Shown here: positions 1 through 64,000 of the stretch, piece by piece | Numbering within the stretch: position 1 is the stretch's first letter | Layout: every line of letters starts with the position of its first letter | DNA from: Ceratodon purpureus | Taxonomy: Eukaryota > Streptophyta > Bryopsida > Pseudoditrichales > Ditrichaceae | Direction of reading: 5' to 3' | DNA: 64,000 nt | Assembly: GCA_014871385.1 (NCBI GenBank) | Contig: CM026426.1 | Coordinates: 93,912,238-93,976,237 of the forward strand | The notes under the pieces: model-generated | The model's database searches: none | Told to the model about the DNA's origin: nothing | Seen by the model: only the letters and a program-made list of their open reading frames with translations | Translations under genes and position numbers: made by a program

Positions 1-747
1 AATCAAGTGTGGAGAGAAGAGACTATAAGCTTCATCCCCCGGAAACAGACGAGGCTGACCAAATTCGGAGTGTTTCTGGTAGTACTCGGGCTCGAGGAGT
101 TTAGATTCTTTCAAACTGGTAAGCCAAGGAATCAATTCTCCAACCAGATAATTCCTCTTATTTACCGACTCCTTCGAATTGAAGCTATATGGTGTAGGGT
201 GCACAGCGTTCCAAGGAGTGTTTGCGACATTCTTATAAGGGGAATCATCAACCAAGAGAGTGTTAATTGAAGACGCCCCCGTCCCCTTCAGCCCGTCATC
301 GAGGTCAAAGAAGGTCTGGAGTCTCTTCAAATAAAACTCCCTACCAGCCTTATGTACGCAAGTCTCGCAGAAACTCTGGTCGTACTTGTAGCGCACTTCA
401 GCATCTACACGAGGACAGCGCTGCTGCAACACTTCCCACAGCATCTCGAACCTCTTTTCTTGAACGCAGCTCCAGAAGACCACCTCGAAATTGTCCAGGC
501 AGAACTCTAGGAACTTCTCTAAACCCGGTCTAAGTTTAGTATTCCACCTAGTGCCCTGCTTCGTCTGGACTAATAGCAGGCCGTTAATATCCATAACCAG
601 AAAGTACTTCAGCACTGGATCGTGTACCTGAGTACCAGCCTGTTTTGGGGCTATATTGTGAACTGCATTTAGAGGAGAAGGTCCGTGCTCCAGAACTGCA
701 CTGGGTCTGTCTTCGCGAAGTTTTCCGTGGACTTCCTTGTCCGCGGA
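1..747 (-). CDS. L gene last visible exon: FCP1/NLI-type HAD phosphatase-like domain (partial)
   Basis: An open frame of about 249 codons runs to the window edge without a stop, so the gene continues outside. It contains the HAD signature as MDINGLLLV (Asp codon 589-591), a motif II-like stretch EVVFWSC, and the late acidic motif NTLLVDDSPYKN near 243-255. This order and spacing match the FCP1/NLI (CTD phosphatase-like) family of plants, in which a LDxNGLL form of the DxDx(T/V) motif is common. The second Asp is Asn here, so catalysis may be weak or absent. The exon begins near an AG at 748-749 and follows an intron (748-989) carrying a hairpin at 801-817. E2 carries the same exon at 62000-62330. 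Role in the transposon is unknown; acting on RNA polymerase II or nuclear phosphoproteins is only a guess from the family. Confidence 0.8.
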
Positions 748-989
748 CTCAGGAGTGACAGAAAACGAAGCAGAAGACAAACGTGACGGTTAGGACGACG
801 GTCGACGGACAGCCGACTTGCAAGCAACATTATTTGGAGAAAGGGAGAGCGTACAACTTGGCATTTACCGAAAATTTATTCATATTTGGCAGTACAAACA
901 TCTAACACAATCCTAGCGCCCGATCACTACACTAATTTATCAATGCAGGCATTTAAAAGATGGACTGGGCCACCGCCTGATTTACTGAC
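748..989 (-). other. L gene intron 4 with hairpin
   Basis: Non-coding stretch between the acidic/basic exon and the HAD exon. The donor in copy A is a weak GTCAGT; the E2 copy has GTAAGT at the same place. It holds an E hairpin, GTCGACGGACAGCCGAC at 801-817, matched in E2 at 61932-61948. Confidence 0.6.
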
Positions 990-2184
990 CTCCACCTTTG
1001 TGCTTCTTCGACCTAGGCTCCCGTTTGGATGCCCGTGGAGGTGACAGAACGTCCTCTGGAGCGTCCACATTCTTGGGACTCATGAGCTGTTCCCCAGATG
1101 TGCCCTTCTTGGAGGAAGTCTTCTTTGAAGCAGCCTTCCGTTTGCCCTTCCCAGAGGACTCCTCCCCTTCCTGAACCCCTGAGGAATCGCGGAATACGTT
1201 ACCTACAAGAGAGGAATCCTGAGCAATACCATCGGTCTTACTTCTCTTTGCTGCTCGTGTCTTGCCCAGAGGGTTCTCATCTAGGCCAATCATCCGAGTT
1301 GCGCCCTTCACATCCTGAGTGACGAATGCGATTGACTTCCCTGTCAACTTGGACTTGGCAGAGGGGTTAGATGAGGTTTGCTCGTCTGCCGTCAGCTGCC
1401 CGCCGACGGCAGTAGGAGGAAGATGCCCTTCAATGCTCACTGCAAGCTCCTGGGTTGGTTTAGGGACACGGACAACCAGTTCTTCGTCAGGCCTCGATGC
1501 TAGAGGAACCTGCATCTTCTTTGGAGGCCCCGCCTGGTCTAGGTCAAGTACTGGCTCGGCGAGAGGAGTCTCCTGCTCATGTATTGTAGGAGAATTATTA
1601 CCGAAGCCGAGGGAGTCCGTTCCTTGCTCCCTTGTAATTTGCGACAGCGGTGGGTTTACGTAACGAGGATTCGAATATTCTAGTGGTACCACGTCGGGTT
1701 TTGGTTTATAGTCTATGTCCTCCGTGTATTTCTCCTCTACCTCTGCATCTCCAGTTGGAATGCGAGCCTCAGCTTGGTCGTCCTCGTTTTTTGCCTGTTC
1801 CTCAGCATCTCCAGTTGGAAGGGAAGCTTCACCTTCAACGTCTGGGTCGGGTACATCTGGTGGGTCCTCGTCGACATCTTCGTCGGAGTCCTGAACATTC
1901 TGTGAAGGAACCCCTGCAGTCTTCCCTGAACCCATACATTCACCCTTTCCGACCAAATGGGCCTCCTCAGCATTCACACCCAAGTCGGCAGGCGTGAGAG
2001 TGCCAGTCCTGGCTCTAGCAGAGGCGGGGACAGAATGCCTGGCCCCAGACTGCGTGTTCAGAACTGGGGCTTGGAGGGGCACGTTATAAACGCCTGGAAT
2101 GAACGTCATATTCCGAACCCGACAATGCGCTTGGAATCTCTCTTCCTCGGTACGCACGATCTCTATTACTGTCAAATGGTTTTT
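990..2184 (-). CDS. L gene exon 4: acidic and lysine-rich low-complexity region
   Basis: Reading leftward from an acceptor at 2185-2186 (CTGCAG), the frame encodes about 397 residues: a conserved start VIEIVRTEEER, then a Pro/Asp/Glu-rich acidic middle with two copies of a PTGDAEEQAKNED-like unit, then a Lys/Ser-rich tail (for example KGKRKAASKKTSSKKG) that looks like a nuclear localisation region. E2 has the same exon near 60666-61770 with clear similarity at the start (VIEIVRTEEERFQAHCRVR against LIEIVRREEEKYNAHCRVR). An E hairpin lies inside the coding sequence (1391-1407) and is read as a Pro-rich LPPTAVGG segment. No enzymatic domain recognised; composition suggests a disordered linker before the HAD domain. 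The frame is open throughout. Confidence 0.72.
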
Positions 2185-2318
2185 CTGCAGAAGAACAAGA
2201 CAAAACGGTTAAGGAAATCTTGTACCCAAGAAACACGAAGGATGCAATGAGCGTCGGTTGCCCGCCGACGATCAGTGAGCAAACAGCGAAGGGACTAGAA
2301 GAGACAGCAGTGACTTAC
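2185..2318 (-). other. L gene intron 3 with hairpin
   Basis: GTAAGT donor at 2318 and CTGCAG acceptor at 2185 flank a 134-bp intron. It contains the hairpin GTCGGTTGCCCGCCGAC at 2253-2269. The E2 intron carries the same hairpin at 60584-60600. Confidence 0.72.
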
Positions 2319-3647
2319 CAGAGCGAGGGCCGTGACGTTCCCCCCTCCCTAGCAATTGATCACCCGAACGTCCTCTAACTGCATTGCTTTCTCCAAAAGA
2401 GATTGGAGGTAAGAGTAACAAGCGTGGCAGTCTCCATTAGACCAATCCTCCCCAAGACCGTCTTCTCCTTCGTCCACATAGGGAGGAAGCGGACGTTTCA
2501 AACCAGTGAAGTCCGAGAAGGTATTCCATGCATCCCCGGGCGTTGTTTTTGGATACATAACGGGCACATGAACCTTGGGCCTAGAGTCAATGAGAGAACT
2601 CCTTTGAAACCCGGCGGAACTATCGGGGAAGTATTGCATAGTATGCACCGTCCACAAACTACCCGTCAACCTTGACACGCCTTGAAGAATGTAATTGGAC
2701 TCAGCATCGAGTAGCCACAAGGATGGGGTGACAAGCTTATTCACCCTAATTGTTTCTCCCTCCCCATCCACCTGAATGACCTTCTCCTCTACCTCACGGT
2801 GAATCCTCTCAGCGACGCTTAGAATGTCTCTTTGTTGCAAGTTCGGCATCTCATTTCCCGCTGGATCGTAGCCAAAGACTACGAACATCTCATACTGCGC
2901 CTTGTCGAAGGAGAACGCTCCGCGAACGTCAAGAGTTGTGCACACTTCACCGAGGTCCTGTGCAATCCGGGCATCGAATTGTACAGACGACTGCGAAGAC
3001 TGGTCCACATCCAACTTCCAGTACTTCTACACAATGTCTTTGAAGAATTCGGGTGTTGCCCCGTGCGACGGCGTGAGCGGATGATTTCGTCCCTTAAGCC
3101 ACTCCTTCCCCTCCGGACTATCTTCCAAGTCAGCCCGAATATTACTAATCATCGTATCATTGAACCCCTTCTCGACTTGAAGGGAATTCCAGTCATCCAT
3201 GCTCCACTCAATATGCTTCCCAGTCCTTGGTTTCTTAGGTGCGAAGCCCCTGTAAATGCACATAAGCTCGTTTCGGACAACATACTTGTATTTCACATGC
3301 TTACACCAATTCTCCAATGATGTTCCATCTCGTTGAACCACCTCTTTCTTAGTGACCTTGACGTACACTTTAAGGTCCAGAATTTCCTTGGCCAGCCTCT
3401 TGGCTTCGTGGTCCCGAAGGCCGATCACCCACTGCATGTCGTTGAGTGTTATGTCCCGGCGGGCTGGCTTTAGGGGAAATCCTGGTTTTAAACCGTCCTC
3501 CCCGATGATCCTTTCCTCCTCCCAGGCATTGAAGACCAGTTGCCACTCGTTGTATGTTTCGTCAGACACGAAGACTAAGGGTAGCTTGATGGTTTAGGAC
3601 ATAGGGGACTTTCCGAGAATCGGACTGAGATACTCCTTGCAGAATTC
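2319..3647 (-). pseudogene. L gene exon 3, unrecognised domain, with in-frame stops
   Basis: Leftward frame of about 440 codons matched along its length by E2 (59584-60530): SDETYNEWQLVFNAWEEE against SNETYNEWQLVFNAWKDG, and LVTPSLWLLDAESN against LVTPSLWLLNEESN. No family recognised. Copy A has in-frame stops: a TAA near 3593, a TAG near 3025 and a TAG near 2347. The last replaces a Trp codon (INNWGG in E2 against INC-stop-GG in A), a TGG to TAG change. Because the E2 breaks sit elsewhere, the ancestral exon was open. The exon lies between an acceptor at 3648-3649 (TTGCAG) and a donor at 2318. Function unknown. Confidence 0.65.
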
Positions 3648-3781
3648 CTGCAAGGAAGAAGAAAATGAAATCGGGAAATCAATCTCACTTCTACAATACG
3701 GAAAACCACCTGAGCGTCGGCGGGCCGCCGACGACTTTCAACTACATGTAAACAACAGGAAAAGAGGAAGATGTGAATTAC
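3648..3781 (-). other. L gene intron 2 with perfect hairpin
   Basis: Donor GTAATT at 3781, acceptor TTGCAG at 3648. It holds GTCGGCGGGCCGCCGAC (3716-3732), a perfect palindrome around its central base. The equivalent E2 intron has GTCAGCGGCCCGCTGAC (59502-59518), also perfect. Confidence 0.72.
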
Positions 3782-4530
3782 CTTCCATGCGCTGAAGTCA
3801 TCTTTCTTGTCAATCCTCCCCCTCTCGATCCATTTAGCGCGCATCTTCTCCAGCTGGGACCTAAAACTTACTTTGGCAACTTTATCCTTCACCTCGATGT
3901 TTAATGCGTTAGAGACCTTAATGAGGGTATCCTTGTCATCAGACCATACAAGAATGATATCGTGGTTAAGGTAATACTGCCGCATAGGAGAGTCCAGTGG
4001 TTCCTTCTTAAATGTGCCGTCAGCCTGTTTATGCGAAAATTTGAGAGTTAGGGCTGGCATAGGTCTAAGAATTGCTTCCAAGCCTTTAAGCTTAATAATC
4101 TCGCCCGCCATTGGATCCTTTACTCTGGGGTAACCACTCAAAGGAAGGCAGTATATCTTGGGCTTCTTCCGGATTGCTCCAAGTCCTTTGTAGAAAAGAC
4201 TTATCTGATCTTGCCTCTTCCTGAATATCGCTCTGTACTTAAATGTGTCGGGAGCTATGTGTATTCTGTCATATGGAATCTGACAAGGAAGGGCACGTTG
4301 CTTGTTGGGGAAGCAGTGCAGAAGTACCAACTCCAACGTCTGGTACATAGCAAGGACGTCGGTGTCCTTTGTTTAGGAAGTGAGATTGTTTGCGAGCATG
4401 AGAGCTTCCGCCACGGTCTGCTTTTTCTCTTCCATATTCCCACCTTTCTTCTGTCTCCCACCCTCGCCCTCAGTAGCCGCTGCCTTTCCCTTCTTCTTTC
4501 TCGATGACTCCCTTGTCGCCTGTGTCTCTC
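3782..4530 (-). pseudogene. L gene exon 2, 3' part (left of the CACTA1 insertion)
   Basis: The leftward frame continues the exon interrupted by CACTA1: a basic Lys-rich stretch (SSRKKKGKAAATEG), then VAEALMLANNLTS, then a conserved core (DRIHIAPDTFKYRAIFRK, ISLFYKGLGAIRKKPKIYC, YYLNHDIILVWSDDKDTL) ending at a donor at 3781. E2 matches this from 58600 to 59452. A stop follows NNLTS in both copies. No recognised domain. The piece between 4348 and 4255 is read in two overlapping frames, so one frameshift may be present. Confidence 0.62.
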
Positions 4531-4599
4531 CACCATAAGAATCCCGCGTTTTAGGTGACATCCCGAATCATGTCTAAAAAAACAAGTGGACGTTGTAAA

Positions 4600-5260
4600 G
4601 GATGTTGTGCAGACATGAGAACATCAAAGACGCAGCAAAAACAAATGCAGACATCCTAAAAAACATGCAGACATCTATGTAGCACGCGCGTCTCTGGGTG
4701 ATTTTGAGGGGCAGTGAAGTATGCAACGTGGACGCCACGTCGACAACACATCAACAAAGTTTATCCGGGCAGTGCCACATGGGAGGAGGATGTCATCGCT
4801 GCCATGGTGACGTAGCGGACCACGTGGACCCGCCATTTTCTGACGTGGCGGCGCGAAATTCTGACGTGTCAGCCGCGAAGGAGTGACGTGGTTTGCCACG
4901 TAAGCATAGTTTCCGGTGATTTTTGAGTTAGAACTGCGTTATTGTAGACGTCATCGAGGATATCACCGTGGTTTTTGAGACGTCTATGTGGTGACAACGT
5001 GATGTCCACGTCGATGACTGTGCGGACGTGAACTGTGTCCGACATTTGTTATAGTGGACATCCCCATGCTGAAGAATTTGCCATGCTTGACATGGCCATG
5101 TCAATGTGTACGTGATGTATGGAAGGGTATTTTTGCAAAGATGAATGTGTTTTTGTAGACATGAAGGTGTTTTGTAGACATGAGGGTGTTTTTTGTCGAC
5201 ATGAAGGTGTCTTTGCAGCCACAAAGGTGTTTCGATAGCCATGATGGTGGCATTTGATCA
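4600..5260. repeat. CACTA1 left subterminal repeats (TGACGTGG and GTAGACATGAAGGTG types)
   Basis: From 4680 to 4910 the motif TGACGTGG or its complement recurs (CCACGTGG, TGACGTGGCGG, GTGACGTGG). From about 5140 to 5250 a unit of 24-26 bp close to GTAGACATGAAGGTGTTTT is repeated four or five times with drift. Repeated subterminal motifs are the usual transposase-binding regions of CACTA elements; that role here is inferred. Confidence 0.75.
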
Positions 5261-6160
5261 CAAGAAAACTAAGGAAAGAAGATCACATGAAGAAAGGAAC
5301 AAGGGAGGAAAGGAGACAAGAAGAAGATGGAGAACAAGAATGAAGTTAGGAGAACCCCCCCCCGGATTTTTTTGAAGTACCTTTCAGTTTTTAGGTTGCC
5401 ATCTCTCCATTCTAGCTTGGATTGAGGCGTGCCTTATCTTTTTGGAAAGCTAAGTTGATTGTGCATCTACCCTCAAAATCTCAAAAGCATAGGATCAAAA
5501 TCCTCAGACTGATTGCTAAAAATCCGAGACCCTTCCTCCAGCCGCACTCCTTTGACAACCCCAACTTTGGGAGGCAATATCTCACTACCTATAACTCAGA
5601 ATTGGACGTGCTAAATACCATTGGAAAGCCCTACAAGAGATCTAAAACTATGGTGAATCTCACTCTACTTGGAGAAGAAACAAGGGACTGATAGGGAAAA
5701 CAATGGGAGACAGTCCATGGAGGAGGAAGAAAACACCAAAAGCTTGAAAACAAGCTCTCAAAATACAAGGTGAGAAGCCGCCGAAGTGGCGGCTCACCCT
5801 AACCCTACCAAGGCTGAAAACCCTAACCTAAAGCCTTGATGGATGAATGTTGCCACCAATGAATGAAAAATGGATTATTGAACATCACCATGTCTCAACA
5901 GATGTCTTTGTTGACATCTTTCGAGACAGGCGGACATCTCCAAAAAAGAAAGAGAGAAGAACTTTGATATTGTAAATTTCATTTATAAAGAAAAAATAAA
6001 AAAAGGTTCTTAAATCCCTCTCGGCCTTTTTTTGCTCCCTTTGTTGACCCTGCCCTTCTTGTGGTTTTTTTCACTGTGAGCAGAAAGTTACCTTGCAGCC
6101 TCGTAACTTCGCGCCCATTTTACCGTCCGTCAAAACGAGGCTGTTGTTGACGTGGCAATT
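5261..6160. other. CACTA1 interior without recognised gene
   Basis: An 89-codon rightward frame (5422-5691, starting MRRALSFWKAKLIVHLPS) is the only reading frame of note; it has no recognised family and no homologue in the window. The rest is AG-rich sequence, a short C run at 5356-5364 and a CCCTAACCCTA-like run at 5788-5830. I see no transposase. Confidence 0.4.
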
Positions 6161-6393
6161 ACGTGTCTACAAGGATGTCCTCTGCCACGTCCCCATAGAC
6201 GCGGACGTTTTTCCAAACGTCTTTGCGTTTTTAGGATAGCGCGCTCGTGTCTGGTGACGATAAGCCCAGTTTATCTCAAAAAACAAGTGAACGTCTTCAC
6301 GTTCCTCAAGACATGAATGACTAACACAGAGACATGAAAAAAACACGACCATGTTTTTGGAGAACGTCACCTAAAACGCGGGATTCTTATAGT

Positions 6394-6963
6394 GCTCCGG
6401 TCTCGGGGGTGACTGTACCAGTGCCCGCTTCTACAGCAGACTTGCGGCCGCCTCTTTTCTTTGGTGAAGGCTTAACCGAGCTCTTCGTCTTGTCTTCCAT
6501 CACTTTGTCTCCGAGCGTATCAATCACGTCGAGTATGTCGTCACTTTTTACGGTAGTGTTCTCGCCCCTGCCCCAAGGAGCCGCTTCCTGTACTTCCTTG
6601 GAGCACAAGCTGTCCATGCACTTCTTAGCCGGAATTACAACCGCGAAGCACTCCACTGGAATCCCCTCCGCCACAAGAACCGATGCAAACACCAAGAACA
6701 CGTCGTCCTTATCCTTGCATTCCCTGGCTCCAATAATCTCGAATCTTGGTCCACCCGCCATTTGCTTCTGACCAATTTTGGTCACGAAGCCCAGTGACGT
6801 GGGTGTGTCACGACACGTGATGCCCCACTCCGTTATCTTCGCATTAGCGAGGAATGTCACCCTTGGTGTCAAGCCCTATGCTCGTATTGTTCCTTCAAGA
6901 TCAACAATCTTGTTACAGAGCCACCGTAACCCATTTGGTTTTGCGGTGAGGTCAACCATCGCC
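6394..6963 (-). pseudogene. L gene exon 2, 5' part (right of the CACTA1 insertion)
   Basis: Starts after an acceptor at 6964-6965 (TATGTAG) and reads leftward AMVDLTAKPNGLRWL, then KITEWGITCRDTPTSLGFV, a central KKCMDSLCSKEVQE and a basic SPKKRGGRKS stretch, until CACTA1 interrupts it. E2 (58023-58600) matches: PPGLRWLGG, then KITEWGITWRKDFETFATLG and KDVMCSKEALEH. Copy A has one TAG stop near 6880 between the two conserved blocks. No known domain. Confidence 0.65.
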
Positions 6964-7298
6964 CTACATAATCAGAATCACAAGATTAGACCATCAGAGT
7001 CTCACTCCATCAGCGGACAGCCGACGAGGGGGATGGACACTCCCTCTCCATCGGCGGATAGCCGACGGGGGGGATAAACCCAAATGAGAAACCCTTAACC
7101 TAAATGACTCAAGAAGGGGGAACGTCGGCGAACAGCCAACGGGGGGGAAAACTCATGCGAGAAAGGAGAAACTTAAATGACTGAAGAAGGGGTGGCGTCG
7201 GCGGACAGCCGACGGGAGGGACAAACCCATGCGAGGAAACGGAAACATGAAGGACTCAAGAAGGGGAGCGTCAGCGGACAGCGGACGGGACAACTTAC
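6964..7298 (-). other. L gene intron 1, filled by a hairpin minisatellite
   Basis: Donor GTAAGT at 7298 and acceptor at 6964 give a 335-bp intron. Choosing this donor gives a 20-nt first exon, the same length and phase as in E2 (57790-57809, donor GTATAT), which supports it. Most of the intron is the tandem repeat at 7009-7290. Confidence 0.68.
7009..7290 (+). repeat. Minisatellite of about 70 bp, each unit opened by an E hairpin
   Basis: Four to five units begin with CGGCGGACAGCCGACGGG-like hairpins at 7010, 7050, 7124, 7197 and 7270, followed by a G run, then CAAACCCATGCGAG, a GAAA-rich piece and GACTCAAGAAGGGG. Later units are about 72 bp apart. It lies wholly inside L gene intron 1. Confidence 0.85.
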
Positions 7299-7318
7299 TC
7301 ACTCTCGAAGTCAGCCAT
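7299..7318 (-). CDS. L gene exon 1 (start codon and six residues)
   Basis: ATG at 7316-7318 starts MADFES and is followed by a GTAAGT donor at 7298. The E2 copy starts MAEPKTR at 57790 with the same 20-nt exon length and phase. The ATG lies directly downstream of a GCCGACGAC run in A (GCTGACGAC in E2), which helps fix the start. Confidence 0.62.
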
Positions 7319-7604
7319 GTCGTCGGCGGATGGCCTTTTCACCGTCGGCGGATGAACCAAGAACAGCAGCCGACGCGCGCAGATGAAGGAGCCGACGCCT
7401 TGAACCCTAGCAGCCAACGCAGGAAACCCTAGCAGCCGACGCGACCTCCGCGGAGCGCTAAGAAGAGGACAAAAGAGAGCTGATAAAGAGAAGGCTGGAA
7501 ATGAGGAGGAAATGTCGGGAGTGGCGGGTGTATACTCTGCAGACCCCCACCTCCCGAGACTGAATCGTCACGCCCGATGGGTCATGACGTATGGCTATGT
7601 ACAT

Positions 7605-7624
7605 ACCATCCATGCATGGATGGT
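7605..7624. promoter_or_regulatory. Perfect 20-bp palindrome with overlapping RY motifs
   Basis: ACCATCCATGCATGGATGGT is self-complementary over 20 bp. E2 keeps 18 bp of it perfectly (57496-57513). The centre CATGCATG contains RY (CATGCA) elements on both strands, which plant B3-domain regulators are known to bind. Its place midway between two divergent genes suggests an operator for both; that is inference. Confidence 0.65.
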
Positions 7625-8213
7625 CATCCCAAACATCCGTCCCATCACGCCACGTAGGATGTTGATGGGATGTGTTTTGACTTTTTTTCAATCCGTCACC
7701 AAGTCATGATGGCGTGGGCATGTGATGTGACAGCTGCTCCAATCGCCACGTTCAAATTCGTAATAATGAACTAACATTGTTCTGTGACGGCGGGGGTATC
7801 TCGCCGCCATGATGGGATCTTGATCTGTTCAAGGCGCGCAAAATTGAATTCAATTCTGGCGCCAATTTGTACTCCTGGGAATTCATAACTAACCCCCCGT
7901 AAGATGCGCATACTTCATTCTATTTGTGTCATTGCACTTTCGATTCTCTCTGAGAGTGCTCCTCACGCACACGTTTCCTGAGAGAACCGTTATTATTCTC
8001 GCATGTGCTTAACTGTCTAGCACCTTCTGTTGCCGTTTCTGTTGTCTTCGTCTATCGTTTCTGATTGGACGGTTGAGAGGAGTCTCTGCTTGGACAGTTT
8101 AGAGGACACCATACTGCTTTTCACCTAAGGTCCCCTGCAATTTCTGTTGCCGGACGTGTCCGTCTTCGTCGGCGGATACTATTTCTGTGCACAGTCCGAG
8201 TTGTCCGATCCGC

Positions 8214-8308
8214 GTCGGCTGCCCGCTGAGTAGTCTTCGTTGTCGGCGGATACAGTTCTCTCCGTCGGCGGAGACACTTTCCGTCGACCCTATCGGCGGT
8301 CTGCCGAC
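8214..8308 (+). repeat. Hairpin cluster just upstream of the transposase start
   Basis: GTCGGCTGCCCGCTGAG at 8214-8230 and TCGGCGGTCTGCCGA at 8292-8308, with half-sites (GTCGGCGGA) at 8170, 8242 and 8265. E2 has a drifted equivalent near 56846 (GTCGGCGGACCGCCCGA). Confidence 0.75.
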
Positions 8309-8644
8309 GAGGTCTTCTTCTTCTATCCAATGGAAGTAGAGCCGATCCAGACGTTTTTAAGGAATGGCCGATCAGGGCGGTGGAAGGTTAAAAAGGGCGT
8401 TGTCGTGGCCCTTACTCATTCTGGGCTCTATTATGCAGGCAGGGCAGTGATCCAACGTGTTGTAGAATTTGATCCTATAGTGGTGATGGTAAAAGTGATT
8501 GAGGTTTCGGACAGCATGGAAATGAATATACCATTTTCGGATGAGGGTGTGAAGTCCTTGAGCAACTGCTTGGGACGCATGATATTGTGGGAGGCGGCAG
8601 ACCTCAGGCCTTTCAGAGAGGTGGAAGACGATGACATCGACGCC

Positions 8645-8661
8645 GTTGGCTGCCCGCCGAC
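8645..8661 (+). repeat. E hairpin inside transposase coding sequence
   Basis: GTTGGCTGCCCGCCGAC, read as VGCPPT. E2 keeps the site in weakened form (VSCLPT near 56490). Confidence 0.8.
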
Positions 8662-9001
8662 AGATGTTGTAGAAGATGTCAAGCCCGTTCAAGAATTCCT
8701 GGACCTCGCAGAGCAGATGGAAGTTGCGCTCCTCGAGGAATTTGGAGGCTCAAAGCGTTGTGTACCTGCGGGAGTCATTTTGGAGTGCTCTCCTAAAGGA
8801 ACGTGGGAGGGGTTCTTGATTCCTCACAGCTTCTTTCTAATAGTGAGAGTGTCGTCCGTCAATCCAGAATTCTCTGAAACACCTGCTTTCTGCGAGTTAC
8901 CGTATGTGTTAACAATCGGGTGTGCTGTGGGGCGATTGGTGCTTTGGAGTGGATACAAGGTATGTCCACTTGTGAACGGCGCTTTGGCTGGCACATGTCC
9001 C

Positions 9002-9018
9002 GTCGGCTGCCCGCCGAC
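9002..9018 (+). repeat. Consensus E hairpin inside transposase coding sequence
   Basis: GTCGGCTGCCCGCCGAC, the commonest form. Equivalent in E2 at 56249-56265 (GTTGGCTGCCCGCCGAC on the plus strand). Confidence 0.88.
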
Positions 9019-10102
9019 GGAACCTCACTTGGGGAACGACAATGAAGAAATTGATGAAAGCAACTCCGCTCCGTCTGAGCAGGATCTGGGGACTAGGTCT
9101 CCAATAAATATCAGCAGTGATGACGATGTGTCTAAACAGGGGGAATCCGACGTAGACACGGATGATCATAGTTGGATTCCGGATTCCAAGACCTTGGGTA
9201 CTCCTTCCACTCCTGATGCTTCATATCCTGACCGCCACCTCCGGAGAAATTGGTATGTCGAACTTCTTAATGATGACCTATCAGTCCGTGGTAGAGCAAT
9301 GATTCAAGTATGTTTACCGGACGAGGCATGTGATGATGAAGTCCTAGGGGATACAGAGGTTGGGGTTCTCTTCGACTCTAAAGACGATCATCTGCAGATG
9401 ACAACTCTCAGATGGCGTCTGACTCACACTCGCTTAGAAGGGGGTCACCTTCTCTCTGATATAATTACTTACTGCTCCGAGAATTTAGCAGACGCCGACG
9501 CGGACGATGGTCTGGATGGTGTCCCGAAGAATGCCTATCGATCGGTGAGGAAGAAAGTTCGCCAAAAAGATGACGTCTCCTCTACTTAGCTTCGTCGAAT
9601 GGTTGTCCCTGCTGAATGCCGCTTAGTAAGCTCAAAGCGGTGTTGCAAGGACCGATGTTGCCAGACTTTTAGATGGGAAGATAGTGTGCGTATTCGTGGT
9701 AGATTTTACTTAACAACATTCGAGGCGAGGCGAGAGATGTCCTTCGCTGTGCAAGGGCACTTACATACTGTATCCGGCAAGCGGAAGCTCTATGTTACTC
9801 TTGCGAACGTTGACGTATGTGAAGTGGCGTGGTATATCATTCACGGAGTATCAAAATCCGCGTACTACAGCTACAAGGCTTCGGCGAGAAGTGGCCGTGT
9901 CAATGGGAGTCACGGAAATTCCGGAGTACATCGTCCCCAGATTCACACAATCCAGGCACGCGCGACGTTGACCACTATCGTTAATGAGAATGCGGACCAA
10001 ATGCCCAATGAGTTTCGGATGATTGGCAAGAAGAGAGTGGCCGCGCTCAAAGTACTCCCGTCTGCGATGAACTAGAATCACATGCACGAAATGGCCAACG
10101 CC

Positions 10103-10227
10103 GTAAGTTCCTCCTCATCTTCTTTCACTTTGGATAGTTTATTGAATTGTTGTGATTACTAACGTCGGCGGCCCGCCAACCGGATGACGAACTGGCCAAT
10201 TGATCGGCCTCACTCTGTGCTGTTCAG
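10103..10227 (+). other. Intron of E transposase gene, with hairpin
   Basis: GTAAGT at 10103 and TGTTCAG ending at 10227 give a 125-bp phase-0 intron; E2 has the same intron at 55025-55149. The hairpin GTCGGCGGCCCGCCAAC sits at 10164-10180, and its E2 equivalent at 55072-55091. Confidence 0.85.
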
Positions 10228-12240
10228 GTCAATGAGCAGTGCAACACGAAGCCGATTTTGCAGTCCTCTGTTAGTCGCATGAGGAAGGGGTACTTCCGCA
10301 ACATTGAGGTCAAGGCGGTAGGAAGTAATTTCTCCAAGTGCACTGAGTGTGACTTCCTCGTTGAACTCATTGCCAAGTATCCTAGAGGGTCGGACGAGTG
10401 GCAGAGCTTGACAGAGGATAGGACCAGGCATTTGAACTATCAGCGAGCTTGTCGCAACATTTATTACGGATGGACAACCCAATCTATACAGAGTCCTATT
10501 GAGTTCCTATGCATCATACACGATAAGATGGACACATCGAAAACAGCAATCCCCTGGATGCAACGTATCACGAAGGCTACGGCACGGCTTGGTCAAATTC
10601 CGATTTCCTGTACTGGAATGCTGACTCACGAACACGGAGATGGCGCCTACGCACACTATGCAACTGCCCTATGGCCAGGAGACCCAAATTTCACAATCTC
10701 CTCGTTGTGCAGGGTATTGCGTGCCTTGGAGAGACTACCTGTCCGGGAGTCAAAAGCACTCTTCGAGGCTCTGCCACAGAATGAATTCTTTGAAGCGCTA
10801 ATGCATGGATCGTCACGTTGCATCCCCTCAATTCCACCCTCTAGAGATGAGCCACTGACTCCACCTCTGCCTGGTAGGCCTGTTGTTCCTTTGCCGAAGA
10901 AGTTGTATCTTCAGCTTGACAACTCAGCAAAGGACAACAAGAACCGGTTTCTGCTAGGATTCTGCTCGTTGCTGACGGCGAGGCGAATATTCAAGGAAGT
11001 TACAGTTGGTTTCCTAATTGTGGGACACACACATGAGGACATCGACGCCCACTTGAGTCACCTGTCGAAACTCATTAAGCGAAAGAACACATACTGCCTT
11101 GCCGACCTTATGAAGGCATTCATGGATTCTCAGAAGACAGTTGCCTTTATTCCAGAGGTTGTTCAGGAAGTGGCAGACTTCAAAAGTTATGTTGCTGATT
11201 TTCATCACGACGGAGGTAATGCGATAGAAGGTCACAGTGAAATGCATCTTTTTAAATTTTATGTAGTGGAGGATGGGGAGGATGCGGGGTGGCCCGTGAT
11301 GAGGTACAAGAAGCGTGCAACTGATCCGTCATGGCTTCCACCTGGCAAATCCGTGAAAATGTGGAGGGCAGACAAAGAGGGTAAACCACGTTTGCGCGTA
11401 GGTGATCCGAAACCGGTTCCTCATAAGCACTTATGGGGTAGTGTTGAAGTCGATAAGGGCAAGAAGAACGCGGATAAAGAGGTGGCACGAGCAGCGGAGT
11501 GTTCAGAGAAGAGAAATTTCATTAAAAGTGGATTATCTAAGTACATTGAGTACTGGAGAACTGGCATGGCTCGGGATAAGAAATACGCACAAGACATGTT
11601 ACCATATGTACAGTATTGGGAGCGAATTTTAAAGGAGGTCAATGAGCCACTACCCCCCAATTCCGCCATCTTACAGGAAGGATTTTGGCCTCTCTCAGAC
11701 AAGAAGCGGGACCACGTCACTACATTTGATGCAGAGGACGAATATATACCGGATCCGGATATTCGTCCCGTTGATGAGGATGAGGTGGAGCCTTATCTTT
11801 ACTGCGGTCCGCACGATACTAGGCCGAAGTCTGTGTTTAACCCATATCGTCACGTGTTGCGTGGCGATTGGGTATTCTGTTGTCCGAGTAACAAAGACCA
11901 CCTACCCATTTGGATGGGTAGGGCGATAGAGCCTGTTATAACAGAGCCTGGTCCTAATTACGGTAAGTTCAAGGTTGAATGGTGGACTCCGATGAAGGGC
12001 AAGAAGGAAGGTAAGAAGAAAGTTGTGAGAGAGTGTTGGACAAGACGGTCGGAAAGGAAGTTGACTCTTGCGGAGTGGGTGGAGTGTAAATCCGTCGTAT
12101 ACACTCATTGGACCAAGAAAACTACGCATGAGGGCCCCCCAAAGTCCCATCTAATACCCGAAGAGGTTGTGATTGCTGCCATGGCAAACTTCGAATCGCA
12201 TGGAATCTCGATGAACTGGAATGACGAGGATGAAGACTAG
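10228..12240 (+). CDS. E transposase gene, exon 2: DUF7869-like DDE/RNase H-type catalytic core
   Basis: Open for 670 codons from VNEQCNTKPILQSS to a TAG at 12238-12240. Conserved pieces: KCTECDFLVELIAK, YYGWTTQSIQSPIEFLCIIHDKMD (first acidic site of the fold), the central LQLDNSAKDNKNRFLLGF and the GFLIVGHTHEDIDAHLSHLS motif, which is the hallmark of DUF7869 proteins found in algae, oomycetes and early plants. A C-terminal region WTPMKGKKEGKKKVVREC may bind chromatin or DNA but is not assignable. This exon is intact, but exon 1 has two stops. E2 preserves only its first about 70 codons (split by CACTA2) and its last about 50 codons (44112-44275). Expected role: cutting and joining of E ends in the nucleus. 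Confidence 0.85.
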   Translation, partial: VNEQCNTKPILQSSVSRMRKGYFRNIEVKAVGSNFSKCTECDFLVELIAKYPRGSDEWQSLTEDRTRHLNYQRACRNIYYGWTTQSIQSPIEFLCIIHDKMDTSKTAIPWMQRITKATARLGQIPISCTGMLTHEHGDGAYAHYATALWPGDPNFTISSLCRVLRALERLPVRESKALFEALPQNEFFEALMHGSSRCIPSIPPSRDEPLTPPLPGRPVVPLPKKLYLQLDNSAKDNKNRFLLGFCSLLTARRIFKEVTVGFLIVGHTHEDIDAHLSHLSKLIKRKNTYCLADLMKAFMDSQKTVAFIPEVVQEVADFKSYVADFHHDGGNAIEGHSEMHLFKFYVVEDGEDAGWPVMRYKKRATDPSWLPPGKSVKMWRADKEGKPRLRVGDPKPVPHKHLWGSVEVDKGKKNADKEVARAAECSEKRNFIKSGLSKYIEYWRTGMARDKKYAQDMLPYVQYWERILKEVNEPLPPNSAILQEGFWPLSDKKRDHVTTFDAEDEYIPDPDIRPVDEDEVEPYLYCGPHDTRPKSVFNPYRHVLRGDWVFCCPSNKDHLPIWMGRAIEPVITEPGPNYGKFKVEWWTPMKGKKEGKKKVVRECWTRRSERKLTLAEWVECKSVVYTHWTKKTTHEGPPKSHLIPEEVVIAAMANFESHGISMNWNDEDED

Positions 12241-12256
12241 TCGGCTGCCCGCCGGC
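12240..12256 (+). repeat. E hairpin overlapping the transposase stop codon
   Basis: GTCGGCTGCCCGCCGGC begins with the last base of the TAG stop. E2 repeats this arrangement at 44096-44112, where the hairpin again shares the G of the stop. Confidence 0.82.
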
Positions 12257-12894
12257 GATTGTGATCTTAGCTATAGAAGTCGTAGGTTGTGATGGTTTCC
12301 TGTGTAAACGTTATAGTTGAATATTCTAAACACAGTGATTCCTTCGAATAAGAATTGTATTTTACCATAGACCCAATATTAGTCATGTATTACGCTTTGT
12401 CTTCTATTTGTTGTTCTGTTGCCTTACTTTTCCTTCTTCGGTGGTCGTCGGCTGTCCGCCGATGCCTCTAACCATACTAGATAAGCATCATGATCGGTGA
12501 CTTCGTGAGGCTGGTCTATATTGTATGGCCTGTGATTTTTACGGTGGACACTGTTACACTGGTCGGCTGCCCGCCGACGCTTTCCACAACATTGGTAGAA
12601 CCACTATGCGCTTTGAGAAACTAGGAAAAAATATTTATCCATTTCATTATATTCTTATCGGAGTACAACGGTAGTGTTCTGCCCTTTACATGTTACTTTG
12701 TATTGTGTATACATCAGAGATGCCACTACTCCTAAAGCCTCAGTAACAAATGCTAACCATGAATTCTACAACTATCCGAGTGTGTGAAGCAGCTCTATTG
12801 AAAACGAGCTGGACAATTCTAACACACACTAATTCACCATAAAGCCTTTGTACACGGAGAAAAGCCGCATATGGTCGCCAACGTCATGCAGCGA
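12257..12894. other. 3' flank between transposase and third gene of E, two hairpins
   Basis: No gene seen. Two hairpins, GTCGGCTGTCCGCCGAT (12447-12463) and GTCGGCTGCCCGCCGAC (12562-12578), lie between the convergent 3' ends. E2 has their counterparts at 43727-43743 (GTCAGCGGGCAGCCGAC) and 43875-43891. A position between convergent genes would suit terminator or insulator roles, which is untested. Confidence 0.7.
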
Positions 12895-13410
12895 TCAGTC
12901 CTTCGCAGTAGACTTCGCTCGGACAGCACTACACCCAGGATCGACGGATGGATGCACGGATCCAAATGACAAATACGTGGACTGCGGGCTTGCATTCCCT
13001 CCGCACCACTGATCTTGGCCAGAGCACCGACTTCCAGCACCCTCCGAGATGTCGTAGGCTTCGTCAACAAGGCGGAGCCACCCTGCAGTTGACATGGTTT
13101 GCATTGACACTTCCCCTGTGTGGCTGAAGCTAACGCTGCCAACACTCTCACATTCCTCAGACTCCTCAGACTCCTCGAACGTCAGTGGGAAGGCAATGCC
13201 GGAAGCGTCAGATATCTCGAGCAATTCTAAGGTGTGAGCAATACTCCAATCCCACTCCGCACCTCGCTGCAGAACGCGTGTGATGTATTTGAAAGCAGGA
13301 ATAGTTGTGTTGCGAGAACGGGCGACCACCGCCCTAAACCATGGCCGGAGCTCCTCGACGTCAGCCGGTGTCTCCTGTATAAACCAGACATTGCTACCCC
13401 GCCTCCCCAT
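12895..13410 (-). CDS. Third gene of E, copy A: small acidic protein of unknown function
   Basis: An intact 171-codon frame starting MGRRGSNVWFIQETPADVEE, with VEELRPWFRAVVARSRN, then WSIAHTLELLEISDASGIAF, a Glu/Ser-rich stretch EESEESEECESVG and MSTAGWLRLVDEAYDISEG. E2 encodes the same protein split by T1: residues up to ASGI at 25698-25923 and the rest from 43126. Conservation in two diverged copies supports a real gene. No domain recognised. It converges on the transposase gene. The frame overlaps the 12834-13151 shadow, which I reject. Confidence 0.7.
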   Translation of the reverse strand: MGRRGSNVWFIQETPADVEELRPWFRAVVARSRNTTIPAFKYITRVLQRGAEWDWSIAHTLELLEISDASGIAFPLTFEESEESEECESVGSVSFSHTGEVSMQTMSTAGWLRLVDEAYDISEGAGSRCSGQDQWCGGNASPQSTYLSFGSVHPSVDPGCSAVRAKSTAKD

Positions 13411-13663
13411 AACGACAAAATATTGGACAATATGTGACTAACTTCTACAGTATGCGACCTTCTTCTACAGTATCCGGCTGGAGTTTGTCTAGTAAACTGG
13501 TAAACGTTCTAGTAATCCACTTCTCTAGGGTTTTCTGGACGACTAGTTGCCAACATGGACCTAGTCTAGTAGCGCCTACTCTCCAAGTCGGCGGGTAGCT
13601 GACTAGGACTAGCTTAACTATCTGCAGCTAGCCGCAGCTAGCCTAGTAGCGCCTACTCTCCTA

Positions 13664-13680
13664 GTCGGCAGGTAGCCGAC
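13664..13680 (+). repeat. Extended E hairpin
   Basis: GTCGGCAGGTAGCCGAC, flanked by CTA and TAG so that the palindrome arms reach nine bases (CTAGTCGGC/GCCGACTAG). Confidence 0.8.
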
Positions 13681-14026
13681 TAGGACTACCTGAACTTGGA
13701 CTAACCGAAGTAGAAATAACTTATCGTCTTTTGCAGATATTTACCTAAGCGTAATTAACCAATATTGTGTACTTCTCCTGGTATGGTCTACTTTTGAAGA
13801 GTACAATTTATCATATGACAACTTATCCCAATTTCTAATATCAGGACCAGGTATTGTCTCCTTTGAACGCTCTTTTAGGCGAACACCCTAAACCCTAAAC
13901 CATATGGGTAGTTATTTTTTTTCCTGATGTATTTTTAATGCATCACTATGTGACTTTATTTACTCATCATTTTTATATGTATTTCAAATTCCAGAGGTCG
14001 GTTCAGTAAGGAAGAGGTTGGCTCTC

Positions 14027-14049
14027 CTAGTCGGCGGCCAGCCGACTAG
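14027..14049 (+). repeat. Extended E hairpin, nine-base arms
   Basis: Arms CTAGTCGGC and GCCGACTAG around GGCCA. A counterpart in the inverted E2 arm is at 24974-24990 or 25373-25395; exact pairing is uncertain. Confidence 0.8.
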
Positions 14050-14523
14050 AAAGGACTTCAAACGTTGTGACCGTGAATACTGTTCATTCTGAACGACGAC
14101 TCCGGAGTCCTCACAGACGGACACCCCAATGTGAGATGCCTGGCAGTCGTGTCCACTCAGCGGTTCGCCGACGATCTTCCCTTCCCCGCTTCACTTCACT
14201 GATCCACATTTTGTAGAGCAAGTATTTCCTTTTATTAGAACAGATAGATTTCTAAGGATAGGGTTTCTAGGGTTTAGGGTTCTCAGTCAGCCACTCGCCG
14301 AGGGATTCGGCCATGATAGTGGGACTTGGATGTCCTCTATTCAGCATTATATTAAAATACACTCAAATGATTTTATCCCTTGTTAGCGGAATGCATTTTT
14401 TCATAAATATTTGACATCTTTGTCTTTAAATTTGAGGGATAACACATGAATTGGACGTCTACTGATGATGCAAAGTAGTCCATAATTGAGCACTATGTCC
14501 ATAATTACTTAAATACCCCTTAT

Positions 14524-14830
14524 GCCATTAGATATTGGTTTAAATAATTTTGTGTGTAAGGTTTCCTTCAATATCATTCAATCACCAAGAAATCTTGTGA
14601 TTCTAGGACAAAATTAGTTAGAAGTTTTTAATTCCAATATAGATTGGAAAAAGAGAGAACTTAAATTTTCTGAAAATTGCAATATTTTAAAAATCTCTCA
14701 TAAAATAAAAATGAGTTCTTAAAAAAGAATCAATGGAAAAATAAAAATAGAAGACATGCATGTAAAAATCAAAATGAAGAAATTCATAATGAGAATAAAT
14801 GTCAAAAAAATATTACTTGTTGGAGCTTGA
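14524..14830. other. AT-rich junction between E copy A and the gypsy fossil
   Basis: AT-rich sequence with no coding frame, no hairpin and no match to E2. I see no direct repeat that would mark an insertion boundary. Confidence 0.4.
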
Positions 14831-16160
14831 GTTTTTATGCATGCAGCTAAAAGAGGAACAACTTTTGCAATTTATGCTTTACTAGTAAAGAGAGAATGTA
14901 AATCACGCAATCAGATTCCTATTCAATATCATGATTTTACAGATGTATTTGAAAAGAAAAATGCGGACCTACTTCCAAAACATCGGTCGTATGATTGCGC
15001 TATTGATCTTCAAGAAGGTGCTCAACCTCCATTTGGACCAATTTACAACTTGTTAGAGATTTACCTTGTAGAAATACGGAAGTACATTGATGATAATCTT
15101 GGTGAAAATTTCATTTGACATTCAAAGTCACCCGCTAGAGCACCAATACAATTTGTAAAGAAAAATGATGGTATGTATGTGTGTGGATTACAGAGGACTC
15201 AATAAACTAACAATCAAAAATTGGTACCCCATACCGTTAATTGGAAATCTTTTGGATCGTGTTGGAGGTGCTAAAATTTATACAGAAATTGATTTGCGAG
15301 GAGCTTACAATTTAATGCGCCTTAAAGAAGTTGTTCTATGGAAGACAGCTTTTTGAACAAGGTATGGTCTTTTCGAGTATCTTGTTATGCAGTTTGGATT
15401 TACTAATGCCCCTGCGGTGTTTCAGCATATGATGAATGACATTTTTGGGGAACATCTTGGTAAATTTGTAGTAATTTATCTTGATGACATTTTGATTTTT
15501 TCAAACAATGAAGAAGACCATAAAAAACACGCACGTTTGGTTTTACAAAACTTTGAGAAATGAACCTTTATGCAAAATTAGAAAAATGTGAATTTCACCA
15601 ATATCAAGTAGAATGGGTGGCCTATATACTCTCTCCAAATGGTATATCAATGAATCCTAAAAAAATACAAACTATTGTTGAGTGGGCAACATCGTCTACT
15701 CTTCATGATGTGCAATGTTTCCTTGGTTTTACCAATTTTTACAATATTTTTATTGAAGACTACTCTAAAATTGCAACACCATTGACACGCCTCACTGGCA
15801 AAGAAAATTTTACTTGGAATGATCAAACACAAGAAGCTTTTGATAAGCTCAAAGTAGCTTTTACCTCTGCACGTGTTTTAGCTCATGCTGATTACACCAA
15901 AGCTTTCTTTTTAGAAACTGATGCGTTAGATTATGCATTTGGAGCGATCCTATCTCAATATGGTGATAATGGTTATCTTCATCCAATTGCAATCTATTCT
16001 GGAAAGTTTACTGCACGAGAAATTAATTACAAAATTCATGATAAAGAATTATTAGCAATTGTGGCTTCTTTTGAAGTTTGGCGTCATTTTTTAGAAGGTT
16101 CTTAACATCAAAACATTGTTTACACGGACCACAAAAGTTTAGAATATTTCATGTAACAAA
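14831..16160 (+). mobile_element. Ty3/gypsy retrotransposon fossil (reverse transcriptase and RNase H parts)
   Basis: Rightward protein pieces are recognisable as gypsy pol: the region before the fingers (DFTDVFEK, LPKHR), [10 protein letters not shown], the catalytic box YLDDILIFS near 15480, the connection region (GFTNFYNIFI) and RNase H (ETDALDYAFGAILSQ, HDKELLAIV). No integrase, gag or LTR is seen. The copy is broken, with several breaks in about 1.3 kb, and is truncated at both ends, so it is an old fragment. It abuts the copia fossil near 16160. Confidence 0.9.
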
Positions 16161-18560
16161 TAGGTCATCAACATAAAAAACTAATATGGTCTTGTTATTG
16201 CCTGTACTTGTCTAATAAAGATTGTAGTCACTGTGGCTTTGTGTCATACCCATGGATTTAAGGTATGAATCTATTCTCTTGTACTACATTTGTGGACTTT
16301 GAATGAGACTGTATAGGGATTTTTGTATTATAGACTAGGTATTCTTCTCCAGGTTGAGTGAAGCCCGGTGGCTGTTCCATGAATACTTCCTCCTTTAAGT
16401 TGCCATATAGAAATGTTGTTTTAACAGCAAAGTGGTGGATCTAGTGTCCCTTGTTTGCAGACGTGGCTGCTAGAGAGCAAAAAGCTGACCACTCCTCAAT
16501 TGGAGCAAAAATCTCTTCAAAATCTATACCAAGTTTCTGTTCATAACCATCGGCTACAAGGCAAGCCTTCTGGCGTGGAGATTAGCCGTTTATTCTAGGT
16601 TTCGTTTTGAACACCCATCTTGCGCTTATGGTTTTCTTTCCTCTAGACAAGAGAGCTGGTTTCCAGGTTTCATTTCATAATATGGAGTCAAGTTCGTCTT
16701 TCATTATGACTGTCCACAGTGGATGTTGTAATGCTTGTTCTAAAGTAGTGTTGTCTAAAGGTAAATATAATAGGCTCTCGAACAGAAAAAAAATGGAAGT
16801 CATTGGGAGTGACAATGAGTCTATAATCGTCTAACGTTTTGTCTCCTGATGGAGGAGGATCTTCTGAGGGGTTCAAGAGAATTAGTTTGTTCAGGTTCGT
16901 GAATTGAAATGAGGGGTTCTAAATGTTCTTGAGAAGGAGAATGTGGTTCAGATGTGTGTGTAAAATGTGGGCTATTGATGTTGGGGAGAGATCAGAGTTG
17001 AGAGTGAGGTAGTGGTATTAGTGAGGATGTTGTCTGTGTAGGAGGATGAGAAGATGTAGGGAGGTTAAAGAAGAGAGAATTGTTATTGAGGAATGTTCTA
17101 AGTGTATAATCATCAGCGGAGGGTAGGTTAGTTTGGTCCGGGATTCCGATCTAGGTTTCTATGAAGTGAACGTCTCTAGAGATAACTATCCTTTTGAATG
17201 TATAGTCATAACACTTATAGCCCTTTGACTGGTTTTCATATCCAATCAGAATCATCTTTTTAGCTTTTGGTTCTAACTTTTTGGTGTTTCGTATGTGTAA
17301 AGGCTACACAATGGAAGACCTGTAAGTGAGAGAGCTTGTATGCAGACTAGCTGTATTGTGTGGACTCGTACTTGCCTCCACAATCGTACCGGAGGCAGGA
17401 TGGTTTCTAACCTGTTTCTTTATCAACCATATGTCTAAAGGTTTTGAATGTCTGGAAGGTTTCACTCTTTTGGTTGAGAAATATACCTAAGATTATCTAG
17501 TGAAGTCATGATCTATAAATGAGAGTATGTAGTATTACCCTGTCAATGATGTAGGAAGGGGTCCACATAAATCAAAATGAACTAATTGAAGTGGTTTGGA
17601 TGTAGGTGTGAGGTTGACATTGGGAATAGGATGGCAATGATGTTTGGCGAAGATGCAGGTTTTGCAATCGAGACGCATCAGTGGAAGGAGAGGTATGCGC
17701 ATGACCATTTCTCGATGAGATAGGTTTTAGAGAAATTGGAAGTTAGATGTACTGCCCGTCTATGCCATAGTTGTGCAGCATCGATTTCTTGTGTGGTGGC
17801 AAGATTAACTGATAAAGTAGTCCGTGTTGCAGCTTTTTGGCGATGGAGATATCAAGGCGGTATATGCTATTGTTTTGTTGCCTGCTATCGGTGTACAAAT
17901 TTTGTGAGGAGTAGAATTTGAGAAGATCCATAATTTTGGGGCCCAAAGAGAGAATAGAAACGAGAGTCAATAAATTTTCCTAAAGACAAGAGGTTTTTTA
18001 CCATACCTGGTACGTAATAAATATTGTCAATTGCTTTATTCTTATGGATTGTAGCACTACCCTGTCCCAAAATGGGGAGAGAGTTACTTGCAGCAGTAGT
18101 TACAGCAGCTTTTGGTGCATTCTCAATATCAGAAAGTAGATCCAAGTTGCCAGTAACGTGGGCTGTAGCCCCACTATCTATGTACTAGCCTTTTTGTTGG
18201 TCAGGATTCTTCACTTTTGCAGCGCATACTTTGAAGACCTCAACAATAGCCACATCTTCAATGGTATTCTGATCGCTTGTCTTGTTTGTCGAACATGTTT
18301 TGTCATGTTTTGTCACATTTGTAGAGTGGTTTGGACGCCAAGCTTCTACCGTGGGAACAATGATACATGTTGCTATGTATCTCCGACCTTCTAGATTGGA
18401 CAATGGAAGTGGTGTAGCAAAAGGTGACGATGGTGATGTAAGAACAATGGTCTGCACTCCTGTTGCTGTAGACCTTACTTTGCCGTAGATCTGAGAAGTA
18501 GCGGTCTGAGTTGATGTGGAAATTAGGGTTCTAGAGTCCACAATTTTTTTTCCCCCCAAT
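16150..18560 (-). mobile_element. Ty1/copia retrotransposon fossil (protease to reverse transcriptase parts)
   Basis: On the minus strand, from right to left: a protease-proximal DSGATAHVTGN region near 18140-18190 and the following pre-integrase region (NIYYVPGMVKNLLSLGK near 17990-18030), an integrase zone around 17500-17700, and the copia reverse transcriptase with an FYVDDLFV box near 16160. Order and strand fit one Ty1/copia element cut off at its RNase H end. No LTRs recognised. It is broken many times and looks old. Confidence 0.85.
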
Positions 18561-18904
18561 ACATGCTCTTTAACATGTCGGTTTACAAAAAGAAGAAGAT
18601 GACTCCAAACTGATCATTCTATGGTATGGATTTTGATGCACCTGAACCTCCATTTTTGGGAGTTCAATACGGTTGAGGTAGGGCAAGTAATGGACTATTT
18701 TGATTGGTTTAAATATTTTTGCGCTTGTTTTGCATGTATTATTGTTTTAATTGATTACAGAATGCATATAGTCTTGTAAAAGGCCTCTGTGTTTAAAGGT
18801 TCAGATGTTTGTGTTCATATATCTTTTTCTTCTAGTAGATTTTATACTCAAATTACAAATGCCGCAACAGCAGCAACCCTTTCTATTATTAGCTTATTCT
18901 ATTA
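18561..18904. other. Spacer without gene
   Basis: AT-rich sequence between the copia fossil and the MITE. I see no supported reading frame or repeat. Confidence 0.4.
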
Positions 18905-19293
18905 AGGTAGACACACCTAAAACCACCAACTTACCGATTTTGAGCCTTTTTTTTTAGGGTTATTTTTGAGGTGTAATTTTCACGAGTAGAAAAATAGGTT
19001 TCTCATAGAATGCAAAAATTTTGAATCTTATTCCTCAGTATACAAATAGGTACTCATTTTCAAAGGCAAAAGTACTTGGTGACCCAAAACTGATCCGTAG
19101 ACTTTTTCCATTGTCACACCTAGCTGGTACTAATTTTTACTCATGATTCAATCCAAAACCACTAGCTTTTTGAGTGTTATGATTGGTCAGTTTGAATTGA
19201 GTGTTCTTACACTGCTAGTTCAGCCTACTGGCAGTTATGGGGTGACCTGCAGGTTGGTTCTGAGGGTATTTGTGGTTTTAGGTGTGTCTACCT
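18905..19293. mobile_element. 389-bp MITE with 22-bp inverted repeats and TA duplication
   Basis: The left end AGGTAGACACACCTAAAACC is matched exactly on the reverse strand at the right end (22 bp). TA lies on both sides (18903-18904 and 19294-19295). The size, lack of a gene and TA duplication fit a Tc1/mariner-type (Stowaway-like) MITE; the terminal sequence itself is not the classic Stowaway one. Confidence 0.88.
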
Positions 19294-19295
19294 TA

Positions 19296-20960
19296 GTTAC
19301 TTCATTGACTTCAAGAGTCAGGGTTGATAAATGCTCAAACAATGTAATGTGAAGAAGTTTTATAACGACACAAGCTTCATCTCTAGTCCTTCTGATCACA
19401 TCTTTGTTTTTAAAAAAACTTACATTTATCTTTTTTAAACATAAGCAGGACATGTAAACTTAAATGTGGAATCATCGAATGTTGTGAACTTGTTTCAGTT
19501 TTAAAAAACGTAGGTGCACTTACATGTGAGAGGCATTTCTCTTATTTGGAATGCCTTACTTGAATTATTTCGTATGAAGTAGTCACAGTGATTGCCAATA
19601 AGGAACTACAGTTTCCCTTTACATTAGAGTTTGCTCTTCGTTCTTTTTCATTTCATTTCTTATTTTTCTTTGTATTCAATATTTATCCCCAAGGAAATGC
19701 TTCATCAATAATAATTGATTGCAGTCTCTTCTTAAACCGGTAGTCCCCACTCACTCCTAAGGATACCTCCCTCTTTCTAACTTCGGAATCAAAAAATCTT
19801 GAACTACTGCTCTGGTTGTTAAGAGCTCCAAGAGAGGTGGAGAGACTTCACAAGAATAGGGTTCCAAATGGTGCAGAGTCTATCCCCGCCTTATATACCC
19901 GAACATCCAGTTTTATGCCGCAGCATGTAGCACTTAGCATAGTCGTAGTGATTTGACATCATAGTTGATGCGGACAGCCATGGGTCTTATATGATGGTTT
20001 TTGCTGATATGTGACTTATGTGGCAGACTGGATGATGTCACTGGAGTTTGTCACTTCATAGCCACCTCCCATGACGGGCTACCATCGTAGGAGCTACAAA
20101 TTTTGACATTCTGGGTGTTGGTGGCGGAATGGTGATTGTAATCGAATGAGGGTTCAAGAAACGTAACGTGGCCAATTTGGATTTGCTGAGAGCAGCAAGG
20201 TTATCAGCGGTAACCTGCTGCTCCACAGAATTTCCGAAGCTGTAACCTTGCTTCACATTTCAATTTTGAAAGAAAAGCTACAAACTAATGAGATGAAAAG
20301 GTGATCGACATCCATCATATTGGTCCAATTAAAAAAAAATTCAACGATAAAAGTGTGGTAACAGTCATCCTGAATTTCAAATAAAAAAATCAATCATTAA
20401 TTTTTAAAAAATACAAATACAAAAACATTGCCAGCCCACATGTATCAAAATTCAACAAAACCTCAACACCCCTCACTGACAGAAAAACTCCACGTAAATA
20501 ACCATAGCCCAGATTAACCACCAAGACTCTCAACTTAACCCTCAAAATGCAACAAATCATACAGCTTTGACAATTCCCAAGCCACGAAACACACATCACC
20601 TTAGAAAAATCCTGTCAAGGCAACAACTGCAACTCAAACAAAAACAACGTATTCCAACAAATCTCCACCTAATCCGCACAAACACGAGAATGCAAGACTC
20701 TAATTATAAGTACACTCTAGCAGACCAGAATACACACACTCATTCTTAAATAGCTGTAGATTATAATCGGTAAACTTGTTATGTTTTATTTGTAGAAAGA
20801 ATAACAAGATCTACAATGACTTGCAATAAAACCTCCTCATGAAATTATTCATTTTTTTCTACAATGAGGAGGAAAGCACAGTCAAGAATCAATTCAAATT
20901 GTTTGAATTCAGTAGGCCCCTAATAAACTTCTCGTAATCTACCTCCATTCCATTATTGAT
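19296..20960. other. Non-coding spacer, 19.3-21.0 kb
   Basis: No supported gene. A 66-codon leftward frame (20056-20256, ending GRW-L) is short and unrecognised. AT-rich with A runs near 20330-20410. Confidence 0.35.
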
Positions 20961-21048
20961 CTGAATGAAATGTGTAACATTGCTGAATGGAGCTGCTATT
21001 GGACGCTGCTCCGCTGGAACCGCAAGCTGCTCCGGACTCTTTGCTCTT

Positions 21049-22306
21049 TCAAATGGCGCTGTCAAGCCGTTGAGTTGCCTCCTTCTTCAGCTCCCGCTTA
21101 TGCTTTTGCTCCAAGTAGATATCCTGTATTAATTTCTCCACGTCTTGTAGGCTGCAGCCACTCTTCCACTGCCTCCTTGGCCAACTTCCCACTGCTCTGA
21201 CCACGTGCCGTCGCATCTTTCTACAAACAGACACCCAAGGCCATGGCAGATTCAAGTCCACCCTTTGACTCACTTGGTGCCCCACGACTCCCTACCCTCA
21301 CTCTGTCCCCTTGCTCCACCTTCCCTTCCCAGCCAGGCTCGACCTTGATGCCGCGCCATTCCTTGCCTCGTAAGTCCACCTTCTTCTTCCCCTCCTTGCA
21401 CTTGGACTCCCCGTTACTCTTCCTCAGCTCCTCCAGCTTTGTCCTATCTAACGTGTACTGACTCCTTTGTTGCTTGTTGGTCACCTCCCCGAATGCACAC
21501 CAATTTATCCGACCCCCACCTTCCTCGTACTCCAAAGCAATCCCTTTCGCAAAAATAATTGTAATCAAGTTCAGATTCTCCTCCTCTTCACGTTGGTACA
21601 GAATCGGGTGCAAGTACTTCACTCTGTCCACCACCTCTTGAACTTTGTAGCCCCGCCAATAGAACCCGCTACGGCCGCCATTTCCATAAGGTTTTCCAAA
21701 TAACCTACCCACCGTGACGGAGGAGGCCGTGCTTCGACGGAAGTGGTGGGGATTTTCTCCCATGTTGAAGAGTCCATACTTTGCTGCAAAATCCCCCTTC
21801 TTCGGTTCATGCGGAGGCTTCTTCAGCCTTTCAATCTCCTCATTGACGTCTTCCACGCACGTGAAGGCCTTCTTAGACCGCACATTCCGCTTCCCTTTCT
21901 TCTTCGCTGTGGACTTCAAACCCGCGGATCCTTCTTCCTCCACCTCGTCACGGCTTGGTGCTTGACCTTGTGTTGCTCCTCCTGTTTTTATGTGAACCTT
22001 CTTTGCAGCTCCTCCTTCCACCTCGTCTCGGCCACGACCACAACCTCTTGCTGCCGCCTTCTTCCTTATTTCCTCGGCAGCAGGCTCTGGCGTAGATGTC
22101 CCTCGTCTGCCTGACGACCCTCGTGGCTTCTTCCACGGACCCTCCCTCCTAGCATCGTCTTCATCACTCCCCCCACCTCGACTTCTTCTCTCTCGCGCCC
22201 TAACACTTCGCCCCTTCAGCGCACTAGCTCTGTCTCCGGAGCGGGCACTCTGGGTGCGCTCCATCACTGCCCCACCTGCTTGAGCTCGAACTACGTCCAC
22301 TGCCAC
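21049..22306 (-). CDS. Unrecognised Lys/Arg/Glu-rich protein (361 codons) with possible frameshifted tail
   Basis: The leftward frame 22306-21221 begins MAVDVVRAQAGGAVMERTQ, with a charged disordered first half (RARERRSRGGGSDEDDARRE, KKKGKRNVRSKK) and a more ordered second half (KYGLFNMGENPHHFRR, SGFYWRGYKVQEVVDR, HPILYQREEEENLNLI, YTLDRTKLEELRKSNG). After its stop an overlapping frame (21285-21049) gives a helical tail KLIQDIYLEQKHKRELKKE, so a frameshift may separate the two. GC content is higher than in the surroundings. I recognise no family; a host gene fragment or a transposon structural protein are both possible. Upstream 22310-22560 is also GC-richer and may hold its 5' region. Confidence 0.5.
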
Positions 22307-22309
22307 CCC

Positions 22310-23300
22310 CTAATGCTACCTTAACGGCGCCAAAAGAAGAGACTCCAAATTTAACCTAAAAACCCTCACAATCCAAGCTCACCAACCTCCCATAGAAACC
22401 CACATTTCGCGGCACTTGGAGCCCTAGCAATCCCCACCTGCCATCTCACCTAGAAGCGGAGCTCGCAGCTTCGGCAAACTCCAGAAGCACACTAGTTCCG
22501 AGCCCCCGCTCAAGAGGTGCGAGACGAAGGTCACCCCCGACCGCCGGTCACTAAGTGTCCTATCTTCCTTCCACATTGCTGGTCACCAGTCATCTCTACA
22601 CTCTCCATCGACAGTAACTGGTGACCGCCACTCACAAAGGGCAATAATTACTCCCCGCCATTTGTAAGCCGTCACTTCAAACATCTTGCGCTTGTAATCG
22701 TGTCATCATTAATTGACATTTTGCTAGTATCTTCCACACTTAATTCTCTCCTATCCTAAACCTGACTAGTTTACTTAGTTACCATTCTCAATAAAATCCT
22801 TACAAAATTAAAAATATTAAAAAAATCGTTTAAACGTATATATGTTTAAACGTACATGTAAATGTTTAAATAAAAGTTCTTTATTTTTGCAATGACATTA
22901 TACACTATGGTGAGGGTTTCCAAGAATAAAAAAATATTTACTACTTATAATCAAAATATCATAAGTAGATCGCTAATAGAATGCATGAAAAATCTCTCAA
23001 AGTATTATTTCATCTTAGAATTAAATTTGTCTAATATCTTTAAAAAAAAAAATCATATAAATTTGTTCATTCATCTTTTCACTTTTTTATTTCCTTCCTT
23101 TTTGAGAAAATAAGGTTCATGTATCTAAATTGTTATTTCTTTGCTAACTGCTTTTAAATTAAAATCACTTGAAACAGCCGTAGATGAAAACCAACTAAAA
23201 TTCTTTTATTTGAATTTGACTTCTCAATTACGTCACACTTCAATAGATTCTCATTTTGTCCTTAAAAGACTGTTGATTTCTTTTTAATTATTTCTTTTTT
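22310..23300. other. 5' flank of the unknown gene and AT-rich sequence
   Basis: 22310-22650 is GC-richer with GGTCACC/GGTGACC repeats near 22540-22630. From 22700 the sequence becomes AT-rich, with GTTTAAACGTATATATGTTT-like palindromic runs at 22828-22865. No gene supported; 22892-23113 is a shadow. Confidence 0.4.
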
Positions 23301-23822
23301 AGTTTTTCATCTTCTTTAATGTGGGAAAGAAACAATGTTTGTCTATTGATTTTCTTTTAATTTCCTATCATCAAAAAAACTTACAATAGATCTAGATGAA
23401 ATAAAAAAAATTAAAAAATGAACAACATATATAAAGTAATTTCTACAATATCTTGTTCCTTTGTCCTTGAAGAAATTTCCTTTTAATAACATATCAAAAT
23501 TAAGAAGAGACGAACAAAATGATGTTCATTTATTAATTTTTTAAAATTGATTTCCTATTAATAAAAGAACTTAAAGTAGCTCTAGATGAGAAAATGTTAA
23601 ATGAAAATAGTAACTATGTATGTACACTAATTTTCCATGCTATATTTTTTCCATCATGCTAATTTTTAACTTTTCATGTCTTATTTAAAAAGAAATTACA
23701 TATAAACAAATTTACCTTATTATCGTATTTCATATTTGTTTCATATTTTTTATCCTTCTATTTTTATATTTATTTTCTTCTATTTTTTTATCTTTATTTT
23801 AAATATTTCATATTTTATTTAA
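23300..23822 (+). repeat. Diverged direct repeats resembling the E2 end
   Basis: A block close to ACTTAAARTAGCTCTAGATG followed by GAAAA recurs near 23372, 23570 and (inside the E2 end) 23883; the preceding AAATGATGTTCATTTATTAA near 23519 also matches AAATGATTTTTATATATTAA at 23840. Spacing is 190-310 bp. These look like older or tandem copies of the E2 terminal region. Confidence 0.6.
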
Positions 23823-23832
23823 GGGGGGGGGG

Positions 23833-24149
23833 GGGGGAAGAAATGATTTTTATATATTAATTTTTTTTCTATTATTAAAACAACTTAAAATAGCTATAGA
23901 CGAAATAAATGAAAAGACCAAAAACTAAACATGCTATATAGAGTAGTTTCTTGCCTTGTCCTTTTTTCCAATGCTAATTGCTCAACTTATCATGTTCTAT
24001 TTTATAAAATGATAATTTCTAGAAACATATCTCCTTTCAACGTACAAAGGTTTATTTTCAGGATGCTAAATTAGGAACAATATACAACTCTTCAAAAAAC
24101 AAGTGTATAAATAATCGATAGTGATGGTTTCAATTTATAAGGTATATTT
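23833..24149 (+). repeat. Left terminal inverted repeat of E2
   Basis: Starts in a G run (15 G, 23823-23837) followed by AAGAAATGAT and ends near GGTATATTTA. It pairs with 62917-63159 on the reverse strand through several strong blocks: CTATTATTAAAA, AAACATGCTATATAGAG against AAACATAGTATATAGAG, and TTTATTTTCAGGATGCTAAA against GTTTATTTTCAAGATGCTAA. About 70 bp extra (23950-24020) are present only on this side. Confidence 0.8.
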
Positions 24150-25697
24150 AAGTAATTATGAACAAAACGCTCAATTATGGACTACTTTGCATCATCAATA
24201 AACGTCCATTTGATGTGTTTTCCTTCAAATTTCGAGAGAAAGAAGTGAAATTTTTAAGAAAAAATGCATTCCGCTTACAAGGAATAAAATAATATGAGTG
24301 AATTTTCATATAATGTTCAAATCTAGACATCCATGTCCCACTTTCATAGGCGATCCCCTCAGCGGGCGGCTAACTGAAAACCCTAAATCCTAGAAACCCT
24401 GAATCCTATCCTTGAAAATCTAGAGATGCTAAATAAAGGAAATACATCCACTACCAATTTAGATCTATGAAGTGAAACGGGTGATGGGAAGACGCTCGGC
24501 GATCCGCCGAGTGGATGCCATTGCCAAGCTTCTCTCATTTCGGAGTATGTGTGTGAGGACTCTACACTCCTCCTTCATAACGCAAGTGTATTCACGGTCA
24601 CGAGGTTCAAAGTGCAATCTAGTCCGATAGCCGCCGACTAGGAGAGCCAACCTCTTGCTTACTCAATCGACCACTGGAATTTGAAATACATATAAAAATG
24701 AAGTTTTCTATCTGGTATGATTTCAATTATTCGCCTATAGCGGCGTTTGAAGAAGAACTTTCCGGTTCCCCAATTCACATATCCAGGTAAGTTGTCCATT
24801 GAACGGGCTAGACGTGGTAGGGTACCAAAAAACTTCTATTAAAAGTTACACCATACCAGGATTAGCAAATAATATAGGTTATTTATTCTTGGGTAAATCT
24901 CTGATGTACCGATATGTTGTCCTAGTTAACTGAGTCCTAGTCGCCTACTTGTCGACTAGGAGAATAGGCCCTAGTCGGCTAGCCGCCGACAAGGAGAGCA
25001 AATCCCTTGCTTACTCAACCGACCTGGGCCATTTTGATCCCTACTTTATTAGAAGTGGAGAAATCTATACAGAACAAGAAATTGTCAAAAAATGTAGAAT
25101 TAAAATTACATAAAAAAAACAAGTTTTCCATCCGATTTGATTTTTATTGTTAGCCTAGAATGGCTTTCAAAGGAGAACTTGCCCATTCCCGATTTCACAA
25201 ATCGCGGTAAGTTGTCCATCGAACGCGCTAGGTGTTGTAGGGTAGCAGAAAACTCCCCTTAAAATTTACACCATAGCAAGATTAGCAAACATTGGAGGTC
25301 ATTTACTCTTAGGTAAATCTCTGCCGTTACTTTAAGTTATTTCTAATCAGGTTAGTCCAAGTTAAGTTAGTCCTAGTTGGCTACCCGCCGACTAGGAGAA
25401 AAGGCCTTAGTGGGCTAGCCGCGGAAGCGTAGATTAGGTCCTTGTCGGCTACTTGTTGTTGACTAGAGTAGGATCTAGTCGGCTAGCCGCCAACGAGTAG
25501 GGTAGGTCCACGTTGGCTAGTAGTCGTTCAAAAACCCTAGAGAAGTGGAATACTAGAAATTTCACTAGTTGAGTAAAAAAACTCCAGCTGTCGCTTCGAG
25601 CAATTGGTAGAGTACTCTCTTCGGTCAGTGTTGAGCTCCATGAGTTTTGTCAGCCAGCCGCATACTGTAGAAGGTAGAAGAAAGCGAATACTGCATT
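24150..25697. other. Non-coding end of E2 with hairpins
   Basis: Inverted counterpart of 13411-14523. Hairpins: CTCGGCGATCCGCCGAG (24495-24511), GTCGGCTAGCCGCCGAC (24974-24990), an extended CTAGTTGGC...GCCGACTAG (25373-25395) and GTCGGCTAGCCGCCAAC (25478-25494). A duplicated section is visible: CACCATACCAGGATTAGCAA near 24850 and CACCATAGCAAGATTAGCAA near 25270. No gene; 24465-24650 is a shadow. Confidence 0.7.
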
Positions 25698-25923
25698 GTG
25701 ATGAGGAGGTGGGGTAGCAATGTGAGGTATCCACAGTATAAGGAGACACCGGTTGACGTTGAGGAGCTGCGACCATGGTTTAGGGCGGTGATCGCTCGTT
25801 CTCGCAACACATCCATTTTGGCTTTCGTGCTCATCGCACGCCTTTTTTCATCTAGGTGCGGAGTGGTATTGGAGTGTTGCTCACACCATGGAGTTGATTG
25901 AGATTGCTAACGCTTCCGGCATT
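25698..25923 (+). pseudogene. Third gene of E2, 5' part, cut by T1
   Basis: Reads MMRRWGSNVRY, then VDVEELRPWFRAVIARSRN, like copy A (VEELRPWFRAVVARSRN), then drifts out of frame after LAF, and the DNA match resumes to GCTTCCGGCATT at 25912-25923. T1 begins at the next base. The rest of the gene resumes at 43126. Confidence 0.82.
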
Positions 25924-25939
25924 AGGGGGCAAGCATCCT

Positions 25940-26888
25940 TGAGGTGGCCCACTAGAAACCAAAGAACCAAGGAAGCAAGGAAATTGGGGGTAATGGTGAT
26001 AAAAAAGTAACAATAAAATGCAACTTTTCTATTGGTCCGGGACCTAAGAAACCAGGAAGTCTAAACTTTATCCTTGGGAAACGGTTTAGGCATGTCTAGG
26101 GTTTCAAGCTGTGCTTCATAGTTTGGCTTGCTCCCCTTTGCCGTAGCTGTCGCATCGGCTCTTTCCTTCTCTATCACAATTCTTTGACTTTTTGTTACGG
26201 CTCTCAATTTTTGTAGCAACGACTCTAAGCAACTTCAATAATAGAGCCCCAGCGAAGAGGTAATGTTTCACTCTCTCCTCATTCAGAAGTTGCATATCCA
26301 AGCTTTGTACTTTGTTTCATGTCCAATGGATTCGGTAATCTTTTGCTTTGGTTGTTTGTGTTTTTCAGTACCTGACTAAACAATTTTCCTTGCAATATTT
26401 TGTTGGGCTCTAAGTTCAGAACCCGAAACACAAAACCTAGCGAAAGCAGTGGGTCTTTTCTTTGTCTTCTTATCGATGCCTGCTGCTTTCACTCTTTTCA
26501 ACCCAGTGTGTGTTCTCGAATTTTTTCATATGCTTAGAGACCAAATATGGGTGCTGATTCGAATTTGTTTTCCTCATGGTCTGTATAGTGGGTTGCAAAC
26601 CTGTTTTAGGGAGTAGCCTTTCTCTACAACTCGTGGTCACTTAGAAAGGCTCACAGTAGTCTTTAGAATTCTCAATGACTGAAATTAACGTCATCTCCAA
26701 GGAAGTAAAGTGGGTCTAAATTATGTATTCTCTGTTGTTGAAGCGTTTCTGTAAATGACGTGTGGGTTTCATGCATTTTCTCTAATGTGTTTATTTATTT
26801 GACGTAGTCAGCTTTATTACTATGTTCGGAGATTTGTTTTCAATACATACTTCTTGCTAACAGTTTGGCTTAATGTGCCTTTTTGTAG
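25940..26888 (+). other. T1 left region, possible 5' exons of the RING gene
   Basis: No convincing frame. TTTTTCAG at 26362-26369 and TTTTTGTAG ending at 26889 look like plant acceptors, so short 5' exons may exist. Frame 26116-26301 (minus) is a shadow. Confidence 0.35.
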
Positions 26889-26889
26889 G

Positions 26890-28550
26890 TTGTTTACAAC
26901 CTAGAGTACTTCACTAAACGGCAGGGTCTTTGTGGGGATGGACTTGTCATGAATACATTGGATAATGTTGTAACAATAGAGGAAATCACACAGTTCCTTG
27001 GCACACAGTTCGATAAAAATGGGTGGAAGATCTTACCTCCTCGTGTGACTATCGACTCCCAACGGTGGATTGGTGACCTTTACCGCCGAGTGTTTCGAAA
27101 GGACATTCGCTCTATGAATGACACCATCTCTCTAGAATTTGCAAGGGGTGTCGTTGCTGAGTCAAAGAAGATCAAAGTTAATTGGGTAGCCTACGCCATT
27201 GCTGCAAGTTCCAAGCGACGGAATTTGATATTAACAAGAAAGGCTAGGTCCCAACAACTCGGTGTTCCCAGAAGAGAGTGAACGGTAGACTTGGTCCGGA
27301 TTTCACCGTGGTCTCTCAAGTCCCGAGTGTAGGAGTCCCACGAAATGGATCAGGAACCTTCCTATAAATTTTGAGCCCAACTCTGCCTTGGCTACTGATG
27401 TTGGACTAGGAAGCCATTCGGGCTTTAGAGAACCTCCACCTATTCGTGTTTCTCCCTGTCCATCGGTTCCATTGCCATCTCGTGCTGCTCATTCTCTAGG
27501 TCTGAAGGGGAGGATAGAATCTGCGTCTTCTAGCAGACGTCGTGTCAGAGTTTCTCCTAGCGGTGTACTCAGTGCTTCGGAGCAAACTGCCATCACTGAT
27601 GCAGTGGAGAAGACTATTACAAGGGTACACCACTTGTTAGTAGACAAACAAAATTACTACTTGTTAAGGAAAGAAAGGTTGAAGGTTTTAGAACGAGAGA
27701 GGGACGATAAGGAGTTAGAGCTTAGGCGTGAAAAATTAATGCGGGATGATAAGCAGAGTCTGTCTAACGAGGCATTGGCCAAGGTTCAGCAAGTCAAGTT
27801 GGCATTAGAGGAGTCTTCTAAGTATGTCGACCAGTGGACAAATTGCTTAGAGAGTGAAGGTTTAGACTTATCATCTGTTTCTGATTTAGAGGAAAGTGAG
27901 GAGGATTTGCAACTAGAGTCGCAGATTTGCAGCAACAACTTTTCTGTGAGGAAAGGAACAGTAGACAGACACGTTTGAAATAAGAAGCTACTGTAGTAGA
28001 CTATGAGAGGTGTAACGAGGGAATGCAAGTTTTTCAAAAGCGATATGATTCTTTACTTGAGAGCTAGCTTTGTACAAAGAAGTTTCTAGTCTCTGTATCC
28101 GAGTATCATACTAGGCTCAAGGCAGGTATTCTGGATAATTTCAGGCTGACACCAATAGAGAGGCTCAAAGATCATGAGAAAACCAACTTAGTGTACGTTG
28201 AAAACTGTCCTGCTTGTGGGGAGCAGTATCATTGCAATGACATCATTGTTGCCTCTTGTGGACACTGCTACCATCCTTTCTGCATTAGTCCCTTTGTTCG
28301 AAGTCTAGAACCTATATAGTTAAGTTTTGCAACAAGGAATTTGATTCGCAGTGGCGATTATCGTTTGGCTTTCCGGAACGAGAGAAGGCTCCCCCTTCTT
28401 CTACCGATGCAGCAGTTGGAAGCCCAAACGTTGCTGCAATGTTTGGTAAGACTCCTCTACTGCAACCAAGGTCCTCCTTTGCATCAAAATATTTTCCTAA
28501 AGTTTTCTTTTTTATTCCGCTATCATACATTACTGTTAATTCTTTGACTG
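26890..28550 (+). pseudogene. T1 RING gene, first part: N-terminal domain, coiled coil and RING-like zinc finger
   Basis: After an acceptor at 26889 the frame gives VVYNLEYFTKRQGLCGDG and TIEEITQFLGTQFDKNGW, then a basic end at 27281. A second frame from about 27388 gives a Pro/Ser-rich part and a long helix (RKERLKVLERERDDKELEL). A third piece holds CPACGEQYHCNDIIVASCGH followed by CYHPFC, a RING-type C-C-C-H-H-C arrangement, then, in a shifted frame, KFCNKEFDSQWRLSFGFPE, the usual continuation of this zinc-finger type in plant multi-copy proteins. Breaks: stops after 27281 and 27978 and a one-base frame change near 28315. RING domains usually act as E3 ubiquitin ligases; the role in T1 is unknown. 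Confidence 0.62.
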
Positions 28551-28569
28551 GACCAAGGCATGGGATGTT

Positions 28570-29280
28570 TAGAACGGACACGTCCTATATGGACAGTAAG
28601 GAATGGAATACCTAGTGATTCCTATGCCATGTTCCTTGAAATCCTTAAGTACTTGCATCACAATGTATTTCGAAGGATAATAACAGGGCTCCTATTTAGT
28701 AGTATCGGTAACCTCATGAACACACTCTGAAATTTGTTACATGCTTTAGACGTTCCTTTCTTTCCTTCCTAGATTACTTTCACTAGTACTAGGTGATGCT
28801 CTTGTCCTTCCTTTCCTTGAAACTGTGGTACTAGCGAATGCATCATTCCATACTCTTGTTCCCATTACTTCCTTTCGTATTTCATGTTTCACAGACTTTC
28901 CTTTGTAAACGAGTTCCTTCGGGATCAGTTCCTTTCGGGGAAGGAGTGTCTCCCGCGGTACTACAGTATTCACAAGAGCATAATTTCCTTCTTTGCTGTT
29001 TTTCCTTTGTACTTGGAAAGTTTTTTTGGAATAGGAGATTAATACTATTTTGTTTCCTATTTTTCCTTTTCCTTACTGCAAGACTTTTGGTTCCTATGTC
29101 CGGAATGCTAGCGTTCCTACGACTCTTTCTTTCCAAGAATTAAATCTCCTGGTCGAAAAGGATAAGTACTTGGAGTAGGAACTCTTTTACTGCATTTACA
29201 GTTATTTATATTAGATTCCCATTCCAGGAATTAATTAAATCTAGAAAATATGTATTCCTATTACTGACAGTGGTTGATGT
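28570..29280. repeat. TTCC-rich block interrupting the T1 RING gene (possible nested MITE)
   Basis: TTCCTTTC, GTTCC and TTCCT recur across the block. The edges show a weak inverted similarity: CAGTAAGGAATGGAATACC at 28595 and, on the reverse strand, CAGTAATAGGAATAC near 29265. No clear target duplication. Could be an intron with repeats instead. Confidence 0.45.
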
Positions 29281-29307
29281 GGGCCTAGGCTTTATTCTTA
29301 TTTTTAT

Positions 29308-30445
29308 AGATGTTCAATCAGCGGATTCTGACTATCCACAAGGACACACTGGCGATATACAATCTGCTTCTCCAACTCTACAACAACCTAGTGATGGAGA
29401 TTTGGGGGACGTTCAACAGAAGAACAGTTCGCTTGTTTCGCCAATTAATTCCCAAGATTCTGTAGACGTCGTTGCATGCTCCATTTGCCACCAAGCTAAC
29501 CCTATCATGTTCGCTTTAGAGGTACTATCATTGACTTTGTAATTTACGATATTATTAATTGTGGTATTATTGTGATGTTCAGGTGGAAGTTTAAATACTA
29601 ATAATTTGTGGTCCTCTGACCAAAAATTGTTGTTCTTGAACCAGCTTTGTGGGCACGATGGAATCTGCAAGAGATGTGCAAATGAAATTTTGGTCTGTCC
29701 TGAGTGCTCAACCACCGTGGAGGGATCTAAAGATGCGCAAATGAGATGTCAGTTGAAACCTTTGGCCTTGGGTTCCGCTTTCAATTCTAGTGTTGAACCT
29801 GATGTCGAGGCTACACCCAGTAGGTCTAATGGTACTAGGCTAAAGAGTAATGCGAGCATGGAGATCTTTGGAGGTACAGAACCGGATTTGGAGTCGGGTT
29901 CTGATGAATCATCCTCCGATGACGAGGAGGCTCTACTGAGCATGCCATCAACGTTTGTTTTAAACAAACCGAGACGCTTATCTGCTGGTGTTGCAAGTCA
30001 AGGAAATGTTTGTGAACAGGGCCCTATTACTAAAGACACTTGTGGCGGTGACAGTCCTGGGGAGGACAATGTACAGTTTGTGGAGGGTAACGCTCGAGAA
30101 ATTTCTGAAAGTGAAGAAGTGTTGGGTTTAGAAAGTTCTGCAAGGGCTGACGATAGATTAGAAATTGACTCAACACCTACTATAGTCAGTCCAGCGGAGA
30201 TGGTTGTTCAGGAAGTTCCAGAGTACGTAGAGAATGGAGAAGGTGATTATCCAGCCTTCACTAAAAAGGTAGAGAATAGCAATGTGGAGGATCGACCGAG
30301 AAATATCTCAAAACGACATTACCCGACTGAGCCTAGTATTTGTCCGAAGAGGAATTTGCGAAAGGATGGAAAGACCAATGTCTTGGTGACATCCCAGAAG
30401 AAAGAGGTTTTGAGACTTTTGGCCATGTACAGTGCACATTTCTAA
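29308..30445 (+). CDS. T1 RING gene, last part: C3HC4 RING and acidic tail
   Basis: After a TTTATAG acceptor the frame reads VQSADSDYPQGHTGD and ACSICHQANPIMFAL (first Cys pair), then a probable 62-bp intron (29521-29582), then LCGHDGICKRCANEILVCPE with a closing Cys, giving C-x2-C, C-x-H, C-x2-C and C-x2-C. The 279-codon frame from 29606 continues with an acidic Ser-rich region (SGSDESSSDDEEALLS) and a basic end (KRHYPTEPSICPKRNLRKDG) to the stop at 30443-30445. This part is intact apart from the uncertain junction. A ubiquitin ligase-like role is implied by the family only. Confidence 0.6.
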
Positions 30446-31480
30446 TAAGAGGCACTTCCATTTATTGGAGTGTACACTTATTAAAGTATGGTTAGTGAGG
30501 CCCAGCCTCAACTGAGAGTGTCTTGGGTGTGTCCTCATAATGTATACAAGTTCTTGCATATCTGTTTGTGCGAATCGTACAACATACTAGCGAATGACAA
30601 TTGTCAACACAATTTTTTTTGCTAATTCATATGACAATATTACTAACTAGTCTTACCATTTTGAAGCAAACCATCTCCGATCCCTGCTGAGTTAGAACCT
30701 TTGACTTTTTGTTGTATTGTATACGGCCACGACCCCGTATTATTGTTTTCTGAATTCGTGGGTAGAAGCGCTTCTTGTTTTCAATGGTTCTTTATACAAG
30801 TCAGCCTTTATGTTTTGTTCGTCACAAAGCATATCTATTTAGCGAAATTGAACTTCAAAAACAGGGAGCATGATACAAATGCAAGGGAGTTTGTATTGTA
30901 CAAGATTGCAATGTCACAGTTTAAACAAAATCAAGTAAGGATCTAAATTCTTCGACTTCAAGTCTATAACACGAGAACAAGTTTCACAAATAAAATTTTT
31001 TTTAATAACATTAGACTGTTGTGTATTTGTTTAATCAGATTCATCAATGAAATGACTGTCCAATGCTACTTTCCTAGTCACTTAGCATAAGTACAACTGG
31101 GGACCGTAAGTCTAAGATCATCCTACACCCAACTATAAAAAAAAGAAAACGCACGTTCCATACAAGCACATTGAGACATCAGGGCAGCACATACTACTAC
31201 ACGTGAATAGAATTGTAAGCTCTACTTGCAATGAATAAGTAAACGCATACAAAGCAAACAGAATATTCTCCATGACTGTCCAGAGTATTAGATATCCAAA
31301 CATTTATGCTTTCATAATAACCATCAACTGTTAATTGGCATGTTTTTATACAGTTTACTTTTTCTAGAATAAAAGTTAATCACACAGTAGCTGTCACTGA
31401 TTGGCGTATTATTTCCTATGTACTACACCAAAAGGTTCTAAAAAAGCAAAACAAAAAGGTGCTGGATACTCGTTTCATGC
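30446..31480. other. T1 spacer between convergent genes
   Basis: AT-rich sequence with no supported gene; likely 3' flanks of the RING gene (left) and the minus-strand gene (right). Frame 30701-30946 is unsupported. Confidence 0.4.
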
Positions 31481-33400
31481 CAAGTTCAGAATTCAGAATT
31501 TAGAAAACGTAACGTAAAACAAAGGGTCTCTGTGTCTGTAAATAAAAAAAGAATTTGACTCACATCCTTTACGACAAAAGAACTTGTAACAATTCGTGAA
31601 ATCCTTGGCCCACCCATCTGTCTATGTCGGTGACTGATGTTTATCTTCAACTTGGAGGAGGAACTGCGAAACCAAAAGAATGTCAAAAATCACAACTGAT
31701 TTGTAAATAGATGGGTAGATTTATACAAGGCAACATACGGCAATAAAGAATTCAGTAACAGTACTAAATATACGTACCTGATCCTGTAGAAAACTGGAAG
31801 TGTTCTTTTAGTATCCCGTTAGCTTTGTGCTTTTCTTCAAGTTTTTTACACAAAGCGGTCAGTGTGTCTCATGTTTCCTTCTCCTTCTCCATAGCGACTG
31901 TCACCTTGCTCTCTGCACATCTCAGAGCTGAATGTAGGTACCGAACTTCACCTTGGGTCGCATCATCGTTTTTGTCAACCAGAGCCCGATTTGCTAGGTC
32001 CAGTTCAGTTTTTAGCTCACTTTGAGTCCAGTTTGCGAAAGATGCTTGATCGCCCAAAGTTTTTAGCTTCACTTGGAGCTCTGATCTTTGAAGTTCAAGG
32101 TCCTGAATAACCTTTTCACACATTGTTAGTATCTCCTTCTAGAACTCCGTGATGGCAGCAACGACTGTTGCAGGTAGTGGAGCTTCAAAGGTCTCTTCAC
32201 GTGAAATCCCATGTCTGCACAACACCCAACATTGGCAATGTAATCTGTGAAGAAAGACATGAGCACATAACTATGTATTGGAAAACAAAAGATTAAACAT
32301 TAGAGTGCAATACAAACTGGAAATCAAAGGAATTTAGGAAACAAATAATACAGATTACCAAGTTCGGTCTAAACTCACCTCGGATCAATGCTTTCGGTAA
32401 GCCCAGTGGGGAGCTGATCCGTGTCCTTTGTCACGCTCTTGGGATGGGAAATTGGGGCTGAGATTGTAACATGCATAGATGTTGAACCCGAATTCTAAAT
32501 AGAAGGCTACCCAGATCTTTGAACCGCGCTATCGTATGTAATCCTTTGCTTGCGTTTGCGTTTCTTCTTACTGGGCGTGTGACTGTCGTTGTCGGAATAG
32601 TCTTCTGCTAAAGAAGGATCTTCTCGCTTTACCTTGTGTGTTGAACGAGTTACAGGCTTGGGCGTGGAAAGATCCTGAAAAGTAAATGTGTACTTCAGTT
32701 AGTTTCATACTTAAGATTTTGAAAAATATATTCATACATAAGTTTTCAATATTTCTACAATCTAATTCAGAGGATCGAAAGGCAGACAGAAAATAACAAA
32801 ACAGTGGAGAGTGAATTGGGAATTTACTCCGGGGGATAAGAGGACAGCTGAATACTTTTGGAGCCTAGAGTATTGGGGAAGTGGTAATTGGTTCCAACGG
32901 GGACACCAGTCTGTAGATTAACCGTGACACTAGGATGGGCCCAAGCCCAGAGAGGATGAACCTTTTTTGTTCCCCTGGTTTTGCAATAACGTGTCACAGT
33001 GCGAAATGCGAGTTCAGGCCAGTGCACTTCTTCACCAATGTTATACTCATAAATCAAGGCCTAGGCAAATGCAAATCCAAAATTGTTATTCGCAGGTTTC
33101 TCCACTTGATGAATCCGAAGCCAAAGCCATTGCAATCTCTCGTTGAAAAAGGTACAGTGAGGGTTGAGTTCGTAGCCGTTGTTGGATCGATCTCCACCGT
33201 AATGAAACATCTGCTTGCATTCTTTTTTGCTAACATGTTGCTCAGTCAATGTGCTACCGGGGATGAGTCCACTTGCATTCAGTTTGGTGACGTGTTTGAA
33301 CCAACCCTTCTCGGGATAGTAGAAAGTCTCCATGCTGATGTTGTTTGGAGCCTTGAAAAGATTGGAGGCAACGAATAGTGTATTAAGTTCAGAGAAAACA
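31480..33400 (-). pseudogene. T1 minus-strand gene: unrecognised domain, basic region, coiled coil
   Basis: Reading leftward: METFYYPEKGWFKHVTKL (from 33333), FHYGGDRSNNGYELNPHC, a TAG near 33061, then IYEYNIGEEVHWPELAF and HPLWAWAHPSVTVNLQ to 32824. A second exon near 32680-32480 is basic (SKKKRKRKQRITYDSAV), and a third (32250-31869) is a long helix (VIQDLELQRSELQVKLKTL, SALRCAESKVTVAMEKEKE). AG/GT sites fit introns between them. At least two in-frame stops. The basic stretch and coiled coil suggest a nuclear, oligomeric protein; no family recognised. Confidence 0.5.
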
Positions 33401-34860
33401 TTTCATCTAGTTAGGACATTGACCTCGATAAATATACATTTTCATCTAGGTCACTGTACATTCTACAATTTAGAAAAACACTGTACATTATTAACCTTAT
33501 ACAGTACAAAATTGACATGTGGCAATGGCTCTTCAAAATGAAAGTCAGAAACTATATCCAAATTCCTTCCTCACATTCTAGTTTAACCAACAATGTATTT
33601 ATATATTCACAAACTGCTCCTAATCATTGTTTAGGTAGACAGAATATGGGCGTATTGAGTGATCTTACTTGCGTGGGTAATTTATGCGTATCTTGTAGTT
33701 CCGGTTGGGAGTTCATGTCACCCTAAACCACTGTTGTCTGCAAACATTAAGATACAATAAGAATAAGTACACGTAGCCCAAACCCATACTCTCTGGCCGA
33801 TACATTCTGATCAAGATCCAATCCTAACAATAATATCATTTGCATGGACATCTACTCGTTTCCGAAATAAACTAGAGGAACAATTACATAAATACTGTAA
33901 ACTCTAGACCAGAAAGTAGGACATGTAAGATGGAACTGGATCCTAGGTAGGAAATAGTAGACCAGGAACGAAGACATGAAATCAAAGACTAGATACAGCC
34001 AGGAAATACTGTGATAGAAAGGAACGTGGAAAAAATGGCTATGGAATCTCGTGACAAGAGTTAAGTAATCTAGAACAAGAATTTAGGGTGCTGGAAAAGG
34101 ACTAAGGAAACTGTAAACATCTCCTACACTCGAACTCTAAGGAGACCGGAAAGGAAGACCTCATTCAAGGAAATAAGTGCAAACCACGGCAAGGAATAAG
34201 GAACGCTAAGTATGAAAAGGATATGGTACGGAAAAAGGACCGCAACTCATGACTAAGAACAAACCGTAGGAAGTGAGAAGGATGTGACTTCATGTAATGA
34301 AATTAATGACTCCGAGAAGAAAACCGGAACCAGTAAAATAAACAATGAAAGTCAGGAGATCGATATGGAAACAAGGACATTGATAGAAAGGAACAAAACT
34401 TGAAAAGGAGGAAGTGTACTACATACTCCTTGAAAGCTGTGGAGAATGTCCGACCCGGACACCATTTCCAGCAAGTACACCGGAACAGGAACACCACTGC
34501 AAAACCTGGAGTACAAAAGGAAAAACCTATGAACAATAATTTTAGGAGCGAGGAATGGCTACTGTACACGACATTGGTTTACCGATGCAAATTCCTATCT
34601 CCTACTTTATGTACTAATTTCCTACAAATTACATCAGACCCGGAACTACAGAGATTTCCACAATCCACTCTGCTTAAAAGGACACAGCTAAAGGACTTAT
34701 ACTCCAGCGTGCATCAATTCCAAGGAAAACATAAAATGTGCACTTAGAAACTCACCTTTTGAAGTCGTTGAACTGATCGGTGACTAGGAGCTGAAGGATT
34801 TGGTAAACAGTGGAGAAATTTGTGACTCTAGATCCTACACACGAGGACAGTGAAGGAAAA
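33400..34860. repeat. GGAAC/GGAAA-rich block in T1
   Basis: From 33880 to 34740 GGAAC, AGGAAA and AAGGAAC recur every 20-50 bp on the plus strand, the reverse of the TTCC block at 28.6-29.2 kb. No gene supported; 34400-34747 and 34303-34569 are shadows with biased composition. May be a nested element or subterminal-like binding repeats. Confidence 0.5.
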
Positions 34861-35930
34861 AGGTAAGTGATTTCTCACAATGGACGCACAAAAACACAAG
34901 GACCGTGGCCAAAAAGCAAAACATCTTCACTTCGAATGGTACACAGAGCTTACGGTTCTGGAAATACTAACGTGCATCAATTGGAATGGAACAAAACTCT
35001 GAGCACACAAACCAAGCACACCTCAACAAAAACAACAATGTCGCCAAGAACTATAGCTCCTTTCCAAGAACCCAAAGAGAGAGACGACCATAGAATAATG
35101 GATGCCGACACCCAAAGTGTCGCTTCAAATTAATTTTGCCATGGCTTGGGCTGTCCATTGACCCGTACCTCCTTCTAGCCCAACATCCAAGTGCAATGAT
35201 TAGAACCATATCCGAGGAATGAAGTGAAACCCAGAAACTAGCGATTCAAGTGCAATTGAAGTACAAAATTAATGTGCAAGTTTGGAAAATCAGCTTCCAT
35301 GTACCTGTCCACCATGGCATGCGGAATTTCTTGTGAGGTTTGTAAAACACCCGGACAACGAGAATTCAGAGGTAGTGGCCCCCGAAGTGATCCCATGATA
35401 CCAAAATCACACAAACATCTATTCGGTGGGGCTTGATGCCTAACCCTGAAGTTTAGAAAACTCACACAAACAGTTTAAATCTAGCAAACAAATTGCACAA
35501 CAAACCCACAAAACCCTCTCTCACAATTTGCTAAAACACCTAGAGAATCTACTGCGCCAAGAACCAACACTAAATCTGAGAAACAACAACACAAACCCTA
35601 GGGAGAGAGAACGGCCAATGCAAGAACCCTGTGGCATGGAATATAGGGAAATCAATTAAAGGGGAAGACGAACCGGGTATTACCTGGGTGTTGGGTGAGT
35701 ACTCGGATGGTACTGGCCGAATATATTCCGGGTATCATGTGGATATAGACATCACAATGAGGCTGATGGGCCATGTGTGTTGGAAAAATAATTGCGGGAA
35801 CACTGTGGGACCACCTGATTGGCCCACGAGAAGGCGGGAGATACAGGTGGCAGTTCCTAACAAGGGGGGCAACATGCCAAGAAATTTAGGAGAAGACATA
35901 AATATTCCCATGTGTTAAGAAAACATAGAT
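34860..35930. other. T1 region with plant-like 5' leader on the minus strand
   Basis: On the minus strand, 35620-35530 reads GGCCGTTCTCTCTCCCTAGG then GTTTGTGTTG, like a plant 5' untranslated leader, and 35465-35238 is a short frame. It may be the 5' region of the 31.5-33.4 kb gene. The 95-codon plus-strand frame at 35631-35918 is unrecognised. Confidence 0.3.
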
Positions 35931-36079
35931 ATATCTGTAATAATTTGATTGGCCAAGAAATAAAATACTATTTTAATTAGAAATATAAACTGTCAGTCAC
36001 AAAAAAAAAATAAAAAATAAAAAATTATTGCGCAAAGAATGACACCAAATTTCCAAGTACTTCGTAAAAGAGACATGTA

Positions 36080-36410
36080 AAAATTATACTCCCCAAAGTA
36101 TTCAGAGAAATAAATAATGATGACATCATATTCTCCGAAGCATTTAAAAAAAATGGAAATAAATTATTAAAAAAAAAACACATGTGGTAATTGGATTGGC
36201 TATCAAATAAAATATTCTTTCAAATAGAATATTCCTTTAAATAGTAATGTAGGTGGATAATAGAAGAAGAGTATAGAGCGCCAATGATGACATCATAGAC
36301 CGCAAAGTATTCAGAGAAATAAACAATGATGACATCATACTCTCCGAAGCATTTAAAAAAAATGGAAATAAATTAAAAATAATACATGTGATAATTAAAT
36401 AGTTCCCTTA
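36080..36410 (+). repeat. Tandem repeat of about 230 bp in T1 (two units)
   Basis: AAAGTATTCAGAGAAATAAA followed by AATGATGACATCATA and CTCCGAAGCATTTAAAAAAA occurs at about 36098 and again at about 36307. A looser GATGACATCCTTT pair follows near 37313 and 37440. TGATGACATCA is itself a short palindrome. Confidence 0.8.
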
Positions 36411-38096
36411 TTCTTCAATAACAATCTGTGGTTGAAAAGTAATAAAATATAAAAGGATAAAGGTATATCATCTTTGCTACAGCTGTCCATATTTCGGTAT
36501 AAGCAAAGAATTCTCGAAATGTACCTAGTGTCGATAATTTGATGACACCCAGAACGTAAATCTAGGTTTTGGCAAGATCAGATTATCACATCGTTGCAAT
36601 GAGCAGTAAGAACTCTACGACACACCTAGATTTTAGTACAGTGTTGACTTTCTTCGCTCCTACCTTAAACCGAGTTTAGATTGAACTTATCCCATAATGT
36701 ATGCAAGGTAACCCAACAGCGGTAATTTATTGGAGTTTTTACATTTACTCTCTCGTTATTTGACAACCGAGTCCTAGTTCAGAGCTAGGACGAGAGAAAT
36801 CAAATGGAGTGACGTACGTCGCCCCAGACTGTGCGGGGACCGGTTCCAACATGACACAATACAAAACTAAATTGGAGTCGGATTCAAGTCTGTGTTAAGA
36901 CACATTTTTAAAAATCAAATGTACCCCGTTTTTTGCCTAAACAAACTCTTTTCGTAATTTGGAGACTTCTTAACATTCACACACATTTCCTATTTTCCTA
37001 GTTTGTATAGTTTTTACCAATTTCACACATTTGTATGTTCAAAGGGGGATGTTATATCAATTTCCTAACCAGTCTAAGAACCCATAAGTTGAATGTCCAA
37101 CAACTTTCATTTCTTTCGAATAATATTGAAGGCAGACCCTGAACCAATCTAGAGATGGAAACAATGTATTAAAAATAGACAGAATAGTTTTTTTTATTAA
37201 TTCATGTCTATAATAATTAAACAAGGCGTGTGACACTGGTGAGTAAGTCCACATATATCATATTAAAATTTTGATCATAGCAAAAGTATGATCAACAGTA
37301 AAGTGTCATGGATGACATCCTTTTCATTGAAGTTAAAAAAAAGAATTAAAAAAAAAATCGTACATTGGTTAATAATCGGAATATTCCCTGAAATAGTACT
37401 TCACGAGGTAATGTAACCAGCAAAATATTGACAAAGATGACATCCTTTCCCTTCACGTACTAGAAAATTATAATAAATAGCATGCATATAAAGGGAGATA
37501 ATCAAGATTTAAAGTAGATTGGTTAAGAACAAAAGACCTCCGTATTTACATTTGCAAAAGAAAAAGGTTTCCTAGTACAAAGGAAATCATCATGTAATGG
37601 ACTCATAGGAATGGAATTGTTTCATTCTTCTACTACTGTCAATATTCATTTGATTGAGCATAAATTCATCCACAGGGGATGTACTTCATTAAAGTTGGAT
37701 GTGTTTTGATTGTGTGCAATGCTGGCTCTAATGGTTCACTGGCATGTGGATATGGTATTGAAATTAGTCCCTGGTATGCGCTCTCCAAATTTCAGTACTC
37801 TATTCAAAAACAAGAATTCCCTAAACTATTTAAGTCATTTCATTCTGTTTAGATATCCACTGCAATTGTACAGGAACTGATAGTAGCAAAATGCATTTAT
37901 TTTAATTATTATTTACGGTGACTATGATGCTACATCGACAACACTGTTGCATATGACCGAAACAAACCACTCCAAAGTAAAATTTAAACAAATCTAAGCC
38001 ACCTAAACTTCCATTGCATCATGGCAAGCTACTAAAACAACTGCAAGGCATAAACGTGAAATGAATCTTTTGGCCAGACTACTGTGTATGAACTCC
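36410..38096. other. T1 AT-rich spacer
   Basis: No supported gene. 36670-36900 resembles 48205-48490 in motif order (CCCATAAT, GACGTACGT, AAACTAAATTGGA). The rest is unremarkable. Confidence 0.4.
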
Positions 38097-39975
38097 TTAG
38101 TCAACCACTAAAAGTTGAGAGTGGATGTGATCTTGGGCCTCGGTGGTGAGTTTGTACACCTGGGTACCTCCACGTCCTCCTTTCTGACGGTGTGTGGCTG
38201 CTGGTAGGTCAAACTTCGTGGCCACTACCAAGTGAGAGTAAATGAAAGCGGGTCTGCGTGGGTCTTCCCTGATGTAAGATGATCTGCTGCTACCCCTTTG
38301 CTTGTAATAAGTCCCAATCACAATTTGCTCCCCACGATACACTGTCTGACCCCAGGTATCTTCCATCTTCTCCTCTTTGACGCCGTGCACGGGCTCTTGA
38401 CACTGAAGTATCTAGAATTCAAGAAACCCGGTTCCATCATCTGCTAAGACCGCAAAGTGATCACCAACCTCCAACGTGGCAGCAAGTGACTCTCTGGCAC
38501 TCATGCGGGGATGGAGTCTAGTCTCCTGAGCATCAAGCCGCGCCCTATCACGCCTTGTTAGTGTTTGGGGCTCACAAGGCTCTAGCCTGATCAGAGTGAA
38601 CAGTTCAACAAACCCCACACTATCACATGGTCCATCGCCACCTTCCAAACAGAACTTGCAAAAGCAAGAGAGTCGCCGCGTCTGCAATGATGTCCCCTCT
38701 AATCCAACACTTCTAACTTGATGAAGTGATCTGGTACCTTCTACAGTGCGAGCATTCAGAGCCTCGAATCGGTTCATGTCAGCCTCTTTCACATCATAGA
38801 AATGCCGGTGTACTGATCTTCGGGCACTATGGTAACCAGCATATTTGCAGTTCATTGCTTGACGCAGGAAAGTTACCACATCAAATGGATAATGTAGTCT
38901 CACTCCATCAGGCTTCACTTGCTCCCTGCGCAGGACCTCCTTCACGTGAGCCCTTGCTCCATCCCACTGGCCCTTACCGTGACCCGTACCAAAATGATTC
39001 CATTGCATCACACAGCCAAGGGGTAACTCTTCCGATATTGTTAGAGAAGGATACCTGGCAACGAAATACAGTGACTTCGCACACTTTAACTGCGAGGCAT
39101 AGCCATCTGAGAAGATTATGTGCTCCAGTGAGAAAAGAAACCCTTGTTCCTTCAGAAAATCTCTATGAAGCCCAAAACAATATTGAACAAAGTTGTTAGC
39201 ATGGGACTTGTCATCGCTGATATAAAAATGATACTCTGTGAGTATCTTATTTTCAGGATCCAACCCGTCCGATTCAGGATGAATTCGGAATGTAATATGA
39301 ACCAATGTTGACACTTGAAAACTGAACCAATGCTGGTACTGAACCTCGTTCTGCCACTTGACTGCATAGTTTTCAGCTAAATCTACAACCAAAACAATTG
39401 CATCAGGACTTAAGTTTCCCATGCATACTTTGAACTGCTGATCCTGCCACTTCGCCTCAAAGTTGTGGACCAAAAATTCTTCCAAGTGGGACCGCAAAGA
39501 TGATACCAAGTCACACGGTGGGGTCAACTTGTGCTCTAGACGAAGTGCATGCCTGTCATTGACGTCTTCTCCTCTCCCCACAAATACCATCTCAAACAGC
39601 TTCCAGGAAACCAGAGCATTCGTACCTCCAGAGAGTTCATTGGGGCAATTCTTCAGCTTCGTAGCCCCACACAGCGTACAATCTCCCCGAATGCAACTTA
39701 GTGCATGGAACTCTTCTTCTTCGGGCTTTGGGCATAAAACTTCTTCACAGAGTCTTGTAACAGAGTGAAAAGTCACCTCTGATGCTCTACATACACCCTC
39801 TCCACCCTCTGGTCGGCACACCTCACACTGGCAGGAGCAGTTTTTGTGCACTGTTCCACGGCGCATGAAGTTTAGTGCATCCTTCAATTCAGCCATCTGC
39901 ACGTGGTATCTGGAGCAGCAGCTATTGAACTCCCGCATCCTCCGCACAAACCAAGGTTTCAGTGACTCAAAAGAT
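38097..39975 (-). pseudogene. T1 transposase, Cys-rich region and DDE-type core
   Basis: Leftward from KPWFVRRMREFNSCCSRYHVQ: a Cys-rich block (CSCQCEVC, LCPKPEEEEFHALSCIRG, CTLCG), then VVDLAENYAVKWQNEVQYQH, FYISDDKSHANNFVQY, IIFSDGYASQLKCAKSLYF and MQWNHFGTGHGKGQWDGARA, and a C-terminal VGDHFAVLADDGTGFLEF. These motifs in this order belong to a DDE/RNase H-like transposase family spread through animals and plants (SDG...SQ, then HGKG..D); I think it is Sola-like but cannot confirm. A TAG at 38412-38414 precedes the conserved tail (EDTWGQTVYRGEQIVIGTYY). The core itself is open for 511 codons. The gene's N-terminal part resumes at 41199-40783. Confidence 0.78.
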
Positions 39976-40782
39976 CAGACTCCAATTTCGACGCCACCAT
40001 GTGCTACTCTCAATCTTGTGTAGAAGGAAAGCTGATGAGGCAAAATCCACAAGATTTGTTAGGAAAAAAAATGGAATGAATCTAGGAACTGGAAAAAATG
40101 ACGACTACCCCCGCCTTGTGTCTCGCCCGGTGAGACCTAATAACTGTTCTGCTGCAATAGACTTCTTCTTTGCGGCAAAATTAAAAATAAAATAAAAAAT
40201 ACATGACGACTTGAATTTCTAGGAATACATAACTGTTCCTAGAATTAACGTTCCTAAACATGACGACGTCAATTCCTATCTAGACATTACTGTTCCTTGC
40301 ATTACTGTTCCTTGGGTTATTGTTCCTTGTATTACTCTTCCTTGGATTACTGTTCCTTTAATTCCTAAACAGGATCGTTCTTAGAATTCATCGACATTAC
40401 TCTCCGTTTCTTATAGATCATGTCCAAGAGGAAGTAACAATGGCTGCACTCACTGCATCGTCTCGTGATGAGCACAGTGAACATGATAGTACTTCAGCAT
40501 TAACTCTACTTCAATTGCTTGAAAAATATGATGTTATTCAACTATCCCAAGGAAATATCAAAATGAACCGAAGAACTGAAATGCGGAGGAAAAATCTGGA
40601 GATAATACTAGGAATTAACGGAATGAAATCCTATCTAAGCGAATTAGCCTAGAACAATACATTTTTTTTTTCATGAGACTACTACTCCTGGATTATAGCT
40701 CAGGGCCGAGACTATGTAACAAAGACTATATCAACCAGTCACTGTATTGACGTTATTTGCAGAGTGACTTTAATTAACTGAC
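39976..40782. repeat. Interruption of the T1 transposase with GTTCCTTG repeats
   Basis: ATTACTGTTCCTTG and close variants occur five times at 40287-40360. A 70-codon plus-strand frame (40440-40652, MAALTASSRDEHSEHD) is unrecognised. The block lies where the homologous transposases are continuous, so it is an insertion or a large intron. Confidence 0.5.
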
Positions 40783-41511
40783 CTAAGATTCGGTGAGGTG
40801 ATGTGTGGGGTGGTAAATCCACTCCTTTACACCAATGCGTTTTCTTGCGACGTCTTTTCTGTTGGGACTGATTCGGGTGTTTGCTATACATAAGTCTTCT
40901 ACCAACTTCATAGCATGAGGAGGTAGACAATCAACTCGCCTTTGCCGTCCACAAACAGCCCACAGGCTTTTATCAAACTTTGACTCTAACGCTAGCCTCC
41001 TCACCAAACCAGACTTCAAGTTTTGTCTGTGAATTCCTGTCAACAAACTGGTCTGTCTAGCACTAAAACCACTGGAGCTTAGAAGCATGGGAATGATCAC
41101 ATTCCTTGCTCGTTGTTGGTCTTTCGAATGACCACCTTTAACATACTGCCATCCTTGAGAAATATTTGTCCTCCATGTTAGAGTAATTAGGGAGTACACT
41201 ACGCCAAATACTGTGCTTGAGAATCTTAGGTAGCAAGGCTTGTTGATACTCTATTCCCCTACTACTTGTCTCATCAAACCATCTCAAAGCTAAATCCTCT
41301 GCTGCACAAGTAGAGGACCTTTGGATATTGACCACACTAACATCACTCTCTAAACTATCCTAACAAACCCTCTGTAATCTCTCCTTCCTCCTCTCTCGGC
41401 ACTTCTTTTGTCTGAGAGCCGCTTTCTCCCTTTTCAAAACTAAGTTCTCCTCAACAGCTAATCGAGCTCTGCTACCTTCTCCAAGACGTCTATCATCTCT
41501 ACGGGGAGCCA
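40783..41511 (-). pseudogene. T1 transposase, N-terminal part with bZIP-like basic stretch
   Basis: From MAPRRDDRRLGEGSRARL (41511) through a basic/helix run KREKAALRQKKCRERRKERL, a TAG near 41360, TCAAEDLALRWFDETSS, then a frame change near 41190 into SLITLTWRTNISQGWQYV, GFSARQTSLLTGIHRQNL and TRISPNRKDVARKRIGVKEW, then HPTHHLTES. The last motifs (SPNxKDV..RIG, HPTHxLxES) are typical of the region before the Cys-rich block in this transposase family. At least two breaks. Confidence 0.65.
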
Positions 41512-41775
41512 TCCTAAATACTATTAGAAAAGAACAGAAATAACTAACGATCCTACTTGCAGGAAAATTAATCGTAACTATGACAACCACAAGGCCTGTT
41601 CAAAGTTAACGGCTGCATAGGAAGTCGACCAACTCTACGAAATGATTTCAGCGATTGGAATGCAGTAGCTAGTTTATTAAAGAGAGTCAGCGGTGGAGTA
41701 TCTACCCCCAGCCACTCAGTATACTCCACATTAACGTTTTGACAACCTGCCGCAGATTATACAAGGTTGCTCTAT

Positions 41776-42350
41776 CTATATATCACTTAGCTGGCTCATG
41801 AGCTCTAATCTACTTCGAACTTCTTCATACGTACCACACCGCAAGCATACTTCCTTCATGATTTCGTACCGAACCATGTACCTGCAAATTGGAAGTCATG
41901 ATTAGAGACTACGAAATTCTTGAAAACAAAATTAAATGAAATATGACAGAAACCCATTAGGCATTCCAGAAGAGACATTTGGCACGTACCTCACCACAAG
42001 CATTTACGCATCTGTGACTGAACCTCCGAATCAAAACCGAAGTTGGGTCTTGCAACTCTATTTTCAGGGGTTTTGGAAACATGAGTGCAATCTGAGTATC
42101 TCAAACTCAATTGTGAGATTGGGGTTTGCGGCTCTATGTCCAGGAGGCTATGGAACTCTGAATCAGTGAAGCTATGCTCTAAAACTGATTGACCAACTTC
42201 TACTGTTTCCTCCCTCTCCCTGTAGAAGTCAGTAATCAACGTCTGATAGAAAAACCACTCATCAACCTCTGGTTCTGTCACTCTTTCTTGTTGAAAAAAA
42301 TCAGCGATCAATGCTTGTGAAGCAGTTGAAGAACTTCTTCGTGAACCCAT
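41776..42350 (-). CDS. T1 small gene: intact two-exon protein of 153 residues, unknown function
   Basis: Exon 1 is 42350-41995 and exon 2 is 41881-41776. The donor is G-GTGAGG at 41994 and the acceptor TTTGCAG at 41882. The spliced frame has no stop until TAG at 41776-41778. The protein starts MGSRRSSSTASQALIADFFQ, with an acidic middle (EPEVDEWFFYQTLITDFY, SFTDSEFHSLLDIEPQTP), and ends with a helix holding a Cys pair (EVCLRCGTYEEVRSRLELMS). No family recognised. It lies just upstream of the T1 transposase on the same strand, so it could be a cofactor; this is inference. It is the only T1 gene I see without a break. Confidence 0.55.
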
Positions 42351-43125
42351 ACTTACAAAATTTCCTATACCTCAACTGCGCAGGAGGTCTCGCAGCCGCG
42401 GACAGTGTCGACGAGGGTAACCCAGGTGAGAGAGACGACGGTATCCCAACCGTGATGTCGTCACATGCAGTTGGATTACGATCTAACGGCGCAGATTTAA
42501 AGTGGCCAAGGAACTAAGGGTCCTAGGAATGAACGACTTTACTAGAATTCAACGGTTTCCTTTTCCTATTTCCAGTTTCTATATGGACGTTAAGTCCTAG
42601 AGAACATAGGTCGCAGGCAATCAGCAAATGCAAGCCGTTAGAGGAGTGAAAATTCTAGGTGCCAAAATTGGAATAATACAAATCAGCGTCGAATTTCCTT
42701 TCCTAACCCCCAGCGCCCTCATAATTCCAGGATGCGGCCACTTCAAAAATTCCCCTAAAAGTTAGTTTCTAGCCTATTGCAAAATAAAAAAGAAAATCAA
42801 GTAGCATAAAGTTGTACGCCCCAACCCAATCAATGCATCTCAAAAACTAACACAACGTGTACTTATAACAAGTTCCTGACTATATGACTTCTCCTTGTGA
42901 CATTCCTGAATTTTTTAGCAAACTGAACTCATAGGAATACAAAACACCAATCATTTCTAATTATCTCTTCATATTATGCAAAAACAATGAGTGCTAGAAC
43001 TTGCTGGAATACAATAATTAAAAAAAGTCATTTTTCCTAAACCTAATCACAAGGTCAAAAATCTCTAATTCAGAGGAAATGACACTGTGACGTTCCTAAC
43101 TAGACATCCTAGGATGCTTCCCCCT
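42351..43125. other. T1 right end, subterminal region
   Basis: 42360-42500 is GC-rich (promoter-like for the small gene). 42530-43100 has scattered TTCCT/GGAAT motifs and ends GATGCTTCCCCCT. No gene; 42311-42517 is a shadow. Confidence 0.5.
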
Positions 43126-43440
43126 ATCGCCTCTTTCTTAACATCTGAGGAGTCGGAGAGTGAAGGCAGTGTTCACTTTTGCCACATAGGGGAAGTGTCA
43201 ACGTACACGATGTCAACTGCGGGGTGGCTCCGCGTCCTTGACAAAGTATACGCCATCTTCGAAGGTGCTGGAAGTTGTAACTTTGACCAAGATTAGTGGT
43301 GCAAATTGATCGGCAGCTCGCAGTCGTCGTATTTGTCATTTGGATCCGTGCATCCATACGTCGACTGTCCGTGGAGTGCTGTCCGAGTCAAGTCCAGCGC
43401 GAAGGATGGCACGTCGCATCGACAATTTCGTGCATATAAA
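43126..43440 (+). pseudogene. Third gene of E2, 3' part, resumed after T1
   Basis: Frame reads IASFLTSEESESEGSVHF, then GEVSTYTMSTAGWLRVLDK, like copy A (GEVSMQTMSTAGWLRLVDE), then has a TAG at 43293-43295. Nucleotide match to copy A continues through GTCATTTGGATCCGTGCATCC. Confidence 0.8.
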
Positions 43441-44111
43441 GCTTTTCTACATTTACAATGTCTTCGGAAGAATTACTGAGTGTTGACATTGTTCAGCTCG
43501 TTTTCAATAGACCTGCCTCGCACAATCAGCTAGTAGTAGAATTCACGATTAGTAGTTGTCATTGAGACTTTAGTAGTAGTTGCATCTCTGATGTAAACCA
43601 GATAGTAAGTAACATGTAAAGGGCGGAACACTACCGTTGTACTTCGATAAGAATATAATCAAATGGATAATCTTATTTTTTCAGTTTTTCGAAGCACGTA
43701 ATGGATTTACCAATGTTGTGAAAAGCGTCAGCGGGCAGCCGACTAGTCCCTAGTAGTCATGTAACATTGTCAATCGTAAAAATCACAAGCCGTGCAATGT
43801 AGACTAGCATTATGGATTCATCGCTCGTAAGGTAATCAAAATGGTCAAGATGTTTATCTAATATGGTTAGAAGCATCAGCGGACAACCGACGATTCCTTA
43901 AGAAAGAAAAGGAATGCAAGACAACATAAAAAGGAAGACGACGGATAATAAAAGATTAATATTGGCTCTATGTAAATCTTTGCTTCGTAATGTACTAATC
44001 TTATTTGAAGGAATCACAACGTTTACAATGTTCATAAATAACGCAAACATAGCAAACCATCATACTCTACGTCTTCTACTGCTAAGATTACAATCGTCAG
44101 CGGGCAGCCGT
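43441..44111. repeat. E2 convergent 3' flank with three hairpins
   Basis: GTCAGCGGGCAGCCGAC (43727-43743), ATCAGCGGACAACCGAC (43875-43891) and GTCAGCGGGCAGCCGTC (44096-44112). Number and spacing match copy A (12562, 12447, 12240) in reverse order. No gene; 43914-44156 is a shadow. Confidence 0.8.
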
Positions 44112-44275
44112 CTAGTCTTCATCCTGGTCATCCCAGTTCATTGCAATTCCATTTGATTTGAAGTTTGCAATAGCAGCAATTGCAACGTCTTCGGGTTTGA
44201 GATGGCTCTTCAGAGGACCCTCATGCGTGGTTTTCTTGGTCTTATGAGTGTACACAACGGACTTATACTCTTGGG
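44112..44275 (-). pseudogene. E2 transposase, last 50 codons
   Basis: Leftward KSVVYTHKTKKTTHEGPLKS, then IAMNWDDQDED and a TAG at 44112-44114, against copy A KSVVYTHWTKKTTHEGPPKS and ISMNWNDEDED. Upstream of EYKSVV the match ends abruptly, so the middle of the gene (copy A about 10440-12080) is missing or replaced. Confidence 0.85.
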
Positions 44276-44885
44276 AGGCTTCAGCTCGCTGATTTTGATG
44301 CAAGTCCAAGGCGTAATAAAGTTTGATCGGTGGCGAGCACACTTGAAGGGGTCCCCACACCTCATGTAATACTCCCAAAAACCGTCTCTTGAACATTTTA
44401 TTTTTTTGGGAATTTTTGTTTTGAGAGTGATTTCTACACTATTGCTTGCTGATTTTGATAGAATTTTGGAGCCACAAGAAAATTTATCGGGCCCAATATA
44501 CCTTTAATGAGGCACTAAATCTCATGAAAGTGGTTTTAAAGACCTTCAATCTTTAAAGAAACTAGATTTTTGTTAATCATATTGTTTTAAAGACAATACT
44601 GAGCAATGTGTTTAATAGAATATTTAGGCCCAAGTCATATATATTGGCTCTTACACAATGATAACATTAAAAAATAGTCATTTTTGGAGCATTTTGATGT
44701 TGTTTAGGGCCCAAAACATTAAACGGCGTTTTCCAATTTTTAAAAATTTTACAACTTTTAAGTAGAATGACGTGAGGTTGCGACCAAACATCTTGCTCTT
44801 GCATTGCCTGCTTGGTGTCATAACTAAGTTCTATAATTCATAATTTTTTGTGAAAGCTACAAGTACTTAGAATATAGGATGAATT
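44276..44885. other. Unassigned AT-rich sequence replacing the E2 transposase middle
   Basis: GCTCGCTGATTTTGAT-like sequence appears twice (44284 and 44447). No gene, no clean terminal repeat. Confidence 0.4.
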
Positions 44886-46292
44886 TTGTTGATAAGTCTA
44901 GCTATATATCCATTTCAATTATATCCATTTTTTTCCACTTCCACTTTCCTCTTTAATTCCATCTCCATTTTTAGATTTTTCCCTCCCTTTTGTTTCCAAC
45001 ATTTCTATTGTCATTCTCCTTTTTCTATTCAAAGTGATTTCCGGTTTCATTTTCATTTTCATTTTCATTATTCTTTTTCGTTTTCTTTTATTCCTCTCAT
45101 TTCGTTGCTTATGTTAATCCTTTTTTATTTTTGTGTTAACACTTATTTTTATGATTTTATCGTCCATTTTTCTCTTCCATCTTCATGTTCTTTTTCAACT
45201 TTGGCTTCATTTTTTCTTTTATATTTCCCTTTCATTATCATTTTTTCCTTTTATTCTAATTTTTACTTTTTTTCTCATTCTTCATTTCCTTCTCATTCTT
45301 CCCTTTCATTTCCATCTTTTCCTTTCATTGTCATTTTTCCATATCATTCTCATTTATCCCTTTCATTTTAATTTTTATGCTAACTCTTAATATTATGATT
45401 TTATCCTCCATCTTTCTCTGCAATCTTCATTTCCATTTCAAATTCATATTCATTTCTTCTTTATATTTCCCTTTCATTATCAGTTTTTCCTTTTATTGTC
45501 ATTTTTTCCTTTTATCCTCATTTTACATTACAATCTCATTTTTCTAATTTTGTCAGTTCTTTTTTCATTTCCATCTTCCGATTTTCCCCTCTCTTTTATC
45601 TTTCCATTTTCATTCATATTTCCCCAATTTTGTCCATTTCCTTTCTAAATTTCATATATGTTTTAAGTTCTTTTTCTCATTTTTCCCCTTTCATTTTCAT
45701 ATCTATTTTAACCCTTCATGATCATTTTTTCCCCTTCCTTTCACCCCTCCATTTTCATTCCTAGTCACCCATCCATTTCCATTTCCATTTTCAATTCCAT
45801 TTACGTTTTCGTTCTCATTGCCATTCTGCCTTTCGATTTTAATTTTTCCCTTTCATTTTCATCTCCATTCTTCCCTTATAATTCTCATTTGTCTCATTCA
45901 CTCTTATTTTCATTCTCATCTCCCCTCAATTATTTATATTTTTTATTTTAGTTTCTTTTTACATTTTCATTTTCATTTTCATTTTTATCTTTTATTCCAA
46001 GTTTTCTCTTCCACTTTCGTTACCATCTTAACCCTTCATTTTAAGTCAATACGCTTCCTTTTTGCCTTCCATTTCCAAATACAATTTCGCTTCCATTTCC
46101 ATTTCAATTTGAAATTAATCTTTACTTTCATTTTCATTATCATTTTCTGTATGTTCTGGGCTTTTCTCCTCTCAATTTTCACTTTCATTTCAATTCTGGT
46201 CTTCTTCCTTATTTCCTTTTTTAATTTCCTAGGTCACTTTTCCCATTCAATGCCTTTTTTCATTCATCAACTTCAATTTCATATTTCTTTAT
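44886..46292 (+). repeat. Long pyrimidine-rich simple sequence (TTTTCATTTCCATTTT type)
   Basis: About 1.4 kb of TTTCATTTTCATT and CCATTTCCATTTT runs with almost no purine stretches. It gives long Phe/Ser/Leu-rich open frames (44886-45371, 45818-46297 and others) that are composition artefacts. Similar sequence recurs at 63170-63480. Confidence 0.9.
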
Positions 46293-48729
46293 TGTGAAAA
46301 AGAGAATATTCTACTAAAAGTTCAAAGCAACAGAAGCTCATACTCGGTATTCACTTGCAACTCAGTAAGTGCACAGAGAGTCGTTCTAGTTAAAACCACG
46401 AGAGGCTGTTAATAACTCTTTTAAAGTTTAGCGACATAATTGGATCAACTAACGGCCTATTAACATTGACAATTCTAGCGCAATTCATCAAAACCAACTA
46501 TATATACAAATATGTCACCACCGACATCACACAATCTACCGACTCTAGCTATACTCCTAAACGTATTTCCTTCAACAACCTCCTCTTAGTTCTCCACCGT
46601 GTTCTGACATCCACATACACCACCGTGACTTTGCATCCAAAATCTTCACTTGCATGAAATCCTCAAACCCCGCACTTGGCCACCAATCCGTGATACATTT
46701 ACAAACTCCTTCTGCGGTCCCAGGCTAGCCATCCTCAATTTCCAAAGCGCGGGACATAGGCGGGAACCCATACCTCCAACGCATAATTTTGGACACGGCT
46801 ACATCCACCGCGAGGTCAACAATTCGCACACGTTCAAAATAACGTAATCAAAGAAACCCTTTCAACAAAAGCAATGTAGGCACTTACGAGGTATTAGGTT
46901 GGTGCTGCTCCAAAAAATTCTAGTGGCCATCCCTAAAATACAAGCAAGCTTCAGGATTGCCCTCTTCGACAATACAAAGTAGGTACCATGCTGCGAAAGT
47001 GCGTACATATTCAAGAAGGAAGGGAGTCGGAAGCCACAACGCAAGCGAAAGCTTTCGATCCAAAGAGGCATGTTCTTCGACGCACGCGAACTCAACGGAA
47101 TCTCCAACTCCTCCATATAGTAGTGCTAAAACTCGCAATATGCATACCCCCACACTGAGAGCTCACGCCGCCACCAAAGCCGGCGCCTAAATCTACGCAC
47201 TGATATCATTCTCGTTCCTGGCCTCGGATATTGATCAAGCATCCCTCAAGACCATGGTGCATGAAACGGGATCACCATTATAGTAATATCAAGCACCGAC
47301 AAATTCACTCACAGCCCATACACGCAGCATACAAAATATTTACAAGATATACGTAAGCAAAAAAATCCCTTCTCAAATCCGTTCAGTCGTTATGACACTA
47401 AATCCAAGAAGCCACGAATCACATAATTCCATCATTTAAACATCACACATCAACATTATTAAAATCCCCAACACATTCCACCACATTTCAATCTAAAATC
47501 CCCAACACATTTCCACCACATAACTCAAGTCTATAAGCTCGTTTAGCTATGCTAAATTAATCAATTCGGAGATTCAAGCTAAATACATAGTACTCAGATA
47601 TATTACATATAAATAGTGTATATTGTTGTCAATAAATTGGTTTCAATGTAAAATGATCATTCCACAAAAGATTGGAACTCTCTCAAAAATTTCTATCATT
47701 AAACCCAAAAAAATAACCATTTCCTTCTTATGGTCTTGTTTTCCCCTTCAAAGATGCGCTTCAATCTCTAATTTCAATCTTTTAAAATCTATTTGTAAAA
47801 TAGTTTCCAAGAGTCCTTTTGTTATAGAATTTAGTATATGAACATGCCACATTTGTCTTCTATCTTTCAATTCTTGTACACATCTAGTTAATAAGTCGTC
47901 TTTTCAAATTCAATTGAAATCCTTATCGTGTAACAATGATTATATTTCTTTTTAATTTTCCAAACTAAAGTTTCTTAAATAAACTTGAACAATTTGGCTA
48001 TTTTCTTTTATCCTTTTCTCTTCTCTTTATTATTTTTTTCCAATATGTGTATTTTCATCTTGTTGTCATAATTCTTACTTCTTACCAATTTCATTTTAAG
48101 ATTTGTGGTGTGAAGTTCTTTCTCCACCTCCAATTGTCATTAAGTCTTGTCTAGTCCGTGGAAAACAGAGAAGTACTATCAAAACTAAAATTCAGTAATC
48201 AAGCTTTAATCCAAACTTAAACCAGGTCAAAATTAATCCTCAAAACGAATCCAACGAGCTGACTCAGCTACTTCGATTATCCCATAATTATTGGAATTAC
48301 AGTTCATGCTTTGATAAATAGCATGGACATCCAGTTAGTATTTGCCACTTGGTATTGCCCCTGGCTGGATTTAATTAATCGCATAATTCGAATGGTGCGA
48401 CGTACGTTGTGAATTAAAATCTCCGGGGTCGAGACCAAATTGACATGATGAAAAACCAAATTGGAAATAAGATAATTCTACAAAGTTGTGCAAGTTTTTT
48501 GTCATCCATGATTAAAGTTTTTAACAAATTCTCTTAATATAATCAATAACATATATGCTCATTCAACTACCCCAAAACATTCAAAATAAATACAAAAATA
48601 TACGGCCATAAGTTTTGAATCACTTCAAAAAAACATTCAAATATCTGAAAAGTTACCGCTCACCGCTCTCCGCCCACCACTCACCGCTCGCAGATTAGCA
48701 TTTCTCATTCATGTGCCTATTTCTATCCT
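46293..48729. other. Unassigned sequence without supported gene
   Basis: Frames at 46862-47190 overlap on both strands and show no family. 47340-48170 is AT-rich. 48205-48490 loosely resembles 36670-36900. CCGCTCACCGCTCTCCGCCC near 48656 is a short GC-rich pyrimidine run at the junction with E2. Confidence 0.35.
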
Positions 48730-48818
48730 CTGTCAAGCTCTGCCACTTGTCCAACCCTCTAGGATACATTGCAATGAGTTCAACGAAGAAGTCACACTCA
48801 GTGCACTTGTAGAAATTA
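48730..48818 (-). pseudogene. E2 transposase exon 2 piece, 3' side of CACTA2
   Basis: On the minus strand CAAGTGCACTGAGTGTGACT, CGTTGAACTCATTGC and GCAGAGCTTGACAGAGGATA match copy A 10325-10425. The match fades left of 48730. TTA at 48816-48818 is the CACTA2 target duplication. Confidence 0.85.
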
Positions 48819-48989
48819 CACTATAACAAATCCAGCCCAATGTGACTGGGTTTTATGCCTAGAGTAGGGCATAAACCAAAATTTGACTTACACTGTTTCC
48901 AGTCATTTTGAGTCAGTCGCTCCGGACAATCTGACTAGCGGTCATATCGGACATTTTTTATTCCCAATACTGCGTTCCCTTGGTGTTTT

Positions 48990-49175
48990 GGGACCTTGAG
49001 TAGGGACCTGCTCTCGGACTTGGGAAAATATGACTCTGTAGAGTCATATATTATTGACTACACAACGTCATCAATATGGTATAGTTGACTAAGTATAGTC
49101 AACCATATATGACTCTACAGTCACCAATATGATATAGGTGACTAAGTATAGTCAACCATACATGACTCTACAAAC
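48990..49175 (+). repeat. CACTA2 left subterminal repeats
   Basis: Two units of about 65 bp hold ATATG(G/A)TATAG then TGACTAAGTATAGTCAACCA and TGACTCTAC. TATAGTTGACTA and its complement form a short palindrome. Likely transposase-binding array (inference). Confidence 0.8.
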
Positions 49176-49314
49176 GCGATGGAATCTAAGAATATATGGT
49201 TGATTCAATAGATGTAATGGAATCTAGGGATACACTCTGAAGATGTGGTGTAATCTAAGAGTACATGGTTGATTCTATAGATGTGTAATTAGATTAAATA
49301 TATTTTTAAATTTA

Positions 49315-49447
49315 CATTATACCTAGATCTAGATTATAGCCAGATCTAGATTATATCCAGATCTAGATTATATCTATATCTACATTATATCTAGATCTAC
49401 ATTATATCTAGATCTAGATTATATCTCTATCTACATTATATCTACAT
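49315..49447 (+). repeat. Tandem repeat of about 18 bp, CTAGATCTAGATTATATC type
   Basis: Seven or so units, each containing the palindrome AGATCT or CTAGATCTAG, with drift to TATCTACATTATATC at the right end. Confidence 0.88.
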
Positions 49448-49698
49448 TAATATGTCACTATGACCAATTCCTCCACGTACACAAGCATTGTCTGTTCAAA
49501 AATTTGTCAGCAATATCTTGCAGCAACGCATGTTAAGGTCGTAAGTTTAAGCAAAATGGGATGAGCGGGTACAAAAAACTCTTGTCTGATTGTATGATGT
49601 TCCGGCAGAAAAGGTAGCACCTGCTCAACTGACCTAAAGCAACAAAACTTTCACAGGAATGTCAAGTTCTACGTGTTTACTGCCAAAAAGATGCGTAC

Positions 49699-49988
49699 CC
49701 ATGTAAAAGCCTCCGCGTGATCTGTGTTCCACTCATAGGGGATGTTCATATCGAATATACCGGCAACAAGTGAAAAGAGAGCCACCACTACAGTAGCTGA
49801 ACTGAGAATCAACTCCAACTGCACCAACCAGAAATCCCACTCTTGAATGTTTGAGGATCCATTCACGATTGCGCACGGTCAAATGAACAGATAAGTAGAA
49901 CCACAAACACTATAGGTGAAGCAAGGTTGCTGAAACATATTTTAAGAATGTGAAATACCTGAATAAGCTGATTTTTATGATTGTCAAG
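49699..49988 (-). pseudogene. Captured MRS2/MGT (CorA-type) magnesium transporter exons
   Basis: A 30-bp exon (49988-49959) encodes LDNHKNQLIQ after an AAACAG acceptor and before GTATTT. After an intron, the next exon (49818-49699, TGCAG acceptor, GTACGC donor) encodes LELILSSATVVVALFSLVAG, then IFDMNIPYEWNTDHAEAFTW. The family carries LDNHRNQLIQ and, in the first membrane helix, the invariant GMN motif; here it is DMN, which should abolish transport. Only about 50 of the usual 400 or so residues are present, with introns kept, so this is a DNA-level capture from a host gene. Confidence 0.86.
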
Positions 49989-50137
49989 CTGTTTGGAAAA
50001 AGCGGAAACAGTGAAGGCATCAGAACAGCGCAAACATATGATCATAAGACTACTGCACTAAATTTGTTCTTTCTACCGACAGTCATCTGCAATTAGACAG
50101 TTACACAAAGCATATTGCTACCATAAAAAAAGTTAGT

Positions 50138-50326
50138 TTATGTTATTGTCATGATGTTTGTGATTGCCTGCACGCCAAAGATCCCAATGAGCAACGCTGC
50201 CTTCAAATATAGGTTCCAATACATATCAGACCAGATATATGTATTCCAAAACCGTTCATGTGCTGATTGCACTAATACCAAAATTATTCTGTTAGTAGGA
50301 TAGATAACCTCAAAGCAGTAAACATA
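50138..50326 (-). other. Hydrophobic reading frame between the two captured genes, unassigned
   Basis: Minus-strand frame includes FWNTYIWSDMYWNLYLKAAL and LIGIFGVQAITNIM, which could be a membrane helix from a third captured exon, or intron sequence. I cannot place it in Kish or MRS2. Confidence 0.3.
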
Positions 50327-50606
50327 CCAATGCGAGCTGCTTTCTAGAAAAAACCTCGAAACCTGCAACGCACACCAATGATCAACATACAGATGAAATT
50401 CAACCAAACCCTAATTCAGCAACTTGAGACATGGAAAAAAACGACAACAAAGCAAGAAACTGAATCATCGCTCCATTCAATCACTCACTCACTCACCCAA
50501 TTCTCTGCTCCATGAGCTTAGGAGCCTGGATCTTGACAAAGGTGCAAGTGCAAATGACGAGCAGCATCACAGTCAAGAATGACTAAAAATTGAACGACAC
50601 TGACTG
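50327..50606 (-). pseudogene. Captured Kish/TMEM167 gene fragment (exons 1 and 2)
   Basis: Exon 1 (50606-50497, donor GTGAGT) reads SVSFNF-stop-SFLTVMLLVI, then CTCTFVKIQAPKLMEQRI; exon 2 (50362-50328) reads GFRGFF-stop-KAARIG across the junction. Plant Kish proteins have MSxxFNFxSFLTV, CTCTFVK and GFRGFFWKAARIG, so this is unmistakable. The start codon is CAG and two codons (normally Gln/His and Trp) are TAG. Kish is a small two-helix secretory-pathway membrane protein. The third exon is not seen. 50610-50800 looks like its 5' leader (GTTAGGGTTTGGGG on the minus strand). Confidence 0.88.
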
Positions 50607-51169
50607 CCCAACCCCACACCACCCCACCGTCAAACCCAAAAGAACACAACCACCATGCATGCAGCATAGCAAAAACGCCCGGAGCCGAAGCCAAAAACTC
50701 CTATCACAGAGCATCGACAAAGAACCCTGGACAAAACCCCAAACCCTAACGACGGAGAAGTCGAACTTCCTTAATACTCCACGGAAAGAGACGCCACCAC
50801 CAAGCCAGAGATGCGTCAAACTTGACGTAAATCCACACTATCCTGAATTAGTGTGGAAAAAATATCCAATTAAACGTGGCGCGCGTCAAGCGTTTTAACG
50901 TGAAAAAGTCACCAATAACGTCACTGCGTCAAAGAGGATATGGGTGAAACGCGAATAAAATTTATACGTTCCAAATAACGGCATCACGTTAAATTAAACG
51001 GACACGTTCCTGTTGGACAGTAATTTTTTCACCTACTTTTTTACCTCAAGGAACTTTAGATATGACTAAATATAGTAAGTTTCCACGTCAGCACGTTTCT
51101 TATGACAGGGAGGACGTCAATCTTAACAGGTGCTACGTTAAAATGTGTTAAAAAAAACGTAACACATTA

Positions 51170-51590
51170 ACTGACGTGGAATGAGTGCGCTGACGTGGAA
51201 TGCTTGAAGAGTCAATGGCTGACGTGGAAGGTAGTTTTGACTATGGTTGACCATAGTAGTATCCAGAGCAGCGCGTTTCTTATAACATTGAGGCGTCATA
51301 GGTATCATGCGCCACGTTCAAGTGTGTTAAAAAAAACGTACCGAGAAGTCTGACGTGGAATGACTGTGCTGACGTGGAATGCGTTGTAGGGTGATAGGCT
51401 GACGTGGAAGGTTTAGGGTTTGACCGGTCAAGTAATGTTTGAGAGCCCGGGGGGGCTGTCAACATTGTCGTGCGCGTTTCTTGTAACGTGATAGTGCGTT
51501 AAGATGTGTTACAAAAAACGTATGAACATATCTGACGTGGAATGCGTGCGTAGACGTGGAACGTGTGCGTGGAGGAATTTGGTGACGTGG
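51170..51590 (+). repeat. TGACGTGGAATG repeat array
   Basis: TGACGTGGAA recurs at 51172, 51192, 51221, 51350, 51370, 51402, 51533 and 51581. Between them runs a longer unit with GCGTTTCTT(A/G)TAAC and GTGTTA-AAAAACGTA, repeated three times every 200 bp or so. Confidence 0.85.
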
Positions 51591-51747
51591 AATGTAATAT
51601 TTGACCTGCAATATTTTATTTGGGAGTCTAGGAGGCTGTCAACAGTGACGCACGCGTTTCTTGGGTCAGAAAGTGCGTTTCTTGTAACAGGAAGTGCGTT
51701 TCTTGTAACATAAAGTGCGTTCAAATGTACTACAAAAAATGAAGGCA

Positions 51748-51812
51748 CCTAGGGTTGGCGGCTAGGGTTTGGCGGCTAGGGTTTGACGGCTAGGGTTTGG
51801 CGGCTAGGTTTT
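51748..51812 (+). repeat. GGCGGCTAGGGTTT minisatellite
   Basis: Four to five units of about 15 bp, each with TAGGGTTT, which resembles a plant telobox. Confidence 0.88.
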
Positions 51813-51869
51813 TGAGGGGGTTTTAGAGTGAGGATTGACTCTTTTTCTCTCTATCTGGGTGTTTCAGTT

Positions 51870-51990
51870 GGAGCTAGGAGTGTGTGTGTGTGTGAGTATG
51901 GAGCAAGGAGTGTGTGTGAGTATGAAGCTAGGAGTGTGTGTGTGTGTGTGTGAGTGTGGAGCTAGGAATGTGTGTGTGTGTGTGTGAAAG
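51870..51990 (+). repeat. GT-rich microsatellite with AGCTAGGAGTGTGT units
   Basis: Runs of (TG)n separated by GAGTATGGAGC(A/T)AGGA-like spacers, about four imperfect units. Confidence 0.88.
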
Positions 51991-53221
51991 TGAAGAAGTT
52001 GAATGTTACTTTCATGAGGCCATTACTTTCCTCTATCCTAATGATGACGCAATTGTGTATACAGAAAGAAGTTGAGGGTTTGAAGAAATTGCTTGGACAG
52101 AATGCTACACTGCCGGTGAAAACCTTTAAACGGGTAAGAGCTTCTTGATACTAAACCTTCAGATGGGATTGATTGGCTGATTTGTTGCTGTGACCTCACC
52201 GTTGGCTTGATCACATGGGCTGTGTAGATTAAGAAGAATCTAGCGTGAGCCTCCTGGGATGTACGCACCATTTGTGTCCTCTACATGCCAATCGCTCCTC
52301 CAAGAAGTGGCCGAGCTCATTTTGGTAGAAAGCTGTAATGCATCGCAATGTAGAGGTAGACTTTATGTATTTTGTATTTGAATAACAGAACATTGTATCA
52401 AAAAAGTTACAGCGTGTTTAATTGTGTTTTAATTGATGTTTCGTTTGCGTTTTAAATGACGTTCTCTTGTGTTCCAGAACGTTATTGCTTACGTTCAATA
52501 GTGTTTGTATGTGTCATAATGATCATGAGCTATGCGTTTGGATAAACATTGAATTGCGTTTCAGTGAACACCCAAAATCCACTTTAATGTAACAAAGAGT
52601 TGACACTGCGAACGTCAACTTCCGTCTAAATGCGTTTTTCAAAACGCATTCAAATACGTGACACATGCGTTTATCAGCGTCCAAACACATCATAATGAAC
52701 GTCCACACTACGTTTACGTAAACATACAAAACACGTCACACTACGTTTACGTAAACACACAAAAACCGTCACCCTAAACCGTTTTTGTAAACATACAAAA
52801 CCGACACCATAAACGCATCCGCGAATATTCTCGGATCAGTGATCATGACACGTGTCACCATCTCAACCGTTGAAATCAAGTGCCACGTCAACTGCCATGC
52901 AATATCTGACGTGGAATGGACAATGTAGGGAAATATCCACGTAAACTCCAACGTGGAATGAAAAACAGCGGGAAATGCTCACGTGGCAAAAAGTAACTCC
53001 GTCGATTTACTGACCCCAGGTAACTTCTGGCAATTCCGAGTAACGTGGTTTAACAGAGATGACGTGCGCACGTTAAACCGTTTTAATTTGCCATGACGCG
53101 CCGCGTCATAATCAAAAGACCTATGTGACAGGGCGCGTCACTCTGGACTAGTTCAAAAATCCACGTTAAAACGCGTTAAAAACCGCGTTAAACGGCGTTA
53201 TCATTGACGCATCTCTGGCTT

Positions 53222-54923
53222 AGTGCATGAAGAGGAGCGGAAACGGCAGCATACCATGGTGACGAAGGCACTCCAACCGCGATGGCAAGGTGGCGCGATC
53301 GGTGGCGATGGCGGAGTCGGAGATCTGCAGGGAGATGCCGCGATGCGCTGGGAGTGTGAGTAGAGTTCGCAGTTCGTTGGTTTGCTTGCGCCTCGGACGA
53401 ATTTATTGCCAAGTCGTTCACTCCCCCGAAGATGCAATAACCCTATGATATCCTGTGATATCTTGGAGGTATTATGGTGATATCTTGGAGGTATTATGGT
53501 GATATGTTGGAGGTATTATAGTGATACCATGATGATATCCGTGGATATCATATCATAATGATGCTACATACTAATGACATGGTATAAATTTTGGCTAAAT
53601 TTCAATATAATTTCCATATTTTTCCTTTGGTTTGGTGTTCAAATTCAATTGCTACACATGCTTATCAACCATAACTCATTGCTTATCAATCATGGTTGGA
53701 TGCATGAACAATCCCTTAGCAATTTCTAGTCCGAGAAATGGTCGGCTTTTAGCAAAGTCCCTTGGCATGCGGGCACTACATTGACAAAATAATAGCACTA
53801 TTTGTTAGGCGTTTTGAAAAAATTTGTGGTTGCAAGTTAGTTTTTCATAATGTATTATATGTATTACAAAAAAAATGGCTTTCAAAATTCATAGTAAATT
53901 AAAGACTGAAGTAAACATGAAATTTAAAGTTACATTCTTCCTTAAACTTATTTTTCCTTCAAGGAAAAATCTACCTCGACTTACACACCTTCAAATGAGT
54001 GGGAAATCTCTTAACTGGTTGGTTTTAGGTACATTGACCTTAGTAAATATAGTACGTGGCTCAAGAACTGCTCAAATTTCAAATTGGCAGGCATGGTGGG
54101 GAGTTATTAAGGGAATGAAATTTTAGAAGATGTACAAAATATTTAGAAATTTTGACCAACTGAAATAACTGATTTTGGATAATTATTGATTGGTTAGTTA
54201 TGAATTTTGGAAGGGAAACTTATAAGTGGCTTAATAATTGCTTAGTCTAAAATATACACCATGATTCTATAGAAATTTAGCTTCTCAATCTTGAACTCCA
54301 TTGCAATTAGGTGAAAACTCAAATATGCTCGAATATGCTCGAATATGCTCGACTATTCTTTTATGGACCGGACATGACCCTTAACGGACGGACGAGCGGA
54401 CCGGACGGACGGTCCGGTCCTTATGTCCCATGAACAACCCTGCTGTTGATTAGGGAAGTTAGATATTATGTAAGTGAAGATTATGGACCTACTCCGATTT
54501 TACAGCACTCACCAATTGAGTCAATGAGTTAGATAACTTTAAAATCATTTAATTGAAATATATTACTACTATTAGTCAAGTTAAAGACTACATGACTACA
54601 CGTAGTTACCCGAATCAACTCTATGACAACACTACATCATACACAAATTAAATACCAATACCATATGACTATGTTAGTATGACTCCAGATAGTAAGCAAT
54701 CAATGCATGACTATGGGAACATCGCAGGGGAACATATGGCTCGTTCCCGAAGACGTTCCCACCCAGTTCCTCAAAAAAATGATTGGGTAAATGACTAGTC
54801 CGTGACTAGTCCATGACTGGACCCTGTTATGACTGATGTTTGACTAAATTAATGACTGATGTGACTATGCGGTCACATGGGCCGGTTTACATCTAGTCAC
54901 ATTCGGCTGGATTTGTTGTAGTG
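53222..54923. other. Right part of CACTA2 with short tandem repeats
   Basis: 53222-53430 is GC-rich and could be another captured exon or leader on the minus strand, unassigned. 53450-53530 has GGTGATATCTTGGAGGTATT repeated three times. 54325-54352 repeats AATATGCTCG, and 54390-54420 has GGACGGAC/GGACCGG runs. 54760-54880 carries GTGACTAGTCC-type subterminal repeats. Frame 53875-54126 has no family. Confidence 0.6.
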
Positions 54924-55024
54924 TTACTTCCTACCGCCTTGACCTCAATATTGCGGAAGTACTCCTTCCTCATGTGATGAATAGAGGATTGTGAAATTGG
55001 CTTCGCGTCCCACTGCACATTCAC
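54924..55024 (-). pseudogene. E2 transposase exon 2 piece, 5' side of CACTA2
   Basis: Minus strand, from the acceptor CTATCCAG at 55025: GTGAATGTGCAGTGGGACGC, then MRKEYFRNIEVKAVGS-like coding, matching copy A 10228-10330. Ends at the TTA duplication. Confidence 0.88.
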
Positions 55025-55149
55025 CTGGATAGTACAAAGTGAGGACAATCAGTTGGCTAGTTTGTGATCCAGTTGGCGGGCCGCCGTCGACAGAATTGAC
55101 TAATGTGGAGACTATTAACGAGTACAAAAGATGAAGTGGAGGAACTTAC

Positions 55150-56820
55150 GACATTGGCTATTTTGCGCATGTGATTCCAATTCATCGCGGACGAGAGTAC
55201 TTTTAGCACACCCTCTCTCTTCTTGCCAATCATCCAAAACTGTTTAGGCATTTGGTTTGCATTCTCATTAACAATTGTGGTCAACGTCGCACGCGCCTGC
55301 ATCGTGTGAATCTGGGGACAATGTACTCCAGAATTTTCGAGACTTCCATTGATGCTGCCACTTCTCGCCATAGCTTTGTAGCTGTAGTATGCGGATTTAG
55401 AGACACCGTGAATTATATACCATGCCACTTTGCATACGTCGACGTTGGCAAGAGTAACATAGAGCTTCCGCTTACCAGGTACAGTATGCAACTCCTTTTG
55501 CACAGCAAACAACATTTCTCGCCTGGCCTTGAAGGTTGTTGCGTAAAATCTACGACAAATATGCACAGTATCTTCCCATCTAAAGGTCTGACAACATCGG
55601 TCCTTGCAACACCTCGTTGAACTAACTAGGCAGCATTTGGCAGGCACAAGCATTCGGCGCAGCTTACTAGAGGAAACGTCATCTTATTGGTAAACTTTCC
55701 TCCTCACAGAGCAATAGGAATTCATCGGAACACCATCTAGAGCATCGTCCGCGTCGACATTTCGTAAATTCTGGGAGCAATACATGATTATATCAGAGAG
55801 AATGTAACCCCCTTCTAATCCTGTGTGAGTCAAACACCATCTAAGATTAGTCATCTACAGAAGAACATCTTCAGAGACGAAGAGAACCCCAGCTTCTGTA
55901 TCCCTTAGGACTTCATCATCACATGCCTTGTCCGATAAACATACTTGAATCATTGCTCTACCACGGACTCATAGGTCATCATTAAGAAGCTCGCAATACC
56001 GATATCTCCAAAGATGGCGGTCGGAATATGATGTGTCGGGAATCGAAGGAGTACCCAAGGTTGCCAATTCCAGACCCCCACTATGATCATCAGTGTCTAA
56101 GTTGTATCCACCTAGTTTGGACTCCTTGTCATCATTGAAGTGATTTCTTTGAGACCTAGTCACTTCAACATGAGTCCTTAGATCCTGCTCAGCTGGAGCG
56201 GAGTGGATTTCATCAATTTCTTTGATGTCATTCCCAGAGTGGAGTTCTGTTGGCTGCCCGCCGACGGGACATGTTTGTGCATGCGCGCCGTTCACAAAGG
56301 GACAGACCTTGTATCCACTCCAGAGTATCAATTGCTCCACAACGCGCCCAATCGTTAACACATCCGGTAACTCGTGCGGCAACACAACGCCTTGAATTCT
56401 CGGATTCCTAAAGAAGCGCAACTTCCATTTGCTCTACGCGGTTGAAGAACTCCTGGACGGGCTTGACATCTTCTACAACTTCTGTCGGTAGGCAGCTTAC
56501 GGCATTGACGACATCTTCATCCAATTCTCTGTAAGGCCTAAGGTCCTCCGCCTCCCACAATATCATGCGTTCTAAGCAGTCGCTCAAGGTCTTGAAACCC
56601 TCCTCCAGATATGGTACATTCATTTCCATGATGTCTGAAACCTCAATCACTTTTACCATATCCAATATAGGATCTCAAGATACTATACGTTGGATCACTG
56701 CTCTGCCTGCATAATAGAGCCCAGAATAAGTAAGGGCCACAACAATGCCCTTTCTAACATTCCACCGCACTGATCGGCCATTGCTTAGAAACGTATGGAT
56801 CGGCTATAGTTCCATTGGTA
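55150..56820 (-). pseudogene. E2 transposase exon 1
   Basis: Minus-strand match to copy A exon 1 along its length: MEMNVPYLEEGFKTLSDCLE, EDVKPVQEFFNRVEQMEVAL, LVSSTRCCKDRCCQTFRW, GVSKSAYYSYKAMARSG, RATLTTIVNENANQMP. Reads through the two stops of copy A (Lys and Trp codons) but has its own stops near the start (after MEL), near 56670 and around 55690-55970, and frame changes between 56421 and 56408. The exon ends at a GTAAGT donor (55149). A 125-bp intron follows. Confidence 0.85.
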
Positions 56821-56829
56821 AGAAGTGGA

Positions 56830-57789
56830 AGACCTCGTCGGCGGACCGCCCGATAGACCCAAAGGGAAATGCTCATCCTCAGTGAGAAGACTCTATCTGC
56901 TGACAATAGCCAAGTCTCGGCGGGCAGCAGATGTGCATTGTACGACCGCGGCTGTGTAGAGTAATATCATCCGCCGACTATGACGGATAGTTTTGCTGAC
57001 AGATAATGGAGGAGACCTATCTTGCAATGCAATTAAACTCCTCTAACCAGTTCAATCAAAAACAAAGGAAGAAGTTAACGTAAACGGCAGCAGAAGGGCT
57101 GCAAAGTTACTCACATATGAAAATAATGTCGGTATTCTTAGAAACGAGTGCGTGAGGAGCACTCTCAGAGGGGATCGAAAGTTCAATGACAGAAATAGAA
57201 TGAAGCATACGCATTTGATGGGGTGTTAGTTATGAATTTTCAAAAGAACAAATTGGCGCCACAATCAAATGCAATTGCGCCCGCTTTGATCAGATTAGGA
57301 TGCGAAATATCCCCACCCTCGGTGAACAATGTTAAATCATTATCTCAAATTTTAAAGTGGAGATTGGAGAAGCTGTCCCATCAGTCACCTACGACGTTGA
57401 GGTCCATCAATTTGACTTGGTGACGGATTCAAATTAAGTGACAACACGTCCCATCAAAATCCTACATGGCGTGATGGGACAGATGTGACGGATGGCCATC
57501 CATGCATGGATGGTATGTACATGGCCATACATCATGTTCCATTGGACGTGACAATTTAGTCTCGGGAGGTGAGGGTCTGGAGGGTATACACCTCTCCCTC
57601 CCGACATTTCCTCCTCATTTCCAGCCTTTTCTCTTGGAGCTCTCTCTTGTCCTCTTCTTAGCTCACTGCAGAGTCCGCGTCGGATGCTGGTTTTGCTTGC
57701 GTTGGCTGGTGCTCCTGTATGCCTTTGTTCTGCAGCGCCCAGCCGACGATTTTTGAACCGCTGATGAAGAAACACGATTTGCTGACGAC
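56830..57789. promoter_or_regulatory. Divergent promoter of E2
   Basis: Equivalent of 7319-8329. Keeps the central palindrome (57496-57513), the GTCTCGGGAGGTGAGGGTCT block (57562) and hairpin remnants at 56846. Frames 57434-57775 and 57502-57756 are opposite-strand shadows. Confidence 0.7.
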
Positions 57790-59452
57790 ATGGCCGAGCC
57801 TAAGACAAGGTATATGGTCCCCTTAGCTGTCCACCGATGCTTCTTCTTGCTGATTCCTCCATTTCTTAGACATGGAGTGTCTTCCTGTCGACTGGTCGCC
57901 GACGGGCACAGAGTGTCGCCTCGTCGGCTATCGCCTATAGGGATAGACTCTGACCCTGTCGGCTGTCCACTGATGCGGAAGGGGTTTGACCAGCTGGTGG
58001 GCTGTTTGTACTTCTTTTTGCAGGGAGGTCGTTAACGTAAATAAGAAACCTCCAGGGCTAAGATGGCTTGGTGGGGAGCTAGTTTCCAACTCCAACATAA
58101 CTGCAGGGGACCACAAACCGAGGACCACATCCCTTGGTGATACCAAAATAACGGAGTGGGGCATCACCTGGCGTAAGGACTTTGAGACCTTCGCAACCCT
58201 AGGATACGTGTGTAAAATGGGTGAGAAGGAATTGAGGGTCAGCCTACGAGTCGATGTTTTGGCAGCCAAGGAATGGCCAAGGAGTCCGCCACAGAGCGTC
58301 TGCTTGTTGCTTTGAATGATCCTTATGGGGGATCCCAATCCAACCGATTGCATAAGGGTCCTCTTGCCTATTAAGACGTGGAAGGATGTCATGTGTTCCA
58401 AGGAGGCACTCGAGCACATGCAATTCCCCAACAAACACCTTGATAACGTTGGAGACTTCCTCGATTGTTTTCATCTTCTCATCATGGCAAGGAATGAAGT
58501 CTAAAGGCACATGCTGGCTTCTCTGAAGCCTACACCAAAAGAAAGAGCTCTCCGCAAGACTGCTATTGAATTCGGGACTGATACCGTCACCTCGGAGACC
58601 GAAGAGACACATGAGATTGGGGAAACAACAAAAAAGAACAAGAAGAAGGTTGCAACTACTGAAGGAGCGGGGGGGGGGGGGGGGGGGGGGGGGGAATTGA
58701 AGAGAGTTGGAAAATAGGAAGAGAAGAAGCAGAGTTTGGCGGACGCTCTATTTCTCGCAAACAATCTAACTTCGTAGACGAAGGACATCGGCGTGCTTGC
58801 TATGGACGACACGTTGGAGGAGGGACTTGGGCACTGCTTTTCTTATGGGCAATATGCTATTCCCTCGCACATTCTACATGATAAGATACACATAGCTCCC
58901 AACTGTTTGAAGTACAGGGGGCTCTTTAAGAAGAGGCAGGCACAGATAAGTCTATTCTACAAAGGACTTGGAGCGATTCGAAAGAAGCTGGAGCTGTACT
59001 GCCTTCTGTTGAATGAAAACTTTGTCAAGAAGGATAATTTGACGGGCGAGATCACGATGCCTGGCCTTGTAGCAATTATTGATCCAATGCCGGCAGAAAA
59101 TCTGTGCTATTTTTATTGTAATGATGACGGCAGTAGCAAAACGGTACCTTGGTATAATGCGGATCACATCCACTGGTATATTATTGGGAGCCAGCACACG
59201 TACGAGGCTTGTCGAGAAGTAGGAGAGAAGAAACCATTTGATTTGCCTATGCGGAAATACTACCTCAATCACGATGTAATCCGTGTATGGGCTAAAGACG
59301 AGGACACCCTCATTGATGTGTCTGATGCATTGAACATCGAGGTCAACGATAAGGTCGCCGAAGCAGACTATTGGTCCTTGTTGGAGAAGATGCGCGCAAA
59401 GTGGGACAAGAAGGGAAAGATCAACAAAAGAGCTCTCTCGAAAAGATGGAAG
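57790..59452 (+). pseudogene. E2 L gene, exons 1 and 2
   Basis: Exon 1 MAEPKTR (57790-57809, donor GTATAT), intron with three hairpin-like sites (57898, 57957 and 57930 region), exon 2 from 58023: PPGLRWLGG, KITEWGITWRKDFETFATLG, KDVMCSKEALEH, LASLKPTPKERALRK, then a run of about 25 G at 58669-58693, then SLADALFLANNLTS, HDKIHIAPNCLKYRGLFK, QISLFYKGLGAIRKKLEL, YYLNHDVIRVWAKDEDTL. Stops after 58315, 58504 and 58717 and the G run break the frame. It has no CACTA1 insertion. Confidence 0.8.
58669..58693 (+). repeat. Poly-G tract of about 25 bases in the E2 L gene
   Basis: An almost pure G run inside a coding exon where copy A has GGCGAGGGTGGGAG-like sequence. It is the longest G run in the window; the E2 left end has 15. 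Confidence 0.85.
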
Positions 59453-59583
59453 GTAAGTTATAGTTTCTTCCCCCACTGTTGTTCACTTGTAGTTCAAACT
59501 TGTCAGCGGCCCGCTGACGCTAATATGGCCTCCCCTTTTGTTCCAGAAATCTTGACTTAACGTGTTCATTGTCTTCTACTCTG

Positions 59584-60530
59584 CACGAGTTCTGCAAGGA
59601 GTTCCTCAGTCTAATCCTTGAAAAAGCCCCTTAGGCGAAATTGTGGAAAGTGCCCTTAGTCTTTGTATCTAATGAAACATACAACGAGTGGCAACTAGTC
59701 TTCAATGCATGGAAGGACGGGGAAATCATTGGAGAGGATGGTTTGAAACCAAGCTTTCTCCGAAAGCTAGCTCGCCGGGACATAACGTTGAACGACTTGC
59801 AAAGGGTGATCAATCTCCGAGACCACGAATGGAAGAGGCTGGTGAAGGAGATTATGGACCTTTAAGTATACATCAAGGTTACTAGAAAGGAGCTAGTCTG
59901 ACGGGATGGAATATCATTGCACGTATGGTGCGAGAAGAATAAACTCAATTACGCCATTTGGAACGAGCTTATGCTGATTTACAGGGGCTATCCGCTTCTC
60001 ATGTTCATTCGGTAACAGCAAATGAAGATGGTGGGTGAGAGGATTCTGTGTGAGGTGGAAGAAGAGCTCTACAAGGAAGATTAGTCGCCAAGAAAAAATA
60101 AGGTGTTGAAGCTTGTCACCCCCTCCCTTTGGCTACTCAATGAGGAGTCAAATCACCAACTTCAGGTCAAGTCAAGACTGTCACGTAGCCTGTGGAAGGT
60201 GCATAGAATGCGGTACCTTCCCGTTTGTCCCAATGGGTTCCAAAGGAGCTCACAAGTTGACTCAAGGCCCAATGTTTTTGTGTCCCTTAAGTATACGACT
60301 CCACCAACGCCCGGGGATACATTTAAAACCTTCTTGGACTCACCGGCTTGAAACGGCCGCTACAACCATATTGAGACTAAGCAGATAAGGGTTTTGTAGA
60401 GGATTGGTCTCGCAGTGAGAACTTCCACGCAAGCTACTTTTACCTCTAGTCTCTCTTGGAGACAACGATGAAGTCAGAAGACATGCGGGTCATTAACAAT
60501 TGGGGAGGTAGGAACGTCATGGCCCTTGCT
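59584..60530 (+). pseudogene. E2 L gene, exon 3
   Basis: SNETYNEWQLVFNAWKDGE, ARRDITLNDLQRVINLRDHE, LVTPSLWLLNEESN and a final INNWGGRNVMALAL match copy A exon 3, with a missing stretch after about 60000 and several stops. The preceding intron (59453-59583) holds GTCAGCGGCCCGCTGAC (59502-59518), the following one GTGGGCGGGCAGCCGAC (60584-60600). Confidence 0.78.
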
Positions 60531-60665
60531 CTGGTTAGTCAATGCTCTCTCTCTCTTATGTAGTTATTGTTGTCCCACTAATTGTGGGCGGGCAGCCGAC
60601 GCTCAGTGCATCCTTCATTTCTACTCTCCTACTGTTCCTTAATCCTTTCATCTTGTGCTTCTGTA

Positions 60666-61770
60666 GAAAAACCATTTGATGTTAATAGAGATTGTACGTC
60701 GCGAGGAAGAGAAGTACAACGCACACTGTCGAGTGAGGAGTATAACGTTCATTCAGGGTGAGTATAACGTGCCCGTTAAAGCTCCGGTCCAAAAGACCCA
60801 AGGCGGAGCAAGCCTGTCTGTCCCCTCCACTGCGAGGACAGCGACAGCCACTCTCACACCAGCTGACTTGGATGTAAATGCACAAGAGGCCCATATGATC
60901 GGGAAGGGCGGATCTCCGGTTTGGGGAATTTTTCCCGGGTTCCGGTACTAGTACTTGAATCTGACAGGGAGGGCCTGGATCCACCAAACGAGGACAACCC
61001 TGAATTTGAAGCTTAGGGTCTACTTGCGACCGGCGAAGCTGAGGTCAAGGAAAAATACGATGACATGGTGGACTACGAACCAGATCTGTATGAAGTCATG
61101 TTGGATGATTCCAATCCTTGTTACATAAACCCTCCTCTGTCGCAAGTTGAGGGGGAGCAAGGAACAGGCTCCTTGGGTTCGGTCATAAATCTCTTATGAT
61201 CCAGAAGACTGAGACTTCTTCTATAGAGCCTCTTGTTCAGCTTGACCAGGTTAGGCTTGAAACAACGGTGCAGGAACCTCTTCTATTGAAGCCTAAACAA
61301 AAGGAAGTTGTACGAGTTGCACCAACCCAGGAGCCGGCAGTGAGCATTAATCGGTAGGGCTTGCTGCGCTAGTCGGCGAGCCACCAACGGGCAACGAGCA
61401 AACTCTGTCCAACCCTCTCGCCAAGTCCAAGCCCGAACTGAAAATTGCAATTGTCAAGGATGGTGTCCAGGACGCAACACTGAGGATTGGGCTAGATGAG
61501 AACCCTAAAGGCAAGACACGCGGAGCGAAGAGAAGTAAAGTTGATGATCCTGCTCAGACCACTTCTCCTCAGGGCAACTTTTTCCCTGATTCCGCAAGGG
61601 GAAGAGTCTTCTGGGATGAAGTAACAAAAGGGTCGGGAAAAAAAGAGTTCCTCTTAGAGGGGCACATGTGGGGACCCGCTCATGAGTCCAAAAGATCTCG
61701 ACGCTCCTGGGGTCGTGTTATTGCCGCTGCAAAATTCCTCTAAAGGTCATAAGCCAAAGAAGGCCAGAGG
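60666..61770 (+). pseudogene. E2 L gene, exon 4
   Basis: LIEIVRREEEKYNAHCRVR, SITFIQGEYNVPVKAP and TLTPADLDVNAQEAHMIGKG match copy A; later parts (KGKTRGAKRSKVDD near 61510) match in shifted frames. A GTAAGT donor at about 61771 closes it. An in-exon hairpin remnant GTCGGCGAGCCACCAAC lies at 61372-61388. Confidence 0.75.
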
Positions 61771-61989
61771 AGGTAAGTTTATCAGGCGGTTGCCCAGTCC
61801 ATCTTTTAGTTGCTTGCATTGAGAATTTAGTGTAGAGTTCCGATGTTAGGTTTGTGAAGCCAAATACAAATAAATCCTCGATAAATGCCAAGTTCTAGGC
61901 TTTCCCTTTCTTCAAAAGTTGTTGTTTGGATGTCGGCTGTCTGCCGAGTGTCGTCCTAACCGTCACGTTTGTCTTTTGCGTTGTTTGCT

Positions 61990-62421
61990 ATCATTCTAGA
62001 GTCTGCGGACAAGGAAGTCCATACAAAATCACGCAAAGACATATCCAGTGTAGGTCTGAAGTAGCGTCTTCCGCCTCTAGATGCGGATCTCGTAGCCCCG
62101 GGCCAGGCTAGTATTCAAGTACACGAACCAGTGTTGAAGTACTTTCTGATTCTGGATATTAATGGCTTGCTATTAGTTCAAAAAAAGGACGGCAAAAAGT
62201 GGAATATTAGGATGAGACTGGGTTTAGTAGAGTTCTTGGAGTTCTGCCTAGACAATTTTGAGGTGGTATTCTGGAGCTGCGTTCTGGTAAAGAAGTTGGC
62301 AATGCTCAGGACAACATTGCAGCAGCATTGTCATTGTGGGTGGAAGTACACTAGAAGTAGTGCAGTTTTGGCAAAACTCTATTGTACCATTAGGACCTTT
62401 GAGTACTTAAGTCTACAATAA
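61990..62421 (+). pseudogene. E2 L gene, HAD exon (truncated)
   Basis: After an ATTCTAG acceptor: SADKEVHTKSRKD-like start, then VLKYFLILDINGLLLVQKK and LGLVEFLEFCLDNFEVVFWS, matching copy A. The match fades after LQQHC (about 62330), so the DDSPYKN half is lost. Confidence 0.82.
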
Positions 62422-62916
62422 GTACTCTCCCTTACTCAATCTGAGCCGTTCAAATTCCATGCAAGAGGAGGGGTGCGGCGATGTAGATGAGCCAATCAGG
62501 ATAGCGTGCTCTGACACTAGGGATTCGCTTTGATGTAGATCCATATGAGCCAGCTGTTCTCGACTCGACATGTGGCAGAATTCAAATACATGGGCTGGCG
62601 GGAGTTGATGTCCAGCCTCGGCAGCAGGATCTACACTTGATTGAATCACATAGCATCCTAGCTTTTCTAGACGACGTTGCACAAATTGGTCATTTCATCA
62701 CCATCATCCATGTAATGTGGAATCATCCTGCTCCTGAGAACTATGTATTTGTTAAGCGTCTGAAAGTTATGGAGTTGTCATGACTTTAGGATTTTTTTAG
62801 TTGAACTTCGGATGAATTCTAGTTTAGTTAAGTGATTGGTTTTTAGAAGCATTCCAAAACACTATACAAACTAATTTCATTTAAATTATAATATGCCTCT
62901 AATATGACCCTCCTTT
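62422..62916. other. E2 right flank without recognised gene
   Basis: No match to the visible part of copy A, whose left end is outside the window. Frame 62413-62682 (minus) has no family. Confidence 0.4.
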
Positions 62917-63159
62917 AAATAGCATATAAAATATAAATTGAAAACGATCACTCTTGATTATTCATACATTTGTTATTTCGGAATTATAGATGGTTCCTAA
63001 TTTAGCATCTTGAAAATAAACTAGGAAATGCCCTAGAAAATACTCTATATACTATGTTTATTTTTGGAGTTTTACATTTTTCTGTCAAGAGCTATTTTAA
63101 TTTTTTAATAATAGAATATAAATTTTAAAATTTAATATATGAACATCATTTCTTCCCCC
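62917..63159 (-). repeat. Right terminal inverted repeat of E2
   Basis: On the reverse strand it begins GGGGGAAGAAATGATGTTCA at 63159 and pairs with 23833-24149 block by block. No convincing target duplication outside. Confidence 0.8.
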
Positions 63160-64000
63160 GATTTTTTTTTTTTCCATCCACTATTTTCCATCCACTATTT
63201 TCATTTATCTAGTCCACGACCACTTTTCACTCTCATTTTCATTTCCATTATAATTTTTTAATTTTTTTTTTCCATTTCCATTTGTATTTTTCATTAATCC
63301 CTTCGACTTGAACTTTTCTTCTTCATTTACATCTCCATTCTCTTCCTCTTTTTTTTTTCCCACTTCATCCACTATTTTCATTTATCCCTTCCACTACCAC
63401 TTTTCACTCTCATTTTCATTGCCATTTTAATTTTTTTTAATTTTTTTTCCATTTCCATTTTTATTTTCATTTATCCCTTCCTCTTCGGGAAAAAAAAAAT
63501 GGAAGAAAATAAATAATTGAAGGTTAAATTCCAAGAACAAAAATAATATGAAATTTTTAAATAGAAAATGAAAAAAAAAGGTTAAAAAAATAAGATATGA
63601 AGGAAAAATAATTAAGGAAAATAAAGGAATTAAAGAAAAGGGAGTAGAAAAATAAGAACTATCAAACTACGGCATGGGAAAAGCTAGAATGGAAGAAAAA
63701 TAAATAAAAGAAGGACAAATGAAGAGAAAAAAAACAAATTTGAAGTATTTAAATAGAGGAAGAAAAAGAAAGGATAAAAATTTAATAAATGGAAGAAGAA
63801 TAAGAGAAGAGAAAAATACGAAGTAATAAAATGAAATAAGGGTGAAAAAAAAAGGAAAAAAATGAAGTAAAAGAAGAAAAAAGAGAAGAGAAGGGGGGAA
63901 AATAAGTAAAAAAAGAATGTTGAAGGATGAGAGAATAAGTCGTTGAAGGTGTGGTGTAATAGAGAAATGAAAGTGAAGTTTATGAGTTTCATCATCATCG
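63160..64000. repeat. Simple-sequence DNA switching from pyrimidine-rich to purine-rich
   Basis: 63170-63488 is T/C-rich (CATTTCCATTTTTATTTTCA and similar); 63489-63960 is A/G-rich (GAAGAAAAATAAATAAAAGA). The switch makes the two halves loosely complementary. Frame 63684-63998 is a composition artefact. Confidence 0.85.

Follow-up and report, generated by a model that had tools for sequence, protein, structure and literature searches.

Dispersed copies of a 17-bp near-palindrome in a DUF7869 transposon as candidate protein-binding sites

What explains the recurrence of one short near-palindrome, GTCGGC-N5-GCCGAC, over most of the length of a large mobile element and at matching places in two copies of it? 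The stretch of DNA analysed here (64,000 nt, the window) holds two old, inverted copies of such an element, E and E2. Copy E (1–14523, + strand) was delimited by homology to E2; its right end was set at ~14523, the point where E2 homology stops, and its left end lies beyond the window. E2 (− strand) is interrupted by insertions and stops, and comprises a main part (54895–62359, homologous to E 383–10354), a part at 43144–44270 (E 12082–13161), an outer end carrying 72-nt repeats (24137–25923; E 13195–14523) and a fragment (48708–48819; E 10325–10436). Gene A of E (+ strand) consists of a 5′ part (8234–10075), made up of two stop-to-stop open reading frames (ORFs) in the same frame with a stop between them in E, and a main exon (10204–12240) whose sole Pfam match is DUF7869 (PF25273, E-value 9.4e-42). 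Its product is a putative transposase. VANDAL elements are Mutator-type and the transposase family of CACTA elements is tnp2-type; the main exon had no Mutator-type transposase match, and the gene A ORFs had no tnp2-type transposase match in Pfam. Gene B (1–4372, −), drawn from ORFs as several exons with approximate limits, encodes a NIF/FCP1-like phosphatase domain in its 3′ part (1–789; PF03031, E-value 3.9e-12), and an ORF without a Pfam match represents a possible gene C (12895–13437, −). Repeat analysis identified a 73-bp tandem array upstream of gene A (7051–7290, no strand assigned; 3.3 copies, one motif per unit).

No DNA-binding domain was recognisable in the scanned element ORFs, which gave only sub-cut-off matches (for example, tudor-like, E-value 0.09), and no AP2 domain was reported among them. 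In NCBIfam, eight of ten element ORFs had no match, the FCP1-like ORF gave sub-cut-off HAD matches and possible gene C a chance-level match. Solved-structure searches with three ORFs returned only E-values of 0.5 or worse, and predicted structure models (pLDDT 36 for one sequence and 30 for two sequences) were too poor for use. The window gave no matches to Rfam (gathering thresholds) or in a tRNA scan; a comparison of the visible ends for terminal inverted repeats yielded only matches of 7 to 12 bases; and a search of viral contigs and genome contigs found no loci related to the DUF7869 exon. The literature searched on FCP1-bearing transposons yielded no paper.

We searched the window for sites within two mismatches of the motif, scoring the 12 arm positions only and ignoring the N5 centre, and detected 37, with no arm mismatch in 7, one in 18 and two in 12. 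Whole-window shuffles gave a mean of 0.41 sites (n = 100, largest 3) and local shuffles of the E regions alone a mean of 0.495 (n = 200, largest 3), ruling out chance or GC content as the origin of the motif. Among all 4096 six-base arms at spacing 5, GTCGGC ranked first at up to one mismatch, with 25 matches; the runners-up, with 6 and 5, were both one-step variants of it. At up to two mismatches the AT-rich arm AAATTT outnumbers GTCGGC (38 versus 37), so at this threshold the GTCGGC count stands out only by comparison with the number expected for GTCGGC itself. E, with 14,523 bp, holds 22 of the 37 sites and E2, with 10,491 bp, the other 15, whereas the remaining 38,986 bp of the window contained none, and 5 sites with three mismatches. 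An initial sequence-only reading, which had described about 35 copies confined to the element, was thus borne out on both number and confinement. Most of its coordinates were exact; 13588 should read 13587 and 14027 should read 14030, and two further sites that it listed, at 43875 and near 56490 (56484), are motif-like with three mismatches each. Excision footprints are an unlikely origin, as they would not give repeats of one constant word.

The centre of the motif is not free. Twenty-five of the 37 sites match, in either orientation, the directional word GTCGGC-TRNCC-GCCGAC, judged from positions 7 and 11 alone, and we used the orientation of the TRNCC centre to assign site strand (+ or −; a full stop where none was assigned). 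In gene B, sites lie in introns (801–817, −; 2253–2269, +; 3716–3732,., exact arms) and in coding sequence (1391–1407, +). One site precedes the 73-bp array (7009–7025, −) and four lie within it (7050–7066, −; 7124–7140, −; 7197–7213, −, exact arms; 7270–7286, −). Others are found upstream of gene A (8214–8230, +), ahead of the gene A ORF's first in-frame ATG (8292–8308,.), in gene A coding sequence, where both encode VGCPPT (8645–8661, +; 9002–9018, +, exact arms), and in a gene A intron (10164–10180,.). A further site overlaps the final base of gene A's stop codon (12240–12256, +), and two occupy the 3′ flank (12447–12463, +; 12562–12578, +, exact arms). The remaining five of the 22 E sites are subterminal, between 13.5 and 14.4 kb (13587–13603, −; 13664–13680,., exact arms extended by CCTA/TAGG; 14030–14046, −, exact arms; 14156–14172,.; and the weak 14286–14302,.); all others occupy the interior or lie on the side of the unseen left end. 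Sites thus occur in introns, upstream of gene A, in 3′ flanks and the subterminal region, and in some coding sequence. Using approximate exon limits drawn from ORFs, we found that only 3 of the 22 are coding, as against ~57% coding sequence in E (P = 4e-5), or 3 of 18 when the four sites at 7050–7270 are left out (P = 6e-4).

Most E2 sites are direct counterparts of those in E: 61932–61948 (.) of 801, 61372–61388 (.) of 1391, 60584–60600 (−) of 2253, 59502–59518 (.) of 3716, 56249–56265 (+) of 9002 with its centre flipped, 55072–55088 (.) of 10164, 44096–44112 (−) of 12240, 43727–43743 (−) of 12562, 25376–25392 (+) of 13664, 24622–24638 (+) of 14030 and 24495–24511 (.) of 14156; 57887–57903 (+) is aligned with site 7197 of the array. 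With sites tallied in both copies, which enters most pairs twice, 32 of the 37 sites have an aligned counterpart, 29 with up to three mismatches and 3 with four or five. The other five fall in gaps of the E/E2 alignment, four of them in gaps of 117 and 367 bp. In E2, blocks facing gaps of E hold the subterminal site 24940–24956 (.) and the exact-arm site 24974–24990 (+), and about half of 25478–25494 (+) faces a 19-bp gap of E. Across 19 ungapped aligned site pairs (the five gapped sites were excluded, as was 8292 because of a one-base gap), the motif centre was identical between copies at 79 of 95 positions (0.832), compared with 0.730 in matched random windows (P = 0.024). The whole 17-mer reached 0.817 against the same 0.730 (P = 0.0026), a comparison biased upward in the arms because sites were chosen for likeness to the motif. 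The centre was not used in finding sites. We conclude from the matching positions that most of the motif set predates the separation of E and E2, in agreement with the sequence-only reading, which had paired most E hairpins with an equivalent E2 site and regarded the motif as fixed in the family by then.

One way to fill an element with a constant word would be for a tiny palindromic repeat to have jumped many times into the ancestral element before the split, much as REPINs spread in bacteria. Copying would easily explain why the centre belongs to one word in two orientations, and that word contains no stop codon in any frame in either orientation. At one site, direct repeats of 6 bases flank the 17-mer at a distance of two bases (shuffled mean 0.14); the 19-bp gap covers about half of 25478, and a three-mismatch site in E2 is adjoined by gaps of 16 and 30 bp. 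However, there are no general flanking direct repeats among the 37 sites (other counts, including those for matches of 3–4 bases, were 1 or 2 against shuffled means of 0.3–1.1; a trivial result at a shared central base was disregarded), none of the 13 alignment gaps of 12–40 bp spans a whole motif, and four of the five unmatched sites lie in the much larger gaps of 117 and 367 bp. The window has no copies outside E and E2, and the reading frame is identical at all three coding sites, although a lone 17-bp insertion would shift the frame. Spread before the split, an alternative already raised from sequence, seems to us rather improbable; hopping after the split is disfavoured by the lack of general direct repeats and of whole-motif gaps of 12–40 bp.

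We also considered that the functional form might be a DNA cruciform or an RNA hairpin, acting for example as a small-RNA seed, a transcription block or in replication. All seven exact-arm sites fold as hairpins (−6.9 to −12.9 kcal/mol, z-scores −1.9 to −5.1), and the subterminal sites have longer arms. Positions 1–8 outside the arms pair more than with shuffled partners in the 22 E sites (P = 0.007) and in 18 E2 sites (P = 0.0015); in 15 E sites outside repeats the value was P = 0.07. Omitting the probable duplicates 7050, 7124, 7270 and 13587 left 18 E sites to be treated as independent; in 11 of them bases −4 and +4 are complementary (mean 4.0, P = 0.0003, uncorrected with 12 positions tested). 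In these 18 sites position 4 largely carries the pooled outward excess, and positions 1–3 and 5–12 show no significant site-specific pairing. Compensatory arm changes are almost absent: 222 arm pairs contain 34 one-sided changes, 12 of which leave a G-T wobble; independence predicts 2.5 double changes and 4 are seen, 2 of them complementary; and the 18 independent sites contain 16 one-sided changes and no double ones. Bases 7 and 11, by which the stem could be lengthened, can pair in just 3 of the 18 (mean 7.7, P = 0.011), and the centre is conserved. The earlier suggestion of a DNA or RNA structure therefore keeps the outward pairing in its favour and loses the arms, whose one-sided changes disfavour, without fully rejecting, a structure selected for its stem; we consider a structural role decidedly improbable.

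The sites might instead be relics, once used and now functionless, their pattern reflecting ancestry in two decaying copies. Nineteen of 42 arm substitutions are C-to-T or G-to-A changes at arm CpGs, as in methylated decaying DNA, and both the breaks in E2 and the stop within gene A of E fit such decay. Yet this reading leaves unexplained why the ancestor possessed the sites, and conservation of the motif centres still exceeds that of random windows. We regard it as very improbable.

The pattern is best accommodated, in our view, if the motif represents dispersed candidate binding sites for a dimeric DNA-binding protein that the element itself would encode, a reading to which we give a little under an even chance. 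Protein sites had been among the mechanisms proposed from sequence, and the conserved centre, weak symmetric flanks, noncoding bias and scarcity of arm covariation favour them. A symmetric consensus, weak and computed from all 37 sites with repeats included, reaches three bases beyond each arm, and the site would be 17 bp at its core and perhaps 23 bp with these flanks. Enrichment, confinement to E and E2, shared positions and tandem growth of motif units also speak for binding. Several observations speak against it: the scanned element ORFs lack a recognisable DNA-binding domain, three sites are coding, the core recognised by a host transcription factor is identical to the half-site, and the excess outward pairing is not predicted by a plain protein site. 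The A/C asymmetry of the halves (mixed in 12 of 18 sites, mean 7.4, P = 0.013) is likewise not expected of a strict homodimer site. The binder probably comes from the element, with the DUF7869 transposase or the product of gene B or C as candidates. It would coat promoter and introns as well as the 3′ flanks and the subterminal region and so mark the element as its own, binding most strongly at the 73-bp array and the subterminal cluster. Such coating could work against silencing along the entire element, a role that VANC plays in VANDAL elements; alternatively, like TnpA in CACTA elements, it could serve to build a transposition complex or to control one.

A host protein could read the same sites. 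The half-site GCCGAC is the core of the DRE/CRT sites (A/GCCGAC) bound by DREB-type AP2/ERF proteins (PMC8212459), and such host stress-response sites may have accumulated in the element as a means of driving its genes. Motif sites and the array stand upstream of gene A, and since the scanned element ORFs had no reported AP2 domain, a DREB-type binder would belong to the host. In the E motif, unlike DRE/CRT sites, two cores face each other across a conserved 5-bp centre, and inverted half-sites paired in this way in introns, coding sequence and 3′ flanks are not needed for a promoter role. The two copies also contain few solo half-sites (13 in E and E2 together, sharing top rank with another of 48 permuted CpG 6-mers). 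We think a host factor unlikely.

Compared with known systems, binding by an element-encoded protein has partial precedents. The VANDAL elements and VANC proteins of Arabidopsis (PMC5735166, PMC10398659) resemble E in having a short motif specific to the family (for VANDAL, to the family or near relatives), mainly noncoding and in tandem repeats, family specificity in E being judged within this window. Tandem expansion of motif units is reported for VANC targets (PMC5735166); in E, unlike VANDAL, tandem units are limited to one 73-bp array plus the 72-nt E2 repeats and most sites lie outside arrays. The VANC21 motif YAGTATTAY is 9 bp long and nowhere termed a palindrome in that paper (PMC5735166), in contrast to the 17-bp near-palindrome of E; the gene of E is DUF7869 and not Mutator-type as in VANDAL, no VANC homologue was identified, and binding in E is a prediction. 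The TnpA repeats of CACTA (En/Spm) elements, and those of Tgmt* (PMC2613891) and Jozin (PMC8978399), likewise comprise many short motif copies in both orientations, and the 17-bp motif of soybean Tgmt* forms stem-loops (PMC2613891). The subterminal cluster of E at 13.6–14.3 kb resembles CACTA subterminal repeats. CACTA motifs, however, are located in subterminal regions, whereas most E sites are internal (introns, upstream, 3′ flanks and some coding sequence), and E, with its DUF7869 gene, shows by eye no CACTA terminus at its right end near 14523. REPINs (PMC3116915) share with the E motif the form of short, dispersed inverted repeats that fold into hairpins; they are mobile across bacterial genomes, whereas the E sites, within the window, are limited to one transposon and lack general target duplications.

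The transposon proteins listed in PMC10398659 as stripping DNA methylation from their own elements are few, namely VANC, Spm TnpA and MuDR MURA. In the literature that we searched, six versions of the 17-mer were absent from all papers, as was the name DUF7869. More tentatively, and with less than likely odds of being right, a transposon family with a DUF7869 gene may have evolved a self-recognition system independently, in which one of its own proteins reads a 17–23-bp near-palindrome element-wide for open chromatin or transposition assembly. If so, a further, unrelated family with an element-wide motif set would suggest repeated evolution of self-recognition, gene products known solely by a DUF label would gain a function, and one of them could be a new sequence-specific DNA reader. 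The putative transposase of this element matches neither that of VANDAL nor that of CACTA elements, and its motif lies also in introns and coding linkers.

The 64-kb window contains 37 matches with at most two mismatches to the 17-bp dyad GTCGGC-N5-GCCGAC, against 0.41 expected, and all 37 lie in E and E2, inverted copies of one large DNA transposon. E runs from beyond the left window edge to ~14523, and E2 from 62359 to 24137, inverted relative to E and split into pieces; the two are 71 to 79% identical across four aligned segments. The sequence-only reading had described about 35 copies, all in E or E2, and this held: the other 38,986 bp of the window contained no site with two or fewer mismatches and five with three or fewer. 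The shuffle control that it had proposed, run within the window, placed the motif far above local-composition expectation, with a mean of 0.495 and a maximum of 3 sites when the element regions were shuffled (200 shuffles, 500-bp blocks). Such shuffles gave 0.01 sites with one or fewer mismatches and 0 exact sites, compared with 25 and 7 in the element. GTCGGC was the sole outlier among all 4096 arms at spacing 5 (25 matches with one or fewer mismatches); the runners-up, with 6 and 5, were one-step variants of GTCGGC itself. At two or fewer mismatches, the AAATTT arm reached 38 against 37 for GTCGGC, a count that the AT-rich background permits. After masking of the motif, no other dyad exceeded four copies in the element (6-base arms, 0–12 bp spacing, one or fewer mismatches). 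Half-sites alone showed no clear enrichment, their count of 13 being joint top among 48 permuted CpG 6-mers.

Aligned counterparts in the other copy were found for 32 of the 37 sites, tallied from both copies, and 29 of these had three or fewer mismatches. The remaining five fall in alignment gaps: two in a 117-bp gap within a 73-bp array, two in one 367-bp gap and the fifth about half within a 19-bp gap. The aligned counterparts indicate that most sites are older than the separation of E and E2, as had been claimed. Since then the sites have changed through point mutation and through repeat blocks being added or lost; C-to-T or G-to-A at arm CpGs makes up 19 of 42 arm substitutions. Could a mobile hairpin have been the source of the copies? 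One site is flanked by a 6-base direct repeat (shuffled mean 0.14 for 37 sites), but flanks otherwise gave one or two matches of 3–4 bases, near shuffled means, and none of 13 alignment gaps of 12–40 bp spanned the whole motif; site 25478 lies half inside one such gap, and two others adjoin a three-mismatch site in E2. At the outer end of E2 (24934–25509), three 72-nt repeats carry two dyad-like sites apiece, some in blocks aligned to gaps in E. The matching coding site 9002–9018/56249–56265 differs by only one base in the arms, and its centre is inverted (TGCCC versus GGGCA, element orientation), which suggests a small flip at the palindrome.

The central five bases are more than an unconstrained loop: in 25 of 37 sites position 7 is T and position 11 is C, either as written or in reverse complement (11 sites in one orientation, 14 in the other). 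When these 25, a set that takes in homologous and tandem copies, are oriented alike, they give GTCGGC-TRNCC-GCCGAC; position 8 is R in all 25 and position 10 is C in 23. One A-type and one C-type half were combined in 12 of 18 sites picked as independent (7.4 expected, p 0.013). A weak symmetric consensus, approximately C-Y-M ... K-R-G, extends three bases outside each arm across all 37 sites, with repeats contributing. In 19 ungapped site pairs, E and E2 were identical at 1204/1751 flank positions, 79/95 centre positions and 185/228 arm positions, the arm figure being inflated because sites were selected by arm similarity. Nearby random 17-column windows averaged 0.730 identity, compared with 0.817 for whole sites (p 0.0026) and 0.832 for centres (p 0.024), which played no part in selection.

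Hairpins can form, as all seven exact-arm sites fold, but the arms changed mostly on one side: 222 arm pairs included 34 one-sided changes, 12 leaving a G–T wobble, against 4 double changes (2.5 expected by independence; 2 complementary, 2 not). The corresponding numbers for 18 E sites were 16 and 0. Bases 7 and 11, a potential stem extension, also avoid pairing (3/18, mean 7.7, p 0.011). The arm and position 7/11 patterns fit two protein-read half-sites better than a selected stem. Running counter to a plain protein-site reading, outward positions 1–8 paired above shuffled partners in 22 E sites (66 versus 50.6, p 0.007) and 18 E2 sites (58 versus 41.7, p 0.0015); 15 E sites outside repeats gave 42 versus 34.5 (p 0.07). 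In 18 E sites only −4/+4 stood out, being complementary in 11/18 (mean 4.0; uncorrected p 0.0003, 12 positions compared), and its neighbours were not significantly complementary.

Three of 22 sites in E are coding, with ~57% of E coding (p 4e-5), or 3/18 without the four array sites at 7050–7270 (p 6e-4), shares that rest on approximate exons. The three share one frame, reading VGCPPT twice and VGGQL once. One site overlaps the final base of the stop codon of gene A, and the 73-bp array upstream of this gene has one motif per unit. Gene A (plus strand) encodes DUF7869 (PF25273, E 9.4e-42), and its product is a putative transposase.

We read the dyads, at just under even confidence, as putative sites that a dimeric protein, probably element-encoded, would bind. 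The closest working model is VANDAL/VANC. There, as PMC5735166 and PMC10398659 describe, a protein made by the element recognizes short motifs that are family-specific, noncoding and tandemly repeated, and it removes methylation along the element's entire length. CACTA comes second: TnpA-like proteins bind repeated subterminal motifs; the motif of soybean Tgmt* is 17 bp long and forms stem-loops (PMC2613891), and that of Jozin, 12 bp long, occurs in 19 to 23 copies (PMC8978399). Judged by its putative transposase, the present element falls in neither group. The main competing explanation is that a host DREB factor binds the sites, because the half-site equals the DREB core (PMC8212459).

Gene B (minus strand) carries in its 3′ part, 1–789, a NIF/FCP1-like phosphatase domain (PF03031, E 3.9e-12) with an E2 match at 61960–62331. 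Cargo of this kind is not known to us from DNA transposons, and a literature search for FCP1-type cargo in transposons found no paper. Possible gene C (12895–13437, minus strand) had no Pfam match. Upstream of gene A, a segment of roughly 300 bp (7411–7706 in E, 57413–57708 in E2) is among the better conserved stretches (84% identity between copies); its open reading frames, on both strands, had no family match above cut-off, and it is perhaps a leader exon. Between E2 pieces lies an open frame of 520 aa (38412–39974, minus strand) that had no Pfam match and may belong to another mobile element, and 49316–49444 is a tandem array of 7.6 copies of the 17-bp unit ATTATATCTAGATCTAG.
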